A DNA stretch of 64,000 nucleotides from Kitasatospora sp. NBC_01287 (GTDB lineage Bacteria; Actinomycetota; Actinomycetes; Streptomycetales; Streptomycetaceae). A program made the translations under genes and the position numbers. Of the stretch, positions 1-64,000 are shown piece by piece. The DNA is taken from assembly GCF_026340565.1 (NCBI RefSeq), contig NZ_JAPEPB010000001.1:1426001-1490000 (forward strand). Reading direction: 5' to 3'. The first letter of the stretch is position 1, and each line of letters begins with the position of its first letter. The notes under the pieces were generated by a model. That model was given only the letters and a program-made list of their open reading frames with translations, made no database searches and was not told where the DNA came from.

Positions 1-1659
1 CTGGCCCATCGCCGCCGCCAACTGGTCGACCACCAGCTCCTGCGCGCAGCGGACGTTGGGCGAGTAGATGCCGCGCATGCTGCCGGTGTTGAAGCCGTGG
101 TCGACCTCGCTCAGCAGCTGGGTGGTGACGCCGAACTCGTAGGGGGTCTGCTGGGTGAGCGCGAACATCGTCTCGGAGAAGGCCAGATTGGTCACCGGCA
201 GCTTGTCGACCAGCGAGGTGAGGATCTCGCCGACGCCGTGGCCGAAGTCGGTGGCGACCGACGTGTGGCGCTGCTCGAAGCTGACCACGTTGCCCAGCGA
301 GTAGGTGGCGCGCACCCGGGAGGTCGACATCGGGTGCGCGCGGCCCTGGCGGAAGTCGTCGGTGCGGTGCCACATCAGCTTGACCGGCTTGCCCATCGCC
401 CGGGAGACCAGCGCCGCCTCCAGCGCCGCGTCGTGGAAGAGCTTGCGGCCGAACGACCCGCCGCCCTGGGTGACGTGCACGGTGACCTGGGTGGGCAGCA
501 GCCCGAGCGCGGCCGCGATCAGCTCCTGGGCCACGATCGGCGCCTTCAGCGCGCCCCAGATCTCGGCCCGGTCCGCACGCACGTCGGCGATCGCGCAGTT
601 GGGCTCCAGCGCGCTGTTGCTGGCGAAGTGGAAGGTGAACCGGGCGTCCACCGCCTGGGTGAGCAGCGGCAGCGGCGGGACCACCAGCGGCAGTTCGGCC
701 GCCTGCAGCTCCTGCAGCACGGTGGCGTCACTCGTGCCCTCGGCGGTGCCGGGGCCCCAGGTCACCTGCAGCGCGCGGACCGCGTCGATGCACTGCCCGA
801 AGGTCTGCCCGCGCACCGCGACACCGGTGGCGACGGCCACTACGTCGGTGATGCCCGGCATCGCCTGCACGGCCGCCAGGTTCCCCACCGCACCGACCGT
901 GCCGTTGATCGTCGGCGGGCGGCAGAGCATGGTCGGCAGCGCCCCGGGCACGCTCAGGTCCATGGCGAACTGCTTGCGCCCGGTCACCGCGTCCAGCGCG
1001 TCGATCCGGTTCTGCGGCGTGCCGATCACGCCGAACCGCGCGGCCGGCTTGAGCGACACCGAGACCTGCACCGTGCCGGCGCTGGCCGCGGCCACCGCCA
1101 GCTCGCCGTACCCGATGCTGACGCCGGCCGCCGAGGTGATCACACCCGCGCTCGTCGTCAGCGTCGAGACCGCCACCCCGAGCTGGAGGGCGGCGGCCTG
1201 GAGCAGCCGCTGCCTGGCGATCGCGGCGGCCACCCGGATCGGCGTGAAGGTGGCGAGGGTGGTGTTCGAGGCCCCGGTGAGCTGGTTGAAGACCAACTCG
1301 GGACGGGCGTCCGCGAGGGTGACCCGCACCCGGTCCAGCGGGAGGTCCAGCTCCTCGGCGATCAGCATCGCGCTGGAGGTGGTGACGCCCTGGCCGACCT
1401 CGGCCCGCGGCAGCGCGAAGGAGGCCGTGCCGTCGGTGTTCAGCTGGATGCTGATCAGGTTCGCGGTGGGCAGCGCCGCGTCCGTGAGCAGGTCGTTCAG
1501 GTCGTAGACCTCGGACGGCTCGGGCAGCGAGGGGATCGCCGCCTCGGCCCGCTCGGGCACCGCCGCCTCCCCGAGCTGCGCGGCCACCGTGAGCGTGGCG
1601 GCCCCGAGCACGTAGCCCAGGAACCTCCGCCGCCCCACCGAGTGATCCTGATCACCCAT
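1..1659 (-). CDS. Xanthine dehydrogenase-family molybdopterin-binding subunit (partial)
   Basis: This is the large molybdopterin-binding subunit of an aldehyde oxidase/isoquinoline oxidoreductase-type enzyme, which hydroxylates substrates using a molybdopterin cytosine dinucleotide cofactor and normally pairs with a 2Fe-2S subunit. It opens with a twin-arginine signal (VGRRRFLGY followed by a hydrophobic stretch), so export by the Tat system is expected. The family blocks LPRAEVGQGV, TQGGGSFGRK and GSMRGIYSPNVRCAQE are readable. The ATG at 1659 follows GGAGAGG at good spacing. The gene runs off the left end after about 553 codons, so the C-terminal part with the catalytic glutamate is not in the window. 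The iron-sulfur partner is not visible and may lie further left. The family is clear, the substrate unknown. Confidence 0.9.
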   Translation of the reverse strand, partial: MGDQDHSVGRRRFLGYVLGAATLTVAAQLGEAAVPERAEAAIPSLPEPSEVYDLNDLLTDAALPTANLISIQLNTDGTASFALPRAEVGQGVTTSSAMLIAEELDLPLDRVRVTLADARPELVFNQLTGASNTTLATFTPIRVAAAIARQRLLQAAALQLGVAVSTLTTSAGVITSAAGVSIGYGELAVAAASAGTVQVSVSLKPAARFGVIGTPQNRIDALDAVTGRKQFAMDLSVPGALPTMLCRPPTINGTVGAVGNLAAVQAMPGITDVVAVATGVAVRGQTFGQCIDAVRALQVTWGPGTAEGTSDATVLQELQAAELPLVVPPLPLLTQAVDARFTFHFASNSALEPNCAIADVRADRAEIWGALKAPIVAQELIAAALGLLPTQVTVHVTQGGGSFGRKLFHDAALEAALVSRAMGKPVKLMWHRTDDFRQGRAHPMSTSRVRATYSLGNVVSFEQRHTSVATDFGHGVGEILTSLVDKLPVTNLAFSETMFALTQQTPYEFGVTTQLLSEVDHGFNTGSMRGIYSPNVRCAQELVVDQLAAAMGQ

Positions 1660-1874
1660 CAACTGTCCTCTCCCCGGGGTTGTCGCGAAGCGCGAGCCTG
1701 CCACACCGCCGCTGCCCGACGCCACGCGGCCCCTTCGGGCACGCCGGGCCCCACCAGGCACGACGGGCTCCGGCACGCTGCCCGGCTCACCCCACCGGGC
1801 GCTGCCGCACCGGCATCCGGGTACGGGATGCGCGGCACGAGGTGTGCGGACGGCAGGGAGGGAAGAAGGGAAGG

Positions 1875-3107
1875 ATGTTCCGTGCACGTGGTGAGCTGAT
1901 CGCGAAGGCCAGACGCCGGCTGCGGGAGCCGGTGGTCGAGCAGGCCATCCGGGCGACCGCCGCGGCGACCCTCGCCTATGTCGTCGCACTGCACCTGAGC
2001 AGCGAGCCGGCCCCGCTGACAGCGCCGCTGACCGCCCTGCTCGTGGTGCAGGTGACGCTCTACTCCACCCTGACCACCGGGATCCGCCGGGTGAACTCGG
2101 TGGTGGTCGGGGTGCTGATCGCGATCGGCTTCAGCGCGGTGGTCGGCCTCTCCTGGTGGAGCCTGGCGCTGACCATCCTCGCGGCGCTGACGATCGGCCA
2201 CTTCGTGCGGGTGGACGAGTTCGTCAACGAGGTCGCGATCAGCGCGATGCTGATCCTCGGGGTGACCCAGGTGGCCTCGCAGGCCTGGGACCGGATCCTG
2301 GAGACGCTGATCGGCGCCGTGGTGGGGCTGCTCTTCAACCTGCTCTTCGCCCCGCCGGTCTGGGTGGACACCGCCGGCGAGTCGCTCCTGGACCTGTCCC
2401 GCCGGGCCCGCCACCTGCTGCTGAGCATCGCCGAGGAGCTGAGCGGACCGACCCCGGTGGAGCGCGCGGCCGCCCGGCTGCACGAGGCGCGCCGGCTCGA
2501 CCAGGCGATCGCCGACGTGGACGGCGCGCTGCGCCAGGCCGAGGACAGCCTGCGGCTGAACCCGCGGATCCGCGAGGGCCTGCTCTCCCGGATCATGCTG
2601 CGCACCGGCCTGGACACCCTGGAGATCTGCGTGGTGGTGGTGCGGGTGCTGGCCCGCTCGCTCACCGACCTGGCCAAGCGCCGCGAGGAGGGTGAACGGC
2701 TGCTGGCCCCCGACCTGGCGCTCGGGATGGAGGAGCTGCTCGGCCACATCGGCGGCGCGCTGGTCAGCTTCGCGGTGCTGGTCACCACCCAGGTCGGCCG
2801 CGACGCGCAGGAGGCGGAGGAGCGGCTGGCCGCCGAACTCGCCGCGGCCTGGGCCAGCCGGGAGAAGCTCGCCGAGCGGCTGCTGCGGCGCGTCCAGGAG
2901 CACCCGCAGGCCTGGCAGCTGCACGGCTCGATGCTGGCCGAGGTGGACCGGATCCTGGACGAGCTGGACCTGGAGCACCGCTCCCGGCGCCTGATGGAGG
3001 AGCTGGACCGCGCCTCGGTGGCCAACCGGGCCCGCCTGGAGCGGATCGGCGGGGCCCGGCGACTGGTCAAGGGCGGCGGGCGGCTGCTGCGGCGCGTGCT
3101 GCCGTAA
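1875..3107 (+). CDS. FUSC/aromatic acid exporter family membrane protein
   Basis: This 410-residue inner-membrane protein resembles the FUSC/ArAE family (aromatic acid efflux). The N-terminal 150 residues hold several hydrophobic helices, with TAAATLAYVVALHL, LTALLVVQVTLYSTL and VVGVLIAIGFSAVVGL visible, followed by LIGAVVGLLFNLLFAPPVW and then a long charged, largely helical cytoplasmic domain. The reading frame is open further upstream, but the ATG at 1875 is preceded by a purine-rich GGGAGGGAAGAAGGGAAGG and begins with a typical MFRARGEL. It is divergent from the molybdopterin oxidase gene, with about 215 bases between the two starts. Substrate unknown. Confidence 0.8.
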   Translation: MFRARGELIAKARRRLREPVVEQAIRATAAATLAYVVALHLSSEPAPLTAPLTALLVVQVTLYSTLTTGIRRVNSVVVGVLIAIGFSAVVGLSWWSLALTILAALTIGHFVRVDEFVNEVAISAMLILGVTQVASQAWDRILETLIGAVVGLLFNLLFAPPVWVDTAGESLLDLSRRARHLLLSIAEELSGPTPVERAAARLHEARRLDQAIADVDGALRQAEDSLRLNPRIREGLLSRIMLRTGLDTLEICVVVVRVLARSLTDLAKRREEGERLLAPDLALGMEELLGHIGGALVSFAVLVTTQVGRDAQEAEERLAAELAAAWASREKLAERLLRRVQEHPQAWQLHGSMLAEVDRILDELDLEHRSRRLMEELDRASVANRARLERIGGARRLVKGGGRLLRRVLP

Positions 3108-3122
3108 CCCCCCGCCCGCCCG

Positions 3123-3171
3123 CTCACCCGAGCCCGCCCGTACCCTCGCCCCCTCACCCGAGCCCGCCCGT
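3123..3171. repeat. Two 19-bp direct repeats in a C-rich tract
   Basis: CTCACCCGAGCCCGCCCGT occurs exactly at 3123-3141 and 3153-3171, inside a C-rich low-complexity stretch between convergent genes. Shorter CACCCCCGCCCG copies continue into the end of the next gene. It may only be slippage-prone filler. Confidence 0.7.
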
Positions 3172-3184
3172 CACCCCCGTCCCC

Positions 3185-4168
3185 TCACCCCCGCCCGTCA
3201 CCCCCGCCCGCGCGACCAGGCCCGCTCAGCCAGGCGCGTGCCGCGGCGGGCACCGCGTCGGGCTCGCCGCGGGCGATCCGCTCGTCGACCGGGAGCGGGC
3301 CGTCGAAGCGGTTGCCCTCGCGGTCGGCGTAGAAGGAGCCGCTGATGACCAGCCGGGCGCCGTCCCGCAGCTGGTGGGTCCGGTTCCCGGTGGTGTAGCC
3401 AGCGGTGGGCGCGCCGATGGTGCGCACGTTCGACTGGCCCTGGAAGGCGACCACCACGGCCTCGCCCGCGCTGGCGGTGTGACCCGAGGTGAGCAGGGCC
3501 AGCGGTGCGTCCGCCGCGCGCCGCCCGGAGCCGAGCGGACTGCGCGAGCGGGCCGTCGGCTTGCCGCCCAGGCTGACCCGACCGTCCTCCAGCGTCCAGG
3601 CCTCGCTCTGCCCGTCCGGGCCCTCGAACCGGCCGAGGACGCCGTCCCGCAGCAGCGGGGCCGCCACCGCGAGCATCGGCCACATGTTCCCGCCGGTGTT
3701 GGCGCGCACGTCCACCACCCACGCCCGCGGTGCCGCCGCCAGCAGCGTGCCGAGCACCTCGTCCCCGGCCCTGGCGTAGTCGCGGGCGAGGCGGTAGCCG
3801 TCGGACAGCCCCGGCAGTCTGAGGTAGCCCACCCCCTCGACGACCCGGCCGGTCGGCAGCGGCGGTCCCAACGCCGCCGCCCGGGCCGCGAGCCGCTCCC
3901 TGACCTCCGGCGGGACGGCTGCCCGCGGCAGCCGCAGTCCGCTGTGCCGGCCACCGGCCCGCAGTAGCACCTCGCGCAGCAGCGTGTGCGTGTCGGCGTA
4001 GCCGCCGGCCCCCGTCAGCACGGCCTGCGCCTCCTGCCGGACGCCCGTCCAGTCCACCGTGTCGCTGTACAGCGCGGTGCGGCGGATCAGCTCCAGCGCG
4101 TCCAGCAGGTAGGCACGGATCCGGCGCGCCGAGCGCCGCCCGCGAGCGGCGGAGAGAACGGTGAGCAT
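3185..4168 (-). CDS. S41 family peptidase
   Basis: This is a probable serine protease of the S41 (C-terminal processing/tricorn-core) family, 327 residues. The strand-turn motif VDVRANTGGNMW and the nucleophile region TSGHTASAGEAV, with the serine in the SAGE block, are family hallmarks, and an upstream GGRHSGL matches the substrate-site histidine segment. No PDZ domain or clear signal peptide is visible. An ATG exists 8 codons earlier (4192), but GGGAGG sits just before the one at 4168, which I prefer. It lies downstream of the lanthipeptide operon, separated by a strong terminator. A role in leader removal is possible but only speculation. Confidence 0.8.
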   Translation of the reverse strand: MLTVLSAARGRRSARRIRAYLLDALELIRRTALYSDTVDWTGVRQEAQAVLTGAGGYADTHTLLREVLLRAGGRHSGLRLPRAAVPPEVRERLAARAAALGPPLPTGRVVEGVGYLRLPGLSDGYRLARDYARAGDEVLGTLLAAAPRAWVVDVRANTGGNMWPMLAVAAPLLRDGVLGRFEGPDGQSEAWTLEDGRVSLGGKPTARSRSPLGSGRRAADAPLALLTSGHTASAGEAVVVAFQGQSNVRTIGAPTAGYTTGNRTHQLRDGARLVISGSFYADREGNRFDGPLPVDERIARGEPDAVPAAARAWLSGPGRAGGGDGRG

Positions 4169-4385
4169 CGGGTGCACCCTCCCGACCGGCATCGGGCCGC
4201 CGGTCCTGCCTGAGACCTCGCAACGTCACCGGGGACGGTACACCTTCTCCCAACCAGCCCTCCCCCAGGGCTCGGTGGGCGACCAGCGCACCCATCCCTG
4301 CCGCCCCGTCCCGCGGCCGAGCGGCGGGCGTCGTAGAGTCGGTCCAGCGTGACCGGGGCCGACCTGTCGGACCCGGTCACCGAAC

Positions 4386-4424
4386 AGCGGTGCCCACCCG
4401 ATTGAGGCTCGGGTGGGCACCGCT
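4386..4424 (-). terminator. Strong hairpin terminator after the lanthipeptide precursor gene
   Basis: A perfect 16-bp stem (AGCGGTGCCCACCCGA at 4386-4401 pairing with 4409-4424) surrounds a 7-base loop. It sits 27 bases beyond the precursor stop codon and separates it from the S41 peptidase gene. There is no long U tract, as is usual in actinobacteria. Confidence 0.8.
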
Positions 4425-4450
4425 GTCAGTTCAACGCGTCAACACGTACG

Positions 4451-4549
4451 TCACATGCAGGTACGCGAGGACCAGTGGCTGCAGAACAGCGACTCGACGA
4501 TCGACTCGTTCTCCTCGTTCAGGCCCTGGAGGTCGAGGATGAAAGCCAT
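4451..4549 (-). CDS. lanA: Class III lanthipeptide precursor peptide (LanA)
   Basis: This 32-codon gene encodes a peptide beginning MAFILDLQGLNEENES. The ILDLQ box is the conserved leader element of class III lanthipeptide precursors. The C-terminal core region, SLFCSHWSSRTCM, has a Ser-x2-Cys unit followed by Ser-x2-Ser-x3-Cys, which is the spacing used for a labionin or lanthionine ring. GAGG lies six bases before the ATG. It is 40 bases downstream of the lanKC stop and followed by a strong terminator, so the two form one transcript. The product is expected to be a short two-ring peptide of the SapB/labyrinthopeptin class. The exact leader cleavage site cannot be read from sequence. Confidence 0.9.
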   Translation of the reverse strand: MAFILDLQGLNEENESIVESLFCSHWSSRTCM

Positions 4550-4589
4550 GACACACCTCATTTCTTTGCGTTAACCGATGGGTTGGGTA

Positions 4590-7247
4590 CTACTCGTGCA
4601 CCGCGGCCAGTGGAGCGCCGTGGTGGTCCAGGAGGGGAAGGGCCGTGCCCTTCCGGGCCGACGCCGCGTGCAGCGCCAGCAGGATGCCGGCCGAGCCGGT
4701 GGCCAGGTCGGTGGAGAGGCGGAACAGGAGCTGGCCGGGGAACGCCGAGCGGTCCTGGTGGCGCACCAGGTGCCAGGAGAGCCGGGCCACCTGCCGCTCC
4801 AACTGCCGCGCGGCACTGCGGCCCTGGCCGCCAGGGCCACCATCGCCGCCACCATCGCAGCCACCGTCGCCGGCTGCGTCCCGGTCGCCGGCGGCCGCCG
4901 CGAGCGCGCAGACCAGTCCGGCCCGCCCCTCGAACAGCCCCGGCATCAGGAAGAATTCGGCCGCGCAGGCCTGGTCGAGCAGGTCGACGGCCTGGCTCAG
5001 CTGCGCGTCCTCGCGGTGGCGCAGCAGCGCCCGCGCGGCGATCGCCGCGCCTGCCGAGCCCGCGCCCAGGTAGGCGGTGCCCTGCCCGTCCTGGGTGAGC
5101 AGCATGCCCTTCTCGTCCACCTGGGCACCGGCCAGGTCGCGGGCCAGCGCGGCGAAGGCGAGATCCAGCCAGCGCTCCTCGCCGGTGTGCTCGTGCAGCC
5201 GGGTCAGGAAGAGCGCCAGGCCCGCGCCGCCGTTCAGCAGCCCGACCCGGCCCTTGCCGAGCACCGCGCCGGTGGCCAGCCGCTCGCCGTAGCCGAGCGC
5301 CTGCTCGGCCAGCTCGGGCTCGCCCCGCCGGTCGGCGAAGTGCAGCAGGCTCAGGCCGAGGCCGGCCAGGCCGCCCGACAGGTCGGCGCCGAAGACGCCG
5401 AGCCGCTGCCGGTGCTCGGTCAACTCCCGGGCCCGGTCCAGGATCTCGCCCGCCTCGTCGGGGCGGCCGACCCGGTCCAGGGCGAGCGCGGCACCGTGCA
5501 GGCCGTCGTACAGGCCGGGGCGGACCACCTTCGGGTCCCGCGCGGCCCGCAGCAACCACTCGACGTGCTCCTCCGGCACCGGGTAGCCGGTCTCCGCGAG
5601 GGCGTAGAGGACACCGGCGGCGCCGTGCGCGAGGTCGATGCCGCCGCGGTTGAACTGCTCGGGGTCGCCCGGGTAGAGCCGGTCGGTGCGCTGCGGCGTG
5701 GCGGCGGCCAGGATGCCCTCGGCCAGGTCGTCCATCACCCGGCGCCAGCTCTCGGCCGAGGCGCCGTCGGGGACGAAGGGCGCGATCCCGGTCCCGGTGC
5801 GCTCGGTGCTGCCGACCGGCAGCGCGCCGCCGGTGGCCGCCCGCAGCTGCCCGACCACCTCGGCCGCCCAGGAGGGCGGCAGCGCGAACCGCTCGGCCGC
5901 GGCGGCGGCCAGTTGCTCGGCCTTGGCCGAATCCAGCTCGATCAGGAAGGTCAGCGGCAGGAAGAGGAAGAGCCGCATGCAGGCCAGCGCGTACCGGTCG
6001 ATCGCGGCACCGGTGCGGGCGGCCGGCGAGATGAAGCCGGGGGCACCGAAGCCCGGCGGGGTGCCGTCGAGGAGGTCGAAGGCCAGCTCGAAGTCGACCA
6101 GGGCGAGCCGGCCGTCCGGGCGGACCATCACATTGCCGGGGTGCAGGTCACCGAAGGCCACCCCGTGCTCGTGCAGGGTCTCCACCATGGCGGTCAGCTG
6201 CTCGCCGAAGTCCAGCGCCATCGCGGTGTACTCGGCCAGCGCGGCGGCGTCCGGCTCGGGGCGCAGCAGCGGGTAGCGGCCGGTGAACAGGTGCCGCTCC
6301 AGCTTCTCGCCCTCGATGAACTCCTCGACCAGGTACTCGTGCTCCCAGACCACCAGGTGCTCGTAGAGCTCGGGCAGGAAGTCCAGGCCGGCCAGCCGCC
6401 GCAGCGTGTCGCGCTCGCGGTGCAGCCGTTCCACCGCGTCCGTGCCGCGCCGGTCCAGGCCGGCCATCGGGCGGGCCTCGCGCAGCACCACCACCCGCCC
6501 GTCGCGGCGGTCGCGCGCCTTGTAGACGCCGCCGCCGTTGGAGAAGTGCAGGGCCCCCTCGATGTCGTAGGGGAAGTCCTCGGGCGCGCCGGCCGCTCTG
6601 GACTCGACCTGCTCGCGCAGGAAGTCGGGCACCGTGATCCAGTCGGGGACGGAGAAGACCGGGCGGCGCAGGTCGGGGACGAGCGTGCCCTCCGCGTCCC
6701 GCAGCGCGGAGACCGTCCGGCCCTGCTCGTCGAGGCAGTACAGCTGGCGGAAGGCGCCGTACCGCACGAAGAGCAGGCTGTCCCGCCAGCGCAGATCGCT
6801 CAGGATGTACGGCCCGCGCCGCCCGGCCAGCCGGGGCTCCAGCCCTTCGAGGACCCGGAGCAGCTCGGCCTCGTCCCGCGGATAGAGCGTCAGCAGCTTT
6901 CCGCTGGAACCCCGCGGCGCGTATTTCGAATTCGCCTTCAGCACGGTTTCCCGGCCGCGCAGGAATTTGACGCTCAGCAGTTCCTCGCGGCAGAACTCCA
7001 GCACGGTGTCGATGATCTCGGGCGCCTCGTCGAGCCCCCCGGAGACGTGCACCTTCCACCCCTGGTCGGGCAGCACCGCGTCCTCGGGGTGCAGGTAGAC
7101 CCAGACGCTGTCGCGACTGCGGCGCCAGCCCTCCGGCACCGGCCGGACCGCCGGCGGGTAGAGGCCTTCGAGGTCGTCACGGGAGCCGGGGTCGTCGAAG
7201 TAGACGGGGTCCGCCTGGCAGAACTGCTCGTACTCCGAAGGCCGCAC
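4590..7247 (-). CDS. lanKC: Class III lanthionine synthetase LanKC
   Basis: This trifunctional lanthipeptide-modifying enzyme has about 885 residues, a normal length for the family. The N-terminal ~220 residues correspond to the phosphoSer/phosphoThr lyase domain. Residues ~230-480 are a protein-kinase-like domain with VAFGDLHPGNVM (catalytic loop) and LVDFELAF (metal-binding DFE). The rest is a LanC-like cyclase domain with GLYDGLHGAALAL and GLLNGGAGLALFL repeats. I see no WCYG/CHG zinc-ligand motifs in the cyclase part, which is typical of class III as opposed to class IV. An ATG at 7268 is in frame, but GGAGGGG lies eight bases before the GTG at 7247, which I choose. It is transcribed with the precursor gene downstream. 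Confidence 0.9.
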   Translation of the reverse strand: MRPSEYEQFCQADPVYFDDPGSRDDLEGLYPPAVRPVPEGWRRSRDSVWVYLHPEDAVLPDQGWKVHVSGGLDEAPEIIDTVLEFCREELLSVKFLRGRETVLKANSKYAPRGSSGKLLTLYPRDEAELLRVLEGLEPRLAGRRGPYILSDLRWRDSLLFVRYGAFRQLYCLDEQGRTVSALRDAEGTLVPDLRRPVFSVPDWITVPDFLREQVESRAAGAPEDFPYDIEGALHFSNGGGVYKARDRRDGRVVVLREARPMAGLDRRGTDAVERLHRERDTLRRLAGLDFLPELYEHLVVWEHEYLVEEFIEGEKLERHLFTGRYPLLRPEPDAAALAEYTAMALDFGEQLTAMVETLHEHGVAFGDLHPGNVMVRPDGRLALVDFELAFDLLDGTPPGFGAPGFISPAARTGAAIDRYALACMRLFLFLPLTFLIELDSAKAEQLAAAAAERFALPPSWAAEVVGQLRAATGGALPVGSTERTGTGIAPFVPDGASAESWRRVMDDLAEGILAAATPQRTDRLYPGDPEQFNRGGIDLAHGAAGVLYALAETGYPVPEEHVEWLLRAARDPKVVRPGLYDGLHGAALALDRVGRPDEAGEILDRARELTEHRQRLGVFGADLSGGLAGLGLSLLHFADRRGEPELAEQALGYGERLATGAVLGKGRVGLLNGGAGLALFLTRLHEHTGEERWLDLAFAALARDLAGAQVDEKGMLLTQDGQGTAYLGAGSAGAAIAARALLRHREDAQLSQAVDLLDQACAAEFFLMPGLFEGRAGLVCALAAAAGDRDAAGDGGCDGGGDGGPGGQGRSAARQLERQVARLSWHLVRHQDRSAFPGQLLFRLSTDLATGSAGILLALHAASARKGTALPLLDHHGAPLAAVHE

Positions 7248-7346
7248 CGAAGGATCCCCTCCACGCATAAATCGACGGACCGTGCGGGGTGTGCCCGGCC
7301 GTTCGCACTGACCCGGACTCGTTTTCGTGTCCGGCGTTGGACCGGA

Positions 7347-7376
7347 TTTATAGCCGGGTTTCCCGGATGGACTCAA
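7347..7376 (-). promoter_or_regulatory. Probable sigma70-type promoter of the lanKC-lanA operon
   Basis: Reading leftward, TTGAGT (7376-7371) and TATAAA (7352-7347) are separated by 18 bases, close to the housekeeping consensus. This leaves a leader of about 95 bases before lanKC. Such AT-rich elements are scarce in this DNA, which makes it stand out. Confidence 0.55.
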
Positions 7377-7722
7377 GACCTTGCGGCAGCAATAACGGCG
7401 TGTTAACCGCGCGGCCATCGAAGCCCGCTCGGACCGCCCACGATGACCGGAAAACCGTGAACCCCGCGGGCCGGCCGATCCGTGCCGCGCCCACCCGCCC
7501 CAGGCCCCGCCCCCGGAGCGCGGCACCGGTCGCACACCGACCACCACGCCGCGGGAGCCGCCGGAGTGGTGGCGGCGATTTTCGGCCAACCCGGCTGATT
7601 TCACGTTCAGTCCGCGCGACTCCACGCAGTGTGCGCGTCGCGGGCCGACCTCGAACGGCAACGCATTCGAAGGGGGCTCCCGAGGGGGTTGCCTCGAAGG
7701 GGGCCGCCAACAGGCCCTCCCG
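7377..7722. other. Non-coding stretch between lanKC promoter and ABC permease gene
   Basis: No convincing gene is seen. The stretch contains two copies of TCGAAGGGGGC (7667-7677 and 7694-7704) and a short AT-rich patch near 7570-7610. It is downstream of the permease stop and upstream of the lanKC promoter. Confidence 0.5.
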
Positions 7723-10256
7723 CTACCGCCGTCGGCGGCCGCCCGTCAGCGGGTGGCTCCGCAGCAGGGCCCGGGTGGGCAGGCCGGTCGCGGCGAGGCA
7801 GAGCAGGACGGCTCCGGCGGCCAGGGGTAGTACCAGGCCGGGCGGGACGTACGGTGCGGTGCCCGCGATGCCGCGGGCGATCGGGAGAAGGGCGATCCAG
7901 GCGATGGCTCCGCCGACCGTCAGGCCGGTCACGGCGACCAGCAGCGCCTCCCAGCGCATCATCCGGCGCACCTGACGCCGGGTGGTGCCGGCCAGTCGCA
8001 GCAACGCCACCTCACGGCGCCGGTCGAGCACCGTCATGACCAGCGTGTTGGCGGCGTTGACGGCGGCGAACCCGCCCAGGACGCCCGCCATCACGGTGTC
8101 GGCCCAGCCGTTGAGCTCCGTCATCGCGTCCGACCGGGCGACGAATGAGGCCCGGTCGGTGACGGTCGCACCGCCACCCGGGCCAGCCAGGCCGATCAAG
8201 GCGGCCGCCACGGCCGCGCGATCGGCACCCGGCGCGTCCGCGACCAGGACCTGGCTGTCGTATCCGGCCGTGACGTGCGCGGCGACGGCCGCCCTCGGCA
8301 GCAGCACCTGGCCGAGGCCCGGCCCGCGGTCGTAGGTGGCCACCACGGTGGGCCGCACCTCGGTGCCGTCCCCGAGCCAGAGCGGCACCCTCTCGCCGAC
8401 CCGCACGCCCAACTCGTCGGCCAGGCCCGCGTCCAGGGCGACGGTGTCGGCGGAGCGGCCGAGGTCGGCGAGCGCGCCCTCGCGCACCGGCAGGTCGAGC
8501 ACCGCGGGCAGCCTGGCCGGGTCCCCGTCGACGCCGAGCGCGGTGGCGGAGTCGATGTCCTGGTCGGCGGCGAACAGCGCGGAGGTGTGCAGCAGACCCA
8601 CGGCGGCGGCCACGCCGGGCAGTTGGGCCACCCGCTCGGCAGTGCCCGCGGGCAGGCCGGGGGCGGTGGAGCCGAGCACCTGGTCGGCGGTGACGCCGGT
8701 GCGGATGTTCTCGCCGGTGGCGTGCGCGATGGTGCTCTGGAGGAGGAGCAGGGTGCCGCAGAACGCGGTGACCAGCACGATCGGGGTGATCGCGGAGGCC
8801 AGCCGGCGGGCGCCCGCCCGGGTGTTGTCGGCGGCCAGCGAGCCGGGCGCGCCGCAGGCCCGCAGCGGGACGCCGAGCACGGCGGCGGCCAGCCGGGCCA
8901 CCCAGGGGCCGAGCAGGGCGACGGCCGCCATGAAGCACATGACCACGCCGAGCGCGGTGTTGGCGGCCTTCGCCCCGTCCAGGCCGGCGGCGAGGACAGC
9001 GGCCACCACACCGCCCGCCGTGCAGAGCAGTCCGAGGCAGATCCGCACCGGGCCGGGCCGGCCGGGTTCGATGGCGGCCTGGCCGAGCGCCTGACCGGGG
9101 CGCAGCCGGGCGGGGCGGCGGGCGGCCAGGAAGCCGGCGGCCAGGGCGGCCAGGGTGCAGATGAGCACGGCGGCGAGGATCGGCAGCGGGCCGACGTCGA
9201 GCCGGACGCCGGGCGGGATCGCCCCGCGCGACACCAGCTGGTCGAGCCACCAGCGGGCGAGGGCGAGTCCGGGCAGGATGCCGAGCGCCCCGGCCACGGG
9301 GGCGAGCAGCACCGCCTCGGTGGCGATGCTGCGGCGGATCTGCCGGGGGGTGGCGCCGATGGCGCGCAGCAGGGCGAACTCGCGGACGCGCTGACCGGTG
9401 GCGAGGGCGACGGTGCTCATCACGACGAAGACCGCGGTCATGGTGGCGTAGCCGCCGAAGGAGCCGCCGATGCCCACCAGCAGGGTGCGGGCCCCGCCGA
9501 TCGCGGGCTGCTCGACGGCGCCGCGGCCGTCCCCGGTGAACACCTCGGCGGCGCCGCCCAGGGCCTGGCGGACCTGGGCCGCCAGTGCCAGGACGGTGAC
9601 GCCGTCGCGCGGTTGGACGGTGATCGCGTCGACGCGGCCCGGGTGGCCGCAGAGGCGGTCGGCCGTGGCGTCGGCGAACCAGGCGGTGGGGCCGGCCGGC
9701 TGTCCGGCGGCCAGGCCGCTGACGCGGAAGCTGCCGGTGCCGCCGGGAGCGGTGAGGGTGAGGCTCGCGCCCGGCGCGAGGTGGGCGGTGCGCGCCGTGT
9801 CAGCGTCCAGCACCACCTCGTTCGGGCCGGGGGCGCGGCCTTCGAGGAGCCGGTCGGCGGGGCCGGCGATGCCGAGCGCGGCGAAGCCCCGGCCGGTCAG
9901 CGCGGGGTGGTCCTCACCGGCCGGCAGCGGGAAGGCGCTGTCCGGACGGGCCTCGGCCGCACCCGGCAGGCCGGCGATCCGGCCCGCCAGCGCGGCGTCC
10001 ACCCGGGCCCGTTCGGGCACCGCCTGCGTCACGGTCTCGGTGTCCTGGCCGGTCCTCACGCTCAGCCTGACGTCCGGGTCGGCGGCGACGACCACCGGTG
10101 CCCGGGCGTACCGGAGGGGCGGCAGCTTCGCGGTCAGGCCGGTCTGCAGCAGCACGCCGCAGGCCGCCACGACGGCGGCCGCCAGCGCCAGGGCGATCAG
10201 GGTGCCCGCGAAGGAGGCGGGCCGGAAGCGCACGGAGGCGCGGGCCAGTCCGTTCG

Positions 10257-10260
<4 letters not shown>
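7723..10260 (-). CDS. FtsX-like ABC transporter permease (MacB type)
   Basis: This 845-residue membrane protein carries two FtsX-type permease units. The first has a helix at the N-terminus (AGTLIALALAAAVVAACGVLL), a large extracytoplasmic domain, then TMTAVFVVMSTVALATG and REFALLRAIGATPRQIRR. The second ends with REVALLRLAGTTRRQVRRMM and further helices. The paired (A/V)LLR-x-G/A-x-T-x-x-Q-(V/I)-R-R motifs are diagnostic of MacB/LolC-like permeases. The GTG start overlaps the stop of the ATPase gene (GTGA). Such transporters in actinobacteria often export or detoxify peptides. Its closeness to the lanthipeptide genes makes a role in export or immunity possible, but the divergent two-component system is an equally good partner. 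Confidence 0.87.
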
Positions 10261-11114
<854 letters not shown>

Positions 11115-11441
11115 GATCTCCTCCTGGGGTGGGGTGGGGTGGGGTGGGTTGCGGTACGGCCGGGGCGTCCCGACCGGTCTCCAGCCCATCACCCGGCCGG
11201 CGCGTTCTCGTCCGAGCGCGGGACGAGAAGGCGCGGGGGACCTCGGTCCACCGGCCGGCGGGACCAGGACCCTGCTCCTACCCCGGGATCCACCCGCGGG
11301 CCCGGTGACCTGCGGTGCGGCGGTGGAAGAATGGTTCGCGCACGCCGGCCGCGGCGCACCGGGGAGGGCCCGGCGCGCGGGCCGCCGCGGACACCCGCCG
11401 CGGACACGCGCAAAGGACACCCGCAGAGGAGAACCACCAGC
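11115..11441. other. Divergent regulatory region between ABC operon and two-component system
   Basis: This region of about 330 bases contains no gene. It holds the leftward ribosome binding site, the TGGGG repeat at 11125-11148 and the rightward AGAGGAGA site before the kinase gene. I could not assign a clear promoter. Confidence 0.5.
11125..11148. repeat. TGGGG pentanucleotide repeat upstream of the ABC ATPase gene
   Basis: Four perfect TGGGG units plus a partial TGGG lie directly next to the ribosome binding site of the ATPase gene. In that mRNA they read as CCCCA repeats. The tract could vary by slippage or form a G-rich structure on the + strand. Confidence 0.7.
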
Positions 11442-12719
11442 ATGGCGACGCGCCGACCGCTGCCGCCGGACCCGGCGCAGGTACCACAGTCACCACAGGC
11501 ACCGCAGGCACTCGACGGACCGGGCACCGACTCCCCCTGGACCCGCAACGACGCGCTGGTGGCCGCCGGTTCGGCCATCCTGGACCTGTTCGGCTACACG
11601 ATGACCAGCCTGGACGACAACCATCCGCTGAGCCTGCTGGGGCTGGTGCTCAGTGTGCTGGCGGCGCTGCCGCTGCTGGTCCGGCGCCGTCACCCGCTCG
11701 CGGTCCTGGTCGTGGTGCTGGCCCTCAACCTGGCGCTGAACCTGAGCGCGCCGCTGTCGCACCACTTCCCCTGCACCATCGCGGTGGCACTGTTCGCCGT
11801 CACCCAGTACCGCTCGCTCGCCCTCGCCGTGCCGGCGGGGCTGACCGCCTCCCTCGTCGCGCTGACCAGCCTCGGACCGCGCCTGAGCCTGGGCGGGGAG
11901 GACGTCCTGGGCAGCCTGCTGGCGAGCGTGCTGGTGGTCGGCACCGGCGCCGTGCTCACCCGCTGGCAGCGCGAGCTGGAGATCCGGCGCCGGCTGCTGG
12001 CGGAGCGCGCGGTGGCCGAGGAACGGCGGCGGATCGCGCGGGAGCTGCACGACATCGTCGCCCACCAGATCACCACCATGCAGCTGATGGCCGGCGGTGC
12101 GCGGGCCAACCTGGGCGGCGACATCGAGGTGGTGCGCGAGGCCCTGGTGACGCTGGAGAGCTCCGGCCGCCTGGCACTGCGCGAGATGCGCCAGCTGCTC
12201 GATGTGCTGCGGGCCGACGACGAGCGCGAGGAGGTCCCGGCCGCGCCTCAGCCCGGCACCGCCGACCTGGAACGGATCGTCGACGAGTCGCGGCTGGCCG
12301 GCCTGCCCACCGAGTTCACCGTCCACGGCACCGCGCGAGCGCTGCCGCCGACCACCGACCTGGCCGTCTTCCGGATCGTCCAGGAGTCGCTCACCAACAC
12401 CCGCAAGCACGCCGGCCCTGCCCGGGCCCGGGTCGAACTGACCTACCGGCCGCACTCGGTCACCGTGGAGGTCAGCGATGACGGCGCCGGCCGGCCGGGC
12501 CGCACCGCCGGCGGGGCGCACGGCCACGGTGGTGCCCTCACCCCGCCGGGATCGGGCGGGGAGCGCGGCGGGTACGGTCTGATCGGCATGCGGGAGCGGG
12601 CCGCGCTGAACGGCGGCAGCCTGGTGGCCGGGCCACAGGCGGAGGGCGGGTTCCGCGTCACGGCGAGCCTGCCGCTGGGCCCGGCCGAGAACGTCGAGAG
12701 GGAGGAACTGTTCGGATGA
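11442..12719 (+). CDS. NarL/DesK-type sensor histidine kinase
   Basis: This is a 425-residue membrane-bound sensor kinase. A proline-rich N-terminus is followed by about five hydrophobic helices (residues ~38-172) with little extracytoplasmic sequence. Then comes a HisKA_3 dimerisation box RRIARELHDIVAHQ with phospho-acceptor His203, and an ATPase domain with FRIVQESLTNTRKHA (N box), SDDGAGR and GYGLIGMRERA (G boxes). The ATG follows GAGGAGA. It overlaps the response-regulator gene by four bases (ATGA), so the two form a two-component system. Kinases of this type next to FtsX-like exporters often sense cell-envelope stress or peptides and control the exporter. Signal unknown. Confidence 0.92.
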   Translation: MATRRPLPPDPAQVPQSPQAPQALDGPGTDSPWTRNDALVAAGSAILDLFGYTMTSLDDNHPLSLLGLVLSVLAALPLLVRRRHPLAVLVVVLALNLALNLSAPLSHHFPCTIAVALFAVTQYRSLALAVPAGLTASLVALTSLGPRLSLGGEDVLGSLLASVLVVGTGAVLTRWQRELEIRRRLLAERAVAEERRRIARELHDIVAHQITTMQLMAGGARANLGGDIEVVREALVTLESSGRLALREMRQLLDVLRADDEREEVPAAPQPGTADLERIVDESRLAGLPTEFTVHGTARALPPTTDLAVFRIVQESLTNTRKHAGPARARVELTYRPHSVTVEVSDDGAGRPGRTAGGAHGHGGALTPPGSGGERGGYGLIGMRERAALNGGSLVAGPQAEGGFRVTASLPLGPAENVEREELFG

Positions 12720-13402
12720 CACCGACCACGGCGCCGATCAGGGTGCTGATCGCGGACGACCAGCCGCTGGTCCGGCGCGGCCTGGCCCTGATCCTGGCGC
12801 CCGCTCCGGGCGTCGAGGTGGTGGCCGAGGCCGAGCACGGCGAGCAGGCCGTCGAGCTGGCCCACCGGCACCGGCCCTCGGTGGTGGTCATGGACGTCCG
12901 GATGCCGGTCCTCGACGGCGTCCAGGCCACCGAGCGCCTCGCCCGCGAACTGCCCGACTGCCGGGTCCTGGCACTGAGCACCTTCGACATGGACGAGTAC
13001 GTGGTGGCCGCGCTGCGCGCCGGTGCCTACGGCTTCCTGCCCAAGGACGTCTCCCCGGAGGACCTGCTCGCCGCGATCCGCACCGTGCACACCGGCGAGG
13101 CCGCCGTGGCGCCCCGGCTGCTCACCCGGCTGCTCTCCACCTACGTCACCGCGTCCCACCCGCCGCGGCCGACGGCCGCGGCGCAGAGCCCGGTCGACCT
13201 GACGGCCCGCGAGGTCGAGGTGTGGCGCCTGATCGCCACCGGTCTGGACAACGCCGAGATCGCGCGGGCCATGGAGATCAGCCTCTCCACGGTCAAGAAC
13301 CACATCACCAGCATCTTCGGCAAGCTGCGGGTGCGTGACCGCGCCCAGGCGGTGATCGCCGCCTACGAGTCCGGCCTGGTCGCGGCCGGCCCCACGGGCT
13401 GA
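12716..13402 (+). CDS. NarL/FixJ-family response regulator
   Basis: This 228-residue response regulator is the partner of the kinase that overlaps it. The receiver domain shows the acidic pair in IADDQ, phospho-acceptor Asp60 in VVMDVRMP and the conserved lysine in GFLPKDV. The C-terminal LuxR-type HTH is LTAREVEVWRLIATGL followed by NAEIARAMEISLSTVKNH. It probably regulates the divergent ABC operon across the 330-base intergenic region. That target is inferred from position only. Confidence 0.93.
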   Translation: MTPTTAPIRVLIADDQPLVRRGLALILAPAPGVEVVAEAEHGEQAVELAHRHRPSVVVMDVRMPVLDGVQATERLARELPDCRVLALSTFDMDEYVVAALRAGAYGFLPKDVSPEDLLAAIRTVHTGEAAVAPRLLTRLLSTYVTASHPPRPTAAAQSPVDLTAREVEVWRLIATGLDNAEIARAMEISLSTVKNHITSIFGKLRVRDRAQAVIAAYESGLVAAGPTG

Positions 13403-13457
13403 GACACAGGCTCCGAGGCCGACCGGCCCGGCACCGCGGGCGCGGACCGCGGCCCGT

Positions 13458-14204
13458 TCACCGGCCTGGTCGTGAACCCGGGAGCCCGTCGATCATCAGG
13501 CCGATGGTGAAGCCGAAGCGGTCGTTGACGGTGCCGGAGGTGAGCTCGGCCGCGTAGCGCTTGGTCTGGGGGAAGGTGGCGGGCAGTGCGGCGAACCGGC
13601 GCAGCAGTTCGTCGCGGCTGACCACCCAACTGCCGTCACTGCGGCTGACCCGCCTGTCCGCCAGGGAGACCTCAAGGCTGTAGGCGTTGACGTAGAGCGA
13701 GAGCGAGTCGATCGCCCAGGCGGCGGCCTGCGGGTCGATGCCTCCGGCGAGCAGGATGGCGAGCATCCCCTCACCGACGCGCAGCGTGTCCGGATTGGAC
13801 GGGGCCGCGGCGAACGCCGCCTGGGAGATGCCCGGGTAGCGCAGGTACTGGTCGCGCAGCTGGGTGCAGACGCTGATGAGCTGCTGCCGCCAGCTGCCGG
13901 GGTCCGGCTCGGGCAGGTCGATCCCGGCGCACAGACGGCCGATGAGCAGTTCGTCCAGGTCCTCCTTGTTGACCACGTGCGCGTAGAGCGACGACGGCCC
14001 GGTCTCCAGCACGGTGGCCAGGCGCCGCATGCTCAGGGCTTCGTATCCCTCGCTAGCCACGATGCCGAACGCGGTGCTGATGATGGCCTCGACCGTGATC
14101 GGCGTCTTGCGTCCGGCGGAGGGCCCACGCCGGGCCGCGGGTGCGCTCGAACCGGTGCCGAGCTGGTGCCGCGCTGCGCGCCGTTCCTGCGGAGTCGGTG
14201 ACAT
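13458..14204 (-). CDS. TetR/AcrR family transcriptional repressor
   Basis: This 248-residue regulator has an N-terminal TetR HTH (TVEAIISTAFGIVASEGYEALSMRRLA, ending GPSSLYAHVVNKEDL) and a TetR_C-like ligand domain. The first 35 residues are a disordered basic extension. It is divergent from an MFS exporter. Three copies of an 11-bp palindromic element lie between the two genes, so it almost certainly represses the exporter and itself until a drug-like ligand binds. Confidence 0.9.
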   Translation of the reverse strand: MSPTPQERRAARHQLGTGSSAPAARRGPSAGRKTPITVEAIISTAFGIVASEGYEALSMRRLATVLETGPSSLYAHVVNKEDLDELLIGRLCAGIDLPEPDPGSWRQQLISVCTQLRDQYLRYPGISQAAFAAAPSNPDTLRVGEGMLAILLAGGIDPQAAAWAIDSLSLYVNAYSLEVSLADRRVSRSDGSWVVSRDELLRRFAALPATFPQTKRYAAELTSGTVNDRFGFTIGLMIDGLPGSRPGR

Positions 14205-14226
14205 ACGGGCAGTCTAGCGAATCGAC

Positions 14227-14298
14227 GAACAGTGTTCCACATCACTAAGAACGGTGTTCGTATTGTTCAGAACGCCGCTCTGCTGTAGAACGGTGTTC
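14227..14298. promoter_or_regulatory. Triple TetR operator between repressor and MFS exporter
   Basis: GAACAGTGTTC (14227-14237, a perfect palindrome around one base) and GAACGGTGTTC at 14249-14259 and 14288-14298 share the pattern GAACRGTGTTC. The last two sit in an identical 14-base context. A further TGTTCAGAAC lies at 14264-14273. The third site abuts the proposed GTG start of the exporter, so binding there would block transcription start directly. Confidence 0.75.
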
Positions 14299-15741
14299 GT
14301 GTCCATTGACCAGCAAACCTCTCCCCTGCCCACCACCACGCTGCCGCTGCGCACCGCGTGGCTCGTCCTGGCCGTCGTGGTCATGGCCGACATCATGGAT
14401 CTGCTCGACTCCAGCATCGCCAACCTCGCCGGCCCGTCCATCCGCGCCGACCTCGGCGGCGGCCAGGTGACGGTGCAGTGGGTGCTGAGCGCCTACACCG
14501 CGGCCTTCGCGCTCGGCCTGGTCGCCTCGGGACGGCTCGGTGACCTGCTCGGACGCCGACGGCTCTTCCTGCTCGGCCTGACCGGCTTCACCCTGGCCTC
14601 GCTGGCCTGCGGCCTCGCCCCCGACCCGGCCTTCCTGATCGTCGCCCGCACGCTGCAGGGCCTGTGCGGGTCGGTCATGATCCCGCAGGGCATGGCCCTG
14701 ATGAAGATCGTGTTCCCGCCCCAGCACCTGCGCAAGGCACTGACCCCGGTCGGGCCGCTGATGGGCCTGACCATGGTGGCCGGCCCCATCCTGGCCGGCT
14801 GGCTGCTCCACCTGGACCTCTTCGGCAGCCAGTGGCGCTCCATCTTCCTGATCAACGTCCCGTTCGGCATCGCCGCCCTCCTGCTCGGCCGGCGCGTGCT
14901 GCCGCACCGCGGCGGGGAGGACCCGACCGCCCGCCTCGACCTCACCGGCATCGGCCTGCTCACCGCGGCCTCGGCCCTGCTCATCGTCCCGCTCATCCAA
15001 GGACGCGAACTCGGCTGGCCCACCTGGACCTACGCCATGATGGCCGCCGCGGCCGCCCTGCTCGCGCTGTTCGTCTTCTCCGAACGGCGCAGCGAGCACC
15101 CGGTGATCACGCCCTCGCTGCTCCGCAAGCGCAGCTTCGTCGTCGGCCTGATGATCGTGGCCGGCTTCTACGCGTCACTGAGCGCGTTCGTCCTCGTCAT
15201 CAACCTGCTGCTGCAACTGGGCCTGGGCTGGACGCCGTTGCGCACCGGCCTCACCCTCATCCCCTGGGCCCTGGGCACCGCCGTCGCCGTCCTGCTCGCC
15301 GGCGCCGTGCTCGCCGAGAAGCTGGGCCGCGCCGGCCTGCGCCTGGGGCTCGCCATCGCCGTCATCGGCCTGCTGGCCCTGTGCTGGTCCACCGCCCACT
15401 GGGGCGCCGGCATCACCATCTGGAACCTGGCGCCCGCGCTGCTGCTCACCGGCTTCGGCTCCGGGCTGGTCTTCGTCCCGCTGGTCGACTTCATCCTCGG
15501 CGACGCCACCACCGAGGAGGTCGGCACCGGCGCGGGCCTGCTCAACGCCGTCCAGCAGTTCGCCGGCGCCATCGGCGTCGCCGCCATCGGCACGGTGTTC
15601 TTCGCCCGGGTCGGGCACCCGTCCGTCCACTCCTACCTCGCCGCCGCGGAACTGGTCTTCGCCATCGCCGCGGTCCTGAACCTCCTCACCCTGCTGCTGG
15701 TGGGTCTGCTGCCCGAGCACGCCCAGCAGGCACACGGCTGA
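14299..15741 (+). CDS. DHA2-family (EmrB/QacA) MFS drug exporter
   Basis: This 480-residue proton-driven multidrug exporter has about 14 membrane segments. Motifs seen are ADIMDLLDSSIANLAGPSIR (helix 1), SGRLGDLLGRRRLFLLGL (motif A) and QGLCGSVMIPQGMALM, with helices running to the C-terminus. The start is uncertain. An ATG at 14254 would include the operator sequences in the coding region, so I choose the GTG at 14299, which gives MSIDQQTS and would suit a leaderless mRNA. Control by the divergent TetR is strongly suggested by the operators. Confidence 0.88.
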   Translation: MSIDQQTSPLPTTTLPLRTAWLVLAVVVMADIMDLLDSSIANLAGPSIRADLGGGQVTVQWVLSAYTAAFALGLVASGRLGDLLGRRRLFLLGLTGFTLASLACGLAPDPAFLIVARTLQGLCGSVMIPQGMALMKIVFPPQHLRKALTPVGPLMGLTMVAGPILAGWLLHLDLFGSQWRSIFLINVPFGIAALLLGRRVLPHRGGEDPTARLDLTGIGLLTAASALLIVPLIQGRELGWPTWTYAMMAAAAALLALFVFSERRSEHPVITPSLLRKRSFVVGLMIVAGFYASLSAFVLVINLLLQLGLGWTPLRTGLTLIPWALGTAVAVLLAGAVLAEKLGRAGLRLGLAIAVIGLLALCWSTAHWGAGITIWNLAPALLLTGFGSGLVFVPLVDFILGDATTEEVGTGAGLLNAVQQFAGAIGVAAIGTVFFARVGHPSVHSYLAAAELVFAIAAVLNLLTLLLVGLLPEHAQQAHG

Positions 15742-16041
15742 GCCGCCTGGCCAGGAGCCGCCCGGTCGTCCTTGAGGAGGTCGAACTCGACGAGGAGTTC
15801 GCCGACTTCGGTGGACTCCAGGCGGTGCAGGAGCCGCTCGCGGACGAACGCGGGGCCGGCCAGGTCGAGTTCGGCTCCGTCACGCGGGCAGCTCGCGGCG
15901 GCCACTCGCTGGATCACGCTGAAATCATTGGCCCGTGCTCGCCCCGTTCGGTACGGTCGCGGAATTGCCCTCGCCGCTGGGGCCTGCGAGGTTCGCGCGC
16001 GGCTCGCCCGGCAGTTCCCCGACCGAGAGTGGGTTTCGTCC
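15742..16041. other. Non-coding stretch after the MFS gene, possible gene remnant on the - strand
   Basis: No complete gene is seen in these 300 bases. On the minus strand, about 15745-15935 reads as a plausible protein fragment (for example ELDLAGPAFVRERLLHR and LVEFDLLKDD) without a clear start or domain match. It could be a decayed gene or chance coding-like sequence. Confidence 0.3.
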
Positions 16042-16422
16042 ATGGCATGTCGTATCAGTGAGCTCGTACTCGGTTGCCGCGACCCCGAGGCGCTGGCGCG
16101 GTTCTGGTGCGAGGTCCTGGACTTCGTCGTGCTCCACCGCGAGGACGACGGCTCGCTCGAGATCGGGCCGCGTGAAGGGTTCGGCGGCCCGCAACCGACG
16201 ATCGTCCTCAGCCGCAGCGACGAGCCGGAGCCGGGGAAGTCCCGGCTGCACATCGACGTCAACGCCACCGACCGCGATCAGGACGCCGAGCTCGAACGCC
16301 TCCTGGCGCTCGGTGCGCGCCCGGCCGACATCGGCCAGAGCGGGCAGGAGCAGTGGCACGTCCTGGTCGACCCCGAGGGCAACGAGTTCTGCCTGCTCAA
16401 GGCCCGCCTCAACCCGCTCTGA
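16042..16422 (+). CDS. VOC family (glyoxalase/bleomycin-resistance-like) protein
   Basis: This small 126-residue VOC-fold protein has paired beta-alpha-beta-beta-beta units. The first starts ISELVLGCRDPEALARFW and the end reads WHVLVDPEGNEFCLLKA, which carries the typical metal-site glutamate. Members of this group bind metals or drugs, and the substrate is not predictable. A near-identical copy of its last 112 bases lies 1.36 kb downstream (17669-17779) in decayed form, on the other side of the transglycosylase gene. Confidence 0.85.
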   Translation: MACRISELVLGCRDPEALARFWCEVLDFVVLHREDDGSLEIGPREGFGGPQPTIVLSRSDEPEPGKSRLHIDVNATDRDQDAELERLLALGARPADIGQSGQEQWHVLVDPEGNEFCLLKARLNPL

Positions 16423-16536
16423 TCCTCATCGGTCATGCCTCGACCCGGGTGAGGTCCGCCGAAGACGCGGTGATCCGGGAGATCGGGGCGACTCGGGGGC
16501 GCTCGGCCGGCGACGGGCCGCTCACCTCGCCCCCTC

Positions 16537-16575
16537 TTTCGCGCGCACGTGGCAGGCGTCCACGTGCGCGCGAAA
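16537..16575. terminator. Perfect 16-bp bidirectional hairpin terminator
   Basis: TTTCGCGCGCACGTGG (16537-16552) pairs perfectly with 16560-16575 around a 7-base loop, with CCCC/GGGG flanks that could extend the stem. It lies between two convergent genes and can serve both. Confidence 0.8.
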
Positions 16576-16653
16576 GGGGTGCCCCGATGGCATTCGCCGA
16601 GCGGCGGTGACGGTCAGGGCTTCACGGAAACGTGCGACTGCTCGAAGATCAAG

Positions 16654-17394
16654 CTAGTACGCGTGGTGGACCTGCCAGAACGACCAGGCGTCACACGGAC
16701 TGCCGTAGGTGGCGTTCATGTAGCCCAGGCCCCACTTGATCTGGGTCGCGGGGTTGGTCTGCCAGTCCGATCCGACCGAGGCCATCTTGGAACCGGGCAG
16801 CGCCTGCACCAGGCCGTACGCGCCGGAGGAGGGGTTGCGGGCGGTGACGTCCCAGCCGCTCTCACGCGTGACGATGTTGCTGAAGCACTGGAACTCGGTG
16901 CTGTCCATCATCCCGGCCGCGATCGACTGCGGCGAGCCCCCGGTGTACGAGCCGACGGGCGGCGCGGAGTCCGTGGTGGCGAGCTGCGACTTGGCCGCGG
17001 CGCGGGCGGCGGCCTGCTGTGCGGCGGTGGCGGCGTCGGCCTTGGCCTTCGCGTCGGCGGCGGCCTTCTGAGCCGCGGCGTCGGCTGCCGCCTTGTCGGC
17101 GTCGGCTTTGGCCTGCGCGTCGGCGGCGGCCTTCAGCCGGGCGGCCTCCTGCGCGGCCTTCTGCGCGGCGAGGTCGGCCGACTGCTGCTGAGCCGAGGAC
17201 TGGACGGCGAAGTTGTCGCTGATGGCCTGCGCCTGGGTGGGCGACGGCACGTCCGCGAGGAGGGTGGCTCCCGCGACGTCGACCGACTGGGGCGTAGCGC
17301 CCTCGCTGCCCGACGCCACACCCACGACGGCACTGACGGCGGTGACAGCGGTGGCAGAGGCCACAGCGACTCCCCGGACCGAGATCCGAGTCAC
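16654..17394 (-). CDS. Secreted transglycosylase-SLT-like protein with Ala-rich coiled coil
   Basis: This 246-residue cell-wall protein has a signal peptide, VRGVAVASATAVTAVSAVVG, at the N-terminus. A long Ala/Lys/Asp-rich segment (residues ~75-145) is predicted to form a helix or coiled coil. The C-terminal ~80 residues contain IVTRESGWDVTARNPSSGAYGLVQALPGSKM, a lysozyme-like/SLT domain with the catalytic-position glutamate in TRESGW. It probably cleaves or binds peptidoglycan. The GTG start follows GGAAGG, and the reading further upstream has no signal-like start. Related proteins are common in Streptomyces. I see no c-di-AMP riboswitch pattern upstream. Confidence 0.85.
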   Translation of the reverse strand: MTRISVRGVAVASATAVTAVSAVVGVASGSEGATPQSVDVAGATLLADVPSPTQAQAISDNFAVQSSAQQQSADLAAQKAAQEAARLKAAADAQAKADADKAAADAAAQKAAADAKAKADAATAAQQAAARAAAKSQLATTDSAPPVGSYTGGSPQSIAAGMMDSTEFQCFSNIVTRESGWDVTARNPSSGAYGLVQALPGSKMASVGSDWQTNPATQIKWGLGYMNATYGSPCDAWSFWQVHHAY

Positions 17395-17868
17395 ATGGTT
17401 TCCTTCCAGCGTCGACCCCGCGTGACCGTGAGGACGCAACATGCCCTGGTCACTGGCCTCCACCAGAGCTGGTCACGGGAGGCGCGGGCCCGGCGCCCGA
17501 GTGCCGGACAAGCCGGTGCGGGCAAGGAGTTCGGGCGGCGTACGGACCATCGATATTCAGCTGACGCCCAACACGCGGGCCGTACACGGGGCCTGACAGA
17601 GGTTTCACCATGCCGCAACCGGACACGGGTACGCAATTCCCAGCTGCGTGGCGAAGCTCACATCAACCCGGTGCGCGCCCGGCGACATCGGCCAGAGCGG
17701 GCAGGAGCAGTAGCACGTCCTGGTCGACCCCGAAGGCAATGAGTTCTGCCTGCTCAAGGCCCGCCTCAGCCCGCTCTGATGCCCGCCGGTCACCGTCCGC
17801 CGGCGGCTCACCGGGCACTCGGTGCGACGCGAGCCGTCGGCGGCGATCCGTCGGGCGGTCAGCCCCGC
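17395..17868. other. Intergenic region between transglycosylase gene and ABC permease gene
   Basis: This region of about 470 bases has no intact gene. It holds the leftward promoter region of the transglycosylase-like gene and the VOC gene fragment listed separately. The rest shows nothing recognisable. Confidence 0.5.
17669..17779 (+). pseudogene. Decayed partial copy of the VOC gene
   Basis: This 111-base stretch aligns with the 3' end of the VOC gene (16311-16422). The differences are one deleted base (frameshift), TGG to TAG (a stop replacing Trp) and three further substitutions. The copy keeps the natural stop codon but has no 5' part. It marks a past duplication or recombination at the left edge of the biosynthetic cluster. 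Confidence 0.85.
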
Positions 17869-18645
17869 TCACGCGTCGTCAAGTGCGGCCCGCTCTCGGC
17901 TGGACCGCTCCAGTACGCGCAGGACCAGCAGGGCCGCCAGCGCGAGCACCGCCGCCTTCAGCAGCTCCCAACCCAGCAGGCCCACGACCCCACCGCTGCC
18001 CGCCAGCGCGTCGCGAGCCGCCTCGATGCCCTGCGACATGGGCATCACCTCACCGATCGCGGCAAGCCAGCCGGGTAGCCGGTCGAGAGGGATGTTCACC
18101 CCGCACAGCAGCAGCATCGAGTACAGCACCACGCTGGCGGCGAAGATCGGCTCGCGGGTGCGCAGCCCGATCGCGCCGACGAGCAGGCCGCAGGCACTGC
18201 ACGACATGGCGGTGACCAGGACGGCGAGAGCGAGTCGGGGCAGCGAGCCGAGCGGGACGTGCAGCCAGCCGAGGGCCGTACCGAGGGCCAGCATGACCGA
18301 GGAGGTCAGGGCTCCCATGAGGACCGCCGGCCCGATCCGGCCGCCGAACATCACGGCCCTGTTGGCCGGGGTGGCGAGCACCGCGCTGAGCGTACCGCTC
18401 ACCCGCTCGCCCTGGACGGACATGGCCGGCGCGAACAGGCCCGCCATGGCACACGCGTTCAGCGCGTTGCCCACGACGTAGTACTGGGTCGGATAGGTAC
18501 CCAGGTAGCGGCCGAGATGGACGAACCAGATCAACTGGACCACCGGAACGCCCAGTACCGTGGGAATGAACGCGGAGGGCCGCAACCAGCGGAACAGCGC
18601 GAGGTGGGAACGCCACCCGGCGACGAAGAACAGTCGCAGCGTCAC
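17869..18645 (-). CDS. ABC-2 type transporter permease (second subunit)
   Basis: This 258-residue membrane protein has six predicted helices, among them VVLYSMLLLCGVNIPLDRL near the C-terminal third, typical of ABC-2 permeases that export drugs, lipids or polysaccharides. The GTG start overlaps the stop of the preceding permease gene (GTGA). An ATG 12 codons upstream would overlap that gene further. It is the last gene of the leftward operon and works with the next permease and the ATPase at 19469. Probable role: export of, or self-resistance to, the cluster product. Confidence 0.83.
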   Translation of the reverse strand: MTLRLFFVAGWRSHLALFRWLRPSAFIPTVLGVPVVQLIWFVHLGRYLGTYPTQYYVVGNALNACAMAGLFAPAMSVQGERVSGTLSAVLATPANRAVMFGGRIGPAVLMGALTSSVMLALGTALGWLHVPLGSLPRLALAVLVTAMSCSACGLLVGAIGLRTREPIFAASVVLYSMLLLCGVNIPLDRLPGWLAAIGEVMPMSQGIEAARDALAGSGGVVGLLGWELLKAAVLALAALLVLRVLERSSRERAALDDA

Positions 18646-19472
18646 TGCAACGCCAGCGTGCCGCTGGAGCGAGCCAGCCATTCGAACCTCTTCTGTAGTA
18701 GCAGCGTCACCGCGATGTAGACCGCCGAGAGCAGGGCGCACATGCCCACGGCCGAGCCGGCCCCCGAGGTCCCGGCCGCCGCCCCCTCCAGAGCTTTGAC
18801 ACCCCAGGTGGGCGCGAGGAGATAGGAGATGGACCGGACCGACGCGGGGAGGGTGGAGATGGGCACCAGCATTCCGCTGAGCATCCAGACCGGATACTCG
18901 AAGAAGTTGGCCAGCGACTGCGCGGTCGGGTACAGGATGAACGCGGACGCCATCAGCAGCCCGAGCATCCCCAAGGCCACCACGGTGACCCCCACGGCCC
19001 CGACGAACAGCAGTGGATCCGCGATGTGCAGCGGCATGTCGAACAGCAGCGCGCTCCACAGCAGGGTTGCCACCAGCCCGTAGACCCCCAGGGACGCGGT
19101 CGCGAGGGCGAACGGCAGCGTGATGAGGAAGGTCGATCGGGGGCTGGCGACAAGGGGCTCGAGGATCTGCGACCAGCGCAGCCGATTGATCGCGTTGCCG
19201 GAGCCGAGCAGGGTCGAGGACCACATGCCCATCAGGGCCGCGCTCAGCGCCACGTCGATGGGCGCGACGTGCCGGGTCGAGCTGCGGAACATGTAGAAGG
19301 CCAGCGACGCGAAGATCAGGGGCAGCAGCACGCACTGGAAGAGGTACAGCCGGCTGCGCATCAGCTGCCACAGCTCCAACCGCCAGGAGCGCAGGACGAA
19401 TCCGGTACCCGCCCGCAGCCGACCCGTCGCGGTCGACGCGGTCCACGCGGTCCACGAGGTCGACGCGGTCAC
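18642..19472 (-). CDS. ABC-2 type transporter permease (first subunit)
   Basis: This 276-residue membrane protein has helices at YLFQCVLLPLIFASLAFYMF, LGVYGLVATLLWSALLF, LLFVGAVGVTVVALGMLGLL and near the C-terminus, in the ABC-2 pattern. The first 25 residues are variable. It overlaps the ATPase gene upstream (ATGA) and the second permease gene downstream (GTGA). Two unequal permeases plus one ATPase probably form a heterodimeric exporter. Confidence 0.82.
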   Translation of the reverse strand: MTASTSWTAWTASTATGRLRAGTGFVLRSWRLELWQLMRSRLYLFQCVLLPLIFASLAFYMFRSSTRHVAPIDVALSAALMGMWSSTLLGSGNAINRLRWSQILEPLVASPRSTFLITLPFALATASLGVYGLVATLLWSALLFDMPLHIADPLLFVGAVGVTVVALGMLGLLMASAFILYPTAQSLANFFEYPVWMLSGMLVPISTLPASVRSISYLLAPTWGVKALEGAAAGTSGAGSAVGMCALLSAVYIAVTLLLQKRFEWLARSSGTLALQ

Positions 19473-20446
19473 CGCCCGCCTCCGGAGATCAACGCGACGT
19501 ACGCGTCCTCCAGAGTCGGCTCGCGCTTGAACACCTCGCGTATGGCCACCTCTCGCAACTCGGCCAGGACGGCCGCGGTCACGTCTGTCTCCAGTCCGCT
19601 GTGGATGTCGAGGGACTGGCCGGAGTCCAGCTCGGTCAGGCTCACCGAGCGGATGCCGGGCAGCGCCCGCAGCCGGTTCACGTGCCCGTCGTCGGCGCCG
19701 GTGACGTTCACGGTCAGCACGACCTGGCCGGCGGTCTGCTTCTTGAGGGCCTCCGGGGTGCCCTCGGCGATCTTCTTGCCGTTACGCATCACCGCGACCC
19801 GGTCGCAGAGTTCGTCGGCCTCGAACATGTAGTGCGTGGTGAGCAGCACGGTGCGGCCCTGCTGGTGCACCAGGTCGCGGACCAGGGCCCGCAGTTCCCG
19901 GGCGCCGACCGGGTCGATGCCGTTGCTCGGCTCGTCGAGGATCACCACCTTGGGGTCGTGCAGCAGGCCGCGGGCGATGTGCAGCCGCTGCTTCATGCCG
20001 CGCGAATAGGTCTCCACACGCTTCCGCTCGTTCCCCAGCAGGCCGACCATGTCGAGCAGTTCGGGCACGCGGCGCTTCTGCTCCCGGTACGGGATGCCAT
20101 ACAGGTCCGCGAAGAGCAGAAGGTTGTCCCGGGCCGACAGCCGCGCGTACAGTCCCGCGTCACCGCCGAGGATGACCCCGATCAGCCGGCGCACGGTCTG
20201 CGCTTCGCGCACGACATCGTGACCCAGGACGCTCACTTGGCCGGAGGTCGGCAGCAGCACTGTCATGAGGATCTTCGCGGTGCTGGTCTTGCCGGCCCCG
20301 TTGGGCCCGAGCAGACCCACCATCTCGCCCTGCTCGACGCGCAGCGAGAGTCCGTCCACCGCGCGCTTCACCCGCCCCTGCGGCTCCTGGAAGGTGCGTA
20401 CCAGTGCTTGGATCTCGATGGCGGATCTGGCGGTCAGGTCCTGCAT
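19469..20446 (-). CDS. ABC transporter ATPase (drug-export type)
   Basis: This 325-residue ATPase has Walker A GPNGAGKTS, signature YSRGMKQRLHIA, Walker B VVILDEPSNGID and switch H in LTTHYMFEADELC. A C-terminal ~100-residue extension ends EVFKREPTLEDAYVALISGG, which is typical of DrrA/CcmA-like exporters. The ATG at 20446 has AGAGG upstream. A longer reading from 20536 has no domain content. It lies 58 bases downstream of the condensation-domain gene, so it appears part of the biosynthetic operon. Confidence 0.9.
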   Translation of the reverse strand: MQDLTARSAIEIQALVRTFQEPQGRVKRAVDGLSLRVEQGEMVGLLGPNGAGKTSTAKILMTVLLPTSGQVSVLGHDVVREAQTVRRLIGVILGGDAGLYARLSARDNLLLFADLYGIPYREQKRRVPELLDMVGLLGNERKRVETYSRGMKQRLHIARGLLHDPKVVILDEPSNGIDPVGARELRALVRDLVHQQGRTVLLTTHYMFEADELCDRVAVMRNGKKIAEGTPEALKKQTAGQVVLTVNVTGADDGHVNRLRALPGIRSVSLTELDSGQSLDIHSGLETDVTAAVLAELREVAIREVFKREPTLEDAYVALISGGGR

Positions 20447-20504
20447 CCGAATACCTCTTACTGAAGACCGATGGTGGGGTGCTCTGTTGGCGTACCGCGA
20501 TGGC

Positions 20505-21860
20505 CTAGGAGGCCGTGCGCGCGACCGCACTCTCACATGTCGCGTACAGCGCCTGCGTGCTGACCTCTGCGTCGACGGCGAGCCGCCGCAACTCCTGGTC
20601 GTACCAGGACAGCAGTGAATGGAGCCGGTCCTCCGGCAGCACTCGCGGATCGGTCCGGATGACGACCGGCATCTCGCGGCCGCCGCGGACCCTCATGTCG
20701 AAGCGCGGGCCGACCTGACGGTTGGGGAGGGTGGCCTCGACCCTGGCGGAGGCGTGACCGGAAGCCGCGGGATACGGCGGCGCCGCCATGATGTCCTGCG
20801 CCATGAAGTTGTAGAAGTTGTCGAAGCCGAGCTCGATGCCACGCTCCGCGCGCACCAGAGCGGTGACTTCGTCGATGTCGTAGGCGCCGAAGCGGTAGGA
20901 CCGGAGCGCGGCGGCCTGGACGGACGCGGCGTACCGGCCGAAACCGTCAGGCGCCGCGCCGATGTCCAGCGGCAGCGGGGCGTACTGGTTCATCGAGCTG
21001 ACCAGATCCTGCCAGGGCAGCCGAAAGCGGTTGCTCGACTGCAGGGTGAGCACCACCCGCGCCGTCCCGCTGACCACGGCCAGAGCCACCGAGCTGAGTG
21101 CCAGCAGCACCCCGTGGGCCGGCACCCCCAACCGTTCGGCCGCGGTGGCCAGCGCCGAGCGGGCCCCCGGTGACCGCAGGACCGCCTCGATCCGTCCCGG
21201 ATCCTGATCGCCGTGATCCGGCACCGGGAACACGCCCGGATCGAGCGTGTCCAGCAGCCGCGTCCAGTGCGCGAGGGCAGCCGTGCGGCTCGACCGGTTG
21301 GCATCCGATCGCTGGAAGAGGGCCAGCTCGCGCGGCTGCACGGGGGTCTCCGTCAGCCAGCGCCGCCCTTCCGGATCGTCACCACCCATGAGTACGGTCA
21401 GTTCGCCGCTCAGACGGCGCAGCGAGAACCCGTCGGCGGCGATGTGGTCGCAGACGAGGACGACGAAACGGGGACGGCCGCCGTCGGTGACCACGGTGAA
21501 GCGGCGGCCGAAGTCCCTCTCCCGGTCGATCAGCTCGGCCGCCTGCCCGCGCCCGATGGCCATGGCAGCGGACTCATCGGCGCCGGGATCCTCGATGGTG
21601 GCGATCCGCACCCGGTCCTCCACCGGCCGCACGAACTGGATCGGGCCCCGCGGTGTCTCCGCGAAGTGGGTGCGCAGGGACTCATGCCGCTCGCACAGCG
21701 AGCGCAGCCCCGCGTACACCCGATCCAGCGGACACTCGGCCGGTACCGGGACGACGACACTCAGGTACGTCTCCGGCCAGCGATCGGTCGGCCAGCGGGC
21801 GGTGATCCGCAAGACGGACAGCTGGCCGAAGGTCAGCGGTGTACGGTCAGCCTCGGACAC
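20505..21860 (-). CDS. Stand-alone NRPS condensation-domain protein
   Basis: This 451-residue protein is a free condensation domain, which normally joins two carrier-protein-bound acyl groups by an amide or ester bond. It opens with PLTFGQLSVLRI (C1-like), has RHESLRTHF (C2 region) and VLVCDHIAADGFSLRRL at the catalytic site. The usual HHxxxDG reads DHIAADG, so the second (catalytic) His139 and Asp143-Gly144 are kept but the first His is Asp. The GTG at 21860 has GGAAGGA upstream. The frame stays open to 22097 without domain content. No carrier or adenylation domain is fused, so it must work with the free carrier proteins and the adenylation-PCP protein of the cluster. Confidence 0.85.
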   Translation of the reverse strand: MSEADRTPLTFGQLSVLRITARWPTDRWPETYLSVVVPVPAECPLDRVYAGLRSLCERHESLRTHFAETPRGPIQFVRPVEDRVRIATIEDPGADESAAMAIGRGQAAELIDRERDFGRRFTVVTDGGRPRFVVLVCDHIAADGFSLRRLSGELTVLMGGDDPEGRRWLTETPVQPRELALFQRSDANRSSRTAALAHWTRLLDTLDPGVFPVPDHGDQDPGRIEAVLRSPGARSALATAAERLGVPAHGVLLALSSVALAVVSGTARVVLTLQSSNRFRLPWQDLVSSMNQYAPLPLDIGAAPDGFGRYAASVQAAALRSYRFGAYDIDEVTALVRAERGIELGFDNFYNFMAQDIMAAPPYPAASGHASARVEATLPNRQVGPRFDMRVRGGREMPVVIRTDPRVLPEDRLHSLLSWYDQELRRLAVDAEVSTQALYATCESAVARTAS

Positions 21861-21996
21861 GGGCTCCGTCCTTCCTCTATGCCTGTTCAGGTGCCGCTCG
21901 CACGTGTCGATCGAGACGGCGGGCCCAGGATCTGAGCCGGACATCGAAATCCTGCGGTCGATTCGCCGCACCGGGTGGCTGCCGACCGGTGGCCGG

Positions 21997-22806
21997 TCAG
22001 AGTCCCAGCGCCTCCCGGACCGAGGCCGGCCAGTCACCGGCCGACCGGCCGTGGCGGTGCTGGAGCGCGAGCACCAACCGGTCCAGGCCGAAAGCAAGAC
22101 AGGCGCTGTGCGCCACCGAGCCGTCCGTCAGCGTGAGTCCGAACGCCGCGCCGAAGTGGTCCTTGTGGCCGTTGGCCGAGGCCACCGACTGCGTCTGCCC
22201 GTGGCCGAGCCGAGTCACGATCTCCCACTTGAGTTCCCCGGTGCGCTGGACCGCCGCCATCAACCGCCCGGGCCGGCCGAAGAACGGGTCGTTCGCGGCG
22301 ACCACCTCGACTGCCAGGCCGAGTCCGCCGAGCCAGGTGACAGCCGATTCCAGCACCCGGTCGCGCCAGTCCATCACCGCTTCCGGGGCGCCGAACCGGA
22401 CGACCTCGTACATCCGGAAGGCGCGCAGCCGCCCGGTCTCCGCAGTCGCCTCGCCGCGATAGCAGACGGCTTCCACGCTCAGTTGCCGTTCGGTGCCGAG
22501 CACGCTGCCCGCGAGCAGGGGATACACGTGGTGGCAGGCCGCCGGGGACAGCACCAGGTCGGTCGGGCCGGCCGCACCGCCCTCGGGGGCGCCGTACACG
22601 GTTCCCAGCAACTGCGGGAACGAGGTCGGATAGTCCGCCCGTTCGGCGACCGTCCGGGCGATCACCGGGGGGGCCAGATAGTGCTCTTCACTCCCGTAGA
22701 AGGCCGCGGCGAGGCCGATCCGCAGGCCGTCCAGGATCCGCGCTTCGGCAGCCGGGGTGAGTACCACCCCGGGTGCCCGGAGAGTCGGGTCCGGTGGCAT
22801 CGTCAT
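21997..22806 (-). CDS. Amino acid:[carrier protein] ligase (SerRS-like, class II aaRS homolog)
   Basis: This 269-residue class II aminoacyl-tRNA-synthetase catalytic core lacks a tRNA-binding domain. Proteins of this family, related to archaeal-type seryl-tRNA synthetase, activate small amino acids and load them on the phosphopantetheine of a carrier protein instead of tRNA. Readable features are motif 2 (CYRGEATAETGRLRAFRMYEVVRFG, with Arg/Glu and the second Arg) and motif 3 (FGLDRLVLAL). The likely zinc ligands are Cys91, Glu134 and Cys236, a Cys-Glu-Cys pattern with family-like spacing. It overlaps the acyl-CoA-dehydrogenase-like gene by four bases, and two free carrier proteins lie just upstream, the expected acceptors. 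Substrate choices from the family are glycine, alanine or serine. This sequence does not settle which. Confidence 0.85.
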   Translation of the reverse strand: MTMPPDPTLRAPGVVLTPAAEARILDGLRIGLAAAFYGSEEHYLAPPVIARTVAERADYPTSFPQLLGTVYGAPEGGAAGPTDLVLSPAACHHVYPLLAGSVLGTERQLSVEAVCYRGEATAETGRLRAFRMYEVVRFGAPEAVMDWRDRVLESAVTWLGGLGLAVEVVAANDPFFGRPGRLMAAVQRTGELKWEIVTRLGHGQTQSVASANGHKDHFGAAFGLTLTDGSVAHSACLAFGLDRLVLALQHRHGRSAGDWPASVREALGL

Positions 22807-23954
22807 CGTTCTCCTCGGGAGAGCAGTACCGTCCGGGCGTTGGCGGCGAGCAGCCGGCCATTGCCGATCATCAGCGGGGCGGAGTAGGCATCACGCAGGA
22901 TCCGCGCCACCGAGTACGGACCGCGTTCGGCGAAGCCGGCCATGCCGCACACCTGCAATGCCAGGTGGGCCGTCTCCACGGCCCCTTCGGACACCGAGAT
23001 CTTGAGGGCGTTCAGCTGCGCGCCGAGCCCCAGCGTGGGTTCCCGCCCGGCGTCGAAGACCGGCTCCACGGCGCGCACGGCCGCGTCGAGTTGTGCGCGC
23101 ATCGCGGTCAACCTCAGATGTGCCCGGGCGAGTTCGGGTACCGCGGCGGTGGGATCGGCCGGAGCCCGCCCGCGGACGGAGCGCACCGCCCGGTGCACCG
23201 ACTCGGCGGCCAGTCCGCTCCACACGCCGGCCCAGAGCAGGTGGGAGACCGGCACCATGGTCTCGGCGGCGACGGTCCGGAACGGTACCGGCAGGATCTG
23301 GTCCCGCTGGAAGGCGGCCCGGATCCGGAACGCCGGACTGCAGGTACCCCGCATGCCGAGGACGTCCCACTCCCCCTGCTGCTCCAGTTCGACCTGGTCG
23401 CGGGTCACCAGGACGGCGACCTGGTTACCGGTGTCCGCGTCGGCCGTGCGACGGGCGGTGACCAGATAGGCGTCGGCCCCGGCCCCGTAGGAGACGGTCG
23501 TGCCGTCCTTCTCCAGGGTCTGCCGTCCGTCCGGTCCGTCCGCCAGGCTGCTGAGGCTGCTGCGCAGGTCGCCACCGACACCGCGCTCGCTGGTGACCGA
23601 GGCGATCAGCCATCGCTCGGCCACCGCCTTCCGCAGCAGCGGCGATTCTCGGTGGTGCCTTACCAGGCAGGCCAGTTGAGCCTGGTGCATGGCCCAGATC
23701 ATCGCCGAGGAGCCGCAGCTACGGGCGAGGCGCTCGGCGATCCGCACCAGCGCGGGGAGACCGAGCCCCAGTCCGCCGAACTCCCGGGGCGCGATCGCCG
23801 CCATCAGGTTGGTGTCGCGGAGCACTTGGAGTGCCTCGGTGGGTAGCCGCGCGCCGCGGTCGACATCGGCCGCGCTGGCAGCCGCCTGCTCGGCTGCCGC
23901 GGTCAGCGCGAGCTCCAGTTCCGGGGTGAACCCCCGCGGGTCGGTCTCAGTCAC
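22803..23954 (-). CDS. Acyl-CoA dehydrogenase-like flavoprotein
   Basis: This 383-residue protein has the acyl-CoA dehydrogenase fold: a helical N-domain (LRDTNLMAAIAPREFGGLGLGL), a middle beta domain (WLIASVTSERGVGGDLRSS, GEWDVLGMRGTCSPAF) and a C-terminal helical domain (LQVCGMAGFAERGPYSVARILRDA). At the place where fatty-acyl enzymes have the catalytic base in YEGT, this protein reads LMIGNGRLL, so the glutamate is missing there. Position between a carrier protein and the aaRS-like ligase suggests it oxidises an aminoacyl or hydroxyacyl group on that carrier. The GTG start overlaps the carrier-protein gene by eight bases. Confidence 0.83.
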   Translation of the reverse strand: MTETDPRGFTPELELALTAAAEQAAASAADVDRGARLPTEALQVLRDTNLMAAIAPREFGGLGLGLPALVRIAERLARSCGSSAMIWAMHQAQLACLVRHHRESPLLRKAVAERWLIASVTSERGVGGDLRSSLSSLADGPDGRQTLEKDGTTVSYGAGADAYLVTARRTADADTGNQVAVLVTRDQVELEQQGEWDVLGMRGTCSPAFRIRAAFQRDQILPVPFRTVAAETMVPVSHLLWAGVWSGLAAESVHRAVRSVRGRAPADPTAAVPELARAHLRLTAMRAQLDAAVRAVEPVFDAGREPTLGLGAQLNALKISVSEGAVETAHLALQVCGMAGFAERGPYSVARILRDAYSAPLMIGNGRLLAANARTVLLSRGER

Positions 23955-24207
23955 TGGAAACGGCCTTCTTCTCATTCAGCAGTTCGACCAGCACCGCCTC
24001 AAGACTGCGGATACTGGCAAAGGTCTCCCGGGTCAGCGCGCGCTCCGGAAGCTCCACGCCGAAGTGGTCCTCCAGCAGCATCATCATCTGCACACTCGTC
24101 ATGGAGTCCATGCCGGCGTCCCACAGGTCGGTGTCAGCCGCCACTCCTGGAACGATGTCCTGGAGTTTGGGGATGACGGTAATGACCTTCCTGATCTCCT
24201 CAGTCAT
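23947..24207 (-). CDS. Acyl/aminoacyl carrier protein (first)
   Basis: This 86-residue free carrier protein carries phosphopantetheine on Ser35 in WDAGMDSMTSVQMMMLL. It starts at an ATG with GGAGG eight bases upstream. The ~60-residue acidic four-helix core is intact. It directly precedes, and slightly overlaps, the acyl-CoA-dehydrogenase-like gene and lies close to the aaRS-like ligase, making it a candidate substrate of both. Confidence 0.9.
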   Translation of the reverse strand: MTEEIRKVITVIPKLQDIVPGVAADTDLWDAGMDSMTSVQMMMLLEDHFGVELPERALTRETFASIRSLEAVLVELLNEKKAVSSD

Positions 24208-24284
24208 CACAGCTGCCTCCCGGCCTTTCGACATCAGCTCGTCATTGGGATCAAACAGGCGCACCCGGACGAAGTCCGGTTCGA

Positions 24285-25136
24285 TCACCAGCCGTTGAGA
24301 TGCGAGACCGAGCCGAAGTCGACCTCGGGGCCGTAGGCCGCCAGCGCTTCGCCCATCCGGTCGCCGGCCGCGCGTCCCACCGGGGACGGGACGGCGAGCC
24401 GGTCGGCCAGGTCGAACGCGTGGCCGAGGTCCTTCACCATGTAGCCGAGCTTGAAGCCGGCCTCGAAGTCGCCGACCAGGACCCGGTTCGGGTAGAGGCC
24501 GGCGAGCTGCGCGTTGGCGCCGCCCCCGCCACTGGTGATGGCCTCGATCGCCAGGCGCGGGTCCACCCCGGCCTCGCGGGCCATGGCGAGCACCTCGCCG
24601 GAGGCGACCGCGGTGACGGCGACCAGGTAGTTGTTGAGCAACTTGACGGTCAGGCCCGCGCCCACCGGCCCGCAGTGCCGCAGCTTCTCCGGATCGCCGA
24701 TGGCGGTCAGTACGGGCCGGGCACGCTCCACCGCCGCCTCGGAGCCGCCGACCCAGAAGGCCAGCGCTCCGGCGCGGACCGCCGCGATGCCGCCGCCGGC
24801 CGGGGAGTCCAGGTAGGCCACACCGTGCCGCCGCGCCTCGGCGGCCAGCTCCCGGGCGACCTGCGGGGAGTGCGTCGTCATCTCCAGCAGGACGGACCCT
24901 GGTTGAGCCGTCGTCAGCAGGGACCTCACCACCGAGCGGACCTCGGCGGCATCGGGCAGGATGGTGCAGATCACCTCGGCCTGCTCGGCGGCGGCCTCGG
25001 GAGTGTCGACCACCGACCAGCCGCTCGGCAGTCGCCCGGGGGAGCGCGAGGAGACGACCACCTCGTGCCCTGCCGCCAACAGGCGTTCCACCATGGGAGC
25101 GCCCATCAGGCCGGCGCCGACGAATCCGACCCGCAT
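24285..25136 (-). CDS. NAD(P)-dependent beta-hydroxyacid dehydrogenase (3-hydroxyisobutyrate DH family)
   Basis: This 283-residue dehydrogenase has a Rossmann start (MRVGFVGAGLMGAPMVERLL), the substrate-binding segment YLDSPAGGGIAAVRAG (usually DAPVSGG) and the catalytic lysine Lys165 in GAGLTVKLLNNYL. Family members oxidise the beta-hydroxyl of small acids, and some act on free L-serine. The ATG at 25136 overlaps the stop of the second carrier-protein gene (TGATG). A GTG one codon earlier is possible. Next to carrier proteins and an aminoacyl-loading enzyme it could oxidise a carrier-bound seryl group to the aldehyde. That is inference. Confidence 0.87.
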   Translation of the reverse strand: MRVGFVGAGLMGAPMVERLLAAGHEVVVSSRSPGRLPSGWSVVDTPEAAAEQAEVICTILPDAAEVRSVVRSLLTTAQPGSVLLEMTTHSPQVARELAAEARRHGVAYLDSPAGGGIAAVRAGALAFWVGGSEAAVERARPVLTAIGDPEKLRHCGPVGAGLTVKLLNNYLVAVTAVASGEVLAMAREAGVDPRLAIEAITSGGGGANAQLAGLYPNRVLVGDFEAGFKLGYMVKDLGHAFDLADRLAVPSPVGRAAGDRMGEALAAYGPEVDFGSVSHLNGW

Positions 25137-25396
25137 CACCCACGCTCCGCGGTGATGAAGGCGTAGGCGCTTCGCAGCGACGAGATCATACTGATGTTGA
25201 GCGTGTCGATGTCGATCTCGGCACCACGTTGCTGCTCCAGGAAGTCGAGGAAGGCCAACGAGCCGAGCGAGTCCAGGACTCCGCTCTCGAACAGGTCGGT
25301 CTCGGGCTCCAGTCCGGAGCTGTCCGCGCCGATCTCCGCGAGGAACTGGACGGCGTTCCGCACGAACTCGTCCTCCGAAGGCATGATGGTCGGCAT
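25136..25396 (-). CDS. Acyl/aminoacyl carrier protein (second)
   Basis: This 86-residue carrier protein has its phosphopantetheine site Ser43 in LFESGVLDSLGSLAFLDFL. The SG(V/L)LDSLG form is common in carrier proteins that pair with amino acid:carrier-protein ligases. It differs clearly from the first carrier protein (DAGMDSMTS). It is tightly coupled to the hydrolase gene upstream (TAATG) and the dehydrogenase gene downstream (TGATG). Confidence 0.9.
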   Translation of the reverse strand: MPTIMPSEDEFVRNAVQFLAEIGADSSGLEPETDLFESGVLDSLGSLAFLDFLEQQRGAEIDIDTLNISMISSLRSAYAFITAERG

Positions 25397-26388
25397 TACT
25401 TCTCCCCTGTCGTTGCGTTCATCCGGTCGCGCAGCACCTCGTAGTGCTCACGACAGGCCCTGCGCGAGACCGGCGCCGACGCGAGCGTGTCGAACGCGTG
25501 GAAGGTCCCGGCGAAGCGGTGCAGTTCGGTCGGGACGCCGGCCTCGGCCAGGCGTCGGGCGTACTCGTCCCCTTCGTCCCGCAGCGGGTCGTACTCCGCG
25601 GTCATCACATAGGCCGGCGGAAGCCCGCGCAGGTCGGTGGCCCGGGCGGGCGCCGCGTACGGCGAGACCGGACCCCGGCGCTCCGCGGGGCCGAGGTAGT
25701 GGTCCCACATGTGGACGCAGTTGCGGGAGTCCCAGGCCGGCGTGTCGGCGAACTCCCGGACCGACCTGGTCCGGAGCCGGTCGTCCGTCACGGGGTAGAG
25801 CAGCAGTTGGAGCCCGGGCGGTTCGAGCCCGGTGTCGCGGGCCCGGAGGCAGAGGGCGGCGGTCAACGCTCCGCCCGCGCTGGAGCCCGCCACCGCGATC
25901 CGTCCGGCGTCGACGCCGATCGACGAACCCTCGGCACGGAGCCATCGGTACGCCGTGAGGCAGTCGTCCAGCCCCGCCGGGAACGGGTGCTCCGGTGCCA
26001 GCCGGTAGTCGACCGCGACCACGGTGAAACCGGTCTCGCGGCACATCTCCAGGCACCGGGGGTGCTCGAAGTCGAGATCACCGGAGATGAACGCCCCGCC
26101 GTGCAGGTACAGCACGGCCGGACCCGGCTCCGATTCCCCGACCGGTCGGTAGACACGGACCGGCACCTCGATCCCGTCATCGGAGGGCAGCAGCCGGTCC
26201 CGTACCTCGACGCCGGGATCGCTGCCGAACCAGAGCCCCGTCATCCGGGCGATGGTGATCCGGCGGGCCGCCTCCCGCCGGACCGCGAGCGGGTCGGCGT
26301 GGTCGACGCGGCGGTACAGCGCGGCCGTCCGGACCAGGTGGGGATCGATCCGCAGCGGGGCCGGCACGGGTCGCGGTTCGGTGCTCAT
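25396..26388 (-). CDS. Alpha/beta hydrolase (HSL/acetyl esterase type)
   Basis: This 330-residue hormone-sensitive-lipase-type hydrolase has the oxyanion motif YLHGGAF, nucleophile Ser170 in VAGSSAGG, the acid Asp267 in TAEYDPLRDEG and His297 in GTFHAFD. The triad is complete. The family hydrolyses short esters or amides. Here it could release a thioester or trim an ester intermediate. It is translationally coupled on both sides. Confidence 0.88.
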   Translation of the reverse strand: MSTEPRPVPAPLRIDPHLVRTAALYRRVDHADPLAVRREAARRITIARMTGLWFGSDPGVEVRDRLLPSDDGIEVPVRVYRPVGESEPGPAVLYLHGGAFISGDLDFEHPRCLEMCRETGFTVVAVDYRLAPEHPFPAGLDDCLTAYRWLRAEGSSIGVDAGRIAVAGSSAGGALTAALCLRARDTGLEPPGLQLLLYPVTDDRLRTRSVREFADTPAWDSRNCVHMWDHYLGPAERRGPVSPYAAPARATDLRGLPPAYVMTAEYDPLRDEGDEYARRLAEAGVPTELHRFAGTFHAFDTLASAPVSRRACREHYEVLRDRMNATTGEK

Positions 26389-27107
26389 CTGCTTCTCCGC
26401 TCGGACGGTTCCGGGTACCGCAGCACGAGGAGCTCGGCCCCCTCGGCTCCGGCGGTCAGGATGGCCGGCCCGTCACCGGGCGCCTGCCAGCCGATCGATT
26501 CGGGCCCGTGGTCACCCTCGACGCCCGCCACCGAGACCGCGCCGGCCGCGACGTACAGGAACTGCCCGCCCGGCCCGGCAGCCGGGACGGAGAGCTCCGC
26601 CCCGGGGCCGGCGGAGCGGCGGCCGACCCGCAGGCCGTCCCGGTCGTCGGCCAGCAGCGCCTCCCCGTCGTCCGTTCGGGCCAGGTCGATCCCCGCGTGC
26701 AGGCTGCGCCCGGCGTGGGGTGGAAGCAGGGCCCGGGACTCGGGCATGAACGAGGTGGTCAGGGTCGGCTCGGCCCGCAGGGTGAAGTAGCGCAGCGGTG
26801 GGCTGCCGCCGGCCAGCGGGCCGTAGACGGTGAAGGCGTCGGCGTAGTGCACCTCCAACGCGCCGATCGGCCGCCGTCCGAACAGTGAGCCGGTGGCGCC
26901 CAGCAGGACCTGGAACTGGTCGACGGGGTGGAAGTGCGGGCGCAGCACGTAGTCGTGCTGCTCCACCAGGTACGCCTGCGGACCGCCGCCGACCGGGGCC
27001 GCGCCGCCGAAGTAGTCGACGATCCTGCTGATCCGGCCCTCGAAGACGACTCGCCGGGACACCGCCTGCCCAGGGCTGACGAACTGGGGTTGGGCCAAGG
27101 GGTCCAC
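26385..27107 (-). CDS. Cupin-fold protein
   Basis: This 240-residue protein contains RPHFHPVDQFQVLLG, matching cupin motif 1 (HxH with a later acidic or Gln ligand). A second beta-rich half (PGGQFLYVAAGAVSVAG) suggests two cupin-like barrels. It may be a metal-dependent oxygenase, isomerase or binding protein. The sequence does not decide. The start is a GTG five bases after the aldolase stop, and its end overlaps the hydrolase gene (ATGA). Confidence 0.75.
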   Translation of the reverse strand: MDPLAQPQFVSPGQAVSRRVVFEGRISRIVDYFGGAAPVGGGPQAYLVEQHDYVLRPHFHPVDQFQVLLGATGSLFGRRPIGALEVHYADAFTVYGPLAGGSPPLRYFTLRAEPTLTTSFMPESRALLPPHAGRSLHAGIDLARTDDGEALLADDRDGLRVGRRSAGPGAELSVPAAGPGGQFLYVAAGAVSVAGVEGDHGPESIGWQAPGDGPAILTAGAEGAELLVLRYPEPSERRSR

Positions 27108-27112
27108 CTTCG

Positions 27113-27862
27113 CTATTTCCGGAGCATGTTCAGCGCGAGCTGAGCGGACTGGACGAAGAGCCCGACCTCGTTGCCGACGGCGATGAAGCGGAACCCCTCC
27201 TTGGCGTACTGGCGGGCCAGCCGGGTGCTCGGTGCGAAGATCCCGGCCGGCTTGCCGGCGGCGGCGCAGGCGGCCAGTACGGTCTGCCGGGCCTGGTCGA
27301 AGGCCGGCCCGGTCGGGTCGCCCGGTTGCCCGAGGTCCATCAGCAGGTCACCGGTGCCGACGAACAGCAGGTCCACCCCGGGCACGGCCGCGATGTCCCC
27401 GCTGTTCGCGACGGACTCCCGGCTCTCGACCTGCACGACGCACAGCACCCGCTCGTTCGCGGTCGCGAGGTACCCGGCGGTGCTGGTGAAGTAGCCACTG
27501 GCCCTGACCGGGTTGACGCCGCGGGAGCCCTGCGGCGGATAGCGGGTGCACCGCGCGGCGAGTTCGGCGTCCTCGACCCGGTCGACCTTGGGCACCATCA
27601 CCCCGTCGACCCCCAGGTCGAGGGCGGACTCGATGGCGTGCCGGTCCAGGCACGGCACCCGGACGATGGCGGTGGCGCCCGTGCCGCTCAGCGCCTGGGT
27701 CTGGTGCAGGGCATCGGCCTTGGTCATCGCCGCCGCCTCCATGTCGATGACCGCCCAGTCGACCCCGGCGCAGGCCGCCGCCTCGGTCAGCAACGCGCTC
27801 GCACTGACCAGGAAGAGGCCGTACACCGGTCCGTCGGTCATCCGCTGCCGGATGTCTGTCAT
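27113..27862 (-). CDS. HpcH/HpaI-family aldolase lacking the usual catalytic histidine
   Basis: This 249-residue class II pyruvate-type aldolase homolog normally adds a pyruvate enolate to aldehydes or cleaves such products. Seen are Arg68 in AIVRVP, metal ligands Glu146 (VQVESRES) and Asp172 (FVGTGDLLMDLG), and RGVNPVRASGY. The catalytic histidine normally present in an E-H-A-P block is replaced: this protein reads IDMEAAAM, with Ala43. Metal and substrate binding look preserved, so the chemistry may be altered. It is followed five bases later by the cupin gene. Confidence 0.85.
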   Translation of the reverse strand: MTDIRQRMTDGPVYGLFLVSASALLTEAAACAGVDWAVIDMEAAAMTKADALHQTQALSGTGATAIVRVPCLDRHAIESALDLGVDGVMVPKVDRVEDAELAARCTRYPPQGSRGVNPVRASGYFTSTAGYLATANERVLCVVQVESRESVANSGDIAAVPGVDLLFVGTGDLLMDLGQPGDPTGPAFDQARQTVLAACAAAGKPAGIFAPSTRLARQYAKEGFRFIAVGNEVGLFVQSAQLALNMLRK

Positions 27863-28000
27863 AGCTGCGCCCTCTCATCGGTCCCATGGCCGCCGCGCGT
27901 CAAGTCGCCCCGGCTGCGGGGGGGGGTGTGGCGTGAGTGGTGCTGTATCGGGAGGGTGCCGGGCCGGAAGGGTGCCGGGCCGGGAGGAGTCCAGGCCGGA

Positions 28001-28759
28001 TCAGCCGGCCTTCAGCACCTGGTAGACCTCGGCCCAGTTCTCCGCCAGCAGGTCGAGGTAGGTGGAGAAGCCCCGCTCCAGCTGCTCGATGTCCTCGACC
28101 GACGCGCAGGCCTTCGCCGCGGTCGACAGCGCGTGCACCTTGTGCTGCTTCTCGGTGGCGCCGATGTGCAGGTAGAAGAACTCGCAGTTCTCGTGGAACT
28201 CCTCGAAGCCGTACAGGCCGCGGTAGTTCCGCACGCCCTCGTAGAGGTTCACCAACTGGGGGTAGGCGTGCCACTCCTGGGCCAGCAGCGCACCGCAGAC
28301 CTCCTGCGGGAGCGAGCTGCTGAAGACCTTCTCGCTCTGCTCGATGAGGCGCAGGGTGGACGGCAGCACCGGAGCGGCCACCGTGTCGAGGTCGACGGGG
28401 CGGCCGCGCAGACGGCTGAGCAGACCCTCCAGGAACTCCTTGAGGATCACCGAATGCGCCTTGGCGGGGTTGCCGTGGCCCATCTCGTCGTAGAGGTTCT
28501 CGACGGTCTCGGCGCGGGCGGTGATGTCCGTCATGTGCAGGAACGCCAGCGCGATCCGGATGGGGGTGCGGCGCACCCGCTCGTAGAAGTTCTTGGCGAC
28601 GAGCTCCACCTGATCGGCGGTGAGCTCCTGGGAGATCCACAGGTCGTAGAAGGGGTTCTTCACGGCCGGGTGCTCGGCACAGCCGAGGGCCAGCGCCTGG
28701 ATGCGACTGTGCGCCTCCTCGTACGGGAGCTGCACGGTCTGATCCAGAATGACGGTCAC
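28001..28759 (-). CDS. Haem-oxygenase-like diiron oxidase (iron-containing redox enzyme family)
   Basis: This 252-residue all-helical protein belongs to the HDO superfamily, whose members do oxidative decarboxylation, C-C cleavage or N-oxygenation in natural product pathways. Candidate iron ligands are Glu92 and His102 (NLYDEMGHGNPAKAHS), Glu162 (LAQEWHAYPQ) and the FFYLHIGATEKQHK segment with His198, Glu203 and His206. That set is what the family uses. A ferredoxin gene lies 66 bases upstream and could feed electrons. The downstream aldolase gene is 138 bases away, with a short GC-rich repeat in between. Substrate is unknown, possibly a free or carrier-bound amino acid. Confidence 0.82.
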   Translation of the reverse strand: MTVILDQTVQLPYEEAHSRIQALALGCAEHPAVKNPFYDLWISQELTADQVELVAKNFYERVRRTPIRIALAFLHMTDITARAETVENLYDEMGHGNPAKAHSVILKEFLEGLLSRLRGRPVDLDTVAAPVLPSTLRLIEQSEKVFSSSLPQEVCGALLAQEWHAYPQLVNLYEGVRNYRGLYGFEEFHENCEFFYLHIGATEKQHKVHALSTAAKACASVEDIEQLERGFSTYLDLLAENWAEVYQVLKAG

Positions 28760-28825
28760 GGTGTCTCCAGCTGGGTTGCTCGGTGGTCGGGTGGGAGCCC
28801 GGGGTTGGGCGCGGGTGGGGTGTCG

Positions 28826-29059
28826 TCAGTCGACGAGGTGGATGCAGGCCGCCGGGCAGGCCATGGCGGTGTCCCTGGCCAGGGTCCGGAGCTGTTCGGG
28901 GACGTCCACCTGGTCGGCCGCGCCGCCCGGCCCGTGGAGGATCTCGCCGTCCTGCCTGACGTATGCCAGGAAGTCCTCGCCGATGGCGAACAGCTCCGGC
29001 GCCTCCTCCTCGCACAGGCCGCTGTTCTGGCATTTCGACTGGTCGATCCACATCTTCAC
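28826..29059 (-). CDS. Single-cluster ferredoxin
   Basis: This 77-residue ferredoxin has Cys10-x5-Cys16 and Cys68-Pro, the pattern of [3Fe-4S] ferredoxins that serve actinobacterial P450s. The position between the first two cysteines is Ser13, and an extra Cys72 is present. The GTG at 29059 follows AAAGGA, and an ATG two codons later is possible. It is likely the electron donor for the P450 at 39383, the diiron oxidase next door, or both. Confidence 0.88.
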   Translation of the reverse strand: MKMWIDQSKCQNSGLCEEEAPELFAIGEDFLAYVRQDGEILHGPGGAADQVDVPEQLRTLARDTAMACPAACIHLVD

Positions 29060-29189
29060 TGGGTTGTCCTTTCTCGTCGAGGGCGCTGCCTCGGTGGGGA
29101 GTTGCGGTCGGCCCGGGGCTACGGCCAGGCGAGGCGGCGGTCCCGGTCGACGGTGAAGGTCGACGGTGAAGGTCGACGGTGCCGGTCGG

Positions 29190-30515
29190 CTACGGGTGGC
29201 CGGCGATGACCGGCTGGTCGACGGCGGCCGGCTGGTCGACGCCGGCGACCGGCTGGTCGACTCGGATGACCGCGCCGGCCCGGTAGGTCTCCTCGACGAC
29301 GATGCGAATCCACTCCGCGTAGCGGATGGTCTCTCGCAGCCCGTCCGCATCGAAGGTGTCGGCCTCGTCGTGGCTCATCCGCACCACCCGGAAGTCGCCC
29401 ACCATGGGCGTCAACTCCTGGTCGGTGCCGTCGATCCGATAGCGCAGCCCGAACGAGCCGCGGCCGCCGCTGGAGCAGCCGATCGCCTGATGCCCCCGGT
29501 AGTGGGCGTCCTCGTTGCGGAAGATCATGTGTCCGCCGTGCTTCTCGACGAACTGGCCCTGCATACAGCCGGGCCCGTAGAGGCTACGGATGGCACCGCG
29601 CTTGAGCTTGAGCATCCGGGCCTTGATGGTGCGGCCCAGCTGCTCGGCCGACTCGTGGCCCAACCGCTCGGCGTAGTCACCGAGTTCGAGGCCGTCCCGG
29701 AGCTGGGTCTCGGTGAAGAAGGCCTGGCTGGTGGTCATCTCCGATGGGCGATCGAGCAGATCACCCATCGGGCAGGTCACCGTGACGTGGTCGGCCCGCA
29801 GCGCCGGGTCGACCAGGGCTGCCCGCATGATGGCACGGACCACCGAGGCGCTGTCGCCCTCCTCGGCGATGGCCTGCCGGGTCACCGAGGAGAGTCGCTG
29901 CTCCGCACCCGCAGCGGCCGGCCCGTCGAAGAGCGCGGCGAGCTCCTGCTCCACCGCGTCGGCGAGCCTGCCCGGATCGAGCTCCGCGCGGGGGATCACG
30001 CCCTCGGTTCGGTACCAGGCGCGGCCGTCGATGACCGAGTAGAGCTCATGGGTCCCCTGCACCAGCCCGCGCATCCGGGCGACCTGGTGCGCCAGGTCGA
30101 GCAGCCCCTCAGGACTTCGCCCCGCCGGGCCGAGGACACCTTCGTACAGTGCGTACCGCTCCTGCAGCACGGTCCTCAGGGCAGCCGAACTCGCGTGCTC
30201 CACAAGCTCGTCGAGGCCGACCGCCGAGGCATTGAGAGCGAACAGGGTGAGCACGAGGTCGGATTCCTCGTCGTCCCACGCCGCCGGACCGCGCGACCGG
30301 ATCGACTCCAGAGCCGACCGCAGGTCCGCCCTGACCCGGTACTCGCCTTTGTAGAGCAGCCAGTGGTGGCGACTGTAGACCAGCGGACGGGCGCAGGCGT
30401 CGAGAATTCCGGCCACGCATTGCGGGTCCGCTGCGGCCGCGACGGCGGCACGCAACTCGGTACCCGCATCGATGCCGGCGAAGTGTGATTCCGACTTGGA
30501 CACAAGCGGCAACAC
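29190..30515 (-). CDS. Unrecognised 441-residue protein, first gene of the leftward operon
   Basis: I do not recognise this family. The protein is soluble with no signal or membrane helix. The N-terminal half is helical (AACADPQ-like and FALNASAVGLDELVEHASSA segments). The C-terminal half holds conserved-looking blocks: CMQGQFVEKHGGHMIFRNED, YRGHQAIGCSSGGRGSFGLR and VVRMSHDEADTFDADGLRET. His-rich and acidic residues in these blocks could bind metal. The last ~20 residues repeat VDQPVAG/VDQPAA/VDQPVI. The start is chosen at a GTG just after AAGGGGGGGG. A GTG four codons later is possible, and the frame is open to 30794 without protein-like content. Its codon use is that of a real gene. It leads the operon and so may be central to the pathway. 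Confidence 0.7.
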   Translation of the reverse strand: MLPLVSKSESHFAGIDAGTELRAAVAAAADPQCVAGILDACARPLVYSRHHWLLYKGEYRVRADLRSALESIRSRGPAAWDDEESDLVLTLFALNASAVGLDELVEHASSAALRTVLQERYALYEGVLGPAGRSPEGLLDLAHQVARMRGLVQGTHELYSVIDGRAWYRTEGVIPRAELDPGRLADAVEQELAALFDGPAAAGAEQRLSSVTRQAIAEEGDSASVVRAIMRAALVDPALRADHVTVTCPMGDLLDRPSEMTTSQAFFTETQLRDGLELGDYAERLGHESAEQLGRTIKARMLKLKRGAIRSLYGPGCMQGQFVEKHGGHMIFRNEDAHYRGHQAIGCSSGGRGSFGLRYRIDGTDQELTPMVGDFRVVRMSHDEADTFDADGLRETIRYAEWIRIVVEETYRAGAVIRVDQPVAGVDQPAAVDQPVIAGHP

Positions 30516-31112
30516 AAGCCCCCCCCTTGGGCGTCGGGAAGTACCTTTTCGAAGAAGTTGGATCGACCGCAAGCCGACCTCTCGGTTCTTGAGGTCCTCG
30601 GCGTCCGAGCGGTCGGCCGGAACAATCGGCCAGGACAGTCGGCCGGAACAATCGGCCAGGACAATCGGGAACGACTGAAGAAAGGAACCGAACGCGGAGT
30701 CCACACGCACCGCGAAACGTCCTTGAACCCCCGGGGCAATCAAATCTACACCAGACCACACACCAAGTTCCAACAAATTCTTACAGCCAGACACCCCCGC
30801 CTGTCAGGAAGACCCGATCGTGTCCCAGATCGCGAGACGACTCAACCGCCGGACGTGGCCAGCTGGTGACGTTCAGTAATGCAATCTCCGTCTACACGCG
30901 GAGAATCGGATCCCTGGCTGATATGGCCGCACCAAGCTGACTCGGCGTCAAAGATGCGGTGGGACATGAGCCCTACCGGAACCGGGATTGACTCCGACTC
31001 AGGACGATGTGCATGATGCTGATCATTCACGTCAGCTCTGGTCGAGGGATCTCCCTTGCTCCAGGCTCGCGTTGCACGTTTTCCGCAACTGCCCCCAAGG
31101 AGGGGAGGGATC
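30516..31112. other. Divergent promoter region of the biosynthetic cluster
   Basis: These ~600 bases separate the two divergent operons and are visibly AT-richer than their surroundings, especially around 30680-30800. They contain four tandem 13-bp repeats (30613-30664, listed separately) and the rightward AAGGAGGGGAGG ribosome binding site before the GNAT gene. No gene is convincing here. Confidence 0.6.
30613..30664. repeat. Four tandem 13-bp repeats, possible regulator binding array
   Basis: TCGGCCGGAACAA, TCGGCCAGGACAG, TCGGCCGGAACAA and TCGGCCAGGACAA follow each other without gaps, and a fifth partial TCGGGAACGAC follows. They can also be seen as two 26-bp units. The array begins 98 bases upstream of the first leftward gene, where an activator or repressor could bind. 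Confidence 0.8.
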
Positions 31113-31550
31113 ATGGCGTGGGAAATCCACCCGGCTCCGGAGGAGGCGGACGTCCGCCGATGCTGGCCGGTGTTCCGGGAATTGCGTCAGAACATCCCCA
31201 CCGAGGAGATGTTCGTCGCCCGGTGGAAGGTCCAGCGGGACGAGGGCTACCGGATCGTCTACCTGGAGCAGGACGGTGAGGTCCGGGCGGTGGGCGGCTA
31301 TCGCATCGTCCACAACATGGCCTGGGGTCGCATTCTCTATCTCGACGACCTCGCCGCCCTGACCGAGCACCAGGGCGAGGGGCTCGGTACGGCCATCCTC
31401 GAGTACGTGCAGGGTGAGGCGGTCCGGCACGGCTGCGACGCCGTCCACCTCGACACCGGCTACCAACGGAACCGCGCCCACCGCGCCTACCTCCGGAACG
31501 GGTTCGAGCTCTCCAGCCACCACCTCGAATGGAAGGTCCCCGGCGCGTGA
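31113..31550 (+). CDS. GNAT-family N-acetyltransferase (first)
   Basis: This 145-residue acetyltransferase has the acetyl-CoA motif LTEHQGEGLGTAILEYV (Q-x-x-G-x-G/A form) and a C-terminal HLDTGYQRNRAHRAYLRNGFE. The ATG at 31113 follows AAGGAGGGGAGGG. It is the first gene of the rightward operon and overlaps the acyl-AMP ligase gene by four bases. It may acylate an amine in the product or in a precursor, or provide self-resistance. Confidence 0.87.
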   Translation: MAWEIHPAPEEADVRRCWPVFRELRQNIPTEEMFVARWKVQRDEGYRIVYLEQDGEVRAVGGYRIVHNMAWGRILYLDDLAALTEHQGEGLGTAILEYVQGEAVRHGCDAVHLDTGYQRNRAHRAYLRNGFELSSHHLEWKVPGA

Positions 31551-33052
31551 GGGAACTGCTCGACCGCCATGAAAGTCTTGCCGAGAGCAGACCGGACGAG
31601 CCGGCCATCGTCTACCGCCGCGAGCCCTTCGCGGACCTGACCCTGACCTGGGCCGACCTGTGGGCCCGGGCGGAGCTGATCCACGCGAGGCTGCTGGACC
31701 AAGGGGTCCGGCCGCACCAGGTATCGGCACTCACCCTGCATGACCACCCCGACCTCGTCCCCACCCTGCTGGCGCTCTGGAGGCTCGACTCCCCACCGGT
31801 GCTGTTCGACCCGCGGTGGGGCACCGAGCTCACCGGCGCGATCCTGGCGCACAGTACGCCGACCTTCCTGATCGGGATCGAGCCCGAGCTGACGGCGCGC
31901 CGGATCGGCCCGGACCGCGCCGACCATCCCGAGGACGCTGTCTTCATCGGCTACACCTCCGGAAGTACCGGAGATCCCAAGGCCATTGTCTTCACCCATG
32001 AGCGCCTCTACGACGGCACCCTGGGCAATGTCCAGGCCTCGCTGCGACTGCGCGGCTCCCGGCCGCAGCGGATCGCCCGCTCGATGCGGATGTCCGGCTC
32101 CGGGGTGATCAACCTCCACCACACCTGGGCGGCCGTCCTCGGCGCCTGCGTGGTGGTCCTCCCGGACCTCGACGTCTCCAACGCACGGGACTACTGGGCC
32201 CGGCTGGAGGCGGACCGGATCGACCAGACCTTCCTGGTGCCACAGCTGATCGAGCTGGTCAACCGGTTCGCCGCCGACCGGGACCCGGCGGTGCCGGGAC
32301 CACTCTGCTTCACCGGCAGCGCGCCACTGTCGCCCCGGACCCAGGATCGCTTCCAACGCCGTTTCGGGCTACCGCTGTTCAACGCCTACGGGCTGTCCGA
32401 GACCTCCTCGGCTGCGTTCTTCGGTCACCTCGGACCGGACGGCCTGGCGACCGCCAGCGTCGGCGTGCCCGAGCGGGTCTCCGCGCGCCTGCGGGACCGG
32501 TCCGGCCGGCTCGTCGAGGGGGTGGGCGAGGGTGAGATCGAACTCTCCGGCGCCCAGGTCTTCAGCGGCTACTACCGCAACCCCACGGCCACCGAACAGA
32601 CCCTGGTGGACGGGTGGTTGCGCACCGGCGACATCGGACGCCGCGACGACGACGGCTGGTATCACCTGGTCGGTCGGAGCAAGGACGTGGTGATGAAGGG
32701 GAGTTACGCCATCTACCTGAACGAGGTGGAGGAAATGGCGACCTCCCACCCGGACATCCTGGAGGTCGCCGGGGTGCCGCTGCGACTGGCCGACAGCACC
32801 GAGGACATCGGCTGCCTGGTCCGGTTGATCGACGGCCGGGAGACTTCCGCCGAATCGATCCTCGCCTGGCTCCGGGGCGCGCTCGGCGCCCAACGGGCCC
32901 CCTGCCGGGTGGTGCTGACCGAGGACCCGCTGCCTCGGGGCGGCCAGGACAAGCTGGATCGACCAGGCATCAGGCTCCGCTGGGAGCAACTGCCAGGCGT
33001 CCCCCGCACGCTGGGCAGTTCCTGGGAGAGCGCCGGGCAGGGGCGGCGGTGA
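31547..33052 (+). CDS. AMP-dependent acyl ligase (ANL superfamily)
   Basis: This 501-residue adenylate-forming enzyme has core motifs A3 IGYTSGSTGDPKAIVFTH, A5 NAYGLSETS, A7 WLRTGDIGRRDDDGWYHLVG, A8 GRSKDVVMKG and the A10 lysine in PRGGQDKLDR. No carrier domain is fused, so it activates a carboxylic acid as a CoA ester or loads one of the free carrier proteins. The GTG start overlaps the preceding stop (GTGA), and the end overlaps the VOC gene likewise. The substrate is unknown; the sequence looks like an acyl ligase rather than an NRPS adenylation domain. Confidence 0.88.
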   Translation: MRELLDRHESLAESRPDEPAIVYRREPFADLTLTWADLWARAELIHARLLDQGVRPHQVSALTLHDHPDLVPTLLALWRLDSPPVLFDPRWGTELTGAILAHSTPTFLIGIEPELTARRIGPDRADHPEDAVFIGYTSGSTGDPKAIVFTHERLYDGTLGNVQASLRLRGSRPQRIARSMRMSGSGVINLHHTWAAVLGACVVVLPDLDVSNARDYWARLEADRIDQTFLVPQLIELVNRFAADRDPAVPGPLCFTGSAPLSPRTQDRFQRRFGLPLFNAYGLSETSSAAFFGHLGPDGLATASVGVPERVSARLRDRSGRLVEGVGEGEIELSGAQVFSGYYRNPTATEQTLVDGWLRTGDIGRRDDDGWYHLVGRSKDVVMKGSYAIYLNEVEEMATSHPDILEVAGVPLRLADSTEDIGCLVRLIDGRETSAESILAWLRGALGAQRAPCRVVLTEDPLPRGGQDKLDRPGIRLRWEQLPGVPRTLGSSWESAGQGRR

Positions 33053-33738
33053 TCGCCGGCGTCACGCACGTGACCATGGAAGCCGGCCTGGACGCGGGTG
33101 TGGCGGCAGGGCGGTCGTGGGGATTCGAGCCGGAGCTCCGCGACGCGGTCGCCCTGCCGGCCTCCTTCGAGTGCGTCGGGGAGACGGACCACGTCCTGCC
33201 GCTGGCGCTGCTCTCCGGCCCGCCCGGCATCCGGCTCGAAGTGGTCGACCATGGCGGCGACTCCGGTCAGCCGAGCGCCTACGCACCGATCCCGCGCCGG
33301 TCGGCCGAGGCCGGATTCGCCGGCCTCAGCTGCACGGTCCCCGACACCGCGGCGGAGGCCGCGTTCTGGTCGGGCTTCGCCCGGGCGCGTTGGGCCGGAC
33401 CGGGCCCGGGAACGGTGCGTGGGACCATCCCCTCGCCGCTGCCCGGGATGGACTGCGAGTTCGAGCTCGTGCCGGGTACGCGGGGCGAGGGGCAAGTCCA
33501 TGCCATGAACGACCGGGGCTTCCCGTCCATCGGGGTGTTCAGCACCTCGATGGAGCGGGACTGCGCCCGCGCGGTCCGCCTCGGCGCGAAGCTCCGCTCC
33601 GCGGCGATCACCACCACCGTGGGTGGGCGACCGCTGCGGATGGCACTGATCGAAACGCCCGGTGGGGCCCCTGTCGAGTTGCTGGCCGCGGCCAGGATCA
33701 CTGGAGAGAAGGAGACGGCGAATGGTCTTTCGACTTGA
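33049..33738 (+). CDS. VOC-fold protein of the cluster
   Basis: This 229-residue protein has two VOC-like halves: [20 protein letters not shown] at the start, a central [20 protein letters not shown], and [20 protein letters not shown] at the end. The last block is the usual metal-ligand strand. Members include lyases, epimerases, dioxygenases and drug-binding resistance proteins. The GTG start overlaps the acyl ligase stop, and its 3' end overlaps the next GNAT gene by 17 bases. Confidence 0.75.
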
Positions 33739-34348
33739 GGGACCGGTGCTGGAAGGCACCCTGGTGCGGCTGGAGCCGATGGGCCTCCAGCACGCCGAGG
33801 CGATGGCGGCCGCCGCCGAGGAGGGCCGGGAGTCCTACGACTTCACCTGGGTGCCCACGGCGGACGAGGTGGAGAAGTACATCCACGCCCAGCTCGGCCG
33901 CGCCGAGACCGGCCGGCTCGCCCCGTACGTGCTGATCTCACCGGCCGACGGCCGGGTGCTCGGCGCCACCGCGTACTGGGACCCGCGCCTGCGGCCGGGC
34001 GGCGACCGACTGTCCGCGGTCGAGGTCGGGTTCACCTGGCTGTCCGCCTCCGCGCAGGGCACCGGGGTCAACACCGAGGCCAAGTACCTGCTGTTCAGGC
34101 ACGCCTTCGAGAGCTGGGAGGTGGCCCGGGTGGATCTGAAGACCGATGCCCGCAACGCCCGCTCCCGGGCCGCGATCGAGGCGGTGGGGGCCCGGTTCGA
34201 GGGGGTGCTGCGGAACTGGTCGCCGTCCTGGGCGCCCGGCGAGGACGGACTGCTCCGGGACTCCGCGATGTTCTCGATCGTGGCGCAGGAGTGGGCGCGC
34301 TGCCGAGCCGGGTTGGAGGCCCGCCTGAGCCGGATCGCGGGGCCCTGA
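33722..34348 (+). CDS. RimJ/RimL-type GNAT acetyltransferase
   Basis: This 208-residue acetyltransferase has [18 protein letters not shown] at the start, [20 protein letters not shown] (acetyl-CoA loop) and [21 protein letters not shown], all typical of the RimJ/RimL group that acetylates amines. The ATG at 33722 has GGAGA close upstream. A role in self-protection or product acylation is likely. It is the second GNAT in the operon, and the two are not similar. Confidence 0.87.
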
Positions 34349-34352
34349 TCGT

Positions 34353-35267
34353 ATGCGGCCTGGCATCCATCTCTCCGCGATCGCTTATGAGTTGGGCGAT
34401 CCGGTGGCCATCGGGACCCTGGACGACCCGGAGGTCGCCGAGCGGCTCCACGCGCTCGGCTCCGACGGGTTCCGGCGCTGCCGGGTGGCCGGGGCCTCGG
34501 CGGCGGCGCTCGGAGCGGCGAGCGCCCGCCGGACACTTGAGCGGTGCGGCGGCCCGGAGCCGGCCGCCGTGGTCTTCTCCACCGAGTCGACCCGGCTGGT
34601 CTCGGCCACCCAGAACACCTGGGAGCTGCTGCGAGCCGTCCCGCTGCCGCGTACCTCGACGCTCACGGTCGGCGGCAACGGCTGCGGCAACCTCGCGCCG
34701 GCCCTCCGGGCCGCCCGTGACCTGGTGCTCGCGGAGGACGCCGACAGCGTACTGCTCACCCTCGCCGATCGGTTCACCCTCGGCACCCGGTACCAGCCGG
34801 TCGGCAATACCGTGATGAGCGACAGCGCCGTCTCCTGCCTGATCACCCCGGCCCCGCTCGGAGCCGGCTTCCAGCTCCTGGCAATGGCCACCGCCGTCAA
34901 TGCCGACCTGCTGCCGGAGACCAGGAAGCTCCTGGGTGCCCGCACCGTCATGCGGGCGATCGGTCGCGCCCTGGACGAGATCAACTCCCGTGTCCAGCAG
35001 CCGGAGCGGGGCTTCGACTGGTTCGTCACCGGCAACTACGACCGCTCCACGCGGCGGTTCCTCGCCTCCGCCGTCCAGATGGACGACTCCAGGGCGCAGG
35101 CGCCGAACATCGCGGAGTACGGCCACTGCTACGCCGCGGATCAGCTCATCACGCTCGCGACCCTGGAGCGGTCCGGCGCCCTGCGCCACGGGCAGCGGCT
35201 GCTGCTGCTCGCCACCAGCGCCCGGGCATGGTCACTGATCGCCCTCGAATACAGTGAGTTGGGGTAA
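34353..35267 (+). CDS. KAS III-like thiolase-fold condensing enzyme
   Basis: This 304-residue protein resembles 3-oxoacyl-[ACP] synthase III. The nucleophile is Cys111 in VGGNGCGNLAPALRAA. The rest of the triad is unusual: the place of the first His reads TGNYDRS (Asn228), while the second conserved site reads NIAEYGHCYAADQ with His258 where FabH has Asn. Altered triads are known in KAS III-like enzymes that make esters or amides rather than decarboxylative C-C bonds. It lies between the GNAT gene and the NRPS gene and could condense or transfer an acyl unit. Confidence 0.82.
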   Translation: MRPGIHLSAIAYELGDPVAIGTLDDPEVAERLHALGSDGFRRCRVAGASAAALGAASARRTLERCGGPEPAAVVFSTESTRLVSATQNTWELLRAVPLPRTSTLTVGGNGCGNLAPALRAARDLVLAEDADSVLLTLADRFTLGTRYQPVGNTVMSDSAVSCLITPAPLGAGFQLLAMATAVNADLLPETRKLLGARTVMRAIGRALDEINSRVQQPERGFDWFVTGNYDRSTRRFLASAVQMDDSRAQAPNIAEYGHCYAADQLITLATLERSGALRHGQRLLLLATSARAWSLIALEYSELG

Positions 35268-35269
35268 GC

Positions 35270-37288
35270 ATGGCGCTCTGGGACAACCTGGACGAGACGA
35301 CCTTCGACGTGGTCAGGAACGCCAGGGGGCAGTACTCGATCTGGCCGGCCGGCCGGCCCCACCCGCCGGGCTGGGCCGCGGCCGGGTTCTCCGGGACGCG
35401 GCCGAGTTGCCTGGCGGAGATCGACCGGATCTGGGCCCCGGGCCCACCCGCCGCCGGCGTGGCCGCCCGGCCCGGTGAACTGCCGGACGGCGCGGCGCTG
35501 GCGGGACCGAGCCGCGAGCTGCCGGACACCTCGATCATGGCGCTGATCAGGGCCCGGGAGCTGCCGGAGGGTCGACTCGCCGTACGATACGGCGCAGAGC
35601 GCCTGACCCGGGGCGAACTGCTGGACACCTCGGCACTCTGGGCCCGGGCCCTCGCCGACGCGGGCTGCGGCCGCGAGGTCCCGGTGGCGATCCTGCTGCC
35701 GCGCGGGCCGGAGGCCCTGGTCGCGATTCTCGCCGTGCTGGAGGCCGGCGGCGCGTACGTCGCGCTCGCCTGCGACCAGCCGGTGGAGCGCATCCGAGCG
35801 GTGCTGGACGACTGCGGCGCACACATCGCGGTCGCCACCGAGGAACTCGCCCCCGAACTGGCCGGACCCGGCCGGACGCTGCTGACCGTCGCCGAGCTGG
35901 CCGAGCGGGGAGCGGCCTCGACCACGGTGCCCCGGCCCGCCTCGGGGGAGGATCTCGCCTTCGTCTTCTACACCTCCGGCACCACCGGCGAACCCAAGGG
36001 TGTCGAGGGCACCCACGCCCAGCTGGTCAACTACGCCCTCTGGTGCGGCAGGGCGTTCGCCCACCGGAGGGAGGAGAGCACCTTCCTCAGCGGGGCGTTG
36101 TACTTCCTCGGCTCGCTCACCACGATCTTCACACCGCTGTTGGAGGGCTGGCCGATCACCGTGGCACCCGACGGCGCGACCACCGACGAGCTGCTCGCGG
36201 TCGCCGCGAGCACCGAGGGCGGTCTGCTCAAGCTGACCCCGACGCACATCCGGATGATGATGGCCAGAGGAGTCCCGGAGACCGGCCTGGCTCGTCAACT
36301 CATGATCGGCAGTGAGCCGTTGGTCTTCACCGAGGAGATCAGCCAGTGGCTGGCCGCCGACCCCGAGCGGGTGCTGGTGAACCACTACGGGCTGACCGAG
36401 ACACACGGCTGCTTCTGCCACTGGCTGGGCGGCGACGAGCGGATCGGCGGCCGGGTGCCGATCGGCACGCCGATCGACAACGTCGAGGCCTACGTCGTGG
36501 GCCGCGACGGCGAGCTCCTCGGCGTCGACGAGATCGGTGAACTCCTGGTCGGTGGGCCATCGTTGGGGCGTGGCTACCGGAACCGTCCGGCGCTGACGGC
36601 CGAGCGCTGGCTCCCGCACCCCTGGGGTGCCGAGGGCGCCAGGCTGCTGCGAACCGGTGACCTGGCCAGGGTGGACGCCGACGGTGTCGTCACCGTGCTG
36701 GGCCGCGCCGACCGGCAGGTCAAGGTGCGCGGACACCGGGTGGAACCGGCCGCCGTGGAGGAGGCGCTGCGAAGCCTGCCGAACGTCAAGGAGGCCCTGG
36801 TGCTGCCACGCCAGGAGGAGGGCCGGACCACCCTGGCGGCGTACCTGCTGCACGCTCCCGGCGCCGGGATCGACCTGGTGGCGACCAGGACGGCGCTGGA
36901 GCGGCTCTTTCCCCCGCAGTGGATTCCGGGCCGGATGGCGGCGGCCACCGAGTTCCCGGTGAACGCCAACGGCAAGGTCGACACCCGGGCGCTGCCCGAG
37001 GCGCTGCCGATCGTCCCGCCCACGCCGGCCGGCCCCGGGGCGGGCCGCTGGAGCCGGCTGGACCGGCTCGTCGCGGACGCGTTCTGCGACATCCTGCGGA
37101 TCGACTCGATCGGGCTCGGCGACGGCTTCCACGACCTCGGCGGTGACTCCCTGACGGCCGTGCAGGTCGCCGCCAGGATCGGCCGGGAGCTGGGCCGGGA
37201 CGTCCCGGCCCCGTCCGCCGACGCCACCACCGTCCGGGCCTATGCGGAACTGGTCGCCGCCGGCGCTGCCCCAGGGCAGGCGCGGTGA
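35270..37288 (+). CDS. MbtH-adenylation-PCP fusion (NRPS protein)
   Basis: This 672-residue NRPS protein has three parts. Residues 1-~58 are an MbtH-like domain (MALWDNLDETTFDVVRNARG, then QYSIWPAGRPHPPGWAAAGF). Residues ~90-560 are an adenylation domain with VFYTSGTTGEPKGV (A3), NHYGLTETH (A5), LLRTGDLARVDADGV (A7), GRADRQVKVRGHRVE (A8) and NANGKVDTR (A10 Lys). The C-terminus is a PCP with Ser627 in DLGGDSLTAVQV. In the A4 region (LYFLGSLTTIFTPLL) the usual Asp that binds the alpha-amino group appears replaced, so the substrate may not be a standard alpha-amino acid. Fused MbtH is uncommon but known. It is coupled to the reductase gene by a GTGA overlap. Confidence 0.9.
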   Translation: MALWDNLDETTFDVVRNARGQYSIWPAGRPHPPGWAAAGFSGTRPSCLAEIDRIWAPGPPAAGVAARPGELPDGAALAGPSRELPDTSIMALIRARELPEGRLAVRYGAERLTRGELLDTSALWARALADAGCGREVPVAILLPRGPEALVAILAVLEAGGAYVALACDQPVERIRAVLDDCGAHIAVATEELAPELAGPGRTLLTVAELAERGAASTTVPRPASGEDLAFVFYTSGTTGEPKGVEGTHAQLVNYALWCGRAFAHRREESTFLSGALYFLGSLTTIFTPLLEGWPITVAPDGATTDELLAVAASTEGGLLKLTPTHIRMMMARGVPETGLARQLMIGSEPLVFTEEISQWLAADPERVLVNHYGLTETHGCFCHWLGGDERIGGRVPIGTPIDNVEAYVVGRDGELLGVDEIGELLVGGPSLGRGYRNRPALTAERWLPHPWGAEGARLLRTGDLARVDADGVVTVLGRADRQVKVRGHRVEPAAVEEALRSLPNVKEALVLPRQEEGRTTLAAYLLHAPGAGIDLVATRTALERLFPPQWIPGRMAAATEFPVNANGKVDTRALPEALPIVPPTPAGPGAGRWSRLDRLVADAFCDILRIDSIGLGDGFHDLGGDSLTAVQVAARIGRELGRDVPAPSADATTVRAYAELVAAGAAPGQAR

Positions 37289-38313
37289 CCGTCCTGCTGA
37301 CCGGGGCCACCGGCTTCCTCGGTGCGGCTCTTGCGAATCGCCTGCTCACCCGCGGCCACACGCTGCGCTGCGTCGTCCGGGGAGCCACCGACGAGGAGCG
37401 GCGGGCGAAACTGCACGCCGCGCTGCCGGACGCGGACCAGCGCCGGCTGGAGGTGGTGGCGGGGGATCTCGCGGCGCGGGACCTCGGTCGGTCGGCGGCG
37501 GAGCTGGCCGCCCTGGGCCAGGGCGTCACCCACGTGGTGCACTGCGGCGCGCGGGTGAACATGACTCTGCCCTACACCGCGCTGCACCGGACCAACGTCG
37601 GCGCCACCGAGACCCTGTTGAGCCTCGCGGAGACGGCCTCGGCCGCGTTCTGCTACGTGGGCAGCCTGGCGGCGGTCGCCCGGACGGTGACCGGTGAGCC
37701 GTTCGAGCTGATCGATCCGGTGTCCGGCGGCTACGGCCAGTCCAAGTGGGCGGCGGATCGGCTGGTCAGCGTGGCGCACCAGGAAGGCCGGGTCCGGGCG
37801 GTGATCCTGCGGCCGGGCCGGGCGACCGCGGACTCCCGTACGGCGCTGGGGAATCCGGACGACCTGCTGGAGCAGGTGCTCCGGCTCTGCCTGCGGCTCG
37901 GCGTCGCTCCGGCCCTGGAGACCGGGGTCCGGCTCAGCCCGGTCGACTGGATGGCGGAGCTGGCCGTCCTGCTGGCCGAACGGGCGCCCGCCCAGGGCCG
38001 GGCCTATCACCTGGTCCGCGCCGAATCGCTCCGCTGGGGCGAGGTGCTGGACGTGCTGCGCGAGGTCAGGCCGGAGCTGGCGCGACTCCCCTACCCGAGC
38101 TGGCGTGAGCTGGTGACCGAGGCCGGCCGGACGGACCCGGGGACGGCGCGGCTGGCCACCTCACTGCCACCGCAACCGCTGGTCTTCGACGGTCACCCCG
38201 CCAACCGCCCGACCAACGCCCGCCGCACGTTGACCGACGCCCATCCCGAACCTCCCGCCGCGGAGATGCTGTTGAGGGCCTCGGTGGCGGTCTGGGAGCG
38301 GGACCGGCCATGA
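37285..38313 (+). CDS. Thioester reductase-like NAD(P)H-dependent SDR
   Basis: This 342-residue extended SDR resembles NRPS terminal reductase domains. The cofactor motif is TGATGFLGAALANRLL, followed by VVRGATDEERRAKL, YVGSLAAV (catalytic Ser) and the YGQSKW catalytic Tyr/Lys. It is a free version of the R domain that reduces a PCP thioester to an aldehyde or alcohol. The four-base overlap with the adenylation-PCP gene supports direct action on that carrier. It predicts an aldehyde, alcohol or imine in the product. Confidence 0.88.
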   Translation: MTVLLTGATGFLGAALANRLLTRGHTLRCVVRGATDEERRAKLHAALPDADQRRLEVVAGDLAARDLGRSAAELAALGQGVTHVVHCGARVNMTLPYTALHRTNVGATETLLSLAETASAAFCYVGSLAAVARTVTGEPFELIDPVSGGYGQSKWAADRLVSVAHQEGRVRAVILRPGRATADSRTALGNPDDLLEQVLRLCLRLGVAPALETGVRLSPVDWMAELAVLLAERAPAQGRAYHLVRAESLRWGEVLDVLREVRPELARLPYPSWRELVTEAGRTDPGTARLATSLPPQPLVFDGHPANRPTNARRTLTDAHPEPPAAEMLLRASVAVWERDRP

Positions 38314-39386
38314 CCGCGCGTCTCCTGCCCCTGCACGAGGAGCACACCGCGCTCGGCGCCCGGATGGTCGAGAGCGACGGCTGGCTGCTGCCCCTGGAGT
38401 TCACCGGCGCGTTCCAGGAGTACCGGGCCCACCGCAGCCGCAGCGTGCTCTGGGACGCCTCCGACCTCGGCTCGATCCTGGTCTCCGGGCCCGGCGCCTT
38501 CGAGGCCCTCCAGCGCACCTTCACCAACGACCTGCGCCGGATACGGCCGGGCCGGAGCCAGTACACCTTCCTGCTGGCGGCGGCCGACGCCGGTGTGGTG
38601 GACGACCTGATGGTCTGGTGGGTGGCGGAGGACCGGTTCGTGCTGACGCCGAGCCGCCCGGATCCGGTGCTCCGGGCCCTTCGGGCCACCGCGGGGCCGG
38701 CGCCGGCCTGCACCGTCGAGGACGTCTCCGGGGCCCGGGTGCTGCTCGCGCTCCAGGGAGCCGAGGCAGTGGCCCGGTTGGCGCCGATCGTCCCGGAGGC
38801 CGCCGCCATGCCGCTGTTCGGCGTGCGCGAGGTCGAGGTCGAGGACGGGTGGGGGTTGATCGCCACCACCGGCTTCGGCCGTCGGCTCGGCTTCGAGCTC
38901 GACCTCCCGATCGCCGCCGCCCGCGCCGTGCACCGCCGTCTGATCGACGCGGGTGTGGTCCCGGCGGGTCTCGCCATGCGCGAGACACACCGCCTGGAGT
39001 CCGGGACGCCCCGGCACGGTTACGAGCTGGGCCCCTCGATCGATCCGCTGGAGGCGGGCTGCGCCCGCGCGGTCGCCTTGGACACCGAGTTCGTCGGCCG
39101 TGCGGCCCTGCTGGCCAGGCGGGCCGACGGCCCGACCAGGATGCTGCGCTCGGTGGTCCTGGACAGTCGCCAAGCACCCTCCACAGGGAGCGAGTTGATC
39201 CACAACGGCGCGCAGGTGGGCCGGATCACCAGCGGGAACTACTCGTTCCGGCTGCACCGCGGGCTGGGCCTCGCGTTCGTGAGCCCGGAGGTGCCCGTGG
39301 GCAGCACGGTCTGCGTCCGGACCGCGCGCGGGGAGGTGGGCGGCACGGTCGGTGTCGTCCCCGTCGAGTGGGAGGGCGTTCGGTGA
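38310..39386 (+). CDS. GcvT-like (aminomethyltransferase-fold) protein
   Basis: This 358-residue protein has the glycine-cleavage T-protein/folate-binding fold: SVLWDASDLGSILVSGPGAFE, TNDLRRIRPGRSQYTFLLAA, GVVDDLMVWWVAEDRF and GLAMRETHRLESGTPRHGYELG. The family binds tetrahydrofolate and moves one-carbon units or demethylates. The rest of a glycine cleavage system is absent, so it probably serves the cluster, for instance by adding or removing a folate-linked carbon on an amine. It overlaps genes on both sides (ATGA and GTGA). Confidence 0.85.
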   Translation: MTARLLPLHEEHTALGARMVESDGWLLPLEFTGAFQEYRAHRSRSVLWDASDLGSILVSGPGAFEALQRTFTNDLRRIRPGRSQYTFLLAAADAGVVDDLMVWWVAEDRFVLTPSRPDPVLRALRATAGPAPACTVEDVSGARVLLALQGAEAVARLAPIVPEAAAMPLFGVREVEVEDGWGLIATTGFGRRLGFELDLPIAAARAVHRRLIDAGVVPAGLAMRETHRLESGTPRHGYELGPSIDPLEAGCARAVALDTEFVGRAALLARRADGPTRMLRSVVLDSRQAPSTGSELIHNGAQVGRITSGNYSFRLHRGLGLAFVSPEVPVGSTVCVRTARGEVGGTVGVVPVEWEGVR

Positions 39387-40642
39387 CACCGCAGGAGGCA
39401 GGGATCAGTGCTGTCGAGATCTTCGATCCGATGAGCCCCCGGGTGCTGGCGGACCCGTACCGGGCCTATCGGGCGCTCCGCGACCACCATCCGGTGGCTC
39501 ATCTGGAGCCGCTGGACCTGTGGGCGGTCAGTCGGTACGCCGACGTCCGGGAGGTGCTGGCCGAACCCGCGGCCTTCTCCGCCGCACTGGCCTTCGGCCG
39601 GGACGCGTCGATCACGGACCGCCGGAGCGAGCCCCGGCGGCAGCTGAACCTACGGTTCTCCGGTGACTTCGGCGGCGTCGTCTCCTCCACCGACGGAGTG
39701 GTGCACGCCAGGCTGCGCCGGATGGTGGCCGGGCTGCTGAGCAAGCCCCGGCTGGACGCCGTGGAACGGTCGGTCGGCGAGCACGTCGAGCGGATCGCGG
39801 CCGGGCTCCGGGCGGCGGGCGACGGTTTCGACCTGGTCGGCGACCTGGCCGGTCCGGTGGCCGCGCGGGCCATCGCCCAGGTGATGGGGCTCGATCAGGA
39901 GATGACCGAGGTCCTGCTCCGCTGGGTCGACCTGACCGCGCGTGCGCTCGACCCCGGTGACCCGCTCAGCACGGTCGAGGCCGCGCCCCGGGTGATGCTG
40001 GCCAACCTGGGCTGCGTCCGGGCCGTCGCGGCCTTCCTGCGGACCGGGACCCGCCACCTCCCGGACCAGCCGCCGAACGGGCTGATGGAGGCGTGGCGGG
40101 CTGCCGACGGCCCGGCCGGCCGGGAGGAGGTGATCCTCTCCGTGCTCCAGCTCTTCCAAGCCGGTTACGAGACCATCGTCTCGGCGGTCTGCTCCACCCT
40201 GGCCGTCTTCGTGGTCGACCGGCCCCTGCCCGATCCGGCCCGGCCGGAGGAGCTCGAACTGCTGATCGGCGAGGGCATCCGGCTCGGCTCCCCGGTCCGA
40301 GCCACGGTGCGGACGGTGGTCGGGGCCCGGCAGGTGGGCGGGGTCTCCGTCCCCGACGGCGCGATGCTGATGCTCCTGCTCGGCTCGGCCAACCGCGACG
40401 AGCGGGTCTTCCCTGATCCCGACCGACCGGCCGTCGGCCGGGCCCCGCACCTGGCCTTCGGCGGCGGTCCGCACCGCTGCCTGGGCAGATATCTCGCGCA
40501 CGCCGAACTGTCCTGCATCCTAAGAGTGTTGACCGAACAGGTGAACCACCTCCGATCCGCTGGAACCGCCCGGATCAGCGCCAACATCCTCAAGGCGGGC
40601 CACGCCTCACTGCCGGTCCAGGCAGAGTGGCGGCGACCATGA
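39383..40642 (+). CDS. Cytochrome P450
   Basis: This 419-residue bacterial P450 has an I-helix with LFQAGYETIVSAV (Gly-Tyr-Glu-Thr in place of AGxxT), the ExxR motif at Glu297-Arg300 and the haem-binding loop FGGGPHRCLGRYL with Cys366. Electrons probably come from the ferredoxin at 28826. It is the last intact gene of the rightward operon. The GTG start overlaps the GcvT-like stop. A reading frame starts in an ATGA overlap at its end but soon degenerates. Confidence 0.93.
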   Translation: MTPQEAGISAVEIFDPMSPRVLADPYRAYRALRDHHPVAHLEPLDLWAVSRYADVREVLAEPAAFSAALAFGRDASITDRRSEPRRQLNLRFSGDFGGVVSSTDGVVHARLRRMVAGLLSKPRLDAVERSVGEHVERIAAGLRAAGDGFDLVGDLAGPVAARAIAQVMGLDQEMTEVLLRWVDLTARALDPGDPLSTVEAAPRVMLANLGCVRAVAAFLRTGTRHLPDQPPNGLMEAWRAADGPAGREEVILSVLQLFQAGYETIVSAVCSTLAVFVVDRPLPDPARPEELELLIGEGIRLGSPVRATVRTVVGARQVGGVSVPDGAMLMLLLGSANRDERVFPDPDRPAVGRAPHLAFGGGPHRCLGRYLAHAELSCILRVLTEQVNHLRSAGTARISANILKAGHASLPVQAEWRRP

Positions 40643-40771
40643 CCGCTACCTCGCCCTCCCTGCCGCTGCGCCGCCTTCGGCGACCTTCACCGGACCAGCA
40701 CGCCGCACCATGCGTACGAAGTCCCGGCTCAGAGTACGAAGTCCCAGCTCAGCACACCCTCCCCGGTGGCT
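40639..40771 (+). pseudogene. Possible truncated start of a further cluster gene
   Basis: An ATG overlaps the P450 stop (ATGA), as between the other cluster genes, and opens MTATSPSLPLRRLRRPSPDQ. Coding character is lost within ~25 codons, at the 20-bp tandem repeat. I read this as the 5' stub of a gene removed at the cluster edge, but chance cannot be excluded. Confidence 0.3.
40714..40753. repeat. 20-bp tandem direct repeat at the cluster boundary
   Basis: GTACGAAGTCCCGGCTCAGA is followed at once by GTACGAAGTCCCAGCTCAGC (18 of 20 identical). Reading leftward, the second copy encodes the end of a frame, ATGEGVLSWDFVL and stop, that looks protein-like. The repeat lies between the P450 and the broken pirin gene and may mark a recombination scar. 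Confidence 0.7.
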
Positions 40772-41017
40772 TCAAGGTCCCAGGTGCGGGTGCGGGGGCA
40801 CCTGCGTGTCGGGCTCGTCGGCGATGTCGTCGGGGCCGTAGTGGTCGACGAAGCACCAGGCGCCGACCATCCGCCGTCCCAGGTTCGGCAGCGACCGCCG
40901 CACCACCGTGCTGCCGCCGAGCCGCACGGTGCGCCCGGTCAGCAGATCGCGGACCGGGCCACCGCTCGCGCCGCCGCCGCACCGGGTCTCGGCGGGCTTG
41001 AGATCAAGGTTGCTCAT
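40772..41017 (-). pseudogene. Truncated pirin gene
   Basis: The first ~76 residues match the N-terminus of pirin-family cupins: VRRSLPNLGRRMVGAWCFVD, then HYGPDD and VPPHPH, which carries the metal-binding histidines. After HPH the frame runs LGP and stops, whereas pirins are near 300 residues. A frame-shifted protein-like tail (DLEATGEGVLSWDFVL) follows, so the break joins unrelated or shifted DNA. The start has no good ribosome binding site. A MITE-like element lies ten bases upstream. Confidence 0.85.
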
Positions 41018-41026
41018 CGGCCCACG

Positions 41027-41100
41027 CTAGGCCGTGCCTGACCCCGCCGGGCGCCCAACGCCGCGGGCCTGTCCAACGCGAATTGTCAGACACGGCCTAG
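41027..41100. mobile_element. 74-bp MITE-like inverted repeat bounded by CTAG
   Basis: CTAGGCCGTGCCTGAC (41027-41042) and GTCAGACACGGCCTAG (41085-41100) are inverted copies with one mismatch, separated by 42 bases. CTAG at both ends fits the target preference of several IS5-type elements. There is no transposase, so if mobile it would be a non-autonomous remnant. A transcription terminator is an alternative reading, but the loop is long. Confidence 0.55.
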
Positions 41101-41182
41101 CGGCCCGGCAGGCACCGAGCCGCTGCTGACACGACCTCAGGCCGCCGGCCGCCGGCCCCCGTCAACACGTCGACCACGGGTG

Positions 41183-41956
41183 TCAGTACCGCTGTCCCGG
41201 AACCGGCACCGCCACCACCGGCACCGGCACTTCCGCCCCCGTCGACACCTCGGCCCCGCCGACCCCCGTGCCGGCCAGCCGATCGGCCAGCGAGCGCCGG
41301 TCCCCGGCCAGGGCGGGGAGCGCGTTGACCCAGAACACCACCACCGCGACGCCCCAGAGCACCACCGCCAGCAGGAACGCCCCACCGGCCAACGCGCAGC
41401 ACGCCAGCGCGACGCAGCCGATGTCCGCCAGCGCCGTCACAGCACCGCGGATCGCGGCCTGACCGCGCCGCAGCCGGAGGGGCCCGTCGGTCGGCCCCGG
41501 GCTGGTGCCAGGGCCGAACCCGTGCACCCGCAGGCCGAGCAGCGCCTTGCCGAGGGTGCGCCCGGTCAGTGCCAGCGTCCCGAACTGGTAGAGGAAGGTG
41601 AGCAGGGCCAGCGCCACGCAGGCCTGCTGGACGTCCGAGAGCGCCGAGTGCCAGAGCGACAGACCGAGCCCCTCGCCCGCGCCGAGATAGTCCCCTCGCG
41701 ACTTGAGCAACTGCCAGGCGCTCTCGCCGGCCAGCCCGGGGACGTTGACCAGCATCGCCCCGATCCGGTGGAAGGTCAGGACGCCGAGCAGCACCGCCGC
41801 CCCGAGCACCAGCGCGAAGTCGACCAGCCAGGCCAGCCCGCGCCGGACCACCCCGGCCCGGATCGGCTGACCAGGCAGGGGCAGCGGACCAGGCGCCCCC
41901 GGCGGGATCGACGAGGTCAGCGGACCAGGCGCCCCCGGCGGGGTCAGTGGGCGCAC
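41183..41956 (-). CDS. RDD family membrane protein
   Basis: This 257-residue protein has a Pro/Gly-rich N-terminus and then an RDD domain: [20 protein letters not shown] (helix 1 with Arg and Asp), [25 protein letters not shown] (helix 2) and a third and fourth helix. It ends with [11 protein letters not shown] and a variable tail. Its function is unknown; some RDD proteins are ion antiporters. The GTG start lies within the end of rpe, overlapping it by 13 bases, so the two are co-transcribed. Confidence 0.82.
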
Positions 41957-42627
41957 GCCCACCCCGCCCCGCTGGTGGCCGCCTCGGCCTGGGCCCGCAG
42001 CGAGCGGACGGCCTGCGCCGGATCGGCGGCCCCGTAGACCGCGGAACCGGCGACGAAGACGTCCGCGCCCGCCTCGGCGCAGCGCTCGATGGTGGCGGCG
42101 GAGACCCCGCCGTCCACCTGGAGCCACAGCTCCAGGCCGTGCTTGGCGATCAGCTGCCGGGTGCGGCGGATCTTGGGCAGCATGATGTCCAGGAACGCCT
42201 GGCCGCCGAAGCCGGGCTCGACCGTCATGATCAGCAGCATGTCCAGCTCGGGGAGCAGGTCCTCGTAGGGCTCGATCGGCGTGGCCGGCCTGAGCGCCAT
42301 CGAGGCACGGGCACCCTTGGCGCGGATCTCGCGGGCGAGCCGGACCGGCGCGGCGGCGGCTTCCACGTGGAAGGTCACCGAGCCGGCGCCCGCCTCGACG
42401 TACTGCGGCGCCCAGCGGTCGGGCTGCTCGATCATCAGGTGGCAGTCGAGCGGGGTGTCGGTGGCCCGGGCGAGTGACTCCACCACCGGCACGCCGAGGG
42501 TGAGGTTGGGCACGAAGTGGTTGTCCATCACATCGACGTGCAGCCAGTCGGCGCCGCGCACGGCCTCGGCCTCCTGGGCCAGGCGGGCGAAGTCCGCGGA
42601 CAGGATGCTGGGGTTGATCTGCGCCAT
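41944..42627 (-). CDS. rpe: Ribulose-phosphate 3-epimerase
   Basis: This 227-residue TIM-barrel enzyme interconverts ribulose-5-phosphate and xylulose-5-phosphate in the pentose phosphate pathway. It shows [13 protein letters not shown], the metal/catalytic segments [16 protein letters not shown] and [22 protein letters not shown], and [13 protein letters not shown] with the second catalytic Asp. Length and motifs are standard. It marks the return to core chromosome after the biosynthetic cluster. Confidence 0.96.
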
Positions 42628-42703
42628 TTCCGAGAACCTTCACCACTCGTCGGGCCGGCCACCGGGGCGGTCGCCGGGGCCCATCATCCCCTGCGGCGCA
42701 GGC

Positions 42704-43669
42704 TCAGGCCCTGACCGGGGTCCGGTCGAGGACGATCACGTCGTAACGCTCCTGGACGGGCGCGCCGGGATCGAGCCCGGGCGACGGCTCGGCACCGCCC
42801 GACGCCCCGCCCGCCACCTCACGCGACGCCTCGCCCGACACCTCGCCCGAGGCCGCCTGGAGCGCCGCGTCCAGCCGGGCCAGCCCCGCCTCGAACTCCG
42901 CCTCGCTCAGCGCGAGGAACTTCGACTGCGCCCGCCCGACCACCTGCTCGCGCCACTCGCGCAGATCGGCGGCGACCGGCTGGGCGAACGCGTGCACCCG
43001 GTGCACGGTGAAGCCGGCCGGGGTGAAGTCGGCGAGGATCTCGGCCTCGCTGGGGAAGCGCTCGGCGTCGGTCTCCAGCAGCCGCGGCCAGAAGTGGTAC
43101 ACCAGCGCGTCCAACCGCTCGCGCACGGTGGTGCGGATCACCAGCCGCCCGCCGGGTCGCAGCGCCCGGGCCAGCTCGCGCGCGGCCAGCGGCCGGTCGG
43201 GCAGGTGGTGCACCACTCGGGAGAGCAGCGCCAGGTCGTAGCTCCCGTCCGGCACCGGCAGCGCCTCGGCCGGACCGGCCAGGTACCGCACCCGGGGGTG
43301 CGGGTTGTGCAGCTCGGCCTCGGCCAGCATCGGCGCGGACGGCTCGACCCCGGTCACCCGGGCCGCCGGCCGCGCCTGCGCCAGCGCCGCGCAGAACATC
43401 CCGGTACCGGAGCCGACCTCCAGCACCGCGAGCCCATCCGCCGCACCGCCGCCGAACTCGCCGGCGTCGCCCGCGCTGTCACCACCCGCCGACCACTCAG
43501 GCGCGCTGCCGACGATCAGCTCCGCCCAGGCCCGCATCGAGGCCGCCGGCAGCTCGTTGCCGCGCTGGTAGGCCGCCGCCAGGCGCGGGTCCTCGTGAGC
43601 GGCGCCAGCCGCACCGCCCGCACCCGTCGCACCACTTGCACCACTTGCACCACTCGTCGCACCCGACAT
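42704..43669 (-). CDS. SAM-dependent methyltransferase (class I)
   Basis: This 321-residue protein has the SAM-binding motif LAVLEVGSGTGMFCAAL, then VTGVEPSAPML, YDLALLSRVVHHL and LRPGGRLVIRT. The first 25 residues are a Gly/Ala/Ser repeat, coded by GCACCACTT-like repeats, and a Gly/Ser/Glu-rich insert lies near the C-terminus. Substrate unknown. GGAGGGGAG lies before the ATG at 43669. Confidence 0.87.
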   Translation of the reverse strand: MSGATSGASGASGATGAGGAAGAAHEDPRLAAAYQRGNELPAASMRAWAELIVGSAPEWSAGGDSAGDAGEFGGGAADGLAVLEVGSGTGMFCAALAQARPAARVTGVEPSAPMLAEAELHNPHPRVRYLAGPAEALPVPDGSYDLALLSRVVHHLPDRPLAARELARALRPGGRLVIRTTVRERLDALVYHFWPRLLETDAERFPSEAEILADFTPAGFTVHRVHAFAQPVAADLREWREQVVGRAQSKFLALSEAEFEAGLARLDAALQAASGEVSGEASREVAGGASGGAEPSPGLDPGAPVQERYDVIVLDRTPVRA

Positions 43670-43805
43670 CGGCTGCTCCCCTCCCCCTTGGACCGGCCCG
43701 CACACGTGCCACAGCACCTGCCACCGCACCGAGGCGCACCGGAGATTCGCTAGATTGAGGACGCGTCGTCCAGGAACTGCCGCTGCGCCCTCCGGAGCTG
43801 ACCTT

Positions 43806-44645
43806 ATGTCACCGACCTCATCACTGACCACCATCATGATCACCGGCGCCACCGACGGCCTGGGCCGCGCGCTCGCGCTGCGCCTGGCCGCACCGGACCG
43901 GATGCTCATCCTGCACGGACGTTCGGCCGAACGGGCCGCCGAGCTGCGGCAGGCGGTCCGGGCGGCGGGCGGGTCCGCGGAGGTGCGGCTCGCCGACCTC
44001 GGCGACCTGGGCCAGGTGGACCGGCTCGCGGACACCGTGCTGGCCGACTTCGACCGGCTCGACGTGCTGGTCAACAACGCCGGCGTGGGCTTCGGCGCCC
44101 CGGGCTCGGGTCGCGAGGAGTCCGCGGACGGGATCGAACTGCGGTTCGCGGTGAACTACTTGGCGGGCTACCGGCTGATCGACCGACTGCTGCCGCGACT
44201 GGTCGAGGCGCCCGCCGGCTCGGCCCGGATCGTCAACGTGGCCTCGGCGGGCCAGTACCCGATCGACTTCGCCGACCCGCAGCTCACCACGGGGTACGAC
44301 GGCATGGTGGCCTACCGGCGCAGCAAGCTCGCCCAGGTCATCGCCACCTACGACCTGGCCGACCGGCTGGCGGCCGACAACCGGCCGGTCACGGTGAACG
44401 CGCTGCACCCGGCGAGCTTCATGGCCACCACCATGGTCCAGGAGGCCGCGGTGGCCCCCTGGAGCACGGTGGAGCAGGGCGTCGAGGCGACCCTGCGGCT
44501 GGTCACCGGGAGCGCCGGCGCGAACAGCGGCCGCTACTACAACGGCACCCAGGAGGCCCGCGCCGACGCGCAGGCCTACGACCCCGAGGCGCGGGTCCGA
44601 CTGCGCGCGCTCTCGGACGAGTTGATCGCCAAGGCACTCAGCTGA
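43806..44645 (+). CDS. Short-chain dehydrogenase/reductase
   Basis: This 279-residue classical SDR has ITGATDGLGRALAL (cofactor), VLVNNAGVG, IVNVASAGQ (catalytic Ser) and YRRSKLAQ (Tyr-x3-Lys). It is similar in plan to retinol-dehydrogenase-like SDRs. An ATG 17 codons upstream is possible, but the one at 43806 fits the domain start better. It is divergent from the methyltransferase gene. Confidence 0.9.
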   Translation: MSPTSSLTTIMITGATDGLGRALALRLAAPDRMLILHGRSAERAAELRQAVRAAGGSAEVRLADLGDLGQVDRLADTVLADFDRLDVLVNNAGVGFGAPGSGREESADGIELRFAVNYLAGYRLIDRLLPRLVEAPAGSARIVNVASAGQYPIDFADPQLTTGYDGMVAYRRSKLAQVIATYDLADRLAADNRPVTVNALHPASFMATTMVQEAAVAPWSTVEQGVEATLRLVTGSAGANSGRYYNGTQEARADAQAYDPEARVRLRALSDELIAKALS

Positions 44646-44688
44646 GCCTCCCCGACGCCCTCGCCCTCCCCGAGGCCCTCCCCGAAGC

Positions 44689-44712
44689 GCCCTCGCCCTC
44701 GCCCTCGCCCTC
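44689..44712. repeat. GCCCTC hexanucleotide repeat between convergent genes
   Basis: Four perfect GCCCTC units lie between the SDR and aldo/keto reductase stops, within a longer C/T-rich tract. Confidence 0.7.
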
Positions 44713-44714
44713 GC

Positions 44715-45686
44715 CTACCAGGCGTACGCCTCCGGCGCCGGGCGGTGGCCCGGGAAGATCTCGTCCAACCGGTCCAAGGTCTTCTGATCGAGCGTCAACT
44801 CCAACGAGCGAAGGGCCGCGTGCAGCTGCTCCAGGGTGCGCGGCCCGACGATCGGCGCGGTCACGGCCGGGCGGGTGAGCAGCCAGGCGAGCGCGATGTC
44901 GCCCGGCTCGTGCCCGAGTTCGGCGGCGAAGTCCTCGTACGCCTGGATCTGCTCGCGCTTGGCGGCCAGCATCTCGGCCGCCCGCCCGCTCGTTCGCCGC
45001 ACCCCCTCGCTCTCCTTGCGCAGCACCCCGCCGAGGAGGCCGCTGTGCAGCGGCGACCACGGGATGACGCCGAGCCCGTAGTGCTCGGCGGCGGGCAGCA
45101 CCTCCAGCTCGACGGAGCGCTCCAGCAGGTTGTAGAGCGACTGCTCGCTGCTCAGGCCGAGGAAGTTACGGGCCCTGGCGGCCTCCTGGGCGCGGGCGAT
45201 GTGCCAGCCGGCGAAGTTGCTGGACCCGACGTAGAGGATCTTGCCCTGGGCGACCAGCACCTCCATCGCCTGCCAGATCTCCTCCCAGGGCGTGGCCCGG
45301 TCGATGTGGTGCATCTGGTAGAGGTCGATGTAGTCGGTCCGCAGCCGCTTCAGGCTGGCCTCCACGGCCCGGCGGATGTTGAGCGCGGAGAGCTTGCCGT
45401 CGTTGGGCCAGTCCCCCATGTCGGCATAGACCTTGGTGGCGAGCACGGTGCGCTCGCGCCGGTCGCCGCCCTGGGCGAACCAGTTGCCGATGATCTGCTC
45501 GGTCCGACCCTTGCCCGCGCTGAAGCCGTAGATGTTGGCGGTGTCGAAGAAGTTGATGCCCTGCTCGTGAGCGACGTCCATGATCTGGTGGGCGTCGGCC
45601 TCCTCGGTGTGCGGACCGAAGTTCATGGTGCCCAGACAGAGACGCGAGACGCGCAGGCCGGTACGGCCGAGGTGGGTGTACTCCAT
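44715..45686 (-). CDS. Aldo/keto reductase
   Basis: This 323-residue NADPH-dependent oxidoreductase has the AKR fold: GRTGLRVSRLCLGTMNFG, FFDTANIYGFSAGKGRTEQ (catalytic Asp and Tyr), VLATKVY (Lys), YQMHHID (His) and GSSNFAGW. The full catalytic tetrad is present. Substrate unknown. Confidence 0.93.
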   Translation of the reverse strand: MEYTHLGRTGLRVSRLCLGTMNFGPHTEEADAHQIMDVAHEQGINFFDTANIYGFSAGKGRTEQIIGNWFAQGGDRRERTVLATKVYADMGDWPNDGKLSALNIRRAVEASLKRLRTDYIDLYQMHHIDRATPWEEIWQAMEVLVAQGKILYVGSSNFAGWHIARAQEAARARNFLGLSSEQSLYNLLERSVELEVLPAAEHYGLGVIPWSPLHSGLLGGVLRKESEGVRRTSGRAAEMLAAKREQIQAYEDFAAELGHEPGDIALAWLLTRPAVTAPIVGPRTLEQLHAALRSLELTLDQKTLDRLDEIFPGHRPAPEAYAW

Positions 45687-45877
45687 GACGGGTACCCTCC
45701 GCCGCGCCGAGGCCGCTTGTCCAGTCCCTCAGAGGCCGAATCGGCAATGGCCCGGTGACCCTGTGGCGGCAGTGACGGTGGCAGTGTGCGAACTTCACAT
45801 GTGCCTGATTGGTAGTCAGAAAGTGTCTGAACGGGTCGCATCAAATGTGTTAGCCGATGCCGTGACCAACTGCTTAG

Positions 45878-46216
45878 ATGTCGGACCGTTGGCTGATCCT
45901 GACGGGGAGGCGCAAGTTGTCCGTTGCTGAGTCCCACACCTGCCGGGCGCCCAGCAGTTCGCAGGGCCGCTGTCCGTGCGGGGTCCCGCTGCCCGAGGCG
46001 GGGATCAGGGCACTGACGTCGCGCGAGCACGAGGTGTTCGAGCTGCTGGGGAGCGGTCTGTCCAACCAGGAGATCGCCGGCTGCCTGGTGATCAGCGGCT
46101 CCACCGTGAAGGCCCACCTGGGACGGATCCTGGTGAAGCTCGGGGTCGACTCCCGCACCAGGGCCGCTCTGCTGGCGCAGCGGCTGCTGTTGCAGATGTG
46201 TCCGAATGGCCAATAG
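45878..46216 (+). CDS. Small LuxR-type HTH protein without receiver domain
   Basis: In this 112-residue protein the last ~65 residues form a LuxR/GerE HTH (IRALTSREHEVFELLGSGL, then NQEIAGCLVISGSTVKAHL). The N-terminus is short, with two Cys, and lacks any sensor domain. The start is uncertain. It may control the small secreted protein genes downstream or act elsewhere. Confidence 0.8.
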   Translation: MSDRWLILTGRRKLSVAESHTCRAPSSSQGRCPCGVPLPEAGIRALTSREHEVFELLGSGLSNQEIAGCLVISGSTVKAHLGRILVKLGVDSRTRAALLAQRLLLQMCPNGQ

Positions 46217-46289
46217 TGCCCGAACGCTGGAACTGGTGGTATGTCAACGACCCAACCGGGTCGGGACTCTTCGACAAATGGGATCCACC

Positions 46290-46616
46290 ATGATCAAGTC
46301 GCGTTCTCTGCGCGCGGTGGCGGTTGCCACGGCCGCCGCGTCAGTGCTGGTGCTCGGTGCGGGTGTCGCCAGCGCCGGTACGTTCAGCAACGACTACTCC
46401 ACCGCCGCCAACATCCGCAGCGGCCCGACCACTTCGTACGGTGTCCTCGGCGTCGGCTACCCGGGTCAGGGCAACACCGACTACTGCTTCACCAACCAGG
46501 GCACCGGGGTGAACGGCGACTACGCCTGGGACAAGAACCGGGACAGCGCCACCGGCGTCACGGGCTGGACCTCCGAGGAGTACCTCACCAGCCACGCCCA
46601 GGAGACCAACTGCTGA
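46290..46616 (+). CDS. Small secreted SH3-like protein
   Basis: This 108-residue protein has a clear Sec signal (RAVAVATAAASVLVLGAGVASA). The mature part holds an SH3b-like fold with STAANIRSGPTTSYGVLGVGYPG and two cysteines (DYCFTN and the terminal ETNC) that could form a disulfide. Related small proteins in Streptomyces are thought to bind the cell wall. No catalytic domain is present. Confidence 0.85.
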   Translation: MIKSRSLRAVAVATAAASVLVLGAGVASAGTFSNDYSTAANIRSGPTTSYGVLGVGYPGQGNTDYCFTNQGTGVNGDYAWDKNRDSATGVTGWTSEEYLTSHAQETNC

Positions 46617-46730
46617 TCCTGGCCCCGCGCCGGGTGTTCGGGGTGGTCACCCGGTCCGTACCGGATCGGACCGGGCGGCCACCCCGAACGCCCACCACGA
46701 CCAGCCCCGTCTACCGGAGGAGCCACGGCG

Positions 46731-47720
46731 ATGCGCCGCCGCACCACCACGGCCGTCCCGCCCGCTGCCGCCCCGGGCCCGGCTGTCGGCCCGCTGCTCG
46801 CGGTCGGCAGCTGCCTGCTGCTCCTCGCCGGGTGTGCCGCCGCCGGCCGGGCGGGTGCGCCGAACGCGGCGCCGTCCGTGGTGTCCCCGACGCCCACGCC
46901 GACCTCGGCCGCCCAGACCGGTGAACTCCCGCTGCTCGCCTTCGCCGCGAGCCCGCAGGAGTCGGTGACCCTCAGCCGGGCGACCGCGCTGCTGACGGCG
47001 GACTGCATGCACCGGCTGGGCTTCGCCGCCTTCACCATGACGCCTGCCGCGTCCACGGCCCCGACGGACGCCCCGACGGTGTTCGGCTACCTGGACGACG
47101 CGCTGGCGGCGCGCGACGGCTTCCACAGCCCCGACAGCCTCCAGCCGAAGCCCACCGGCGGACCACGCCTGGACCCGGCGGAGTTCACCGCCGAGACCGG
47201 TCTGGCGCCGACCGGCCTCCAGCAGCAGCCGTCGGTCGGCAGCCCGCCGCAGACCTCGGCCTCGCCGGCACAGCCACCGGCGGGCGGCGGGATTCCGGCC
47301 GGCGGCTGCGACGGCGAGGCCGCCCGCGCGCTCGCCACCGGCGCGTCCGCGGCCGGCAGTACCGCGTACGACGAGGTGACCGACCAGTCCCTGCAGCGCA
47401 CGGTGGCCGACGACCGGGTGCTGGCCGCGACGGCCGGCTGGCGTTCGTGCATGCGTCAGAAGGGCTTCGACTACAGCGATCCGCAGAGCCTGGCCGCCGA
47501 GTCCTGGGGTGCCACGGTCACCCCGCCCGAGATCGACATCGCCCGGGCGGACGTCGCCTGCACCCGGCAGACCAACCTGTCCGGCATCGCGTTCGCCGTG
47601 CGGAGCGCGATCCAGCGGCAGCTGATCGACCAGCGGCGTCCGGAGCTCCAGGCGGAACGCGCGGCCGTCGACGCCAGGTTGCGGAACGCGGCGCGGGTGC
47701 TCGCGGAGCACGGCCAGTGA
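46731..47720 (+). CDS. Putative lipoprotein
   Basis: This 329-residue protein has a signal peptide ending in a lipobox LLAGC (Cys35), then a Pro/Thr-rich linker and a domain with three further conserved-looking cysteines (TADCMHRLGF, WRSCMRQKGF, DVACTRQTNL). The paired C-M-R/H-x-x-G-F blocks are seen in uncharacterised actinobacterial lipoproteins. It overlaps the next lipoprotein gene (GTGA). Confidence 0.8.
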   Translation: MRRRTTTAVPPAAAPGPAVGPLLAVGSCLLLLAGCAAAGRAGAPNAAPSVVSPTPTPTSAAQTGELPLLAFAASPQESVTLSRATALLTADCMHRLGFAAFTMTPAASTAPTDAPTVFGYLDDALAARDGFHSPDSLQPKPTGGPRLDPAEFTAETGLAPTGLQQQPSVGSPPQTSASPAQPPAGGGIPAGGCDGEAARALATGASAAGSTAYDEVTDQSLQRTVADDRVLAATAGWRSCMRQKGFDYSDPQSLAAESWGATVTPPEIDIARADVACTRQTNLSGIAFAVRSAIQRQLIDQRRPELQAERAAVDARLRNAARVLAEHGQ

Positions 47721-48265
47721 CGGGCCGTCGCCGGTGCGCCCGGCCGGCCGTCGCCGTGGTCCTGGCCGTCGCGGCCGCCGTCACCGGCTGCGCCGCGCCC
47801 GGCAGGCCTGCCGCGCCCTACGGTGTGGGGCCCGCCGGCGAGGCGCTGTCCGCGCCGGCCGGGGACGTGCAGCAGGCCTATCTCGCCTACTGGGACGACT
47901 GGCTGGCCGCGAACCGCCCCGGCGGCATCCCACCCGAGCAGTTGGCCCGGCACGCCGGGGACCCCAATCTGTCGATCCTGCGGGCCGCGCTGGCGGACTC
48001 CGCGAAGGAGGGCCACACCCACACCGGGACGGTCGGGCACCGCATCGAGGGCATGGTCGCGGACGGCGATCTGCGGCGGATCTACGACTGCGTCGACCTG
48101 AACCGCTGGCTGATCACCGATGCCGCCACGGGCCGCCCGGTCGACCAGGCCGGCGCCAGGCCGCCGCAGCTCTCGGTCATGACACTCCGCCGCATCGACG
48201 GCGACTGGAAGGTCACCGACATCCAGAAGCCCCAGGACTGCGCCCGGTCCGCCCCGCAGGGGTAG
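47717..48265 (+). CDS. Putative lipoprotein
   Basis: This 182-residue protein has a lipobox AVTGC (Cys25) after a hydrophobic signal. The mature part (VQQAYLAYWDDWLAANR through MTLRRIDGDWKVTDIQ) has the alpha+beta shape and terminal beta-strands of NTF2-like secreted proteins. It is coupled to the preceding lipoprotein gene, so the two probably act together. Function unknown. Confidence 0.8.
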   Translation: MTGRRRCARPAVAVVLAVAAAVTGCAAPGRPAAPYGVGPAGEALSAPAGDVQQAYLAYWDDWLAANRPGGIPPEQLARHAGDPNLSILRAALADSAKEGHTHTGTVGHRIEGMVADGDLRRIYDCVDLNRWLITDAATGRPVDQAGARPPQLSVMTLRRIDGDWKVTDIQKPQDCARSAPQG

Positions 48266-48419
48266 CGTGCGCGGGGTGTCCTGTCTCAGCTGATCTGGTC
48301 CGAGGATGGGGCTCTGACCTGGGGCGACCAGATCGATTGAGGTTCTTCCCGCTGGTCGAAGTACTCGTACAGAAGCCGGTAGAGAGTAGTGACCCGTCAC
48401 TGACGCTGCCATAGCAACG

Positions 48420-49154
48420 TCAGTAGGGATCGCCTACCTGGTCGGCAACGGCGAAGTCTGTCCCGCAGTCCGTGCAGCGCGCGCTTCCGAAGAGGTAGGT
48501 CACCGCGGTGGCGACCTCTTTCTGACCGTCGGTGAGAGCGAGCGCGTGGAGGCGTTGGCCGATGCCGTCCAGGTCGCCAGGGCCTGCGGGTCGCAAGGGC
48601 GCCTTCTCGACGTTGTCATCCAGGGCGTAGTCGCCGCTCGTGGAGAAGTGACCGTAGTCACCGATGGCGATGAACAGGCCGGTCTCGCAGTTGGGACAGG
48701 AGACCCCGTACTCGCCGTTCACGAGTCCCCATGCCAGGTCCTCACCCCAGACCGGGACACCTTCGAATGCCAGGAGGGCTTCGAGCAGGTAGATGTACTC
48801 GGTGCGGTCGGGAGACGTCCGAAGGTGCTCGTTCGCCATTCGCAGCAGGGCCGCGATGTCCTGCGCATACTTCACACGGACATCGCCGGCCCCGTGCGGC
48901 TGGTCCGCCCCCGCCACGATCGCGGCCGCCAGGTGCAGTGCGCTCAGCCGCTCCTTCGGGTCGGCAACAGCGGCGATTGTCGTCAGTCGGGGAATCGCCG
49001 CGAAGCTGGCCGAGTAGACGCTGCCCTGATGGCAGAGGGCCGACCAGAGGTCGTTCCAGCGCTCGGCACTCGGATCTGCTTCGATCTGGTCCAGCAGGGC
49101 AGGTATGTCTTCCGCGGAGCCATAGGCGTGGCTGAGTCGCGACCCATCCGTCAT
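48420..49154 (-). CDS. Hypothetical protein with C-terminal zinc-ribbon-like cysteines
   Basis: This 244-residue protein has a helical N-terminal part (ALLDQIEADPSAERWNDLWSAL, LTTIAAVADPKERLSALHLA) that looks like HEAT-type repeats, plus two CxxC pairs (SCPNCETGLF and RCTDCGTDF) that may bind one zinc. The family appears in Streptomyces without known function. The ATG at 49154 is preferred over an open extension to 49265. Confidence 0.75.
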   Translation of the reverse strand: MTDGSRLSHAYGSAEDIPALLDQIEADPSAERWNDLWSALCHQGSVYSASFAAIPRLTTIAAVADPKERLSALHLAAAIVAGADQPHGAGDVRVKYAQDIAALLRMANEHLRTSPDRTEYIYLLEALLAFEGVPVWGEDLAWGLVNGEYGVSCPNCETGLFIAIGDYGHFSTSGDYALDDNVEKAPLRPAGPGDLDGIGQRLHALALTDGQKEVATAVTYLFGSARCTDCGTDFAVADQVGDPY

Positions 49155-49442
49155 GCGGGAATCCAAACAGGCCGATGTGACAGCCGGCCGTTCCCGCCCC
49201 TGCCCTTGGCGGTGACATGCGTGTCGGGGCGATGAGCGCCGGGCCCGTGAGGCACAGGTGGTCATCCCTGGATCCTGACCTCACGCCGCCGCTCCTGGCG
49301 AGTCGCCGGCAACTCCACGGTCCACCGCGACGACTGGCAGCCGTACCAATGACCACCGCCACCGCAGTCAAACTTCGGTGAGGCTCGTCAACGCTTCGGT
49401 GAGACGGGACAGCGGCCCGCACCCCACCGCGAGGCTGACGCC
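49155..49442. other. Intergenic, no gene seen
   Basis: About 290 bases between the hypothetical gene start and the ABC permease stop. No gene, repeat or strong hairpin was recognised. Confidence 0.5.
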
Positions 49443-50294
49443 TCAGCGCCCGTGCCGGTGGTAGCCGCGCACCGCGAGCGGGCCGCAGAGGGCCAACAGC
49501 AGCGCCGCCCAGAGCAGGCTCGCCGTCACCGGGTGGTGCAGCGGCCAACCGGCCGCGCTGCCGGCCGGGTTGCCGAACAGCTGCCGGGCCGCCGCGACCA
49601 CCGAGCTGATCGGGTTCCACTCCGCGACCACCCGCAGCCAGCCGGGCATCCCACCGGTGGGCACGAAGCTGTTGGTCACCATGGCGACCGGGAAGGTCAG
49701 CACGGCCAGTTGTCCGGCCACCTCCTCACGGCCGGCGGCCAGGCCCAGACAGGTGCCGAGCCAGGTCATCACGAAGCGGAAGAGCAGCAGCAGGCCGAAA
49801 CCCGCCAACGCGAGGCCCGGGCCGCGGTGCGCGCGCCAGCCCGAGAGCAGCCCGACCGCCGCGAGCAGCACGAGCACCACCGTGCTGACCAGCAGGTCGG
49901 CCAACGCGGTGCCGAGCAGCACGCCGAACCGGGAGACCGGCATCGAACGGATCCGGTCGGCCGCCCCGCGGGCCACGTCACGGGCGGCGCCGACCATGGT
50001 CGGGGTGATCCCGTTGACGCTGACCATGGCGAACAGGCCCGGCAGCAGGAACTCGCGGTAGTCGCCGCCGGGGACCCGCATCGCGCTGCCGAAGACGTAG
50101 CCGAAGAGCACCACCATCACCACCGGCACCGCGAGCGAGGCGGCGACCAGGCCGGGCGAGTGGCGGTAGTGCAGCAGGACCCGGCGCATCGAGGTGAGCG
50201 CGTCGGTGAGCAGGGCCGCGAGTCCGGCGGGGGCCGGCCGGTGCGGCGCGCCGAGCGCCGAGCGCTGGGCGGAGCCGGGGGTCGCGACGGACAT
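49443..50294 (-). CDS. ABC-2 type permease (DrrB-like)
   Basis: This 283-residue membrane protein has six helices, with YRHSPGLVAASLAVPVVMVVLFGYVFG near the N-terminus and LLPGLFAMVSVNGITPTM, and ends with a final helix and RGYHRHGR. It matches the DrrB subgroup of drug exporters. Its ATG overlaps the ATPase stop (TGATG). Confidence 0.9.
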   Translation of the reverse strand: MSVATPGSAQRSALGAPHRPAPAGLAALLTDALTSMRRVLLHYRHSPGLVAASLAVPVVMVVLFGYVFGSAMRVPGGDYREFLLPGLFAMVSVNGITPTMVGAARDVARGAADRIRSMPVSRFGVLLGTALADLLVSTVVLVLLAAVGLLSGWRAHRGPGLALAGFGLLLLFRFVMTWLGTCLGLAAGREEVAGQLAVLTFPVAMVTNSFVPTGGMPGWLRVVAEWNPISSVVAAARQLFGNPAGSAAGWPLHHPVTASLLWAALLLALCGPLAVRGYHRHGR

Positions 50295-51334
50295 CAGGCC
50301 GCCACCTCCGCCTGCGCGGCGCCGCCGGCAGCGGAACCGGCGACACCGGCGCCAGCACCAGCACCAGCACCAGCACCAGCACCAGCGGCCGCAACGCCAC
50401 CGGTCAGCGCCAGGAAGACGTCGTCCAGGGTGGGCGTCCGCAGCGCCACGTCCCGCGCGGCGACCCCGGCCTCGTCCAACTCCCGGACCAGCCACGGCAG
50501 CGAGACCTCGCGACCGGGCCGGGCGACCACCGAGACCAGCAGCCGATCGAGGTCGGTCAGCGGCTCACCACCGGTGAGCGCGGCCACCGTCCGGGCAGCG
50601 GCGGGCAGTTCGGCCGCGCTGCCGACAGCGACCTCCACCCGGGCGCCGATCGAGGCCTTGAGCCGCTCCGGTGGACCCTCGGCGATCGCCCGCCCCTGAC
50701 CGATCACCAGCACCTGGTCCGCCAACCGGTCGGCCTCCTCCAGGTACTGGGTGGTGAGCAGCACGGTGGTACCGGTGCCGGTCAACTCCCGTACCGCGTC
50801 CCAGATCTCGTTCCGGCCGCGCGGGTCGAGGCCGGTGGTGGGCTCGTCCAGGAAGAGCACGGGCGGGGAGACGACCAGGCAGGCGATCAGATCCAGCCGC
50901 CGGCGCTGACCGCCCGAGTAGCCGCGCACCAACCGGTCGGCCGCCTCCGCGAGCCCGAACCGCTCCAGCAGCTCGGCGCTGCGCCGCCGGGCCTCACGCC
51001 CGCCCAGGTGGTGGAAGCGCCCGACCAGCTCCAGGTTCTCCCGGCCGGTGATCCCCTCGTCGACCGCGGCGTGCTGCCCGGCCAGGCCGATGCTGCGCCG
51101 CACCTGCTCGGCCTCGGCGACCACGTCGTACCCGGCCACCGTCGCGCTGCCCCGGTCCGGGGCGGCCAGCGTGGCGAGGATCCGCACGGCGGTGGTCTTG
51201 CCGGCACCGTTGGGACCGAGCAGGCCGTAGACCGTACCGGCCGGGACGGCCAGGTCGAGCCCGTCCAGTGCCTGGGTCCTGCCGTACCGCTTGGCCAGCC
51301 CCTCGGCCCGTACCGCGAGTTGTGCTCGGGACAT
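50294..51334 (-). CDS. ABC transporter ATPase (DrrA-like)
   Basis: This 346-residue ATPase has Walker A GPNGAGKTT, signature YSGGQRRRLDLI, Walker B VLFLDEPTTGLD and the drug-exporter tail TPTLDDVFLALTGG. After the tail comes a simple (Ala-Gly)n run coded by a hexanucleotide repeat. The subfamily exports anthracycline-like drugs. The likely repressor is the divergent TetR. Confidence 0.92.
   Translation of the reverse strand: MSRAQLAVRAEGLAKRYGRTQALDGLDLAVPAGTVYGLLGPNGAGKTTAVRILATLAAPDRGSATVAGYDVVAEAEQVRRSIGLAGQHAAVDEGITGRENLELVGRFHHLGGREARRRSAELLERFGLAEAADRLVRGYSGGQRRRLDLIACLVVSPPVLFLDEPTTGLDPRGRNEIWDAVRELTGTGTTVLLTTQYLEEADRLADQVLVIGQGRAIAEGPPERLKASIGARVEVAVGSAAELPAAARTVAALTGGEPLTDLDRLLVSVVARPGREVSLPWLVRELDEAGVAARDVALRTPTLDDVFLALTGGVAAAGAGAGAGAGAGAGVAGSAAGGAAQAEVAA
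50351..50386. repeat. Hexanucleotide repeat coding an Ala-Gly run in the ATPase C-terminus
   Basis: One GCCAGC and five ACCAGC units follow in a row on the + strand. On the coding strand they give alternating Ala and Gly. Unit gain or loss keeps the frame, so the tail length may vary between strains. Confidence 0.8.
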
Positions 51335-51375
51335 GACGGTTCCCTCCAGGTTCTAAGTACGCTGTACGTAGAAGC

Positions 51376-51407
51376 ATGCTGCGCAGCATCGTACTACGTA
51401 CGTCGTA
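51376..51407. promoter_or_regulatory. Palindromic operator candidates for the divergent TetR
   Basis: ATGCTGCGCAGCAT at 51376-51389 is a perfect 14-bp palindrome. TACTACGTACGTCGTA at 51392-51407 is a 14/16 palindrome. A related GTACGCTGTAC lies at 51357-51367. They sit between the ABC exporter and TetR starts, where TetR operators are normally found. Confidence 0.6.
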
Positions 51408-51476
51408 CGGAGTTGAAGAGCGCCCGCCGCCCGGCTCGGCCGCTCCTAAGATGGGGAACCGAGAGGTGATCAGTCC

Positions 51477-52277
51477 GTGCCGTCCAACAAGTCAACCCCC
51501 GACCCCGGGTCAGGCCCCGCGCCCGGTCAACCGTCAAGCCCCGCGCCCGGCCGAGCATCCGGCCCCGCGCCCGGAGCGGGATCGGGCGCCGACGTACCGG
51601 AGCTGATCTGGCTGCGCCCCGAGCGCGCCGGGCGCGGCCCGCGTCCCGCGCACAGCCGCGCCTCGATCGCGCGGGCCGCGCTGGCGCTCGCCGATGCCGA
51701 GGGCCTGGAAGCGGTGACGATGCGCCGGATCGCCGGCGAGCTCGGCGCCGGGACGATGTCGCTCTACAACTACGTGCCGAAGAAGGAGCAGCTGCTCGAC
51801 CTCATGCTCGACGCGGTCTGCGCCGAGTACCAGCTACCCGCGGCGCCCTCCGGGGACTGGCGCGCCGACCTGCGGCTGCTGGCCGGCCAGCAGCTGGAGA
51901 TCCTGCGGCGCCATCCGTGGGCCGTGACGATCATGCGCACCCGGGCCTCCTTCGGGCCGAACAGTCTGCGCTACACCGAGTTCTTCCTCGGCGCGCTGGC
52001 CGGTGCCGAGCTGAGCGGCGGCCGGAAGATGGAGGCGCTGGCGATGCTGAACGGCTACCTCTGCCAGTTCGTCGAGTGGGAGCGGGCCACCCTCATCGCG
52101 GTGCGGGATCCGCAGCAGTGGCAGCGCGACCTGGTGAGCTATCTCACAGGTGTCGCGAGCAGCGGTGACTATCCGAACATCGCCGCCGCGCTGTCCTCCG
52201 GCAACGCGCCGATGGACCCGCAGGCCTCGTTCGAACGCTTCCTGGAGAAGCTGCTGACCGTCCTGGTGGAGCCGTAG
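51477..52277 (+). CDS. TetR/AcrR family regulator
   Basis: This 266-residue regulator has a Pro/Gly/Ser-rich N-terminal ~45 residues, then the HTH (IARAALALADAEGLEAVTMR, ending GTMSLYNYVPKKEQL), and a TetR_C ligand domain. The GTG start is the best supported by spacing. It is divergent from the DrrAB-like exporter and probably represses it. Confidence 0.9.
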   Translation: MPSNKSTPDPGSGPAPGQPSSPAPGRASGPAPGAGSGADVPELIWLRPERAGRGPRPAHSRASIARAALALADAEGLEAVTMRRIAGELGAGTMSLYNYVPKKEQLLDLMLDAVCAEYQLPAAPSGDWRADLRLLAGQQLEILRRHPWAVTIMRTRASFGPNSLRYTEFFLGALAGAELSGGRKMEALAMLNGYLCQFVEWERATLIAVRDPQQWQRDLVSYLTGVASSGDYPNIAAALSSGNAPMDPQASFERFLEKLLTVLVEP

Positions 52278-52315
52278 TCGCAGCCGTAGCCGTAGCCGTA
52301 GCCGTCGCCGTAGCC
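52271..52315. repeat. GCCGTA simple repeat after the TetR gene
   Basis: Imperfect GCCGTA/GCCGTC units begin at the TetR stop and pass into a CCACCACCG-rich tract. Low-complexity, with no clear function. Confidence 0.6.
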
Positions 52316-52437
52316 CGCCACCACCACCGCCACCACCGCCACAACGGCCGCGCCCACGGCCCGGGAAAGGCGAGGCCCCGGACGCGGGGCGGTGGCCTGG
52401 TGCGGCCACCGCTCGGCGCCCGGGGCGTCGGGAGCGA

Positions 52438-52674
52438 TCAGATCTGCCGGTCGGGGTCGGAGAAGGTCAGTGCGGTGCCGAGGCCGGCGTCGCGGCGGGC
52501 GGCCCGGGGCTCCGGGACGTCCTCACCGGGCGGCTGACGGAAGTCGGCGCCCTGCTCCACCGAGGGCCGCGGCCACCCACCCGGTTGGGCGGGGACGACG
52601 GCGTCGGCGGCGAGCTCGGCGAAGGCCGGCTCGGCAAAGGCGGGCAGCCCGAGGCTGCGACGGTCAGGGGTCAT
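52438..52674 (-). CDS. Small hypothetical protein
   Basis: This 78-residue protein (MTPDRRSLGLPAFAEPAFAE through TALTFSDPDRQI) is polar, Pro/Ala-rich and without a recognisable domain. CTGGGG lies just before the ATG, and codon use is gene-like. It could be a real conserved small protein or chance. Confidence 0.45.
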   Translation of the reverse strand: MTPDRRSLGLPAFAEPAFAELAADAVVPAQPGGWPRPSVEQGADFRQPPGEDVPEPRAARRDAGLGTALTFSDPDRQI

Positions 52675-52828
52675 GATCCCCAGTGTCACAGGTCGGACGG
52701 ACTCACGGGTACCCGATTTCGCGCGGGTCGCCCCCTGAGCGGCACCTCACACCCCCGACGGGCCCCTGACCGTCACGCCGACCGTCACGCCGATCGGCGC
52801 CCCGCCGCCCGCCCGGCCGGCTCACCGA

Positions 52829-53461
52829 TCAGCCCGTCGGCCAGGCCGAGCAGCTCCACCGCACGCCGTCCCAACACACCAGGAACGGGACGGCGGGCGG
52901 CAGCGGCGCACCCCAGATCTCGGCACCGAGCCCGCACAGCGCGCTCAGGCCGGCCGTCAGGCTCGCCACGTGGCCGACCAGCGCCACCGTCCCGCCGGGA
53001 TGCGCGTGCGCGACCGCCTCGAAGGCGCCCCGCACCCGGGCGACCACGGTGTGCCCGTCCTCACCGTCCGCCACCCTGGGCGCGAGGTCCTTCGCCACCA
53101 CCCAGGAGCGGAGCACCTCGGCCGTCCTGACCAGCACGGCGGGATCGGTGCTCCCCTCGGCCGCGCCGACGCCGACCTCGGCGAGTCCGGGCAGCACGGT
53201 CACCGCGGGGCCCAGGGCGGCCGCGGTCTGCCGCGCGCGCCGCGCCGGGCTCGCGTAGACCTGCGCCGGCCGCTCCCCGGCCAACTCCCTTGCCGCCGCG
53301 GCGACCTGACGACGACCCAGCGCCGTCAGCGGCGCCTCGGGCAGCGCGCCGGCGGCGCCTGTCTCGATATTCCGGGCATGCCCGTGCCGCAGGCACCAGA
53401 TCCTGGTCACCGCCCCAGCCGCCACGCTTGTGCCGTGCCCCACCCGCATCTCCACCCGCAT
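52829..53461 (-). CDS. Histidine phosphatase family protein
   Basis: This protein of up to 210 residues has the phosphoglycerate-mutase-like phosphatase signature LRHGHARN (catalytic His). Also present are VYASPARRARQTA and a second catalytic histidine in VALVGHVASL. Substrate unknown. The exact start is unclear: a GTG at 53410 just before TRIWCLRHG is an alternative to the ATG at 53461. Confidence 0.85.
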   Translation of the reverse strand: MRVEMRVGHGTSVAAGAVTRIWCLRHGHARNIETGAAGALPEAPLTALGRRQVAAAARELAGERPAQVYASPARRARQTAAALGPAVTVLPGLAEVGVGAAEGSTDPAVLVRTAEVLRSWVVAKDLAPRVADGEDGHTVVARVRGAFEAVAHAHPGGTVALVGHVASLTAGLSALCGLGAEIWGAPLPPAVPFLVCWDGVRWSCSAWPTG

Positions 53462-53483
53462 CCCCCGTCGCTAGGCTGACCGC

Positions 53484-54026
53484 ATGATCACCGTACTGGT
53501 CAACGGGCTCCCCGGCGCGGGAAAAACCACCCTCGCCCGCGCGCTGGCAACCGAGTTGGGGCTACCCCTGTTCAGCAAGGACGCGGTCAAGGAGACCCTG
53601 GCGGACAACCTGGCCGCGTTGCGCCCGCCCGACTGCTCCGACCAGCGGTGGAGCGTGCTCCTCGGGACGGCCGCCGGCGAGACGCTCTGGACCCTGCTGG
53701 CCGACGCCCGGGGCGCGGCGGTGCTGGAGACGCCGTGGCTGGCCCCGCTGCGCCCGATCGTCCGGGCCGGGCTGCGCCGGGCCGGGGTGACGGCGGTCCA
53801 GGAGGTCTGGTGCGAGGTCCCGGCGGCCCTGGCCCGCGAGCGCTTCGCCGCCCGGACCGCCGAGCGGCACTCCGTGCACCCGGAGCGGTCCGGCGGCTTC
53901 GAGGGCCACTGGGACGCCTGGATCCGCGACGCCGAACCGCTCGCGCTGGGCCCGGTGCACCGGGTGGACACCACGGGGCCGGTGGACGTCCCCGCCCTGG
54001 CCGCCGCCCTCCGGGCCGACCTCTGA
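53484..54026 (+). CDS. P-loop AAA-type kinase-like protein
   Basis: This 180-residue P-loop protein has Walker A VNGLPGAGKTTLARAL, then LFSKDAVKETLAD, typical of small kinases/zeta-toxin-like or gluconate-kinase-like ATPases. A lid-like RERFAARTAERHS segment follows. It probably phosphorylates a small molecule. Its start is 22 bases from the divergent phosphatase gene, so the two share a promoter region. Confidence 0.85.
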   Translation: MITVLVNGLPGAGKTTLARALATELGLPLFSKDAVKETLADNLAALRPPDCSDQRWSVLLGTAAGETLWTLLADARGAAVLETPWLAPLRPIVRAGLRRAGVTAVQEVWCEVPAALARERFAARTAERHSVHPERSGGFEGHWDAWIRDAEPLALGPVHRVDTTGPVDVPALAAALRADL

Positions 54027-54085
54027 CCACCCCATAAGCCGCCCGTCAGCCGCCCGTCAGCCCGCCACGCCTCAGAGCCTGTGCC

Positions 54086-55516
54086 TCAGGCCGTGCGGCG
54101 CAGCAGCGCCAGGTACATCGCGTCGGTGCCGTGCAGGTGCGGCCAGAGCTGGATGTCCGGACCGTCCCCGAGGTCCGGCACGCCCGGCAGCAGCGGCCGC
54201 GCGTCCACCCACTCGACGTCCTCGCGCCCGCGCAGCACGTCGTCCACCACGGCGCGGGTCTCGGCCAGGTGCGGCGAGCAGGTGGCGTAGCCGACCACGC
54301 CGCCCACCCGCGCCGAGGCGAGCGCCGAGCGCAGCAGGTCGCGCTGGAGCGGGCCGAAGCCGGCCAGGTCCTCCGGGCGGCGGCGCCAGCGCGCCTCGGG
54401 ACGGCGGCGCAGCGCGCCGAGGCCGGAGCAGGGCACGTCCACCAGGACCCGGTCGAAGCTGCCCGGCCGCCAGGCCGGCCTGGTCCCGTCCGCCGTGATG
54501 ACCGTGTACGGGCCGGGGTTGCCGTCCAGCGCCCGGGCCACCAGCCGCGCCCGGTGCTGCTGCCGCTCGCTGGCCACCAGCGCGGCCCCCCGCTCGGCGG
54601 CCAGCGCGCCCAGCAGCGCGGCCTTGCCGCCCGGCCCGGCGCAGCCGTCCAGCCAGAGCCGGTCGCGGCCCTGGACCGGGGCGGCGGCCAGCGCCAGCGC
54701 GACCAGCTGGCTGCCCTCGTCCTGCACCCCGGCGAGGTTGTCCCGCACCGCGGGGAGGGTGCCCGGGTCGCCGCCCTCGGCCAGCCGCACCGCGAACGGG
54801 GACCAGCGCCCGGGCGAGCTGTCCGGCAGCCCGTCGGCCAGTTCGCCGGCCGCGATCCGCCCGGGGCGGGCCACCAGGGTCACCTCGGGCCGCTCGTTGT
54901 CGGCCCGCAGCAGCTCCTCGACCGCCGCCCGCCCGGCCGCCTGCGGCTGCCAGCGGCCCAGCGAGTCCCAGAGCGCGGAGACCACCCAGCGCGGGTGCGA
55001 GTGGACCACGGCGAGGTGGTCCTCGGCGTCCTCCTCGTACGGCGGGGCGACCTGGGCCACCCAGGCGTCCAGGTCCTGGACGCTGATCCGGCGCAGCACG
55101 GCGTTGACGAACTTGGCCCGCCCGTCGCCGATCTCGGCCCGGGCCAGCTCGACGGTGGCGGAGACCGCGGCGTGGCTGGGGATCCGGGTGGTGAGCAGCT
55201 GGTGCGCGCCGAGCGAGAGGATGTCCAGCACCGGCGGGTCGACCTCGCGCAGCGGGCGGTCGATGCAGGCCGCGATGATCGCGTCGTAGGTGCCCTGCAG
55301 GCGCAGCGTGCCGTAGACCAGCTCGGTGGCGAGCGCGGCGTCGCGGCGGTCCATGCCCTTCTGCTCGGCGTCCCGCAGCAGCGAGGGCAGGATCAGGTTG
55401 GCGTAGGCGTCGCGCTCGTCGACGGCGCGCAGGGCGCGGAAGGCGACGCTGCGCGCCGGGTCCTTCTTCGGGCGGCGGTGCGGACGGGGGGCGCGCTTGG
55501 CGGGCGGGGTGCTCAT
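54086..55516 (-). CDS. rsmB: 16S rRNA (cytosine-5) methyltransferase RsmB
   Basis: This 476-residue enzyme methylates a cytosine in 16S rRNA. An N-terminal NusB-like RNA-binding domain (VAFRALRAVDERDAYANLIL) precedes a Rossmann methyltransferase domain with WLDGCAGPGGKAALL. The catalytic cysteines are in DVPCSGLGALRRRPE and GYATCSPH. Length and motifs are standard. It follows fmt on the same strand, as in other actinobacteria. Confidence 0.94.
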   Translation of the reverse strand: MSTPPAKRAPRPHRRPKKDPARSVAFRALRAVDERDAYANLILPSLLRDAEQKGMDRRDAALATELVYGTLRLQGTYDAIIAACIDRPLREVDPPVLDILSLGAHQLLTTRIPSHAAVSATVELARAEIGDGRAKFVNAVLRRISVQDLDAWVAQVAPPYEEDAEDHLAVVHSHPRWVVSALWDSLGRWQPQAAGRAAVEELLRADNERPEVTLVARPGRIAAGELADGLPDSSPGRWSPFAVRLAEGGDPGTLPAVRDNLAGVQDEGSQLVALALAAAPVQGRDRLWLDGCAGPGGKAALLGALAAERGAALVASERQQHRARLVARALDGNPGPYTVITADGTRPAWRPGSFDRVLVDVPCSGLGALRRRPEARWRRRPEDLAGFGPLQRDLLRSALASARVGGVVGYATCSPHLAETRAVVDDVLRGREDVEWVDARPLLPGVPDLGDGPDIQLWPHLHGTDAMYLALLRRTA

Positions 55517-55620
55517 CAGGGAAACCTCAAGGTGCTACGGATGTCTCGTCAACGTTAACGCGGCTTCGTCGCGCGGCCCGACGCGGCAGCACGGCGGCCG
55601 GCGGCCGCACGGCGCGGCGG

Positions 55621-56556
55621 TCAGCCGCCGAGCAGCTCGCCGCTCTCGATCCGCGCCCCGCGCGCCCAGTCCGCCGCCCGCATCGCCTTCTTGCCCTGCG
55701 GCTGCACCTCGCCCAGCTCGATCTCGTGGCTGCCGGTGCCCACCCGCACCGCGTTCTTGCTCACCGCCAGCTCGCCGGGGGGCAGCTCGGCGGCGCCGGT
55801 GATCAGCTTCACCGGCCCGGCCAGCTTGAGCCGCTCGCCGCGGAAGACGGTCCAGGCGCCGGGCGCGGGCGCGCAGCCGCGCACCAGGCGGTCGATCCGC
55901 AGCGCCGGGTGGGTCCACTCGATCCGGGCGTCCTCGACGTTGATCTTCGGTGCCAGGGTGATCCCGTCGGCGGGCTGGGCGACGGCCAGCAGGCTGCCGT
56001 CCTCGATCCCGTCCATGGTCGCGGCCAGCAGCCCGGCCCCGGAGCGGGCCAGCCGGGTGAGCAGCTCGCCGCTGGTGTCGCCGGGGCGGATCTCCTCGGT
56101 GATCACGCCGAAGACCGGGCCGGAGTCCAGGCCGCGCTCGATCCGGAAGGTGGACGCACCGGTCACCTCGTCCCCGGCCAGCACCGCGTGCTGCACCGGG
56201 GCGGCGCCGCGCCAGGCGGGCAGCAGCGAGAAGTGCAGGTTGACCCAGCCGTGCGCGGGGATCTCCAGGGCCGGCTCACGCAGCAGCGCGCCGTAGGCGA
56301 CCACGGGGCAGCAGTCGGGGGCCAGCTCGGCCAGCCGGGCCAGGAACTCCGGCTCGCTGGGCTTGGCCGGCTTGAGCACCTCGATCCCGGCCTCCGCCGC
56401 CCGCTGCCCGACCGGGCTGGCGACCAGCTTGCGGCCGCGCCCGGCCGGGGCGTCGGGACGGGTGACCACCGCGACCACCTCGTGCCGCTCGGAGGCGAGC
56501 AGCGCCTCCAGGGCGGGGACGGCCACCTCGGGGGTTCCGGCGAAGACGAGACGCAA
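55621..56556 (-). CDS. fmt: Methionyl-tRNA formyltransferase
   Basis: This 311-residue enzyme formylates initiator Met-tRNA using 10-formyl-THF. Visible are [14 protein letters not shown], the catalytic [19 protein letters not shown] (Asn-His) and the C-terminal tRNA-binding domain. It starts with a TTG codon after AAAGG. It pairs with def, just upstream in the transcript. Confidence 0.96.
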
Positions 56557-56612
56557 AACAGGTGCCTTTCTCAGAAGGTGCGGTGAAAGGTGCGGTGAAG
56601 GGTGTGGTGAAC

Positions 56613-56684
56613 AACGCGGTGAGCAACGCGGTGAGCAACGCGGTGAGCAACGCGGTGAGCAACGCGGTGAACAACGCGGTGACG
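56613..56684. repeat. Six tandem 12-bp repeats between def and fmt
   Basis: AACGCGGTGAGC is repeated four times exactly, then AACGCGGTGAAC and AACGCGGTGACG. Similar GGTGCGGTGAA units extend leftward to ~56575. It fills the def-fmt spacer and is a clear variable-number repeat candidate. Confidence 0.9.
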
Positions 56685-56689
56685 GCGGG

Positions 56690-57235
56690 TCAGCGGATCG
56701 GGCCGAACGTGCTGTGCGGGGATATCCGCACCTCGGGTGCGGGCCCGGTGCCCCAGTCGGCGTCGCGGATCGCCCGCATCGCCTCCTTGCGCAGCTCGCG
56801 GTCGAGGCGGTCGATGAAGATGATCCCGTCCAGGTGGTCGGTCTCGTGCTGGATGCAGCGCGCGAGCAGCTCGGTGCCCTCGATGGTCACCGGGTCGCCG
56901 TACTCGTTGAAGCCGCGCGCGACCACGCCGTGCGCGCGCCGGGTGTCGAAGCGCAGTCCGGGCAGCGAGAGGCAGCCCTCGGGGCCCTCCTGCTCCTCCT
57001 CGCTCAGCGACAGGTCGGGGTTGATCAGATGCCCCGTCACGCCGTCCACGTGGTAGGTGAAGACCCGCAGCGAGACGCCCAGTTGAGGTGCCGCCAGGCC
57101 CGCGCCCGGGGCGTCGAGCATGGTCTCGGTGAGGTCCTTGACCAGGGTGCGCAACTCCTTGTCGAAGGTGGTCACCGGCTGCGCCTTGGCGCGCAGCACC
57201 GGGTCGCCGAAGATCCGGATCGGCTGGATCGCCAC
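56690..57235 (-). CDS. def: Peptide deformylase
   Basis: This 181-residue metalloenzyme removes the formyl group from new proteins. The three family motifs are present: [19 protein letters not shown] (Cys metal ligand) and QHETDHLDG (two His ligands and catalytic Glu). The GTG at 57235 has AAGGAG eight bases upstream, and the 11-codon extension is unlikely. Confidence 0.95.
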
Positions 57236-57457
57236 GGCGGCGGCTCCTTCACAGATCGAGGTGGTCACACGAGCAGCACGTCAGTCTATGCGGTGGCACC
57301 GGGCCGCCCGGGCCGGGCTGGAACCGGAGCGGCCGGACGCGTGACCCCGGACCCCGATTCGGCGTTGGTCAAGGCAGATTGACCGTGAGTTCCACCGTGA
57401 GTTTCAGCGGGCCGGCGCGAGGCCCCCATCATTTGCACGGAAGGTGGCCTGAGCACG

Positions 57458-58021
57458 ATGGCCGAGCAGATCAACCACGACACCCGGGCCCGGGCGAGCC
57501 TGCACCTGCTGGTGCGGGACATCGAACGGGTCCGCCGGCAGGTCGACGCCCTGCGCACCCTGACCGCCCAGCTGGGCAACGTCTACCGGCCGCGCCGCCC
57601 CAGCAGCTCCGGCGGCTTCGTGGTGTACGGGCGGGCCCCCGCCCCGACCGTGCGACTGGCCCAGGAGCTGCGCGAGAGCGTGGAGACCCTGGTGGCGGCG
57701 GCGGTCGAGTTCGACCGGGCGCTGGGCTTCTCCTGGGACTCGGTCGGCTCCGCGCTGGGGGTGACCAAGCAGGCGGTGCACCGCCGTTACGGCATGCGCC
57801 GCTCGGCGACCGAGCTGCTCGGCGCGGCCGCGGGGGGCGCACCCGCGGGCGGCCCGGCGCTCGGCGGCACGCTCCCCTCCCCCAGCGGGCCGCGGGACGA
57901 CCGCCTGGTCGAGGAGCAGCCGGCGCCCGCCCCCGAACCCGCCTCCGCGGCGCTGGCCCGCTCGGTGCCGGCCGCCCGCCAGGGCGGCCTGGACCGCTCC
58001 GGGATCCCGCTGCGCGGCTGA
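57458..58021 (+). CDS. Hypothetical protein with HTH-like segment
   Basis: This 187-residue protein has a helical N-terminal part ([21 protein letters not shown]), a segment [22 protein letters not shown] that looks like a helix-turn-helix, and a disordered Pro/Ala tail. It probably binds DNA. It lies between def and priA in opposite orientation, a placement I recall for other Streptomyces. Confidence 0.78.
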
Positions 58022-58144
58022 TCCGGCCCGCGCCCAGCAGGTACGGCACGACGGGGCCCGGTCCGGGAAGTCGGCCCGGCCGACTTCCCGGGCCCACCCG
58101 CCGTCCTTGCCACCCGCCGTCCTTGCCACCCGCCGCCCACCGCG

Positions 58145-60229
58145 TCAGCCGATGTCCAGCGGGTCGATCCGCACCTTCACCGGCTCCGCCCCGCGCAGCG
58201 CGACCCTGGCGATCTGCGCCGCCTTCAGCGCCGCCGCCAACGCACCGCCCTGCCCGGGGCGCACCCGCAGCAGCGCGCGCTCCTGCTCCTGACCGCGCAG
58301 CGCCGGCAGCGGCACCGGGCCGAGCACATCCGCCCCCTCGGGCAGCCGGGTCACCCCGAGCAGATCGGCCACCGCCGACGGCGAACCGCTGACCGCCGCC
58401 ATCCGGGAGACCGGCGGAAAGCCCAGCTGCGCCCGCTCGGCCAGCTCCAGGTCCGCGTGACCGGCCGGGTCCCAGCGCACCAGCGCCTGCACCGGCCGCG
58501 CGCTCGGCTCGGCCACGATCACCACCAGGCCACCCTCCCCCGCCGGGCGGACCAGCGCCGCCGCCGCCAGCCAGAGCCGCAGCGCCTCCTCCCCCGAGCG
58601 CAGGTCGGGACGGCTGAGCAGCGCCCAGCCGTCCAGCAGCAGCGCGGCCGCGTAACCACCGCCCTCGGCCACCGGCTCGGCGCCGGGCGTGGAGATCACC
58701 AGCGCCGGCTCCCCGGAGACGCCCGCGAGCACCGCGTCCCGCCCCGAGGTGCGCACCGGCACCCCGGGGAAAGCCTTGCCCAGCTCCTCGGCCGTCCGCC
58801 GGGCCCCCACCACCTGCGCCCGCAGCCGGAACGAGCCGCACTCCTCGCAGTGCCAGTCCGCGGCCACCGTCCCGCACCAGGCGCAACACAGCGCCTGGTC
58901 GGCGCCGAGCGACTCCAGCGGCCCGGCGCAGTGCTCGCAGCGCGCCGGGGTGCGGCAGCGCCCGCAGGCCAACCGGGGCACGTAGCCGCGCCGCGGCACC
59001 TGGACCAGCACCGGGCCACTGCGCAGCGCCTCACGCGCGGCCTGCCAGGCGACGGTGGGCAGCCGGGCGGCCTGCGCGGCCTCGTCCCGGCCCTGGTCGG
59101 CCTCCTCCACGGTGCGCACCCGGGCGGCCGTCGCGCGGACCGTGGCGCGGTCGGCCGCCAGCGGGCGGGCCCAGCCGGTGCGCAGCAGCTGCGCGCCCTC
59201 CACCGTCATCGCGAGCCCGCCGAGCAGCACGGCCGCGCTCTCCTCGGCGGCGCGCAGCAGCGCCACCTCGCGCACGTGCGGATGAGGGGCGCGCGGGTCG
59301 CTGTGGCTGCTGTCGCCGTCCGACCAGACCACCAGCAGGCCCAGCTCCCGCACCGGCGCGAAGACCGCCGCCCGGGTGCCGATCACGGCACGCACCGAGC
59401 CCCGGCTGACGGCCAGCCAGTTGCGGTAGCGCTCCTTGGGGCCCAGGTCGGCGGTCAGCACGGCATGCCGCTCGGGGCCGCCGAGCAGCTCGGTCAGCGC
59501 GGCGTCGAGGCGGCCCACGGCCCGGCCGTCGGGCAGCACCACCAGGGCGCCGCGCCCGCCGGCCAGCGTGGCGGCCACGGCGGTGGCGATCTCGCGCGGC
59601 CAGTGCGGCCCCGGCAGCGCCGTCCAGACCGCGCGGGGGGCGTGCCCCGCGGTGAGCGCGGCCAGGAACTCGGGGCCCTGCGGATAGCGCTGCCAGCTGT
59701 CGGCACCGGGGGCCGGTGGGGGCGGCGGCGCGGCGGGCGAGGGCTCGGCCTCGGCCTTGGCGTGCCGGGGCGGCACGGCGAGCTGCAGCACGTCCGCCAG
59801 GGTGCCGGCGTAGCGGTCGGCGATGGTGCGGCTGAGCTTCAGGAGGGCCGGGGTCAGCACCCGCTCGGGCGACAGCACCTGGGCCAGCGGGGCCAGCGGC
59901 CCGGCGTAGTCGGTGGTGGCCAGGCGGGCGACGATGAACCCGTCGTGCAGCTCACCGCCCTCGCGGCGGCCCCCCGCCCCCACCCGGGCGCCGAACCTGA
60001 CCCGGACCCGGACGCCGGGCTGGGCCTCCTCGGCCATCGCCACGGGCACCGCGTAGTCGAAGAACTGGTCGAGGTGGAGCAGGCCCTTGTCGACCACCAC
60101 CCGGGCCACCGGCAGCTCCTCGGCCAGGTGCGCCCCGCGCCAGGTGCGCGGCTTGGCCCGGCGGACCGTCTCGCGGATCAGCGCCAGCTGCTCGGGCGGG
60201 CCGCCCGGCGGGGTGTCCTCGCTGCTCAT
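58145..60229 (-). CDS. priA: PriA-type primosomal protein N' without helicase motifs
   Basis: This 694-residue replication restart protein has an N-terminal DNA-binding domain (ARVVVDKGLLHLDQFFDYAVP) and a zinc-binding cluster (ACGRCRTPARCEHCAG and CCAWCGTVAADWHCEECG). At the Walker A position the sequence reads LPGPHWPREIATAVAATL, so the G-x4-GK-T loop is missing and no DExH box is seen. Loss of the ATPase is usual for actinobacterial PriA, which probably only binds and loads at forks. Confidence 0.9.
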   Translation of the reverse strand: MSSEDTPPGGPPEQLALIRETVRRAKPRTWRGAHLAEELPVARVVVDKGLLHLDQFFDYAVPVAMAEEAQPGVRVRVRFGARVGAGGRREGGELHDGFIVARLATTDYAGPLAPLAQVLSPERVLTPALLKLSRTIADRYAGTLADVLQLAVPPRHAKAEAEPSPAAPPPPPAPGADSWQRYPQGPEFLAALTAGHAPRAVWTALPGPHWPREIATAVAATLAGGRGALVVLPDGRAVGRLDAALTELLGGPERHAVLTADLGPKERYRNWLAVSRGSVRAVIGTRAAVFAPVRELGLLVVWSDGDSSHSDPRAPHPHVREVALLRAAEESAAVLLGGLAMTVEGAQLLRTGWARPLAADRATVRATAARVRTVEEADQGRDEAAQAARLPTVAWQAAREALRSGPVLVQVPRRGYVPRLACGRCRTPARCEHCAGPLESLGADQALCCAWCGTVAADWHCEECGSFRLRAQVVGARRTAEELGKAFPGVPVRTSGRDAVLAGVSGEPALVISTPGAEPVAEGGGYAAALLLDGWALLSRPDLRSGEEALRLWLAAAALVRPAGEGGLVVIVAEPSARPVQALVRWDPAGHADLELAERAQLGFPPVSRMAAVSGSPSAVADLLGVTRLPEGADVLGPVPLPALRGQEQERALLRVRPGQGGALAAALKAAQIARVALRGAEPVKVRIDPLDIG

Positions 60230-60314
60230 CTACCCTCCCGCCGCTCGTGCCGACCGTGCTCGGCTCCAGTGGTACCACGCCGCACCGACACCACCGGGGC
60301 CCGAACGCCGACGA

Positions 60315-60360
60315 CCGCGGCGGCGGTGCCCGCCTCGAAGGGTGGGCACCGCCGCCGCGG
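60315..60360 (-). terminator. 20-bp hairpin terminator of metK
   Basis: 60315-60334 pairs with 60341-60360 over 20 bases with one G-T wobble, around a TCGAAG loop. It lies 32 bases after the metK stop and before priA. Confidence 0.85.
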
Positions 60361-60391
60361 TCGCTGGTCGAACTCGGCGCCGGGCTCGGCG

Positions 60392-61600
60392 TCAGGCCTG
60401 CGCGGCGGCCTTCAGCTGCTCGGCGCGGTCGGTCCGCTCCCAGGTGAAGTCCGGCAGCTCACGGCCGAAGTGGCCGTAGGCGGCGGTCTGCGAGTAGATC
60501 GGGCGCAGCAGGTCCAGGTCGCGGATGATCGCGGCCGGGCGCAGGTCGAAGACCTGGGTGACGGCCGCCTGGATCTTCAGCACCGGAACGGTCTCGGTGC
60601 CGAAGGTCTCCACGAAGAGGCCAACCGGCTCCGCCTTGCCGATCGCGTACGCGACCTGCACCTCGGCGCGGGTGGCCAGGCCGGCGGCCACGATGTTCTT
60701 GGCGACCCAGCGCATCGCGTAGGCGGCCGAGCGGTCGACCTTGGACGGGTCCTTGCCGGAGAAGGCGCCGCCGCCGTGGCGGGCCATGCCGCCGTAGGTG
60801 TCGATGATGATCTTGCGGCCGGTCAGACCGGCATCGCCCATCGGGCCGCCGATCTCGAAGCGGCCGGTCGGGTTCACCAGCAGGCGGAAGTCCGAGGTGT
60901 CGATGGCCAGGCCCTGCAGCACCGGCTCCACCACGAACTCACGGATGTCGGGCGCCAGCAGCGAGTCCAGGTCGATGTCACTGGCGTGCTGGGTGGAGAC
61001 GACCACGGTGTCCAGGCGCACCGCCTTGTCGCCGTCGTACTCGATGGTGACCTGGGTCTTGCCGTCGGGACGCAGGTAGGGGATGGTCCCGTTCTTGCGC
61101 ACCTCGGTCAGCCGGCGGGAGAGCCGGTGGGCCAGGGTGATCGGCAGCGGCATCAGCTCGGGCGTGTCGTCGCACGCGTAACCGAACATCAGGCCCTGGT
61201 CGCCGGCGCCCTGACGGTCCAGCTCGTCGGCTTCGTCCCCCTCGGCGGAGCCCCCGACTCGAACCTCGTGAGCGCTGTCCACACCCTGCGCGATGTCGGG
61301 CGACTGCGAGCCGATCGAGACCGAGACGCCGCAGGAGGCGCCGTCGAAGCCCTTCTTCGAGCTGTCGTACCCGATCTCCAGGATCTTCTCCCGGACCAGC
61401 TGCGCGATCGGCGCGTACGCCTTCGTGGTGACCTCGCCGGCGACGTGCACCTGGCCGGTGGTGATCAGCGTCTCGACGGCGACCCGGGAGGTCGGGTCGT
61501 CCTTCAGCAGGGCGTCGAGGATGGTGTCGCTGATCTGGTCAGCGATCTTGTCGGGGTGTCCCTCGGTCACGGACTCCGAGGTGAACAGGCGGCGAGACAC
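60392..61600 (-). CDS. metK: S-adenosylmethionine synthetase
   Basis: This 402-residue enzyme makes SAM from methionine and ATP. Motifs seen are [32 protein letters not shown] and [19 protein letters not shown]. The start is a GTG after CAGGGAG. Length and motifs are standard. No SAM riboswitch is recognised in the 139 bases upstream. Confidence 0.97.
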
Positions 61601-61739
61601 AGCGCTCCCTGGGGTTGCAGCGGCTGCTGACTGAACGCTCCCGGCCGGGCCGGGGCATCCGGAAAGACTTGATTCTCTGGAGTGTAACGGTCAGCTATCT
61701 ACGATCAACACTCCCTGCGGGGTTTACGGACCCCCTGTC

Positions 61740-62972
61740 TCAGTGGGTGGGCACCCCGAGCCGAGCCGCGACCAGATCCCAGATCGTGTCCGCGACCTCC
61801 TCCTTGGGACCGGCGGCGATCGGCGTCTCGGAGCCGTCGGCGCCCAGCACCACGGCCTCGTTGGTGTCCGTACCGAAGGCCAGGCCGTCGCCGACCTCGT
61901 TGACCACCAGCAGGTCGCAGCCCTTGCGGGCGAGCTTGGCCCGGCCGTTGGCGAGCACCTGGTCGGTCTCGGCCGCGAAGCCGACCACCAGCTGCCCCGG
62001 GTGCGACCGGTGGCCGGAGAGCTCGGCGAGGATGTCCGGATTGCGCACCAGGGCGACCGGCGCGGGCGCCACGTCGTCCTTCTTCTTGATCTTCACGGCG
62101 ACGTACTCGGCCGGCCGGAAGTCGGCGACGGCGGCGGCCATCACCACCACGTCGGCCTCGGCGGCCGCCTTCACGGCCACCTCGCGCAGCTCCAGCGCGG
62201 TGGAGACCTTGATCACATCGACGCCGGCCGGGTCCGGCAGCCCGACGTTGGCGGCCAGCAGGGTGACCCGGGCGCCGCGCGCGGCCGCGGTGACGGCGAG
62301 CGCGTAGCCCTGCTTGCCGGAGGAGCGGTTGCCCAGGTACCGCACCGGGTCCAGCGGCTCGCGGGTGCCGCCGGCCGAGACCACCACGTGGCGGCCCGCC
62401 AGGTCGGGCACCACAGGACCGCGGGCCAGCACCCGGCGGCAGGCGGCGAAGATCGCGTCCGGGTCGGGCAGCCGGCCCTTGCCGGTGTCCACCCCGGTCA
62501 GCCGGCCCACCGCGGGCTCCAGCACGATCGCGCCGCGCCGGCGCAGGGTGGCCACGTTCTCCTGGGTGGCGGCGTGCTCCCACATCTCGGTGTGCATCGC
62601 GGGCGCGAAGACCACCGGACAGCGCGCCGTCAGCAGGGTGTTGGTGAGCAGGTCGTCGGCCAGCCCGTGGGCCGCCTTGGCCAGCAGGTCGGCGGTGGCG
62701 GGGGCCACCACCACCAGGTCGGCGCGCTGCCCGATCCGCACGTGCGGGACCTCGTGCACCCGCTCCCAGGTCTCGGTGGCGGCCGGGCGCCCGGAGAGCG
62801 CGGCCCAGGTGGCCTCGCCGACGAAGTGCAGCGCCGCCGCGGTCGGCACCACGGTCACCTGGTGCCCGGTCTCGCTGAACCGGCGCAGCAGCTCGCACGC
62901 CTTGTAGGCGGCGATCCCGCCGCTGACACCGAGGACCACACTGGGCTGCCGCACCGGGCTCGTCTCCGTCAC
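61740..62972 (-). CDS. coaBC: Bifunctional phosphopantothenoylcysteine decarboxylase/phosphopantothenate-cysteine ligase
   Basis: This 410-residue bifunctional enzyme of coenzyme A synthesis has a flavin-binding decarboxylase domain at the N-terminus (LGVSGGIAAYKACELLRR, VVAPATADLLAKAAHGLADDLL, APAMHTEMW) and the CTP-dependent ligase domain at the C-terminus (SAGGTREPLDPVRYLGNRSS, NEVGDGLAFGTDTNEA). The GTG start gives the usual length. Confidence 0.96.
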   Translation of the reverse strand: MTETSPVRQPSVVLGVSGGIAAYKACELLRRFSETGHQVTVVPTAAALHFVGEATWAALSGRPAATETWERVHEVPHVRIGQRADLVVVAPATADLLAKAAHGLADDLLTNTLLTARCPVVFAPAMHTEMWEHAATQENVATLRRRGAIVLEPAVGRLTGVDTGKGRLPDPDAIFAACRRVLARGPVVPDLAGRHVVVSAGGTREPLDPVRYLGNRSSGKQGYALAVTAAARGARVTLLAANVGLPDPAGVDVIKVSTALELREVAVKAAAEADVVVMAAAVADFRPAEYVAVKIKKKDDVAPAPVALVRNPDILAELSGHRSHPGQLVVGFAAETDQVLANGRAKLARKGCDLLVVNEVGDGLAFGTDTNEAVVLGADGSETPIAAGPKEEVADTIWDLVAARLGVPTH

Positions 62973-63013
62973 GCGTTCACCTTAGGGCCTGCGTCCGGTC
63001 CTGCGCCGGGCCC

Positions 63014-63065
63014 GCCCTGACCAGCGGCCCGGAACAGCGGCCCTGACCAGCGGCCCGGAGCAGCG
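63014..63065. repeat. 26-bp tandem repeat upstream of coaBC
   Basis: Two nearly identical 26-bp units, each containing CCCTGACCAGCGGCCCGGA, lie at 63014-63039 and 63040-63065 in the rpoZ-coaBC spacer. Confidence 0.75.
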
Positions 63066-63101
63066 CGAAGGCCCGCCGGACGAGTCCGGCGGGCCTTCGC
63101 G
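63064..63101 (-). terminator. Terminator after rpoZ
   Basis: A perfect 17-bp stem (CGCGAAGGCCCGCCGGA at 63064-63080 with 63085-63101) closes on a CGAG loop just after the rpoZ stop. Confidence 0.85.
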
Positions 63102-63114
63102 GAGCGCGGTGCCG

Positions 63115-63381
63115 TCAGGCGGCGTCGACGGCCTCGGCGGTGAGCATGCCGGCGTTGATCTCGCGCAGCGCGATCGACAGCGGCTTCTCGTGCACGTGGG
63201 TGTCGACCAGCGGGCCGACGTACTCCAGCAGACCCTCACCGAGCTGCGAGTAGTACGCGTTGATCTGACGCGCGCGCTTGGCCGCGTAGATCACCAGGCT
63301 GTACTTCGAGTCCGTGGCCTCGAGCAGCTCATCGATCGGCGGGTTGATGATGCCCTCGGGCGCGGTCATGGAAGAGGACAC
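63115..63381 (-). CDS. rpoZ: RNA polymerase omega subunit
   Basis: This 88-residue omega subunit has [20 protein letters not shown] and [20 protein letters not shown], the conserved core that supports RNA polymerase assembly. The GTG start is four codons before an ATG that could also be used. It follows gmk on the same strand. Confidence 0.95.
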
Positions 63382-63552
63382 GGAAAACCTTCCGAAAAGA
63401 TGACGGAGAACAGTTCCTGATTCGATCCGACCGAATCACCGGCAGGCCACCAGACCAACAGGCCACCACACCAACAGACAGGTGAACCAGCAGGCAGGTG
63501 AACCAACAGGCGAGTACGCCAACAGGCATTCGGTTGAATCACACAGATCGAA

Positions 63553-64000
63553 TCAGTTTACACCGAGCAAGGCTAGCAGCTCGGCCGCGACCTGCTCGAC
63601 CGAGGTGTTCACCAGCGTGGTGTCGAACTCCGGCTCGGCGGCCAGCTCGATCCTCGCGGCGGCCAGCCGCTCGTCGATGACCTCCTGCGGCTCGGTGCCG
63701 CGCCCGGTGAGCCGGCGCACCAGCTCCTCCCAGCTCGGCGGGGCCAGGAAGACCAGCTGGGCTTCGGGCATCGACTCGCGCACCTGGCGGGCGCCCTGCA
63801 GGTCGATCTCGAGCAGCACGGGCTCGCCGCGCTCCAACCGCTCCTCGACCGCCGCACGCGGGGTGCCGTACTTGTTGCCGGCGAAGACGGCCGACTCCAG
63901 CAGTTCGCCGTTTGCGACCAGCTTGTCGAACTCGTCGTGGTCGACGAACTGGTAGTGGACCCCGTCCTTCTCGCCGGGTCGCGGATGCCGGGTGGTGGCC
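63553..64000 (-). CDS. gmk: Guanylate kinase (partial)
   Basis: This is the C-terminal ~149 residues of guanylate kinase, which makes GDP from GMP. Visible are [49 protein letters not shown] and [19 protein letters not shown]. The N-terminal P-loop lies beyond the right edge. The spacer to rpoZ (63382-63552) holds degenerate ACCAACAGGC-type repeats. Confidence 0.93.

Follow-up and report, generated by a model that had tools for sequence, protein, structure and literature searches.

The question raised by this locus is whether the short open reading frame that follows a lanKC gene in the window (the whole 64,000-nucleotide stretch of DNA analysed here) encodes a class III lanthipeptide precursor and, if so, which rings its product would carry. 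The lanKC gene and the short frame (lanA) share one strand in head-to-tail order, with a hairpin beyond lanA (Table 1), and we regard it as very probable from their sequences that they form a two-gene class III lanthipeptide unit. An earlier note on this DNA had confidently called a class III precursor here, and that call is now backed by the identity of the LanKC enzyme, the leader box, the position of the gene, its conservation and the motif in its core, all of which point to such a precursor.

Table 1. Features of the lanKC-lanA locus, in window coordinates.
Feature	Position	Strand	Details
lanA, class III lanthipeptide precursor, 32 aa (predicted)	4451..4549	-	MAFILDLQGLNEENESIVESLFCSHWSSRTCM; leader box FILDLQGL; core approximately residues 20-32
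lanKC-lanA spacer	4550..4589	-	ribosome-binding-like GAGGTG ahead of lanA start
lanKC, class III lanthionine synthetase, 892 aa	4590..7268	-	NF038151 951.9 bits; RamC_N 1.8e-73; PDB LanKC structures
Intergenic hairpin after lanA	~4383..4425 (approximate limits)	-	-40.3 kcal/mol, z -7.7
Shared unit (lanKC upstream region, lanKC, lanA, hairpin)	4375..7501	-	blastn of 20-kb regions

The lanKC product is placed in class III by its score with NF038151, the NCBIfam class III model, which far exceeds the cut-off of 575 bits; with the class IV LanL model it reaches 396 bits, under the cut-off of 650. Its Pfam domains are a RamC_N lyase, a kinase and a LANC_like cyclase, and solved LanKC structures in the PDB match it at E values of 1e-85 or better. 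The kinase has the motifs GDLHPGN and DFE. At the positions of the NisC zinc ligands (sites taken from PMC10604976), the present cyclase has LFEG, within GLFEGRAG, and GSAG, within YLGAGSAG, and no Cys-His, so that the zinc ligands are absent. It is the sole LanKC in its own genome over the class III cut-off.

Minus-strand translation of 4451–4549 gives MAFILDLQGLNEENESIVESLFCSHWSSRTCM and a stop codon, which, together with the identity of LanKC, confirms the claim of a 32-residue precursor gene just downstream of lanKC; the distance of 40 bases given for it is exactly the 40 nt found to the lanKC stop at 4590. An in-frame ATG at 4561 would extend lanA to 36 aa. We rejected this longer start, since the Streptomyces sp. 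NRRL WC-3742 orthologue lacks an in-frame ATG at that position, and AAAGAGG lies just before its start for 32 aa. The ILDLQ leader box of the earlier note is found as FILDLQGL, which matches the class III leader motif LxLQ/LELQ (PMC7268733) and, as a box of the LxLQ type encoded 40 nt downstream of lanKC and kept in five species, has the marks of a class III precursor. Beyond it lie the one Ser-x2-Cys and the one Ser-x2-Ser-x3-Cys that had been read from the sequence, S20-x2-C23 and S24-x2-S27-x3-C31, and a third motif, S16-x3-S20-x2-C23, can also be written. The stretch S24-H-W-S27-SRT-C31, with invariant spacing and invariant Ser and Cys, has the S-x2-S-x3-C form of a class III core. The added remark on the shortness of the core holds only in a mild sense, as the same genus and family contain other class III precursors of 28–37 aa, and the remark that the gene is easily missed stands: only the leader matches the RamS and SapB_AmfS models, with scores of 15 (PF19402, cut-off 24.3) and 10.4 (NF033212, cut-off 25), so standard annotation would tend to pass lanA over. 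On the same scores we rejected its membership of the SapB/AmfS (RamS) family. A search of its whole genome found no RamS-family precursor above the cut-off.

The most likely outcome predicted from these motifs is that S24-x2-S27-x3-C31 becomes a labionin or a lanthionine and that S20 and C23 form a second ring, as follows: the leaders of this class dock on LanKC in helical form, through a motif of the LELQ type (PMC10604976), and LanKC would so bind the FILDLQGL helix of the precursor, phosphorylate Ser20, Ser24, Ser27 and possibly Ser28, eliminate them to dehydroalanine (Dha) and add Cys31 to Dha27; the enolate left by this addition would either attack Dha24, giving labionin, or be protonated, giving lanthionine, and Cys23 and Dha20 would form the small ring. 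Since neither a protease nor a transporter is conserved alongside the two genes (below), the leader would be cleaved off and the product exported by enzymes whose genes lie elsewhere. The possibility that Cys31 joins Dha24 or Dha27 and no labionin forms, as in the lanthionine-only class III peptides, has a large share of the probability, though somewhat under half: SxxSxxxC yields lanthionine in some class III peptides and labionin in others (PMC7268733; PMC13380574), the choice is not predictable from the LanKC sequence (PMC13380574), and the present sequence offers no counterpoint. It is unlikely, on the other hand, that Ser16 is the first core residue and that the product has two labionins, the first made from Ser16-x3-Ser20-x2-Cys23. 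Such a ring would have the Ser-x3-Ser spacing of noursin, whose labionin spans S3-x3-S7-x7-C15 (PMC10206099), and none of the five precursors differs at Ser16 (below), but the distance from the leader Gln to the first ring-motif Ser is 13–20 residues in the other class III precursors collected and only eight residues to Ser16. The two-residue gap between its second Ser and the Cys is also short, though S-x2-S-x2-C units are present in other precursors (L009, L142). Counted from the leader Gln, S20 stands at 12 and S24 at 16, the latter inside the range of the others, so that S20–M32 is the best reading of the core, and Ser16, too near the Gln, is probably a leader residue.

The unit of lanKC, 32-aa frame and hairpin recurs in four other Streptomycetaceae species (G059, G113, G041 (CB01881) and G033 (NRRL WC-3742)). 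Among 70 genomes of the genus, four have the precursor; among 394 genomes sampled from the family, five do, and one of these belongs to another genus. An orthologous LanKC gene stands directly ahead of it in every case, across a spacer of 26–62 nt whose sequence varies. In the pairs computed, conservation is higher in the precursors (88–97% identity) than in the LanKCs (67–79%), and all six dN/dS values fall under 1 (0.07–0.76; 0.07–0.35 for the four with dS above 0.2); these comparisons cover four genomes, with G113 left out. No Ser or Cys from residue 16 onwards (Ser16, 20, 24, 27 and 28; Cys23 and 31) differs among the five precursors, and residues 11, 14, 18, 21, 22 and 30 vary; Thr30 is dispensable, since two relatives have Ala there. 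Covariation within the core is weak, because the precursors are just five and near-identical. That lanA is a decayed or non-coding stretch resembling a precursor by chance, as its very short length and its scores under the curated HMM cut-offs might suggest, is extremely improbable, because a 32-codon frame of such high identity stands at the same place in five genomes after a variable spacer, with frame, start, Cys and Ser kept beside an intact LanKC. The LanKC closest to that of G059 (L039) is the one of G113 (L070), the genome from the other genus, and it is nearer to G059 than the window LanKC is, which suggests that the two-gene unit has been transferred between genera.

When 20-kb regions were compared by blastn, what the relatives had in common was limited to lanKC, at most ~230 bp upstream of it, lanA and the hairpin; outside this unit no synteny was found in the four relatives, and the flanking genes differ in every one. 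Neither ramAB/amfAB-type transporters nor a ramR-type regulator is conserved with the unit in the synteny comparison, nor, in the four relatives, is any other transporter, protease or regulator. The unit is therefore a two-gene cassette complete in itself, to which the transporter, two-component and peptidase genes beside it do not belong. An S41-peptidase-like gene (3185–4192), an FtsX/ATPase transporter (~7723–11000) and histidine kinase/response regulator genes were rejected as cluster members on these grounds, being not syntenic in the four relatives. The region adjoining lanKC, 7723–13402, holds an FtsX-type permease with its ATPase and a divergent histidine kinase/response regulator pair, and is not conserved with lanKC.

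The hairpin had been described as a strong terminator, and this description survives in part. It is real (Table 1), and hairpins with different stem sequences stand at the matching place in CB01881 (-41.3 kcal/mol) and NRRL WC-3742 (-37.4 kcal/mol); however, it has no T tract, and a terminator consensus scan gave it no score, for which the missing T tract is the reason. It may end the transcript or stabilise its 3' end.

How far does this type of precursor extend? The family was searched for LanKCs with the N-terminal domain as query, and in a maximum-likelihood tree of 94 LanKCs the five of the window clade are sister (SH-aLRT 99) to the LanKCs of G068, G038 and G131. Weak matches to the window-precursor profile elsewhere (E 0.05–1) were mostly short fragments that we took as chance; the exception, in G068, led to a clade whose precursors have no Cys. 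Seven such precursors were found in four genomes (L071/L205 in G068, L081/L206 in G038, L154/L204 in G131 and L202 in G048), three of them different from one another and in tandem (1266–1680) behind one LanKC in the contig-truncated L202. The G131 LanKC is broken into frames in its assembly, and the G048 LanKC is truncated by its contig. All seven fit S-x2-S-x3-H (SHWSSVAH, SHWSSFAH, SHWSTDLH, SEISSFTH, SHTSSALH, SHWSGAAH and SFLSTQSH), with a chance of 0.4–3.6% per peptide on shuffling; the product of these values is not a probability, because the peptides are related. When aligned on SHWSS, the His occupies the position of Cys31 in the window precursor and, as Cys is absent, is the sole nucleophile conserved in all seven. 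In the two sister LanKCs compared, GG replaces GS at a probable former zinc-ligand site, a change that could possibly correlate with the use of His. A further conserved stretch lies downstream of the Cys-free precursors in G068, G038 and G048 (L205, L206 and L202) and may belong to the cluster.

We tentatively propose, as an idea with somewhat less than an even chance of being right, a LanKC clade with two arms: the window arm uses S-x2-S-x3-Cys, and the sister arm would close a labionin- or lanthionine-like crosslink with His, giving a sulphur-free relative of labionin. The motif predicts a histidine-closed analogue that would be related to, and distinct from, the histidinobutyrine of noursin, the only Cys-free or histidine-closed class III case found in the papers searched. 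Precursors of this kind would have been missed by a mining study that discarded every ORF without Cys (PMC7268733). No clear window-type or Cys-free members were found outside the family in class-wide samples, and a plasmid search found only LanKCs under 60% identity. Other short precursors were also seen. In Streptomyces litmocidini (L008), a 46%-identical LanKC, with its stop near 7601, is followed by MACVLQLQSLGEAESAHPCNSIVTSYKGTC, an unusual short class III precursor with Cys ahead of Ser/Thr. Three loci (L072 in G042, L144 in G135 and L079 in G055) hold arrays or single precursors with WSTISNHC/WSTRSQNC cores, in which His or Asn stands beside the terminal Cys.

The lanA gene adds a small and easily missed product type to the class III lanthipeptides, and its compact unit of two genes should be easy to reconstitute. 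The more surprising lead is the exchange of Cys for His in the sister clade. The precursors of these nearest relatives are odder than lanA in lacking the usual Cys and having His at the same spot. This lead is also the weightier one: if LanKC does form rings on His without Cys, then mining that discards Cys-free frames has overlooked a chemistry, the enzymes of the window and the sister clade would be a natural pair for probing the choice of Cys or His by the cyclase, and a natural exchange at one position would show how the two chemistries interconvert.

Among known systems, SapB/RamS and AmfS share with this locus the LanKC enzyme, the LxLQ leader box, the S-x2-S-x3-C unit and a precursor gene directly downstream of lanKC. 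The window precursor differs from them in its 32 aa and in having one S-x2-S-x3-C and one S-x2-C rather than two hydrophobic S-x2-S-x3-C units; neither an ABC transporter pair nor RamR/AmfR is conserved with it, and its LanKC falls in a separate clade of the LanKC tree. That the peptide replaces the SapB/AmfS morphogen is conceivable but unsupported, since its core has a lower hydrophobicity and the unit is not accompanied by a conserved transporter or RamR-like regulator. The ring unit of labyrinthopeptin A2 is Ser-x-Trp-Ser-x3-Cys, and the window core has the same pattern; as against labyrinthopeptin A2, it has a single ring unit, no C-terminal CC, and His for Asp inside the first ring. Noursin is likewise made by a class III LanKC, LanKC-Hbt, which adds His to dehydrobutyrine after forming the Cys labionin (PMC10206099) and so uses both nucleophiles, a point relevant to the sister clade. 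The window core SLFCSHWSSRTCM has no Thr-x2-His after a labionin unit and thus departs from the noursin-type S-x3-S-T-x2-H-x3-C core, and the sister precursors differ from noursin in having no Cys at all and an invariant S-x2-S-x3-H. ThurKC has the same LanKC domain order and a metal-independent cyclase; its system, unlike the present one, is of Firmicutes origin and has several precursors with Ser/Thr-rich cores and up to 11 dehydrations (PMC10604976). Set beside these systems, the lanA precursor is a new class III member, belonging to a small, conserved subfamily that current precursor models do not cover.

Follow-up and report, generated by a model that had tools for sequence, protein, structure and literature searches.

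Two divergent operons of a streptomycetaceous genome join a rare core of genes, which recurs in other genomes, to a loading arm that changes from locus to locus, and the two parts probably make up one cluster, which would encode a dissociated NRPS-like pathway with a swappable loader. The window, i.e., the whole stretch of 64,000 nucleotides that was analysed, corresponds to positions 1426001-1490000 of a 9.49 Mb genome in the Streptomycetaceae. An original prediction from this DNA had described an unusual, non-modular NRPS-like cluster, and the analysis supports that description.

Organization of the cluster

Gene calls placed one operon at 17869-30515 on the minus strand and the other at 31113-40642 on the plus strand, with the divergence point at about 30515-31113, and the parts were identified from these calls combined with Pfam and NCBIfam scans (Table 1). 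Every part listed in the original prediction was recovered, as were seven genes absent from its list: those for the dehydrogenase, the flavoprotein, the hydrolase, the bicupin-like protein, the AMP-binding ligase, the glyoxalase-like protein and an orphan protein, here called unk441. The operons had been called tightly overlapped, and many neighbouring genes do overlap, by 1 to 17 bases. The bicupin-like protein had no match in the Pfam search, and its plasmid homologues, which lie in seemingly catabolic loci, gave no clue.

Table 1. Genes of the two operons, with the part of the cluster to which each belongs and the basis of its identification; percentages are protein identities to relatives.
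Product	Part	Position	Strand	Basis and remarks
ABC permease 2	arm/export	17869-18645	-	PF12698/PF01061
ABC permease 1	arm/export	18642-19472	-	PF01061 E 1e-8
ABC ATPase, DrrA-like	arm/export	19469-20446	-	PF00005 E 1e-29
Free-standing condensation domain	arm	20505-21944	-	PF00668 E 3e-11
Class II aaRS-derived amino acid:[carrier protein] (aa:CP) ligase	arm	21997-22806	-	NF005479 E 6e-67; PDB 4h2w E 4e-47
Acyl-CoA-dehydrogenase-fold (ACAD-fold) flavoprotein	arm	22803-23954	-	PF02771/PF00441
Carrier protein 2, GMDSM	arm	23947-24288	-	PF00550 E 9e-9; true start possibly further in
NAD-dependent 3-hydroxyacid dehydrogenase, tartronate-semialdehyde-reductase-like	core	24285-25136	-	PF03446/PF14833; TIGR01505 E 4e-49; 72-77%
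Carrier protein 1	core	25136-25396	-	PF00550 E 1e-5; 58-62%
Alpha/beta hydrolase	core	25396-26388	-	PF07859 E 4e-71
Bicupin-like protein	core	26385-27107	-	by eye, HxH...Q and two half repeats; 56-65%
HpaI-type aldolase	core	27113-27862	-	PF03328 E 3e-45
Haem-oxygenase-like dimetal oxidase (HDO)	core	28001-28759	-	PF14518 E 5e-15; AF2 pLDDT 90.5
Ferredoxin	core	28826-29059	-	PF13459 E 3e-12; 64-72%
Orphan protein unk441	core	29190-30515	-	start uncertain; 66-72%
GNAT 1	core	31113-31550	+	PF00583 E 3e-14
AMP-binding ligase	core	31547-33052	+	PF00501 E 2e-44; 72-75%
Glyoxalase-like (VOC) protein	core	33049-33738	+	PF18029 E 0.003, below cut-off; 44-50%
GNAT 2	core	33722-34348	+	PF13302 E 8e-15; none seen in M. 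tarensis
KASIII-like enzyme	core of some members	34353-35267	+	PF08541 E 2e-7; 61% in G1124 and NBC_00572 only
MbtH-A-PCP fusion	core	35270-37288	+	PF03621, PF00501, PF00550
Free-standing thioester reductase	core	37285-38313	+	PF07993 E 2e-40; YxxxK kept
GcvT-like protein	core	38310-39386	+	PF01571 E 4e-51; 56-64%
Cytochrome P450	core	39383-40642	+	PF00067 E 3e-12; start approximate; 55-63%

A rare core conserved across genomes

Between 15 and 17 genes, drawn from both operons, recur with 44-78% protein identity to the window in five other genomes (G017, G063, G176, G1124 and Micromonospora tarensis), and a reduced copy is found in Streptomyces sp. NBC_00572. All 17 core genes of Table 1 are present in the window and in G1124, 16 in each of G017, G063 and G176, 15 in M. 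tarensis and 13 in NBC_00572; the KASIII-like gene was seen in three core loci, those of the window, G1124 and NBC_00572. The loci of M. tarensis and NBC_00572 were found by searching GTDB contigs for unk441, and that of G1124 by the same search of a Streptomyces sample. The core is rare, as an HDO with at least 76% identity occurs in 4 of 395 Streptomycetaceae genomes, the window's own counted, and all four carry the core.

That core genes of both operons recur together points to more than chance, and the rearrangement of gene order between lineages while the content is kept argues for selection on the set. A gene set retained both in Streptomycetaceae and in a Micromonospora very probably yields a product that benefits the organisms carrying it. 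A single pathway had been claimed for the two operons, with their separate occurrence in relatives named as evidence against it; core genes of both strands lie together in the five other genomes, which upholds the claim at least for the core, and the ligase arm falls outside what is conserved.

The reduced copy was considered as a minimal working pathway, but the idea was given up, since G1124, a close relative of NBC_00572, has 17 of 17 genes. Genome-wide, NBC_00572 has no cassette-type MbtH-A-PCP, reductase, GcvT-like protein or P450, the best paralogues being 33-36% identical; its sole GcvT relative reaches 34%, compared with 56-64% for the GcvT-like proteins of the core relatives. Its dehydrogenase frame is fused to a ParB-like frame, and this joined frame, together with the complete set in G1124, makes decay of the NBC_00572 copy likely.

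The variable arm and its loader

The arm consists of the aaRS-derived ligase, carrier 2, the ACAD-fold flavoprotein, the condensation domain and the ABC exporter, and its composition differs in each relative. After the G1124 core come ABC genes and then genes for an AMP-binding enzyme, a PLP-decarboxylase::ACAD fusion, a carrier and a condensation domain; the ACAD is 36% identical to that of the window, the carrier 33% and the condensation domain 31%. This one genome thus holds a similar arm, with an ordinary adenylation enzyme replacing the aaRS-derived ligase. Though seen once, the swap gives the best evidence from context that the aaRS-derived ligase takes the role of an adenylation enzyme, and it hints at what such ligases are for.

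The mobility of the arm also bears on whether there might be two pathways side by side, one for a core product and one for a separate arm product, which share the neighbourhood and the minus-strand operon. This is unlikely, even though the carrier-ACAD-ligase order is found without the core in two genomes (G064 and G052), the arms of different core-bearing loci do not consist of orthologues, and NBC_00572 has no arm genes in the 41 kb examined, a copy that may be decayed. Against it, arm and core genes of the window overlap by a few bases inside one minus-strand operon, the core again adjoins condensation domains in G1124, G017, G063 and M. tarensis (in G017 and G063 with an aa:CP ligase as well), and the G1124 arm has an ACAD, a carrier and a condensation domain in common with that of the window. 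No aa:CP ligase was seen in the stretches examined of M. tarensis and G176. The A-PCP-ACAD genes of M. tarensis were tried as a mirror of the arm and rejected, as the A domain looks like a fatty acyl-AMP ligase and the ACADs are of the usual kind.

The single cluster with a swappable arm is the reading followed here, and its loader belongs to a common type of neighbourhood. The window's genus was sampled with 70 genomes. Of 60 ligase loci, almost all of them in this genus, 58 have a carrier within 4 kb, 41 a condensation domain and 5 an ACAD; the corresponding counts for control ORFs on the same contigs were 4, 1 and 0 of 71. The neighbourhood profiles were trained on the same ligase loci that they scored, and about 20 of the 60 seem to belong to a single widespread cluster family, which makes the counts non-independent. 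The combination of ligase, carrier and condensation domain is common in the genus, and thus not unusual. The original prediction was wrong to count the aaRS-derived ligase, free carrier and free condensation domain, together at 41 of 60 loci, among parts seldom found together.

The ligase itself is a protein of 269 residues in which Pfam finds the class II core alone, without an N-terminal tRNA-binding domain. Its NF005479 match, although strong, is below the equivalog cut-off of that model. In the alignment it keeps all three zinc-site columns of Bll0957, those of the zinc ligands C131, E176 and C279. The condensation domain reads DHIAADG in place of HHxxxDG, i.e., the second His and the DG are kept and the first His is replaced, and it is 41% identical to an M. 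tarensis condensation domain that adjoins MbtH-A-PCP. The ACAD-fold flavoprotein aligns an Ile with the catalytic E376 of MCAD, and the relatives aligned from G064, G1124 and G052 have no Glu there either; the enzyme may therefore use another base or be of an oxygenase type. With carrier, flavoprotein and condensation domain beside the ligase, and an adenylation substitute in G1124, a natural-product role for this ligase is directly testable.

The oxidase, the ferredoxin and the orphan protein

The predicted structure of the HDO, a confident one, has the seven-helix haem-oxygenase fold, and its top PDB matches in Foldseek are BesC (the best, TM 0.75), CADD and HrmI. The candidate ligands E92, H102, E162, H198, E203 and H206, assigned by alignment, are invariant in the cassette copies and form a putative three-His/three-carboxylate metal ligand set; the last helix has one residue more between ligands than that of BesC. 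A profile of the HDO found no match among PDB sequences, and a single-sequence search gave weak ones.

The ferredoxin had been paired with the P450. Both are present, but the ferredoxin gene belongs to the operon of the HDO and unk441 and stays beside the HDO in NBC_00572, where a core-type P450 is absent, so that it is probably the partner of the HDO, rather than or besides that of the P450.

The orphan protein unk441 has no match in Pfam (even at E 1), NCBIfam or the PDB, and its predicted structure has a pLDDT of 43. It is very rare elsewhere: 395 other genomes sampled from the Actinomycetota and 340 other Micromonosporaceae contained none, although both scans scored few candidates per genome and may miss distant homologues; a plasmid search gave no match. 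Distant homologues, 23-28% identical, were located in three genomes. That of G1381 lies beside an HDO, a Rieske-type protein, a ferredoxin and a ValRS-like gene, and the neighbours of that in G1424 are a Rieske-type protein, a ferredoxin and a DUF3050 protein with a further match to the haem-oxygenase-like family, the Rieske and ferredoxin labels being read from sequence motifs. The G068 homologue is fused to a UDP-sugar-dehydrogenase-like domain, with genes for SerRS, GluRS and an aa:CP ligase nearby. Nine residues (E335, A337, G341, H342, G346, R352, D374, R376 and R379) are invariant across ten unk441 sequences. That unk441 repeatedly lies near proteins of the haem-oxygenase fold and near ferredoxins suggests that they work as partners.

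One form of such a partnership would have the HDO N-oxygenate a lysine-type amine in the manner of HrmI, with unk441 as coupling enzyme and a nitro, hydroxylamine or N-N product of the core. The HDO segment DEMGxGxPxxxH resembles HrmI, a 54% homologue of the HDO adjoins genes for a diaminopimelate decarboxylase and a LysE-type transporter, and aminoacyl-tRNA synthetase genes occur in the vicinity of some unk441 relatives. The idea is improbable all the same, as HrmI ranks in Foldseek behind BesC, which cleaves C-C bonds, and the cluster showed neither a VlmA-type PF09924 gene nor one for a hydrazine synthetase. A VlmA/azoxy pathway for unk441 was rejected because VlmA is a PF09924 protein and unk441 matches no Pfam family.

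Core enzymes and the proposed pathway

Among the core enzymes, the aldolase and dehydrogenase would form a pair like GarL and GarR in glucarate catabolism. The KASIII-like enzyme keeps its Cys, and the motifs at the His and Asn positions read Asn and His, giving Cys-Asn-His in contrast to the Cys-His-Asn of FabH-type enzymes. The A domain of MbtH-A-PCP, whose code read by hand is L-G-T-K-L-I-H-G-C-K, has Leu at the position of GrsA Asp235 in six of six copies, which suggests, without proving it, a substrate that lacks an ordinary alpha-amino group. The Asp is not strictly required, as McyG has Val at this position yet activates phenylalanine (PMC11253843).

The free reductase with its YxxxK motif adjoins MbtH-A-PCP in six genomes, and it might serve as the final release step towards a cyclic imine or a small peptide aldehyde, in line with the guess of the original prediction. 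A published account (PMC10548850) describes small peptide aldehydes made by NRPS-like enzymes of Streptomyces lividans with a tRNA-utilising enzyme. Here the thioester reductase is the sole pointer to such a product, which is doubtful: the reductase could instead yield an alcohol, or supply the GcvT-like, P450 or KASIII enzymes with an intermediate, and ordinary alpha-amino acids are probably not substrates of the A domain.

From the anatomy and co-occurrence described above, we infer, with moderate confidence, the following chemistry for a single dissociated pathway. The AMP-binding ligase would load a small acid onto carrier 1, and the dehydrogenase, the HpaI aldolase and the HDO with ferredoxin and unk441 would build and oxidise a unit. 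MbtH-A-PCP would activate an unusual acid, probably other than an ordinary alpha-amino acid; the reductase would release the acyl unit as an aldehyde or alcohol, and the P450 and the GcvT-like protein may tailor it. In the arm, the aaRS-derived ligase would attach a small amino acid to carrier 2, and the flavoprotein would oxidise the resulting aminoacyl thioester. The condensation domain would then couple the oxidised aminoacyl unit with the core unit, and secretion of the result presumably falls to the exporter.

A wider reading is offered tentatively, with somewhat less than even confidence. It holds that unk441 is the first member of a new enzyme family, one that acts with haem-oxygenase-fold oxidases and a ferredoxin in an undescribed oxidation, and that the cluster represents a new product class with the aaRS-derived ligase and an adenylation enzyme as interchangeable loaders, which would give such ligases a defined natural-product role. 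An orphan family tied to a haem-oxygenase-fold oxidase could give rise to new oxidative chemistry.

Comparison with known systems

No characterised cluster of such content was found in the open literature, a search that lay outside MIBiG, and within this scope the original prediction's failure to match a known product family was borne out. The parts belong to known families; their combination, and unk441, match nothing described in the searchable sources. The congocidine/distamycin system is a dissociated NRPS with free-standing A, PCP and C units that act in trans, and it is non-modular like the window cluster, with a gene content that is not known to be related.

The azoxy clusters of valanimycin and azodyrecin (VlmA, VlmL SerRS) are similar in their aaRS-derived enzymes, in a possible N-oxidation and in KASIII-like genes, which lie near some VlmA genes (PMC9379638). 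VlmA is defined there as PF09924, and the azoxy clusters differ in that no such protein is among the window proteins scanned. The HDO shares its fold and candidate ligands with BesC (C-C cleavage), HrmI (N-oxygenation) and MboA-MboB (alkyne formation), and its pairing with ferredoxin parallels the MboA-MboB pair (PMC13185094). It differs from known HDOs in its low identity (about 22% to BesC) and its constant unk441 partner.

The known aa:CP ligases (Bradyrhizobium Bll0957; PDB 3mey, 4h2w), whose biological role has been called unknown in a review (PMC9437257), have in common with the window ligase a SerRS-related class II core without the tRNA-binding arm, the zinc-site columns and a free carrier close by. 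Unlike them, the window ligase lies inside a large biosynthetic cluster, together with a flavoprotein and a condensation domain.

Related Loci Within and Beyond the Core Cassette

The combination of a class II aaRS-derived amino acid:[carrier protein] ligase (aa:CP ligase), a condensation domain, a carrier and a KASIII-like gene, often with an ABC transporter, forms a widespread, separate cluster in the genus. It was found at L026 (G000:C1:774000-793999), which lies in the window's own genome, and at about 20 similar loci, for example L018-L024, L027, L028 and L081-L086.

In NBC_00572, deletion of the neighbouring block running from MbtH-A-PCP to the P450 is suggested, because the frame of the core dehydrogenase and a ParB-like one are joined at the edge of its reduced core. 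Two other core-bearing relatives were inspected for the genes beside the core (Table): those of G017 make up another, different variable arm, and the decarboxylase fusion in G1124 is unusual.

Two of the loci in the Table, those of G068 and G1381, carry distant homologues of the orphan core protein unk441. A UDP-sugar-dehydrogenase-like domain is fused to unk441 in G068, and the 840-aa protein of the G1381 locus was without a Pfam match.

Table. Inspected loci, with coordinates counted within each stretch
Stretch	Source	Position	Features
L045	NBC_00572	1090-2877	Core dehydrogenase frame joined to ParB-like frame
L048	G017:C34	10813-16134	RraA-like aldolase, class III and class I aminotransferases, E1 dehydrogenase subunit, condensation domains
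L136	G1124	4794-7277	PLP-dependent ornithine/DAP/arginine-type decarboxylase fused to acyl-CoA-dehydrogenase-fold domain
L129	G068:C4	1696-17560	SerRS, GluRS-type, aa:CP ligase, radical SAM, TauD and cupin genes; unk441 fusion
L131	G1381:C21	10291-19226	Consecutive HDO, distant unk441, Rieske-type, ferredoxin, 840-aa protein, ValRS-like gene
L077	Streptomyces sp. NBC_01717 plasmid	15854-26731	HDO, diaminopimelate decarboxylase, LysE-type transporter, two ATP-grasp genes, methyltransferase

The haem-oxygenase-like dimetal oxidase (HDO) on the Streptomyces plasmid, 54% identical, adjoins the genes listed with it, and these represent a further uncharacterised HDO cluster.

Follow-up and report, generated by a model that had tools for sequence, protein, structure and literature searches.

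The window, a 64,000-nucleotide stretch of the Kitasatospora sp. NBC_01287 genome, carries five intact genes on the minus strand at 21997-25396. They are arranged in the order ACP1, HIBADH (3-hydroxyisobutyrate dehydrogenase type), ACP2, ACAD (acyl-CoA dehydrogenase fold) and ligase, and their families match those named in the initial annotation. Start/stop overlaps join ABH, ACP1 and HIBADH, and separately join ACP2, ACAD and ligase, with a gap of 75 bases between HIBADH and ACP2. The same operon continues past the ligase into a condensation-domain protein (20505-21860) and then an ABC exporter (17869-20446), so the coordinates 21997-25396 initially assigned to the module are too short. The features are listed below.

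17869..20446, minus strand: ABC-2 exporter, two permeases and an ATPase (ATPase 69% identical to one adjoining the L033 cassette)
20505..21860, minus strand: stand-alone condensation-domain protein (PF00668, 2.3e-11; active-site motif DHIAADG)
21997..22806, minus strand: amino acid:[carrier protein] ligase-like protein, 269 aa (Bll0957, 3MEY, 1.8e-46)
22803..23975, minus strand: ACAD-fold flavoenzyme, 390 aa, without the canonical catalytic carboxylate (Pfam ACAD N and C domains)
23947..24210, minus strand: ACP2, aminoacyl carrier protein (PP-binding; attachment motif DSM)
24285..25139, minus strand: HIBADH-type beta-hydroxyacid dehydrogenase (NAD_binding_2 and NAD_binding_11)
25136..25396, minus strand: ACP1, PCP/PigG/D-alanyl-carrier-like (PP-binding; attachment motif DSL)
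25396..26388, minus strand: alpha/beta hydrolase (ABH) of hormone-sensitive-lipase type, core cluster (PF07859, 3.8e-71)
26385..30416, minus strand: core-cluster genes, conserved in L082/L083
31113..35267, plus strand: core-cluster genes GNAT, AMP-ligase, glyoxalase-like, GNAT and KASIII-like, conserved in L082/L083
35270..38313, plus strand: MbtH-A-PCP protein and thioester-reductase-type SDR, common to G017 only

The genes at 26385..30416 encode an unmatched protein (26385-27107), an HpcH/HpaI aldolase, a haem-oxygenase-like diiron protein, a ferredoxin and a second unmatched protein (29190-30416), for which the structure prediction was unusable (pLDDT 39). Neither a PKS KS or AT domain nor the Dap synthases SbnA/SbnB were found among the cluster proteins scanned, and the window showed no flavin reductase. 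An SbnB homolog is encoded elsewhere in the genome, ~860 kb from the cluster.

The ligase consists of a class II SerRS-type catalytic core without the tRNA-binding domain, and was aligned to residues 79-332 of Bll0957 and 312-508 of the type-2 SerRS 3W3S (1.6e-9). It matched the NCBIfam amino acid-[ACP] ligase family NF005479 (5.6e-67, 225.9 bits) below the equivalog cut-off of 357, which the ligase of L110 clears with 400 bits. Residues C91, E119 and C236, equivalents of the zinc ligands, are retained, as are the arginines of motif 2 (R117) and motif 3 (R243). The SxN motif of the pocket reads S-A-N in the window and S-F-N in both SerRS and Bll0957, and does not tell which amino acid is used. 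The closest characterised relative is reportedly glycine-using (Mocibob 2010, 2013), and serine, the substrate proposed initially, is not indicated. The ligase probably loads a small amino acid onto a carrier protein of its own, ACP2. The earlier suggestion that an aaRS-derived ligase with its own carrier replaces an adenylation domain is plausible.

Carrier partners were assigned from homology and gene context. The best PDB matches of ACP2 were 4H2W_C (1.7e-11), 2JQ4 (Atu2571, 1.9e-11) and 4H2S_C (6e-5), so that among solved structures it stands closest to the aminoacyl carrier proteins served by the Bradyrhizobium and Agrobacterium ligases. An aminoacyl carrier protein of the cognate type is encoded near the ligase, and ACP2 is the likely partner. 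For ACP1 the nominal top match was a designed repeat protein, the best carrier-protein matches were 2MY5, 7R49 and 5JDX, and the nearest solved types are PCP, PigG and D-alanyl carrier. ACP1 adjoins KASIII/AMP-ligase genes in L033 and L034, and is likely the partner of the AMP-ligase. Pairing of ACP1 with the ligase was ruled out on both homology and gene context.

Related ligase loci (n = 44, mutually non-independent) were examined for neighbouring genes. ACAD was found ≤3 kb from the ligase in 19 loci, usually in the order ACP-ACAD-ligase, and was not found in this range in 25. HIBADH was found within 8 kb in none of the 44. Ligase and ACAD distances were correlated with r = 0.89 (mirror-tree, 19 loci) and ligase and ACP2 distances with 0.76, values that still contain shared species history and so serve as support only. 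The trio of carrier, flavoenzyme and ligase is met again in several families of actinobacteria and in one Comamonadaceae MAG. ACP2-ACAD-ligase is a recurring cassette and is co-inherited. A condensation-like gene adjoins ligases also in L040-L042, L049 and L104; ligase and condensation-like pairs without a detected ACAD occur in this genome and its relatives (L040-L042, L104). Other cassettes are flanked by DUF1839 or BtrH-like acyltransferase-type genes.

HIBADH retains the catalytic Lys, with Gly/Ala in place of the substrate-loop Ser. Its close relatives are only two (77% and 68% identical), in L082 and L083. These clusters are orthologous to the rest of the cluster in the window: ACP1 and the AMP-ligase are present, ligase and ACAD are absent, and ABH is 72% and 64% identical. 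The genes of 31113..35267 are all found in L082, and all except KASIII in L083. HIBADH is, judged by these comparisons, part of the core cluster and not of the ligase cassette, and the core has a separate ancestry. The initial annotation had treated the five genes as one module in which HIBADH and ACAD act in sequence. The comparative data give two units instead, with HIBADH missing within 8 kb of the ligase in all 44 ligase loci, and with ligase and ACAD missing from both HIBADH clusters.

The structure of the ACAD-fold flavoenzyme was predicted with confidence (pLDDT 89.5). MIGN stands in place of YEGT, and in none of the 15 family members compared does an acidic residue occupy the MCAD-type or the IVD-type position of the catalytic glutamate; His245 is invariant. 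The label 'acyl-CoA dehydrogenase' is likely a misannotation of this base-less protein, and was corrected here. A single-sequence search (phmmer) ranked nitrososynthase and KijD3 first. When the family profile was used, dehydrogenases ranked first, N-oxygenases were not preferred over them, and 7P98, a dehydrogenase with T where Glu is usual, was also matched. Structure comparison with Foldseek placed the DszC/TdsC monooxygenases first, and VIA-align placed dehydrogenases first (Z 42, for isobutyryl-CoA dehydrogenase, vs 39), with ColB1 (7XP7, titled as assembly-line-tethered cysteine dehydrogenation) in its list. Neither profile nor fold decided between N-oxygenase and dehydrogenase. In L084, an ACAD 53% identical to that of the window adjoins SbnA and SbnB (both above cut-off) and an adenylation domain. 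Most likely a carrier-bound amino acid would be oxidised by ACAD, with N-oxidation favoured.

The reading that we favour, with a little better than even confidence, is that the five genes belong to two biochemical lines meeting in one biosynthetic cluster of antibiotic type. Line A would comprise ACP2, ACAD and ligase, followed by the condensation protein. The ligase would adenylate a small amino acid and load it onto the phosphopantetheine of ACP2; ACAD, lacking the dehydrogenase base, would oxidise the amino acid on this carrier, N-oxidation to a hydroxylamine or oxime being the likeliest course; and the condensation protein would hand the oxidised amino acid to an acceptor. We regard it as likely both that the window ligase loads ACP2 and that the condensation protein carries out the transfer. 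Line B would comprise ACP1, HIBADH, the AMP-ligase, KASIII and the remaining core, and would handle a different acyl unit, with HIBADH acting there and not on ACP2. Counted in favour of this reading were the neighbours of the ligases (ACAD in 19/44, HIBADH in 0/44), the L082 and L083 clusters without the cassette, the partner types of ACP2 and ACP1, the ligase-ACAD correlation, the retained zinc and motif residues of the ligase and the loss of the base in ACAD. Counted against were the detection of only two HIBADH clusters, the non-independence of the 44 loci and the 25 loci without ACAD. HIBADH sits between both carriers in the window, and so the two lines may share an intermediate.

Within line A, the chemistry of ACAD was weighed against alternatives. 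N-oxidation is favoured by the nitrososynthase/KijD3 ranking and by the alanosine-like placing of the L084 ACAD beside SbnA/SbnB; the family profile ranking, the split structure comparison and the lack of flavin reductase or Dap genes in the window count against it. ACAD might instead use a non-canonical base (e.g. His245) and work as a dehydrogenase or oxidase, desaturating the amino acid on its carrier so that an imine or dehydroamino acid forms. The leading position of dehydrogenases in the profile search and VIA-align, the listing of ColB1 and the match to 7P98 agree with such desaturation, but neither known base position is acidic in any of the 15 sequences and oxygenases top the single-sequence and Foldseek rankings; we regard it as unlikely, though deserving serious weight. 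We think it improbable that the cassette chiefly transfers an aminoacyl group through ligase, ACP2 and condensation protein, and that ACAD acts on the product only after this transfer. The ACAD-free ligase and condensation-like pairs and the acyltransferase-type genes flanking other cassettes would suit this arrangement, but the ACAD gene separates those of carrier and ligase, and ACAD follows the ligase through distantly related taxa.

Very improbable, in our estimate, is the route of the initial annotation, in which the ligase loads serine, HIBADH yields the aldehyde and ACAD forms aminomalonyl-ACP. Every enzyme type named is adjacent in one operon, and some HIBADH-family enzymes use serine. 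HIBADH and the cassette are, however, not together elsewhere, and overlap pairs HIBADH with ACP1. HIBADH and ACP1, next to the cassette, probably belong to a different pathway, which makes a serine-to-aminomalonate route unlikely, and with both base positions of ACAD free of acid and no PKS KS/AT found in the cluster, aminomalonyl formation is unlikely as well. The route was rejected on co-occurrence, the ACAD active site and the absence of PKS. What survives of the proposed oxidation on a carrier is the step by the ACAD-fold enzyme, which is plausible; successive action of HIBADH and ACAD on one seryl-ACP is not supported.

More tentatively, N-oxidation of a proteinogenic amino acid on its carrier may be the general task of a cassette made up of an aaRS-derived ligase, its carrier protein and a base-less ACAD, of which the window would hold the natural-product version. 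If this is true, the product of the window would give the wide ligase-ACAD operon family its first defined function. The cassette shares its cluster with a condensation protein and an exporter, so an excreted small molecule is expected, and knockout with metabolomics could therefore reveal the chemistry behind the entire operon family.

No description of this gene combination was found in open-access literature. In zwittermicin-type aminomalonyl-ACP formation, a dehydrogenase and an ACAD homolog accompany the carrier proteins, as in the window; the window differs in that HIBADH has no link with the cassette at other loci, the ACAD base is absent and no PKS was found. For alanosine, the ACAD-like AlnG was proposed, as a hypothesised activity, to hydroxylate carrier-bound diaminopropionate (PMC7347517). 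There the carrier AlnI holds diaminopropionate, and the likeness to the window lies in an ACAD-like flavoprotein and a carrier-bound amino acid, AlnG being likened by description only. L084, with the 53% identical ACAD, is a Dap version of the alanosine-type set, whereas the window has no Dap synthases and a ligase instead of the adenylation domain. Overall, the window carries, inside a gene cluster, a variant of the amino acid:[carrier protein] ligase system, itself poorly understood. With the Bradyrhizobium Bll0957/Agrobacterium Atu2571 system this variant shares the ligase fold, the zinc and motif residues and a dedicated aminoacyl carrier, the nearest solved relative of ACP2. It differs in lying in a biosynthetic cluster with a condensation protein following, in its ligase score (226 bits vs the 357-bit cut-off) and in its pocket (S-A-N vs S-F-N). 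The gene order of the cassette is the same in the actinobacterial ACP-ACAD-ligase-DUF1839 operon (L103, L108, L110, L114-L116), which in part also contains AcpS and a sugar-hydrolase-like gene; in the window, the condensation protein and exporter replace DUF1839 and the glycosidase-like gene.

The window (G000:C1:1426001-1490000, G000 being its own genome) lies inside a 9.5-Mb actinobacterial genome, which its neighbours place probably in the Streptomycetaceae. The five genes of the initial annotation were confirmed as intact on the minus strand, and are transcribed in the order ACP1, HIBADH, ACP2, ACAD, ligase. An alpha/beta hydrolase lies upstream; downstream are genes for a stand-alone condensation-domain protein, then three for an ABC exporter. 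Start and stop codons overlap from the hydrolase through ACP1 to HIBADH and, separately, from ACP2 through ACAD to the ligase, with a gap of 75 bases between HIBADH and ACP2.

Features of the window
17869-40642, surrounding cluster; further genes encode a haem-oxygenase-like diiron protein, ferredoxin, HpcH aldolase, AMP-ligase, KASIII-like protein, MbtH-A-PCP, reductase, GcvT-like protein, P450 and some proteins without a family match
21997-25396, minus strand, the five genes
29190-30416, protein of ~408 aa without a Pfam or NCBIfam match; 63-72% identity in two related clusters, always adjoined by the ferredoxin and the haem-oxygenase-like diiron protein
34353-35267, KASIII-like protein that may be an acyltransferase; Cys kept (GNGCG), usual His and Asn seemingly absent by eye
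38310-39386, GcvT-like (aminomethyltransferase) protein, downstream of A-PCP and reductase; candidate for unusual tailoring
4590-7247, RamC-like class III lanthionine synthetase gene, adjoined by FtsX-type permease, ABC and two-component-like genes (7723-13402)

Ligase loci were drawn from 391 genomes of the order, 394 of the class and one collection scan. Because near relatives, as well as three short contigs, are among the 44 loci examined, the counts are not of independent events. ACAD was located within 3 kb of the ligase in 19 and an ACP2-like gene was detectable in 18, most commonly in the order ACP-ACAD-ligase; HIBADH was found within 8 kb in none (0/44). A search of 383 genomes yielded only two close HIBADH relatives, both in clusters (L082, L083) orthologous to the core of the window's cluster at 35-77% identity (GNATs, AMP-ligase, ACP1, hydrolase, diiron protein, ferredoxin and others), and both without the cassette of ACP2, ACAD and ligase over a range of about 20-30 kb. 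The five genes thus do not form the single module initially proposed. The simplest history is that the cassette was gained by a core cluster that already contained HIBADH and ACP1. At two cassette-bearing loci (L033, L034), ACP1 adjoins KASIII and AMP-ligase. A core of 12-13 genes is common to the window (17869-40642), L082 and L083; we know of no product for it.

Carrier homology agrees with this split. Among solved structures, ACP2 was most similar to aminoacyl carrier proteins: those co-crystallised with the ligase of Bradyrhizobium (4H2W_C, 1.7e-11; 4H2S_C, 6e-5) and the Agrobacterium carrier Atu2571 (2JQ4, 1.9e-11). ACP1 resembled peptidyl, PigG and D-alanyl carriers, its nominal top match being a designed repeat protein.

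The ligase is a type-2 SerRS core without the tRNA-binding domain, with zinc-ligand and motif residues kept and 54-59% identity to its best relatives. Its score fell below the NCBIfam equivalog cut-off, and it is therefore named ligase-like. The pocket motif is S-A-N, versus S-F-N in SerRS and the Bradyrhizobium ligase Bll0957. Work by Mocibob in 2010 and 2013 reportedly described changed, relaxed specificity in this family, the Bradyrhizobium enzyme using glycine, so SerRS ancestry does not imply serine. Serine, glycine and alanine are named for the family in a review, which still gives the aminoacyl carrier protein's role as unknown (PMC9437257). Two further ligase-like genes occur in the same genome, at G000:C1:783730 (L042, 50% identity, adjoined by a condensation-like gene) and G000:C2:316181 (L049, 35% identity).

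HIBADH keeps its catalytic lysine. In known family members, the substrate-loop Ser contacts the substrate carboxylate; each of the three orthologues has Gly or Ala in place of this Ser of D-x-P-V-S-G-G, and the substrate of HIBADH is therefore probably not an ordinary free beta-hydroxyacid. Action on an ACP1-bound acyl group is possible.

ACAD is inherited together with the ligase (distance correlation 0.89, 19 loci). An alignment of 15 members contained no acid at either acyl-CoA dehydrogenase base position: LMIGN and variants stand where YEGT is expected, and the helix position lacks an acid in either plausible register. His245, nearby, is invariant. The family profile placed dehydrogenases on top, and VIA-align scored them slightly higher; Foldseek placed DszC/TdsC on top, and the best PDB matches of the window's own ACAD sequence were nitrososynthase and KijD3. 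The missing base argues against a standard dehydrogenase. The route from seryl-ACP to aminomalonyl through HIBADH and then ACAD is consequently unlikely, as HIBADH does not accompany the cassette at the other loci examined and no PKS KS or AT domain was found in the surrounding cluster. N-oxidation of the substrate is favoured with modest confidence, by analogy with L084, a locus with diaminopropionate synthases. There, a 53%-identical ACAD adjoins SbnA (358 bits, cut-off 350), SbnB (409, cut-off 327) and an adenylation domain, similar to the alanosine pathway, in which ACAD-like AlnG is proposed to hydroxylate diaminopropionate on its carrier (PMC7347517, PMC11705231). The L084 cassette (9160-14279; ACP-ACAD-SbnA-(SbnB + A domain)) possibly specifies an alanosine-like or new N-hydroxy-diaminopropionate unit.

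In several actinobacteria DUF1839, grouped with papain-like enzymes and suggested to have a cell-wall role (PMC10318531), follows the cassette, often with AcpS before and a mannosidase Ig-fold domain gene after; the conserved operon ACP-ACAD-ligase-DUF1839 was found at L103, L108, L110 and L114-L116, in part with AcpS, the mannosidase-Ig-domain protein and a hydrolase. Other loci carry a thioester reductase after the cassette and a BtrH-like protein in the flank. The window carries a cluster-borne version of this cassette, a variant of a known ligase/carrier system.
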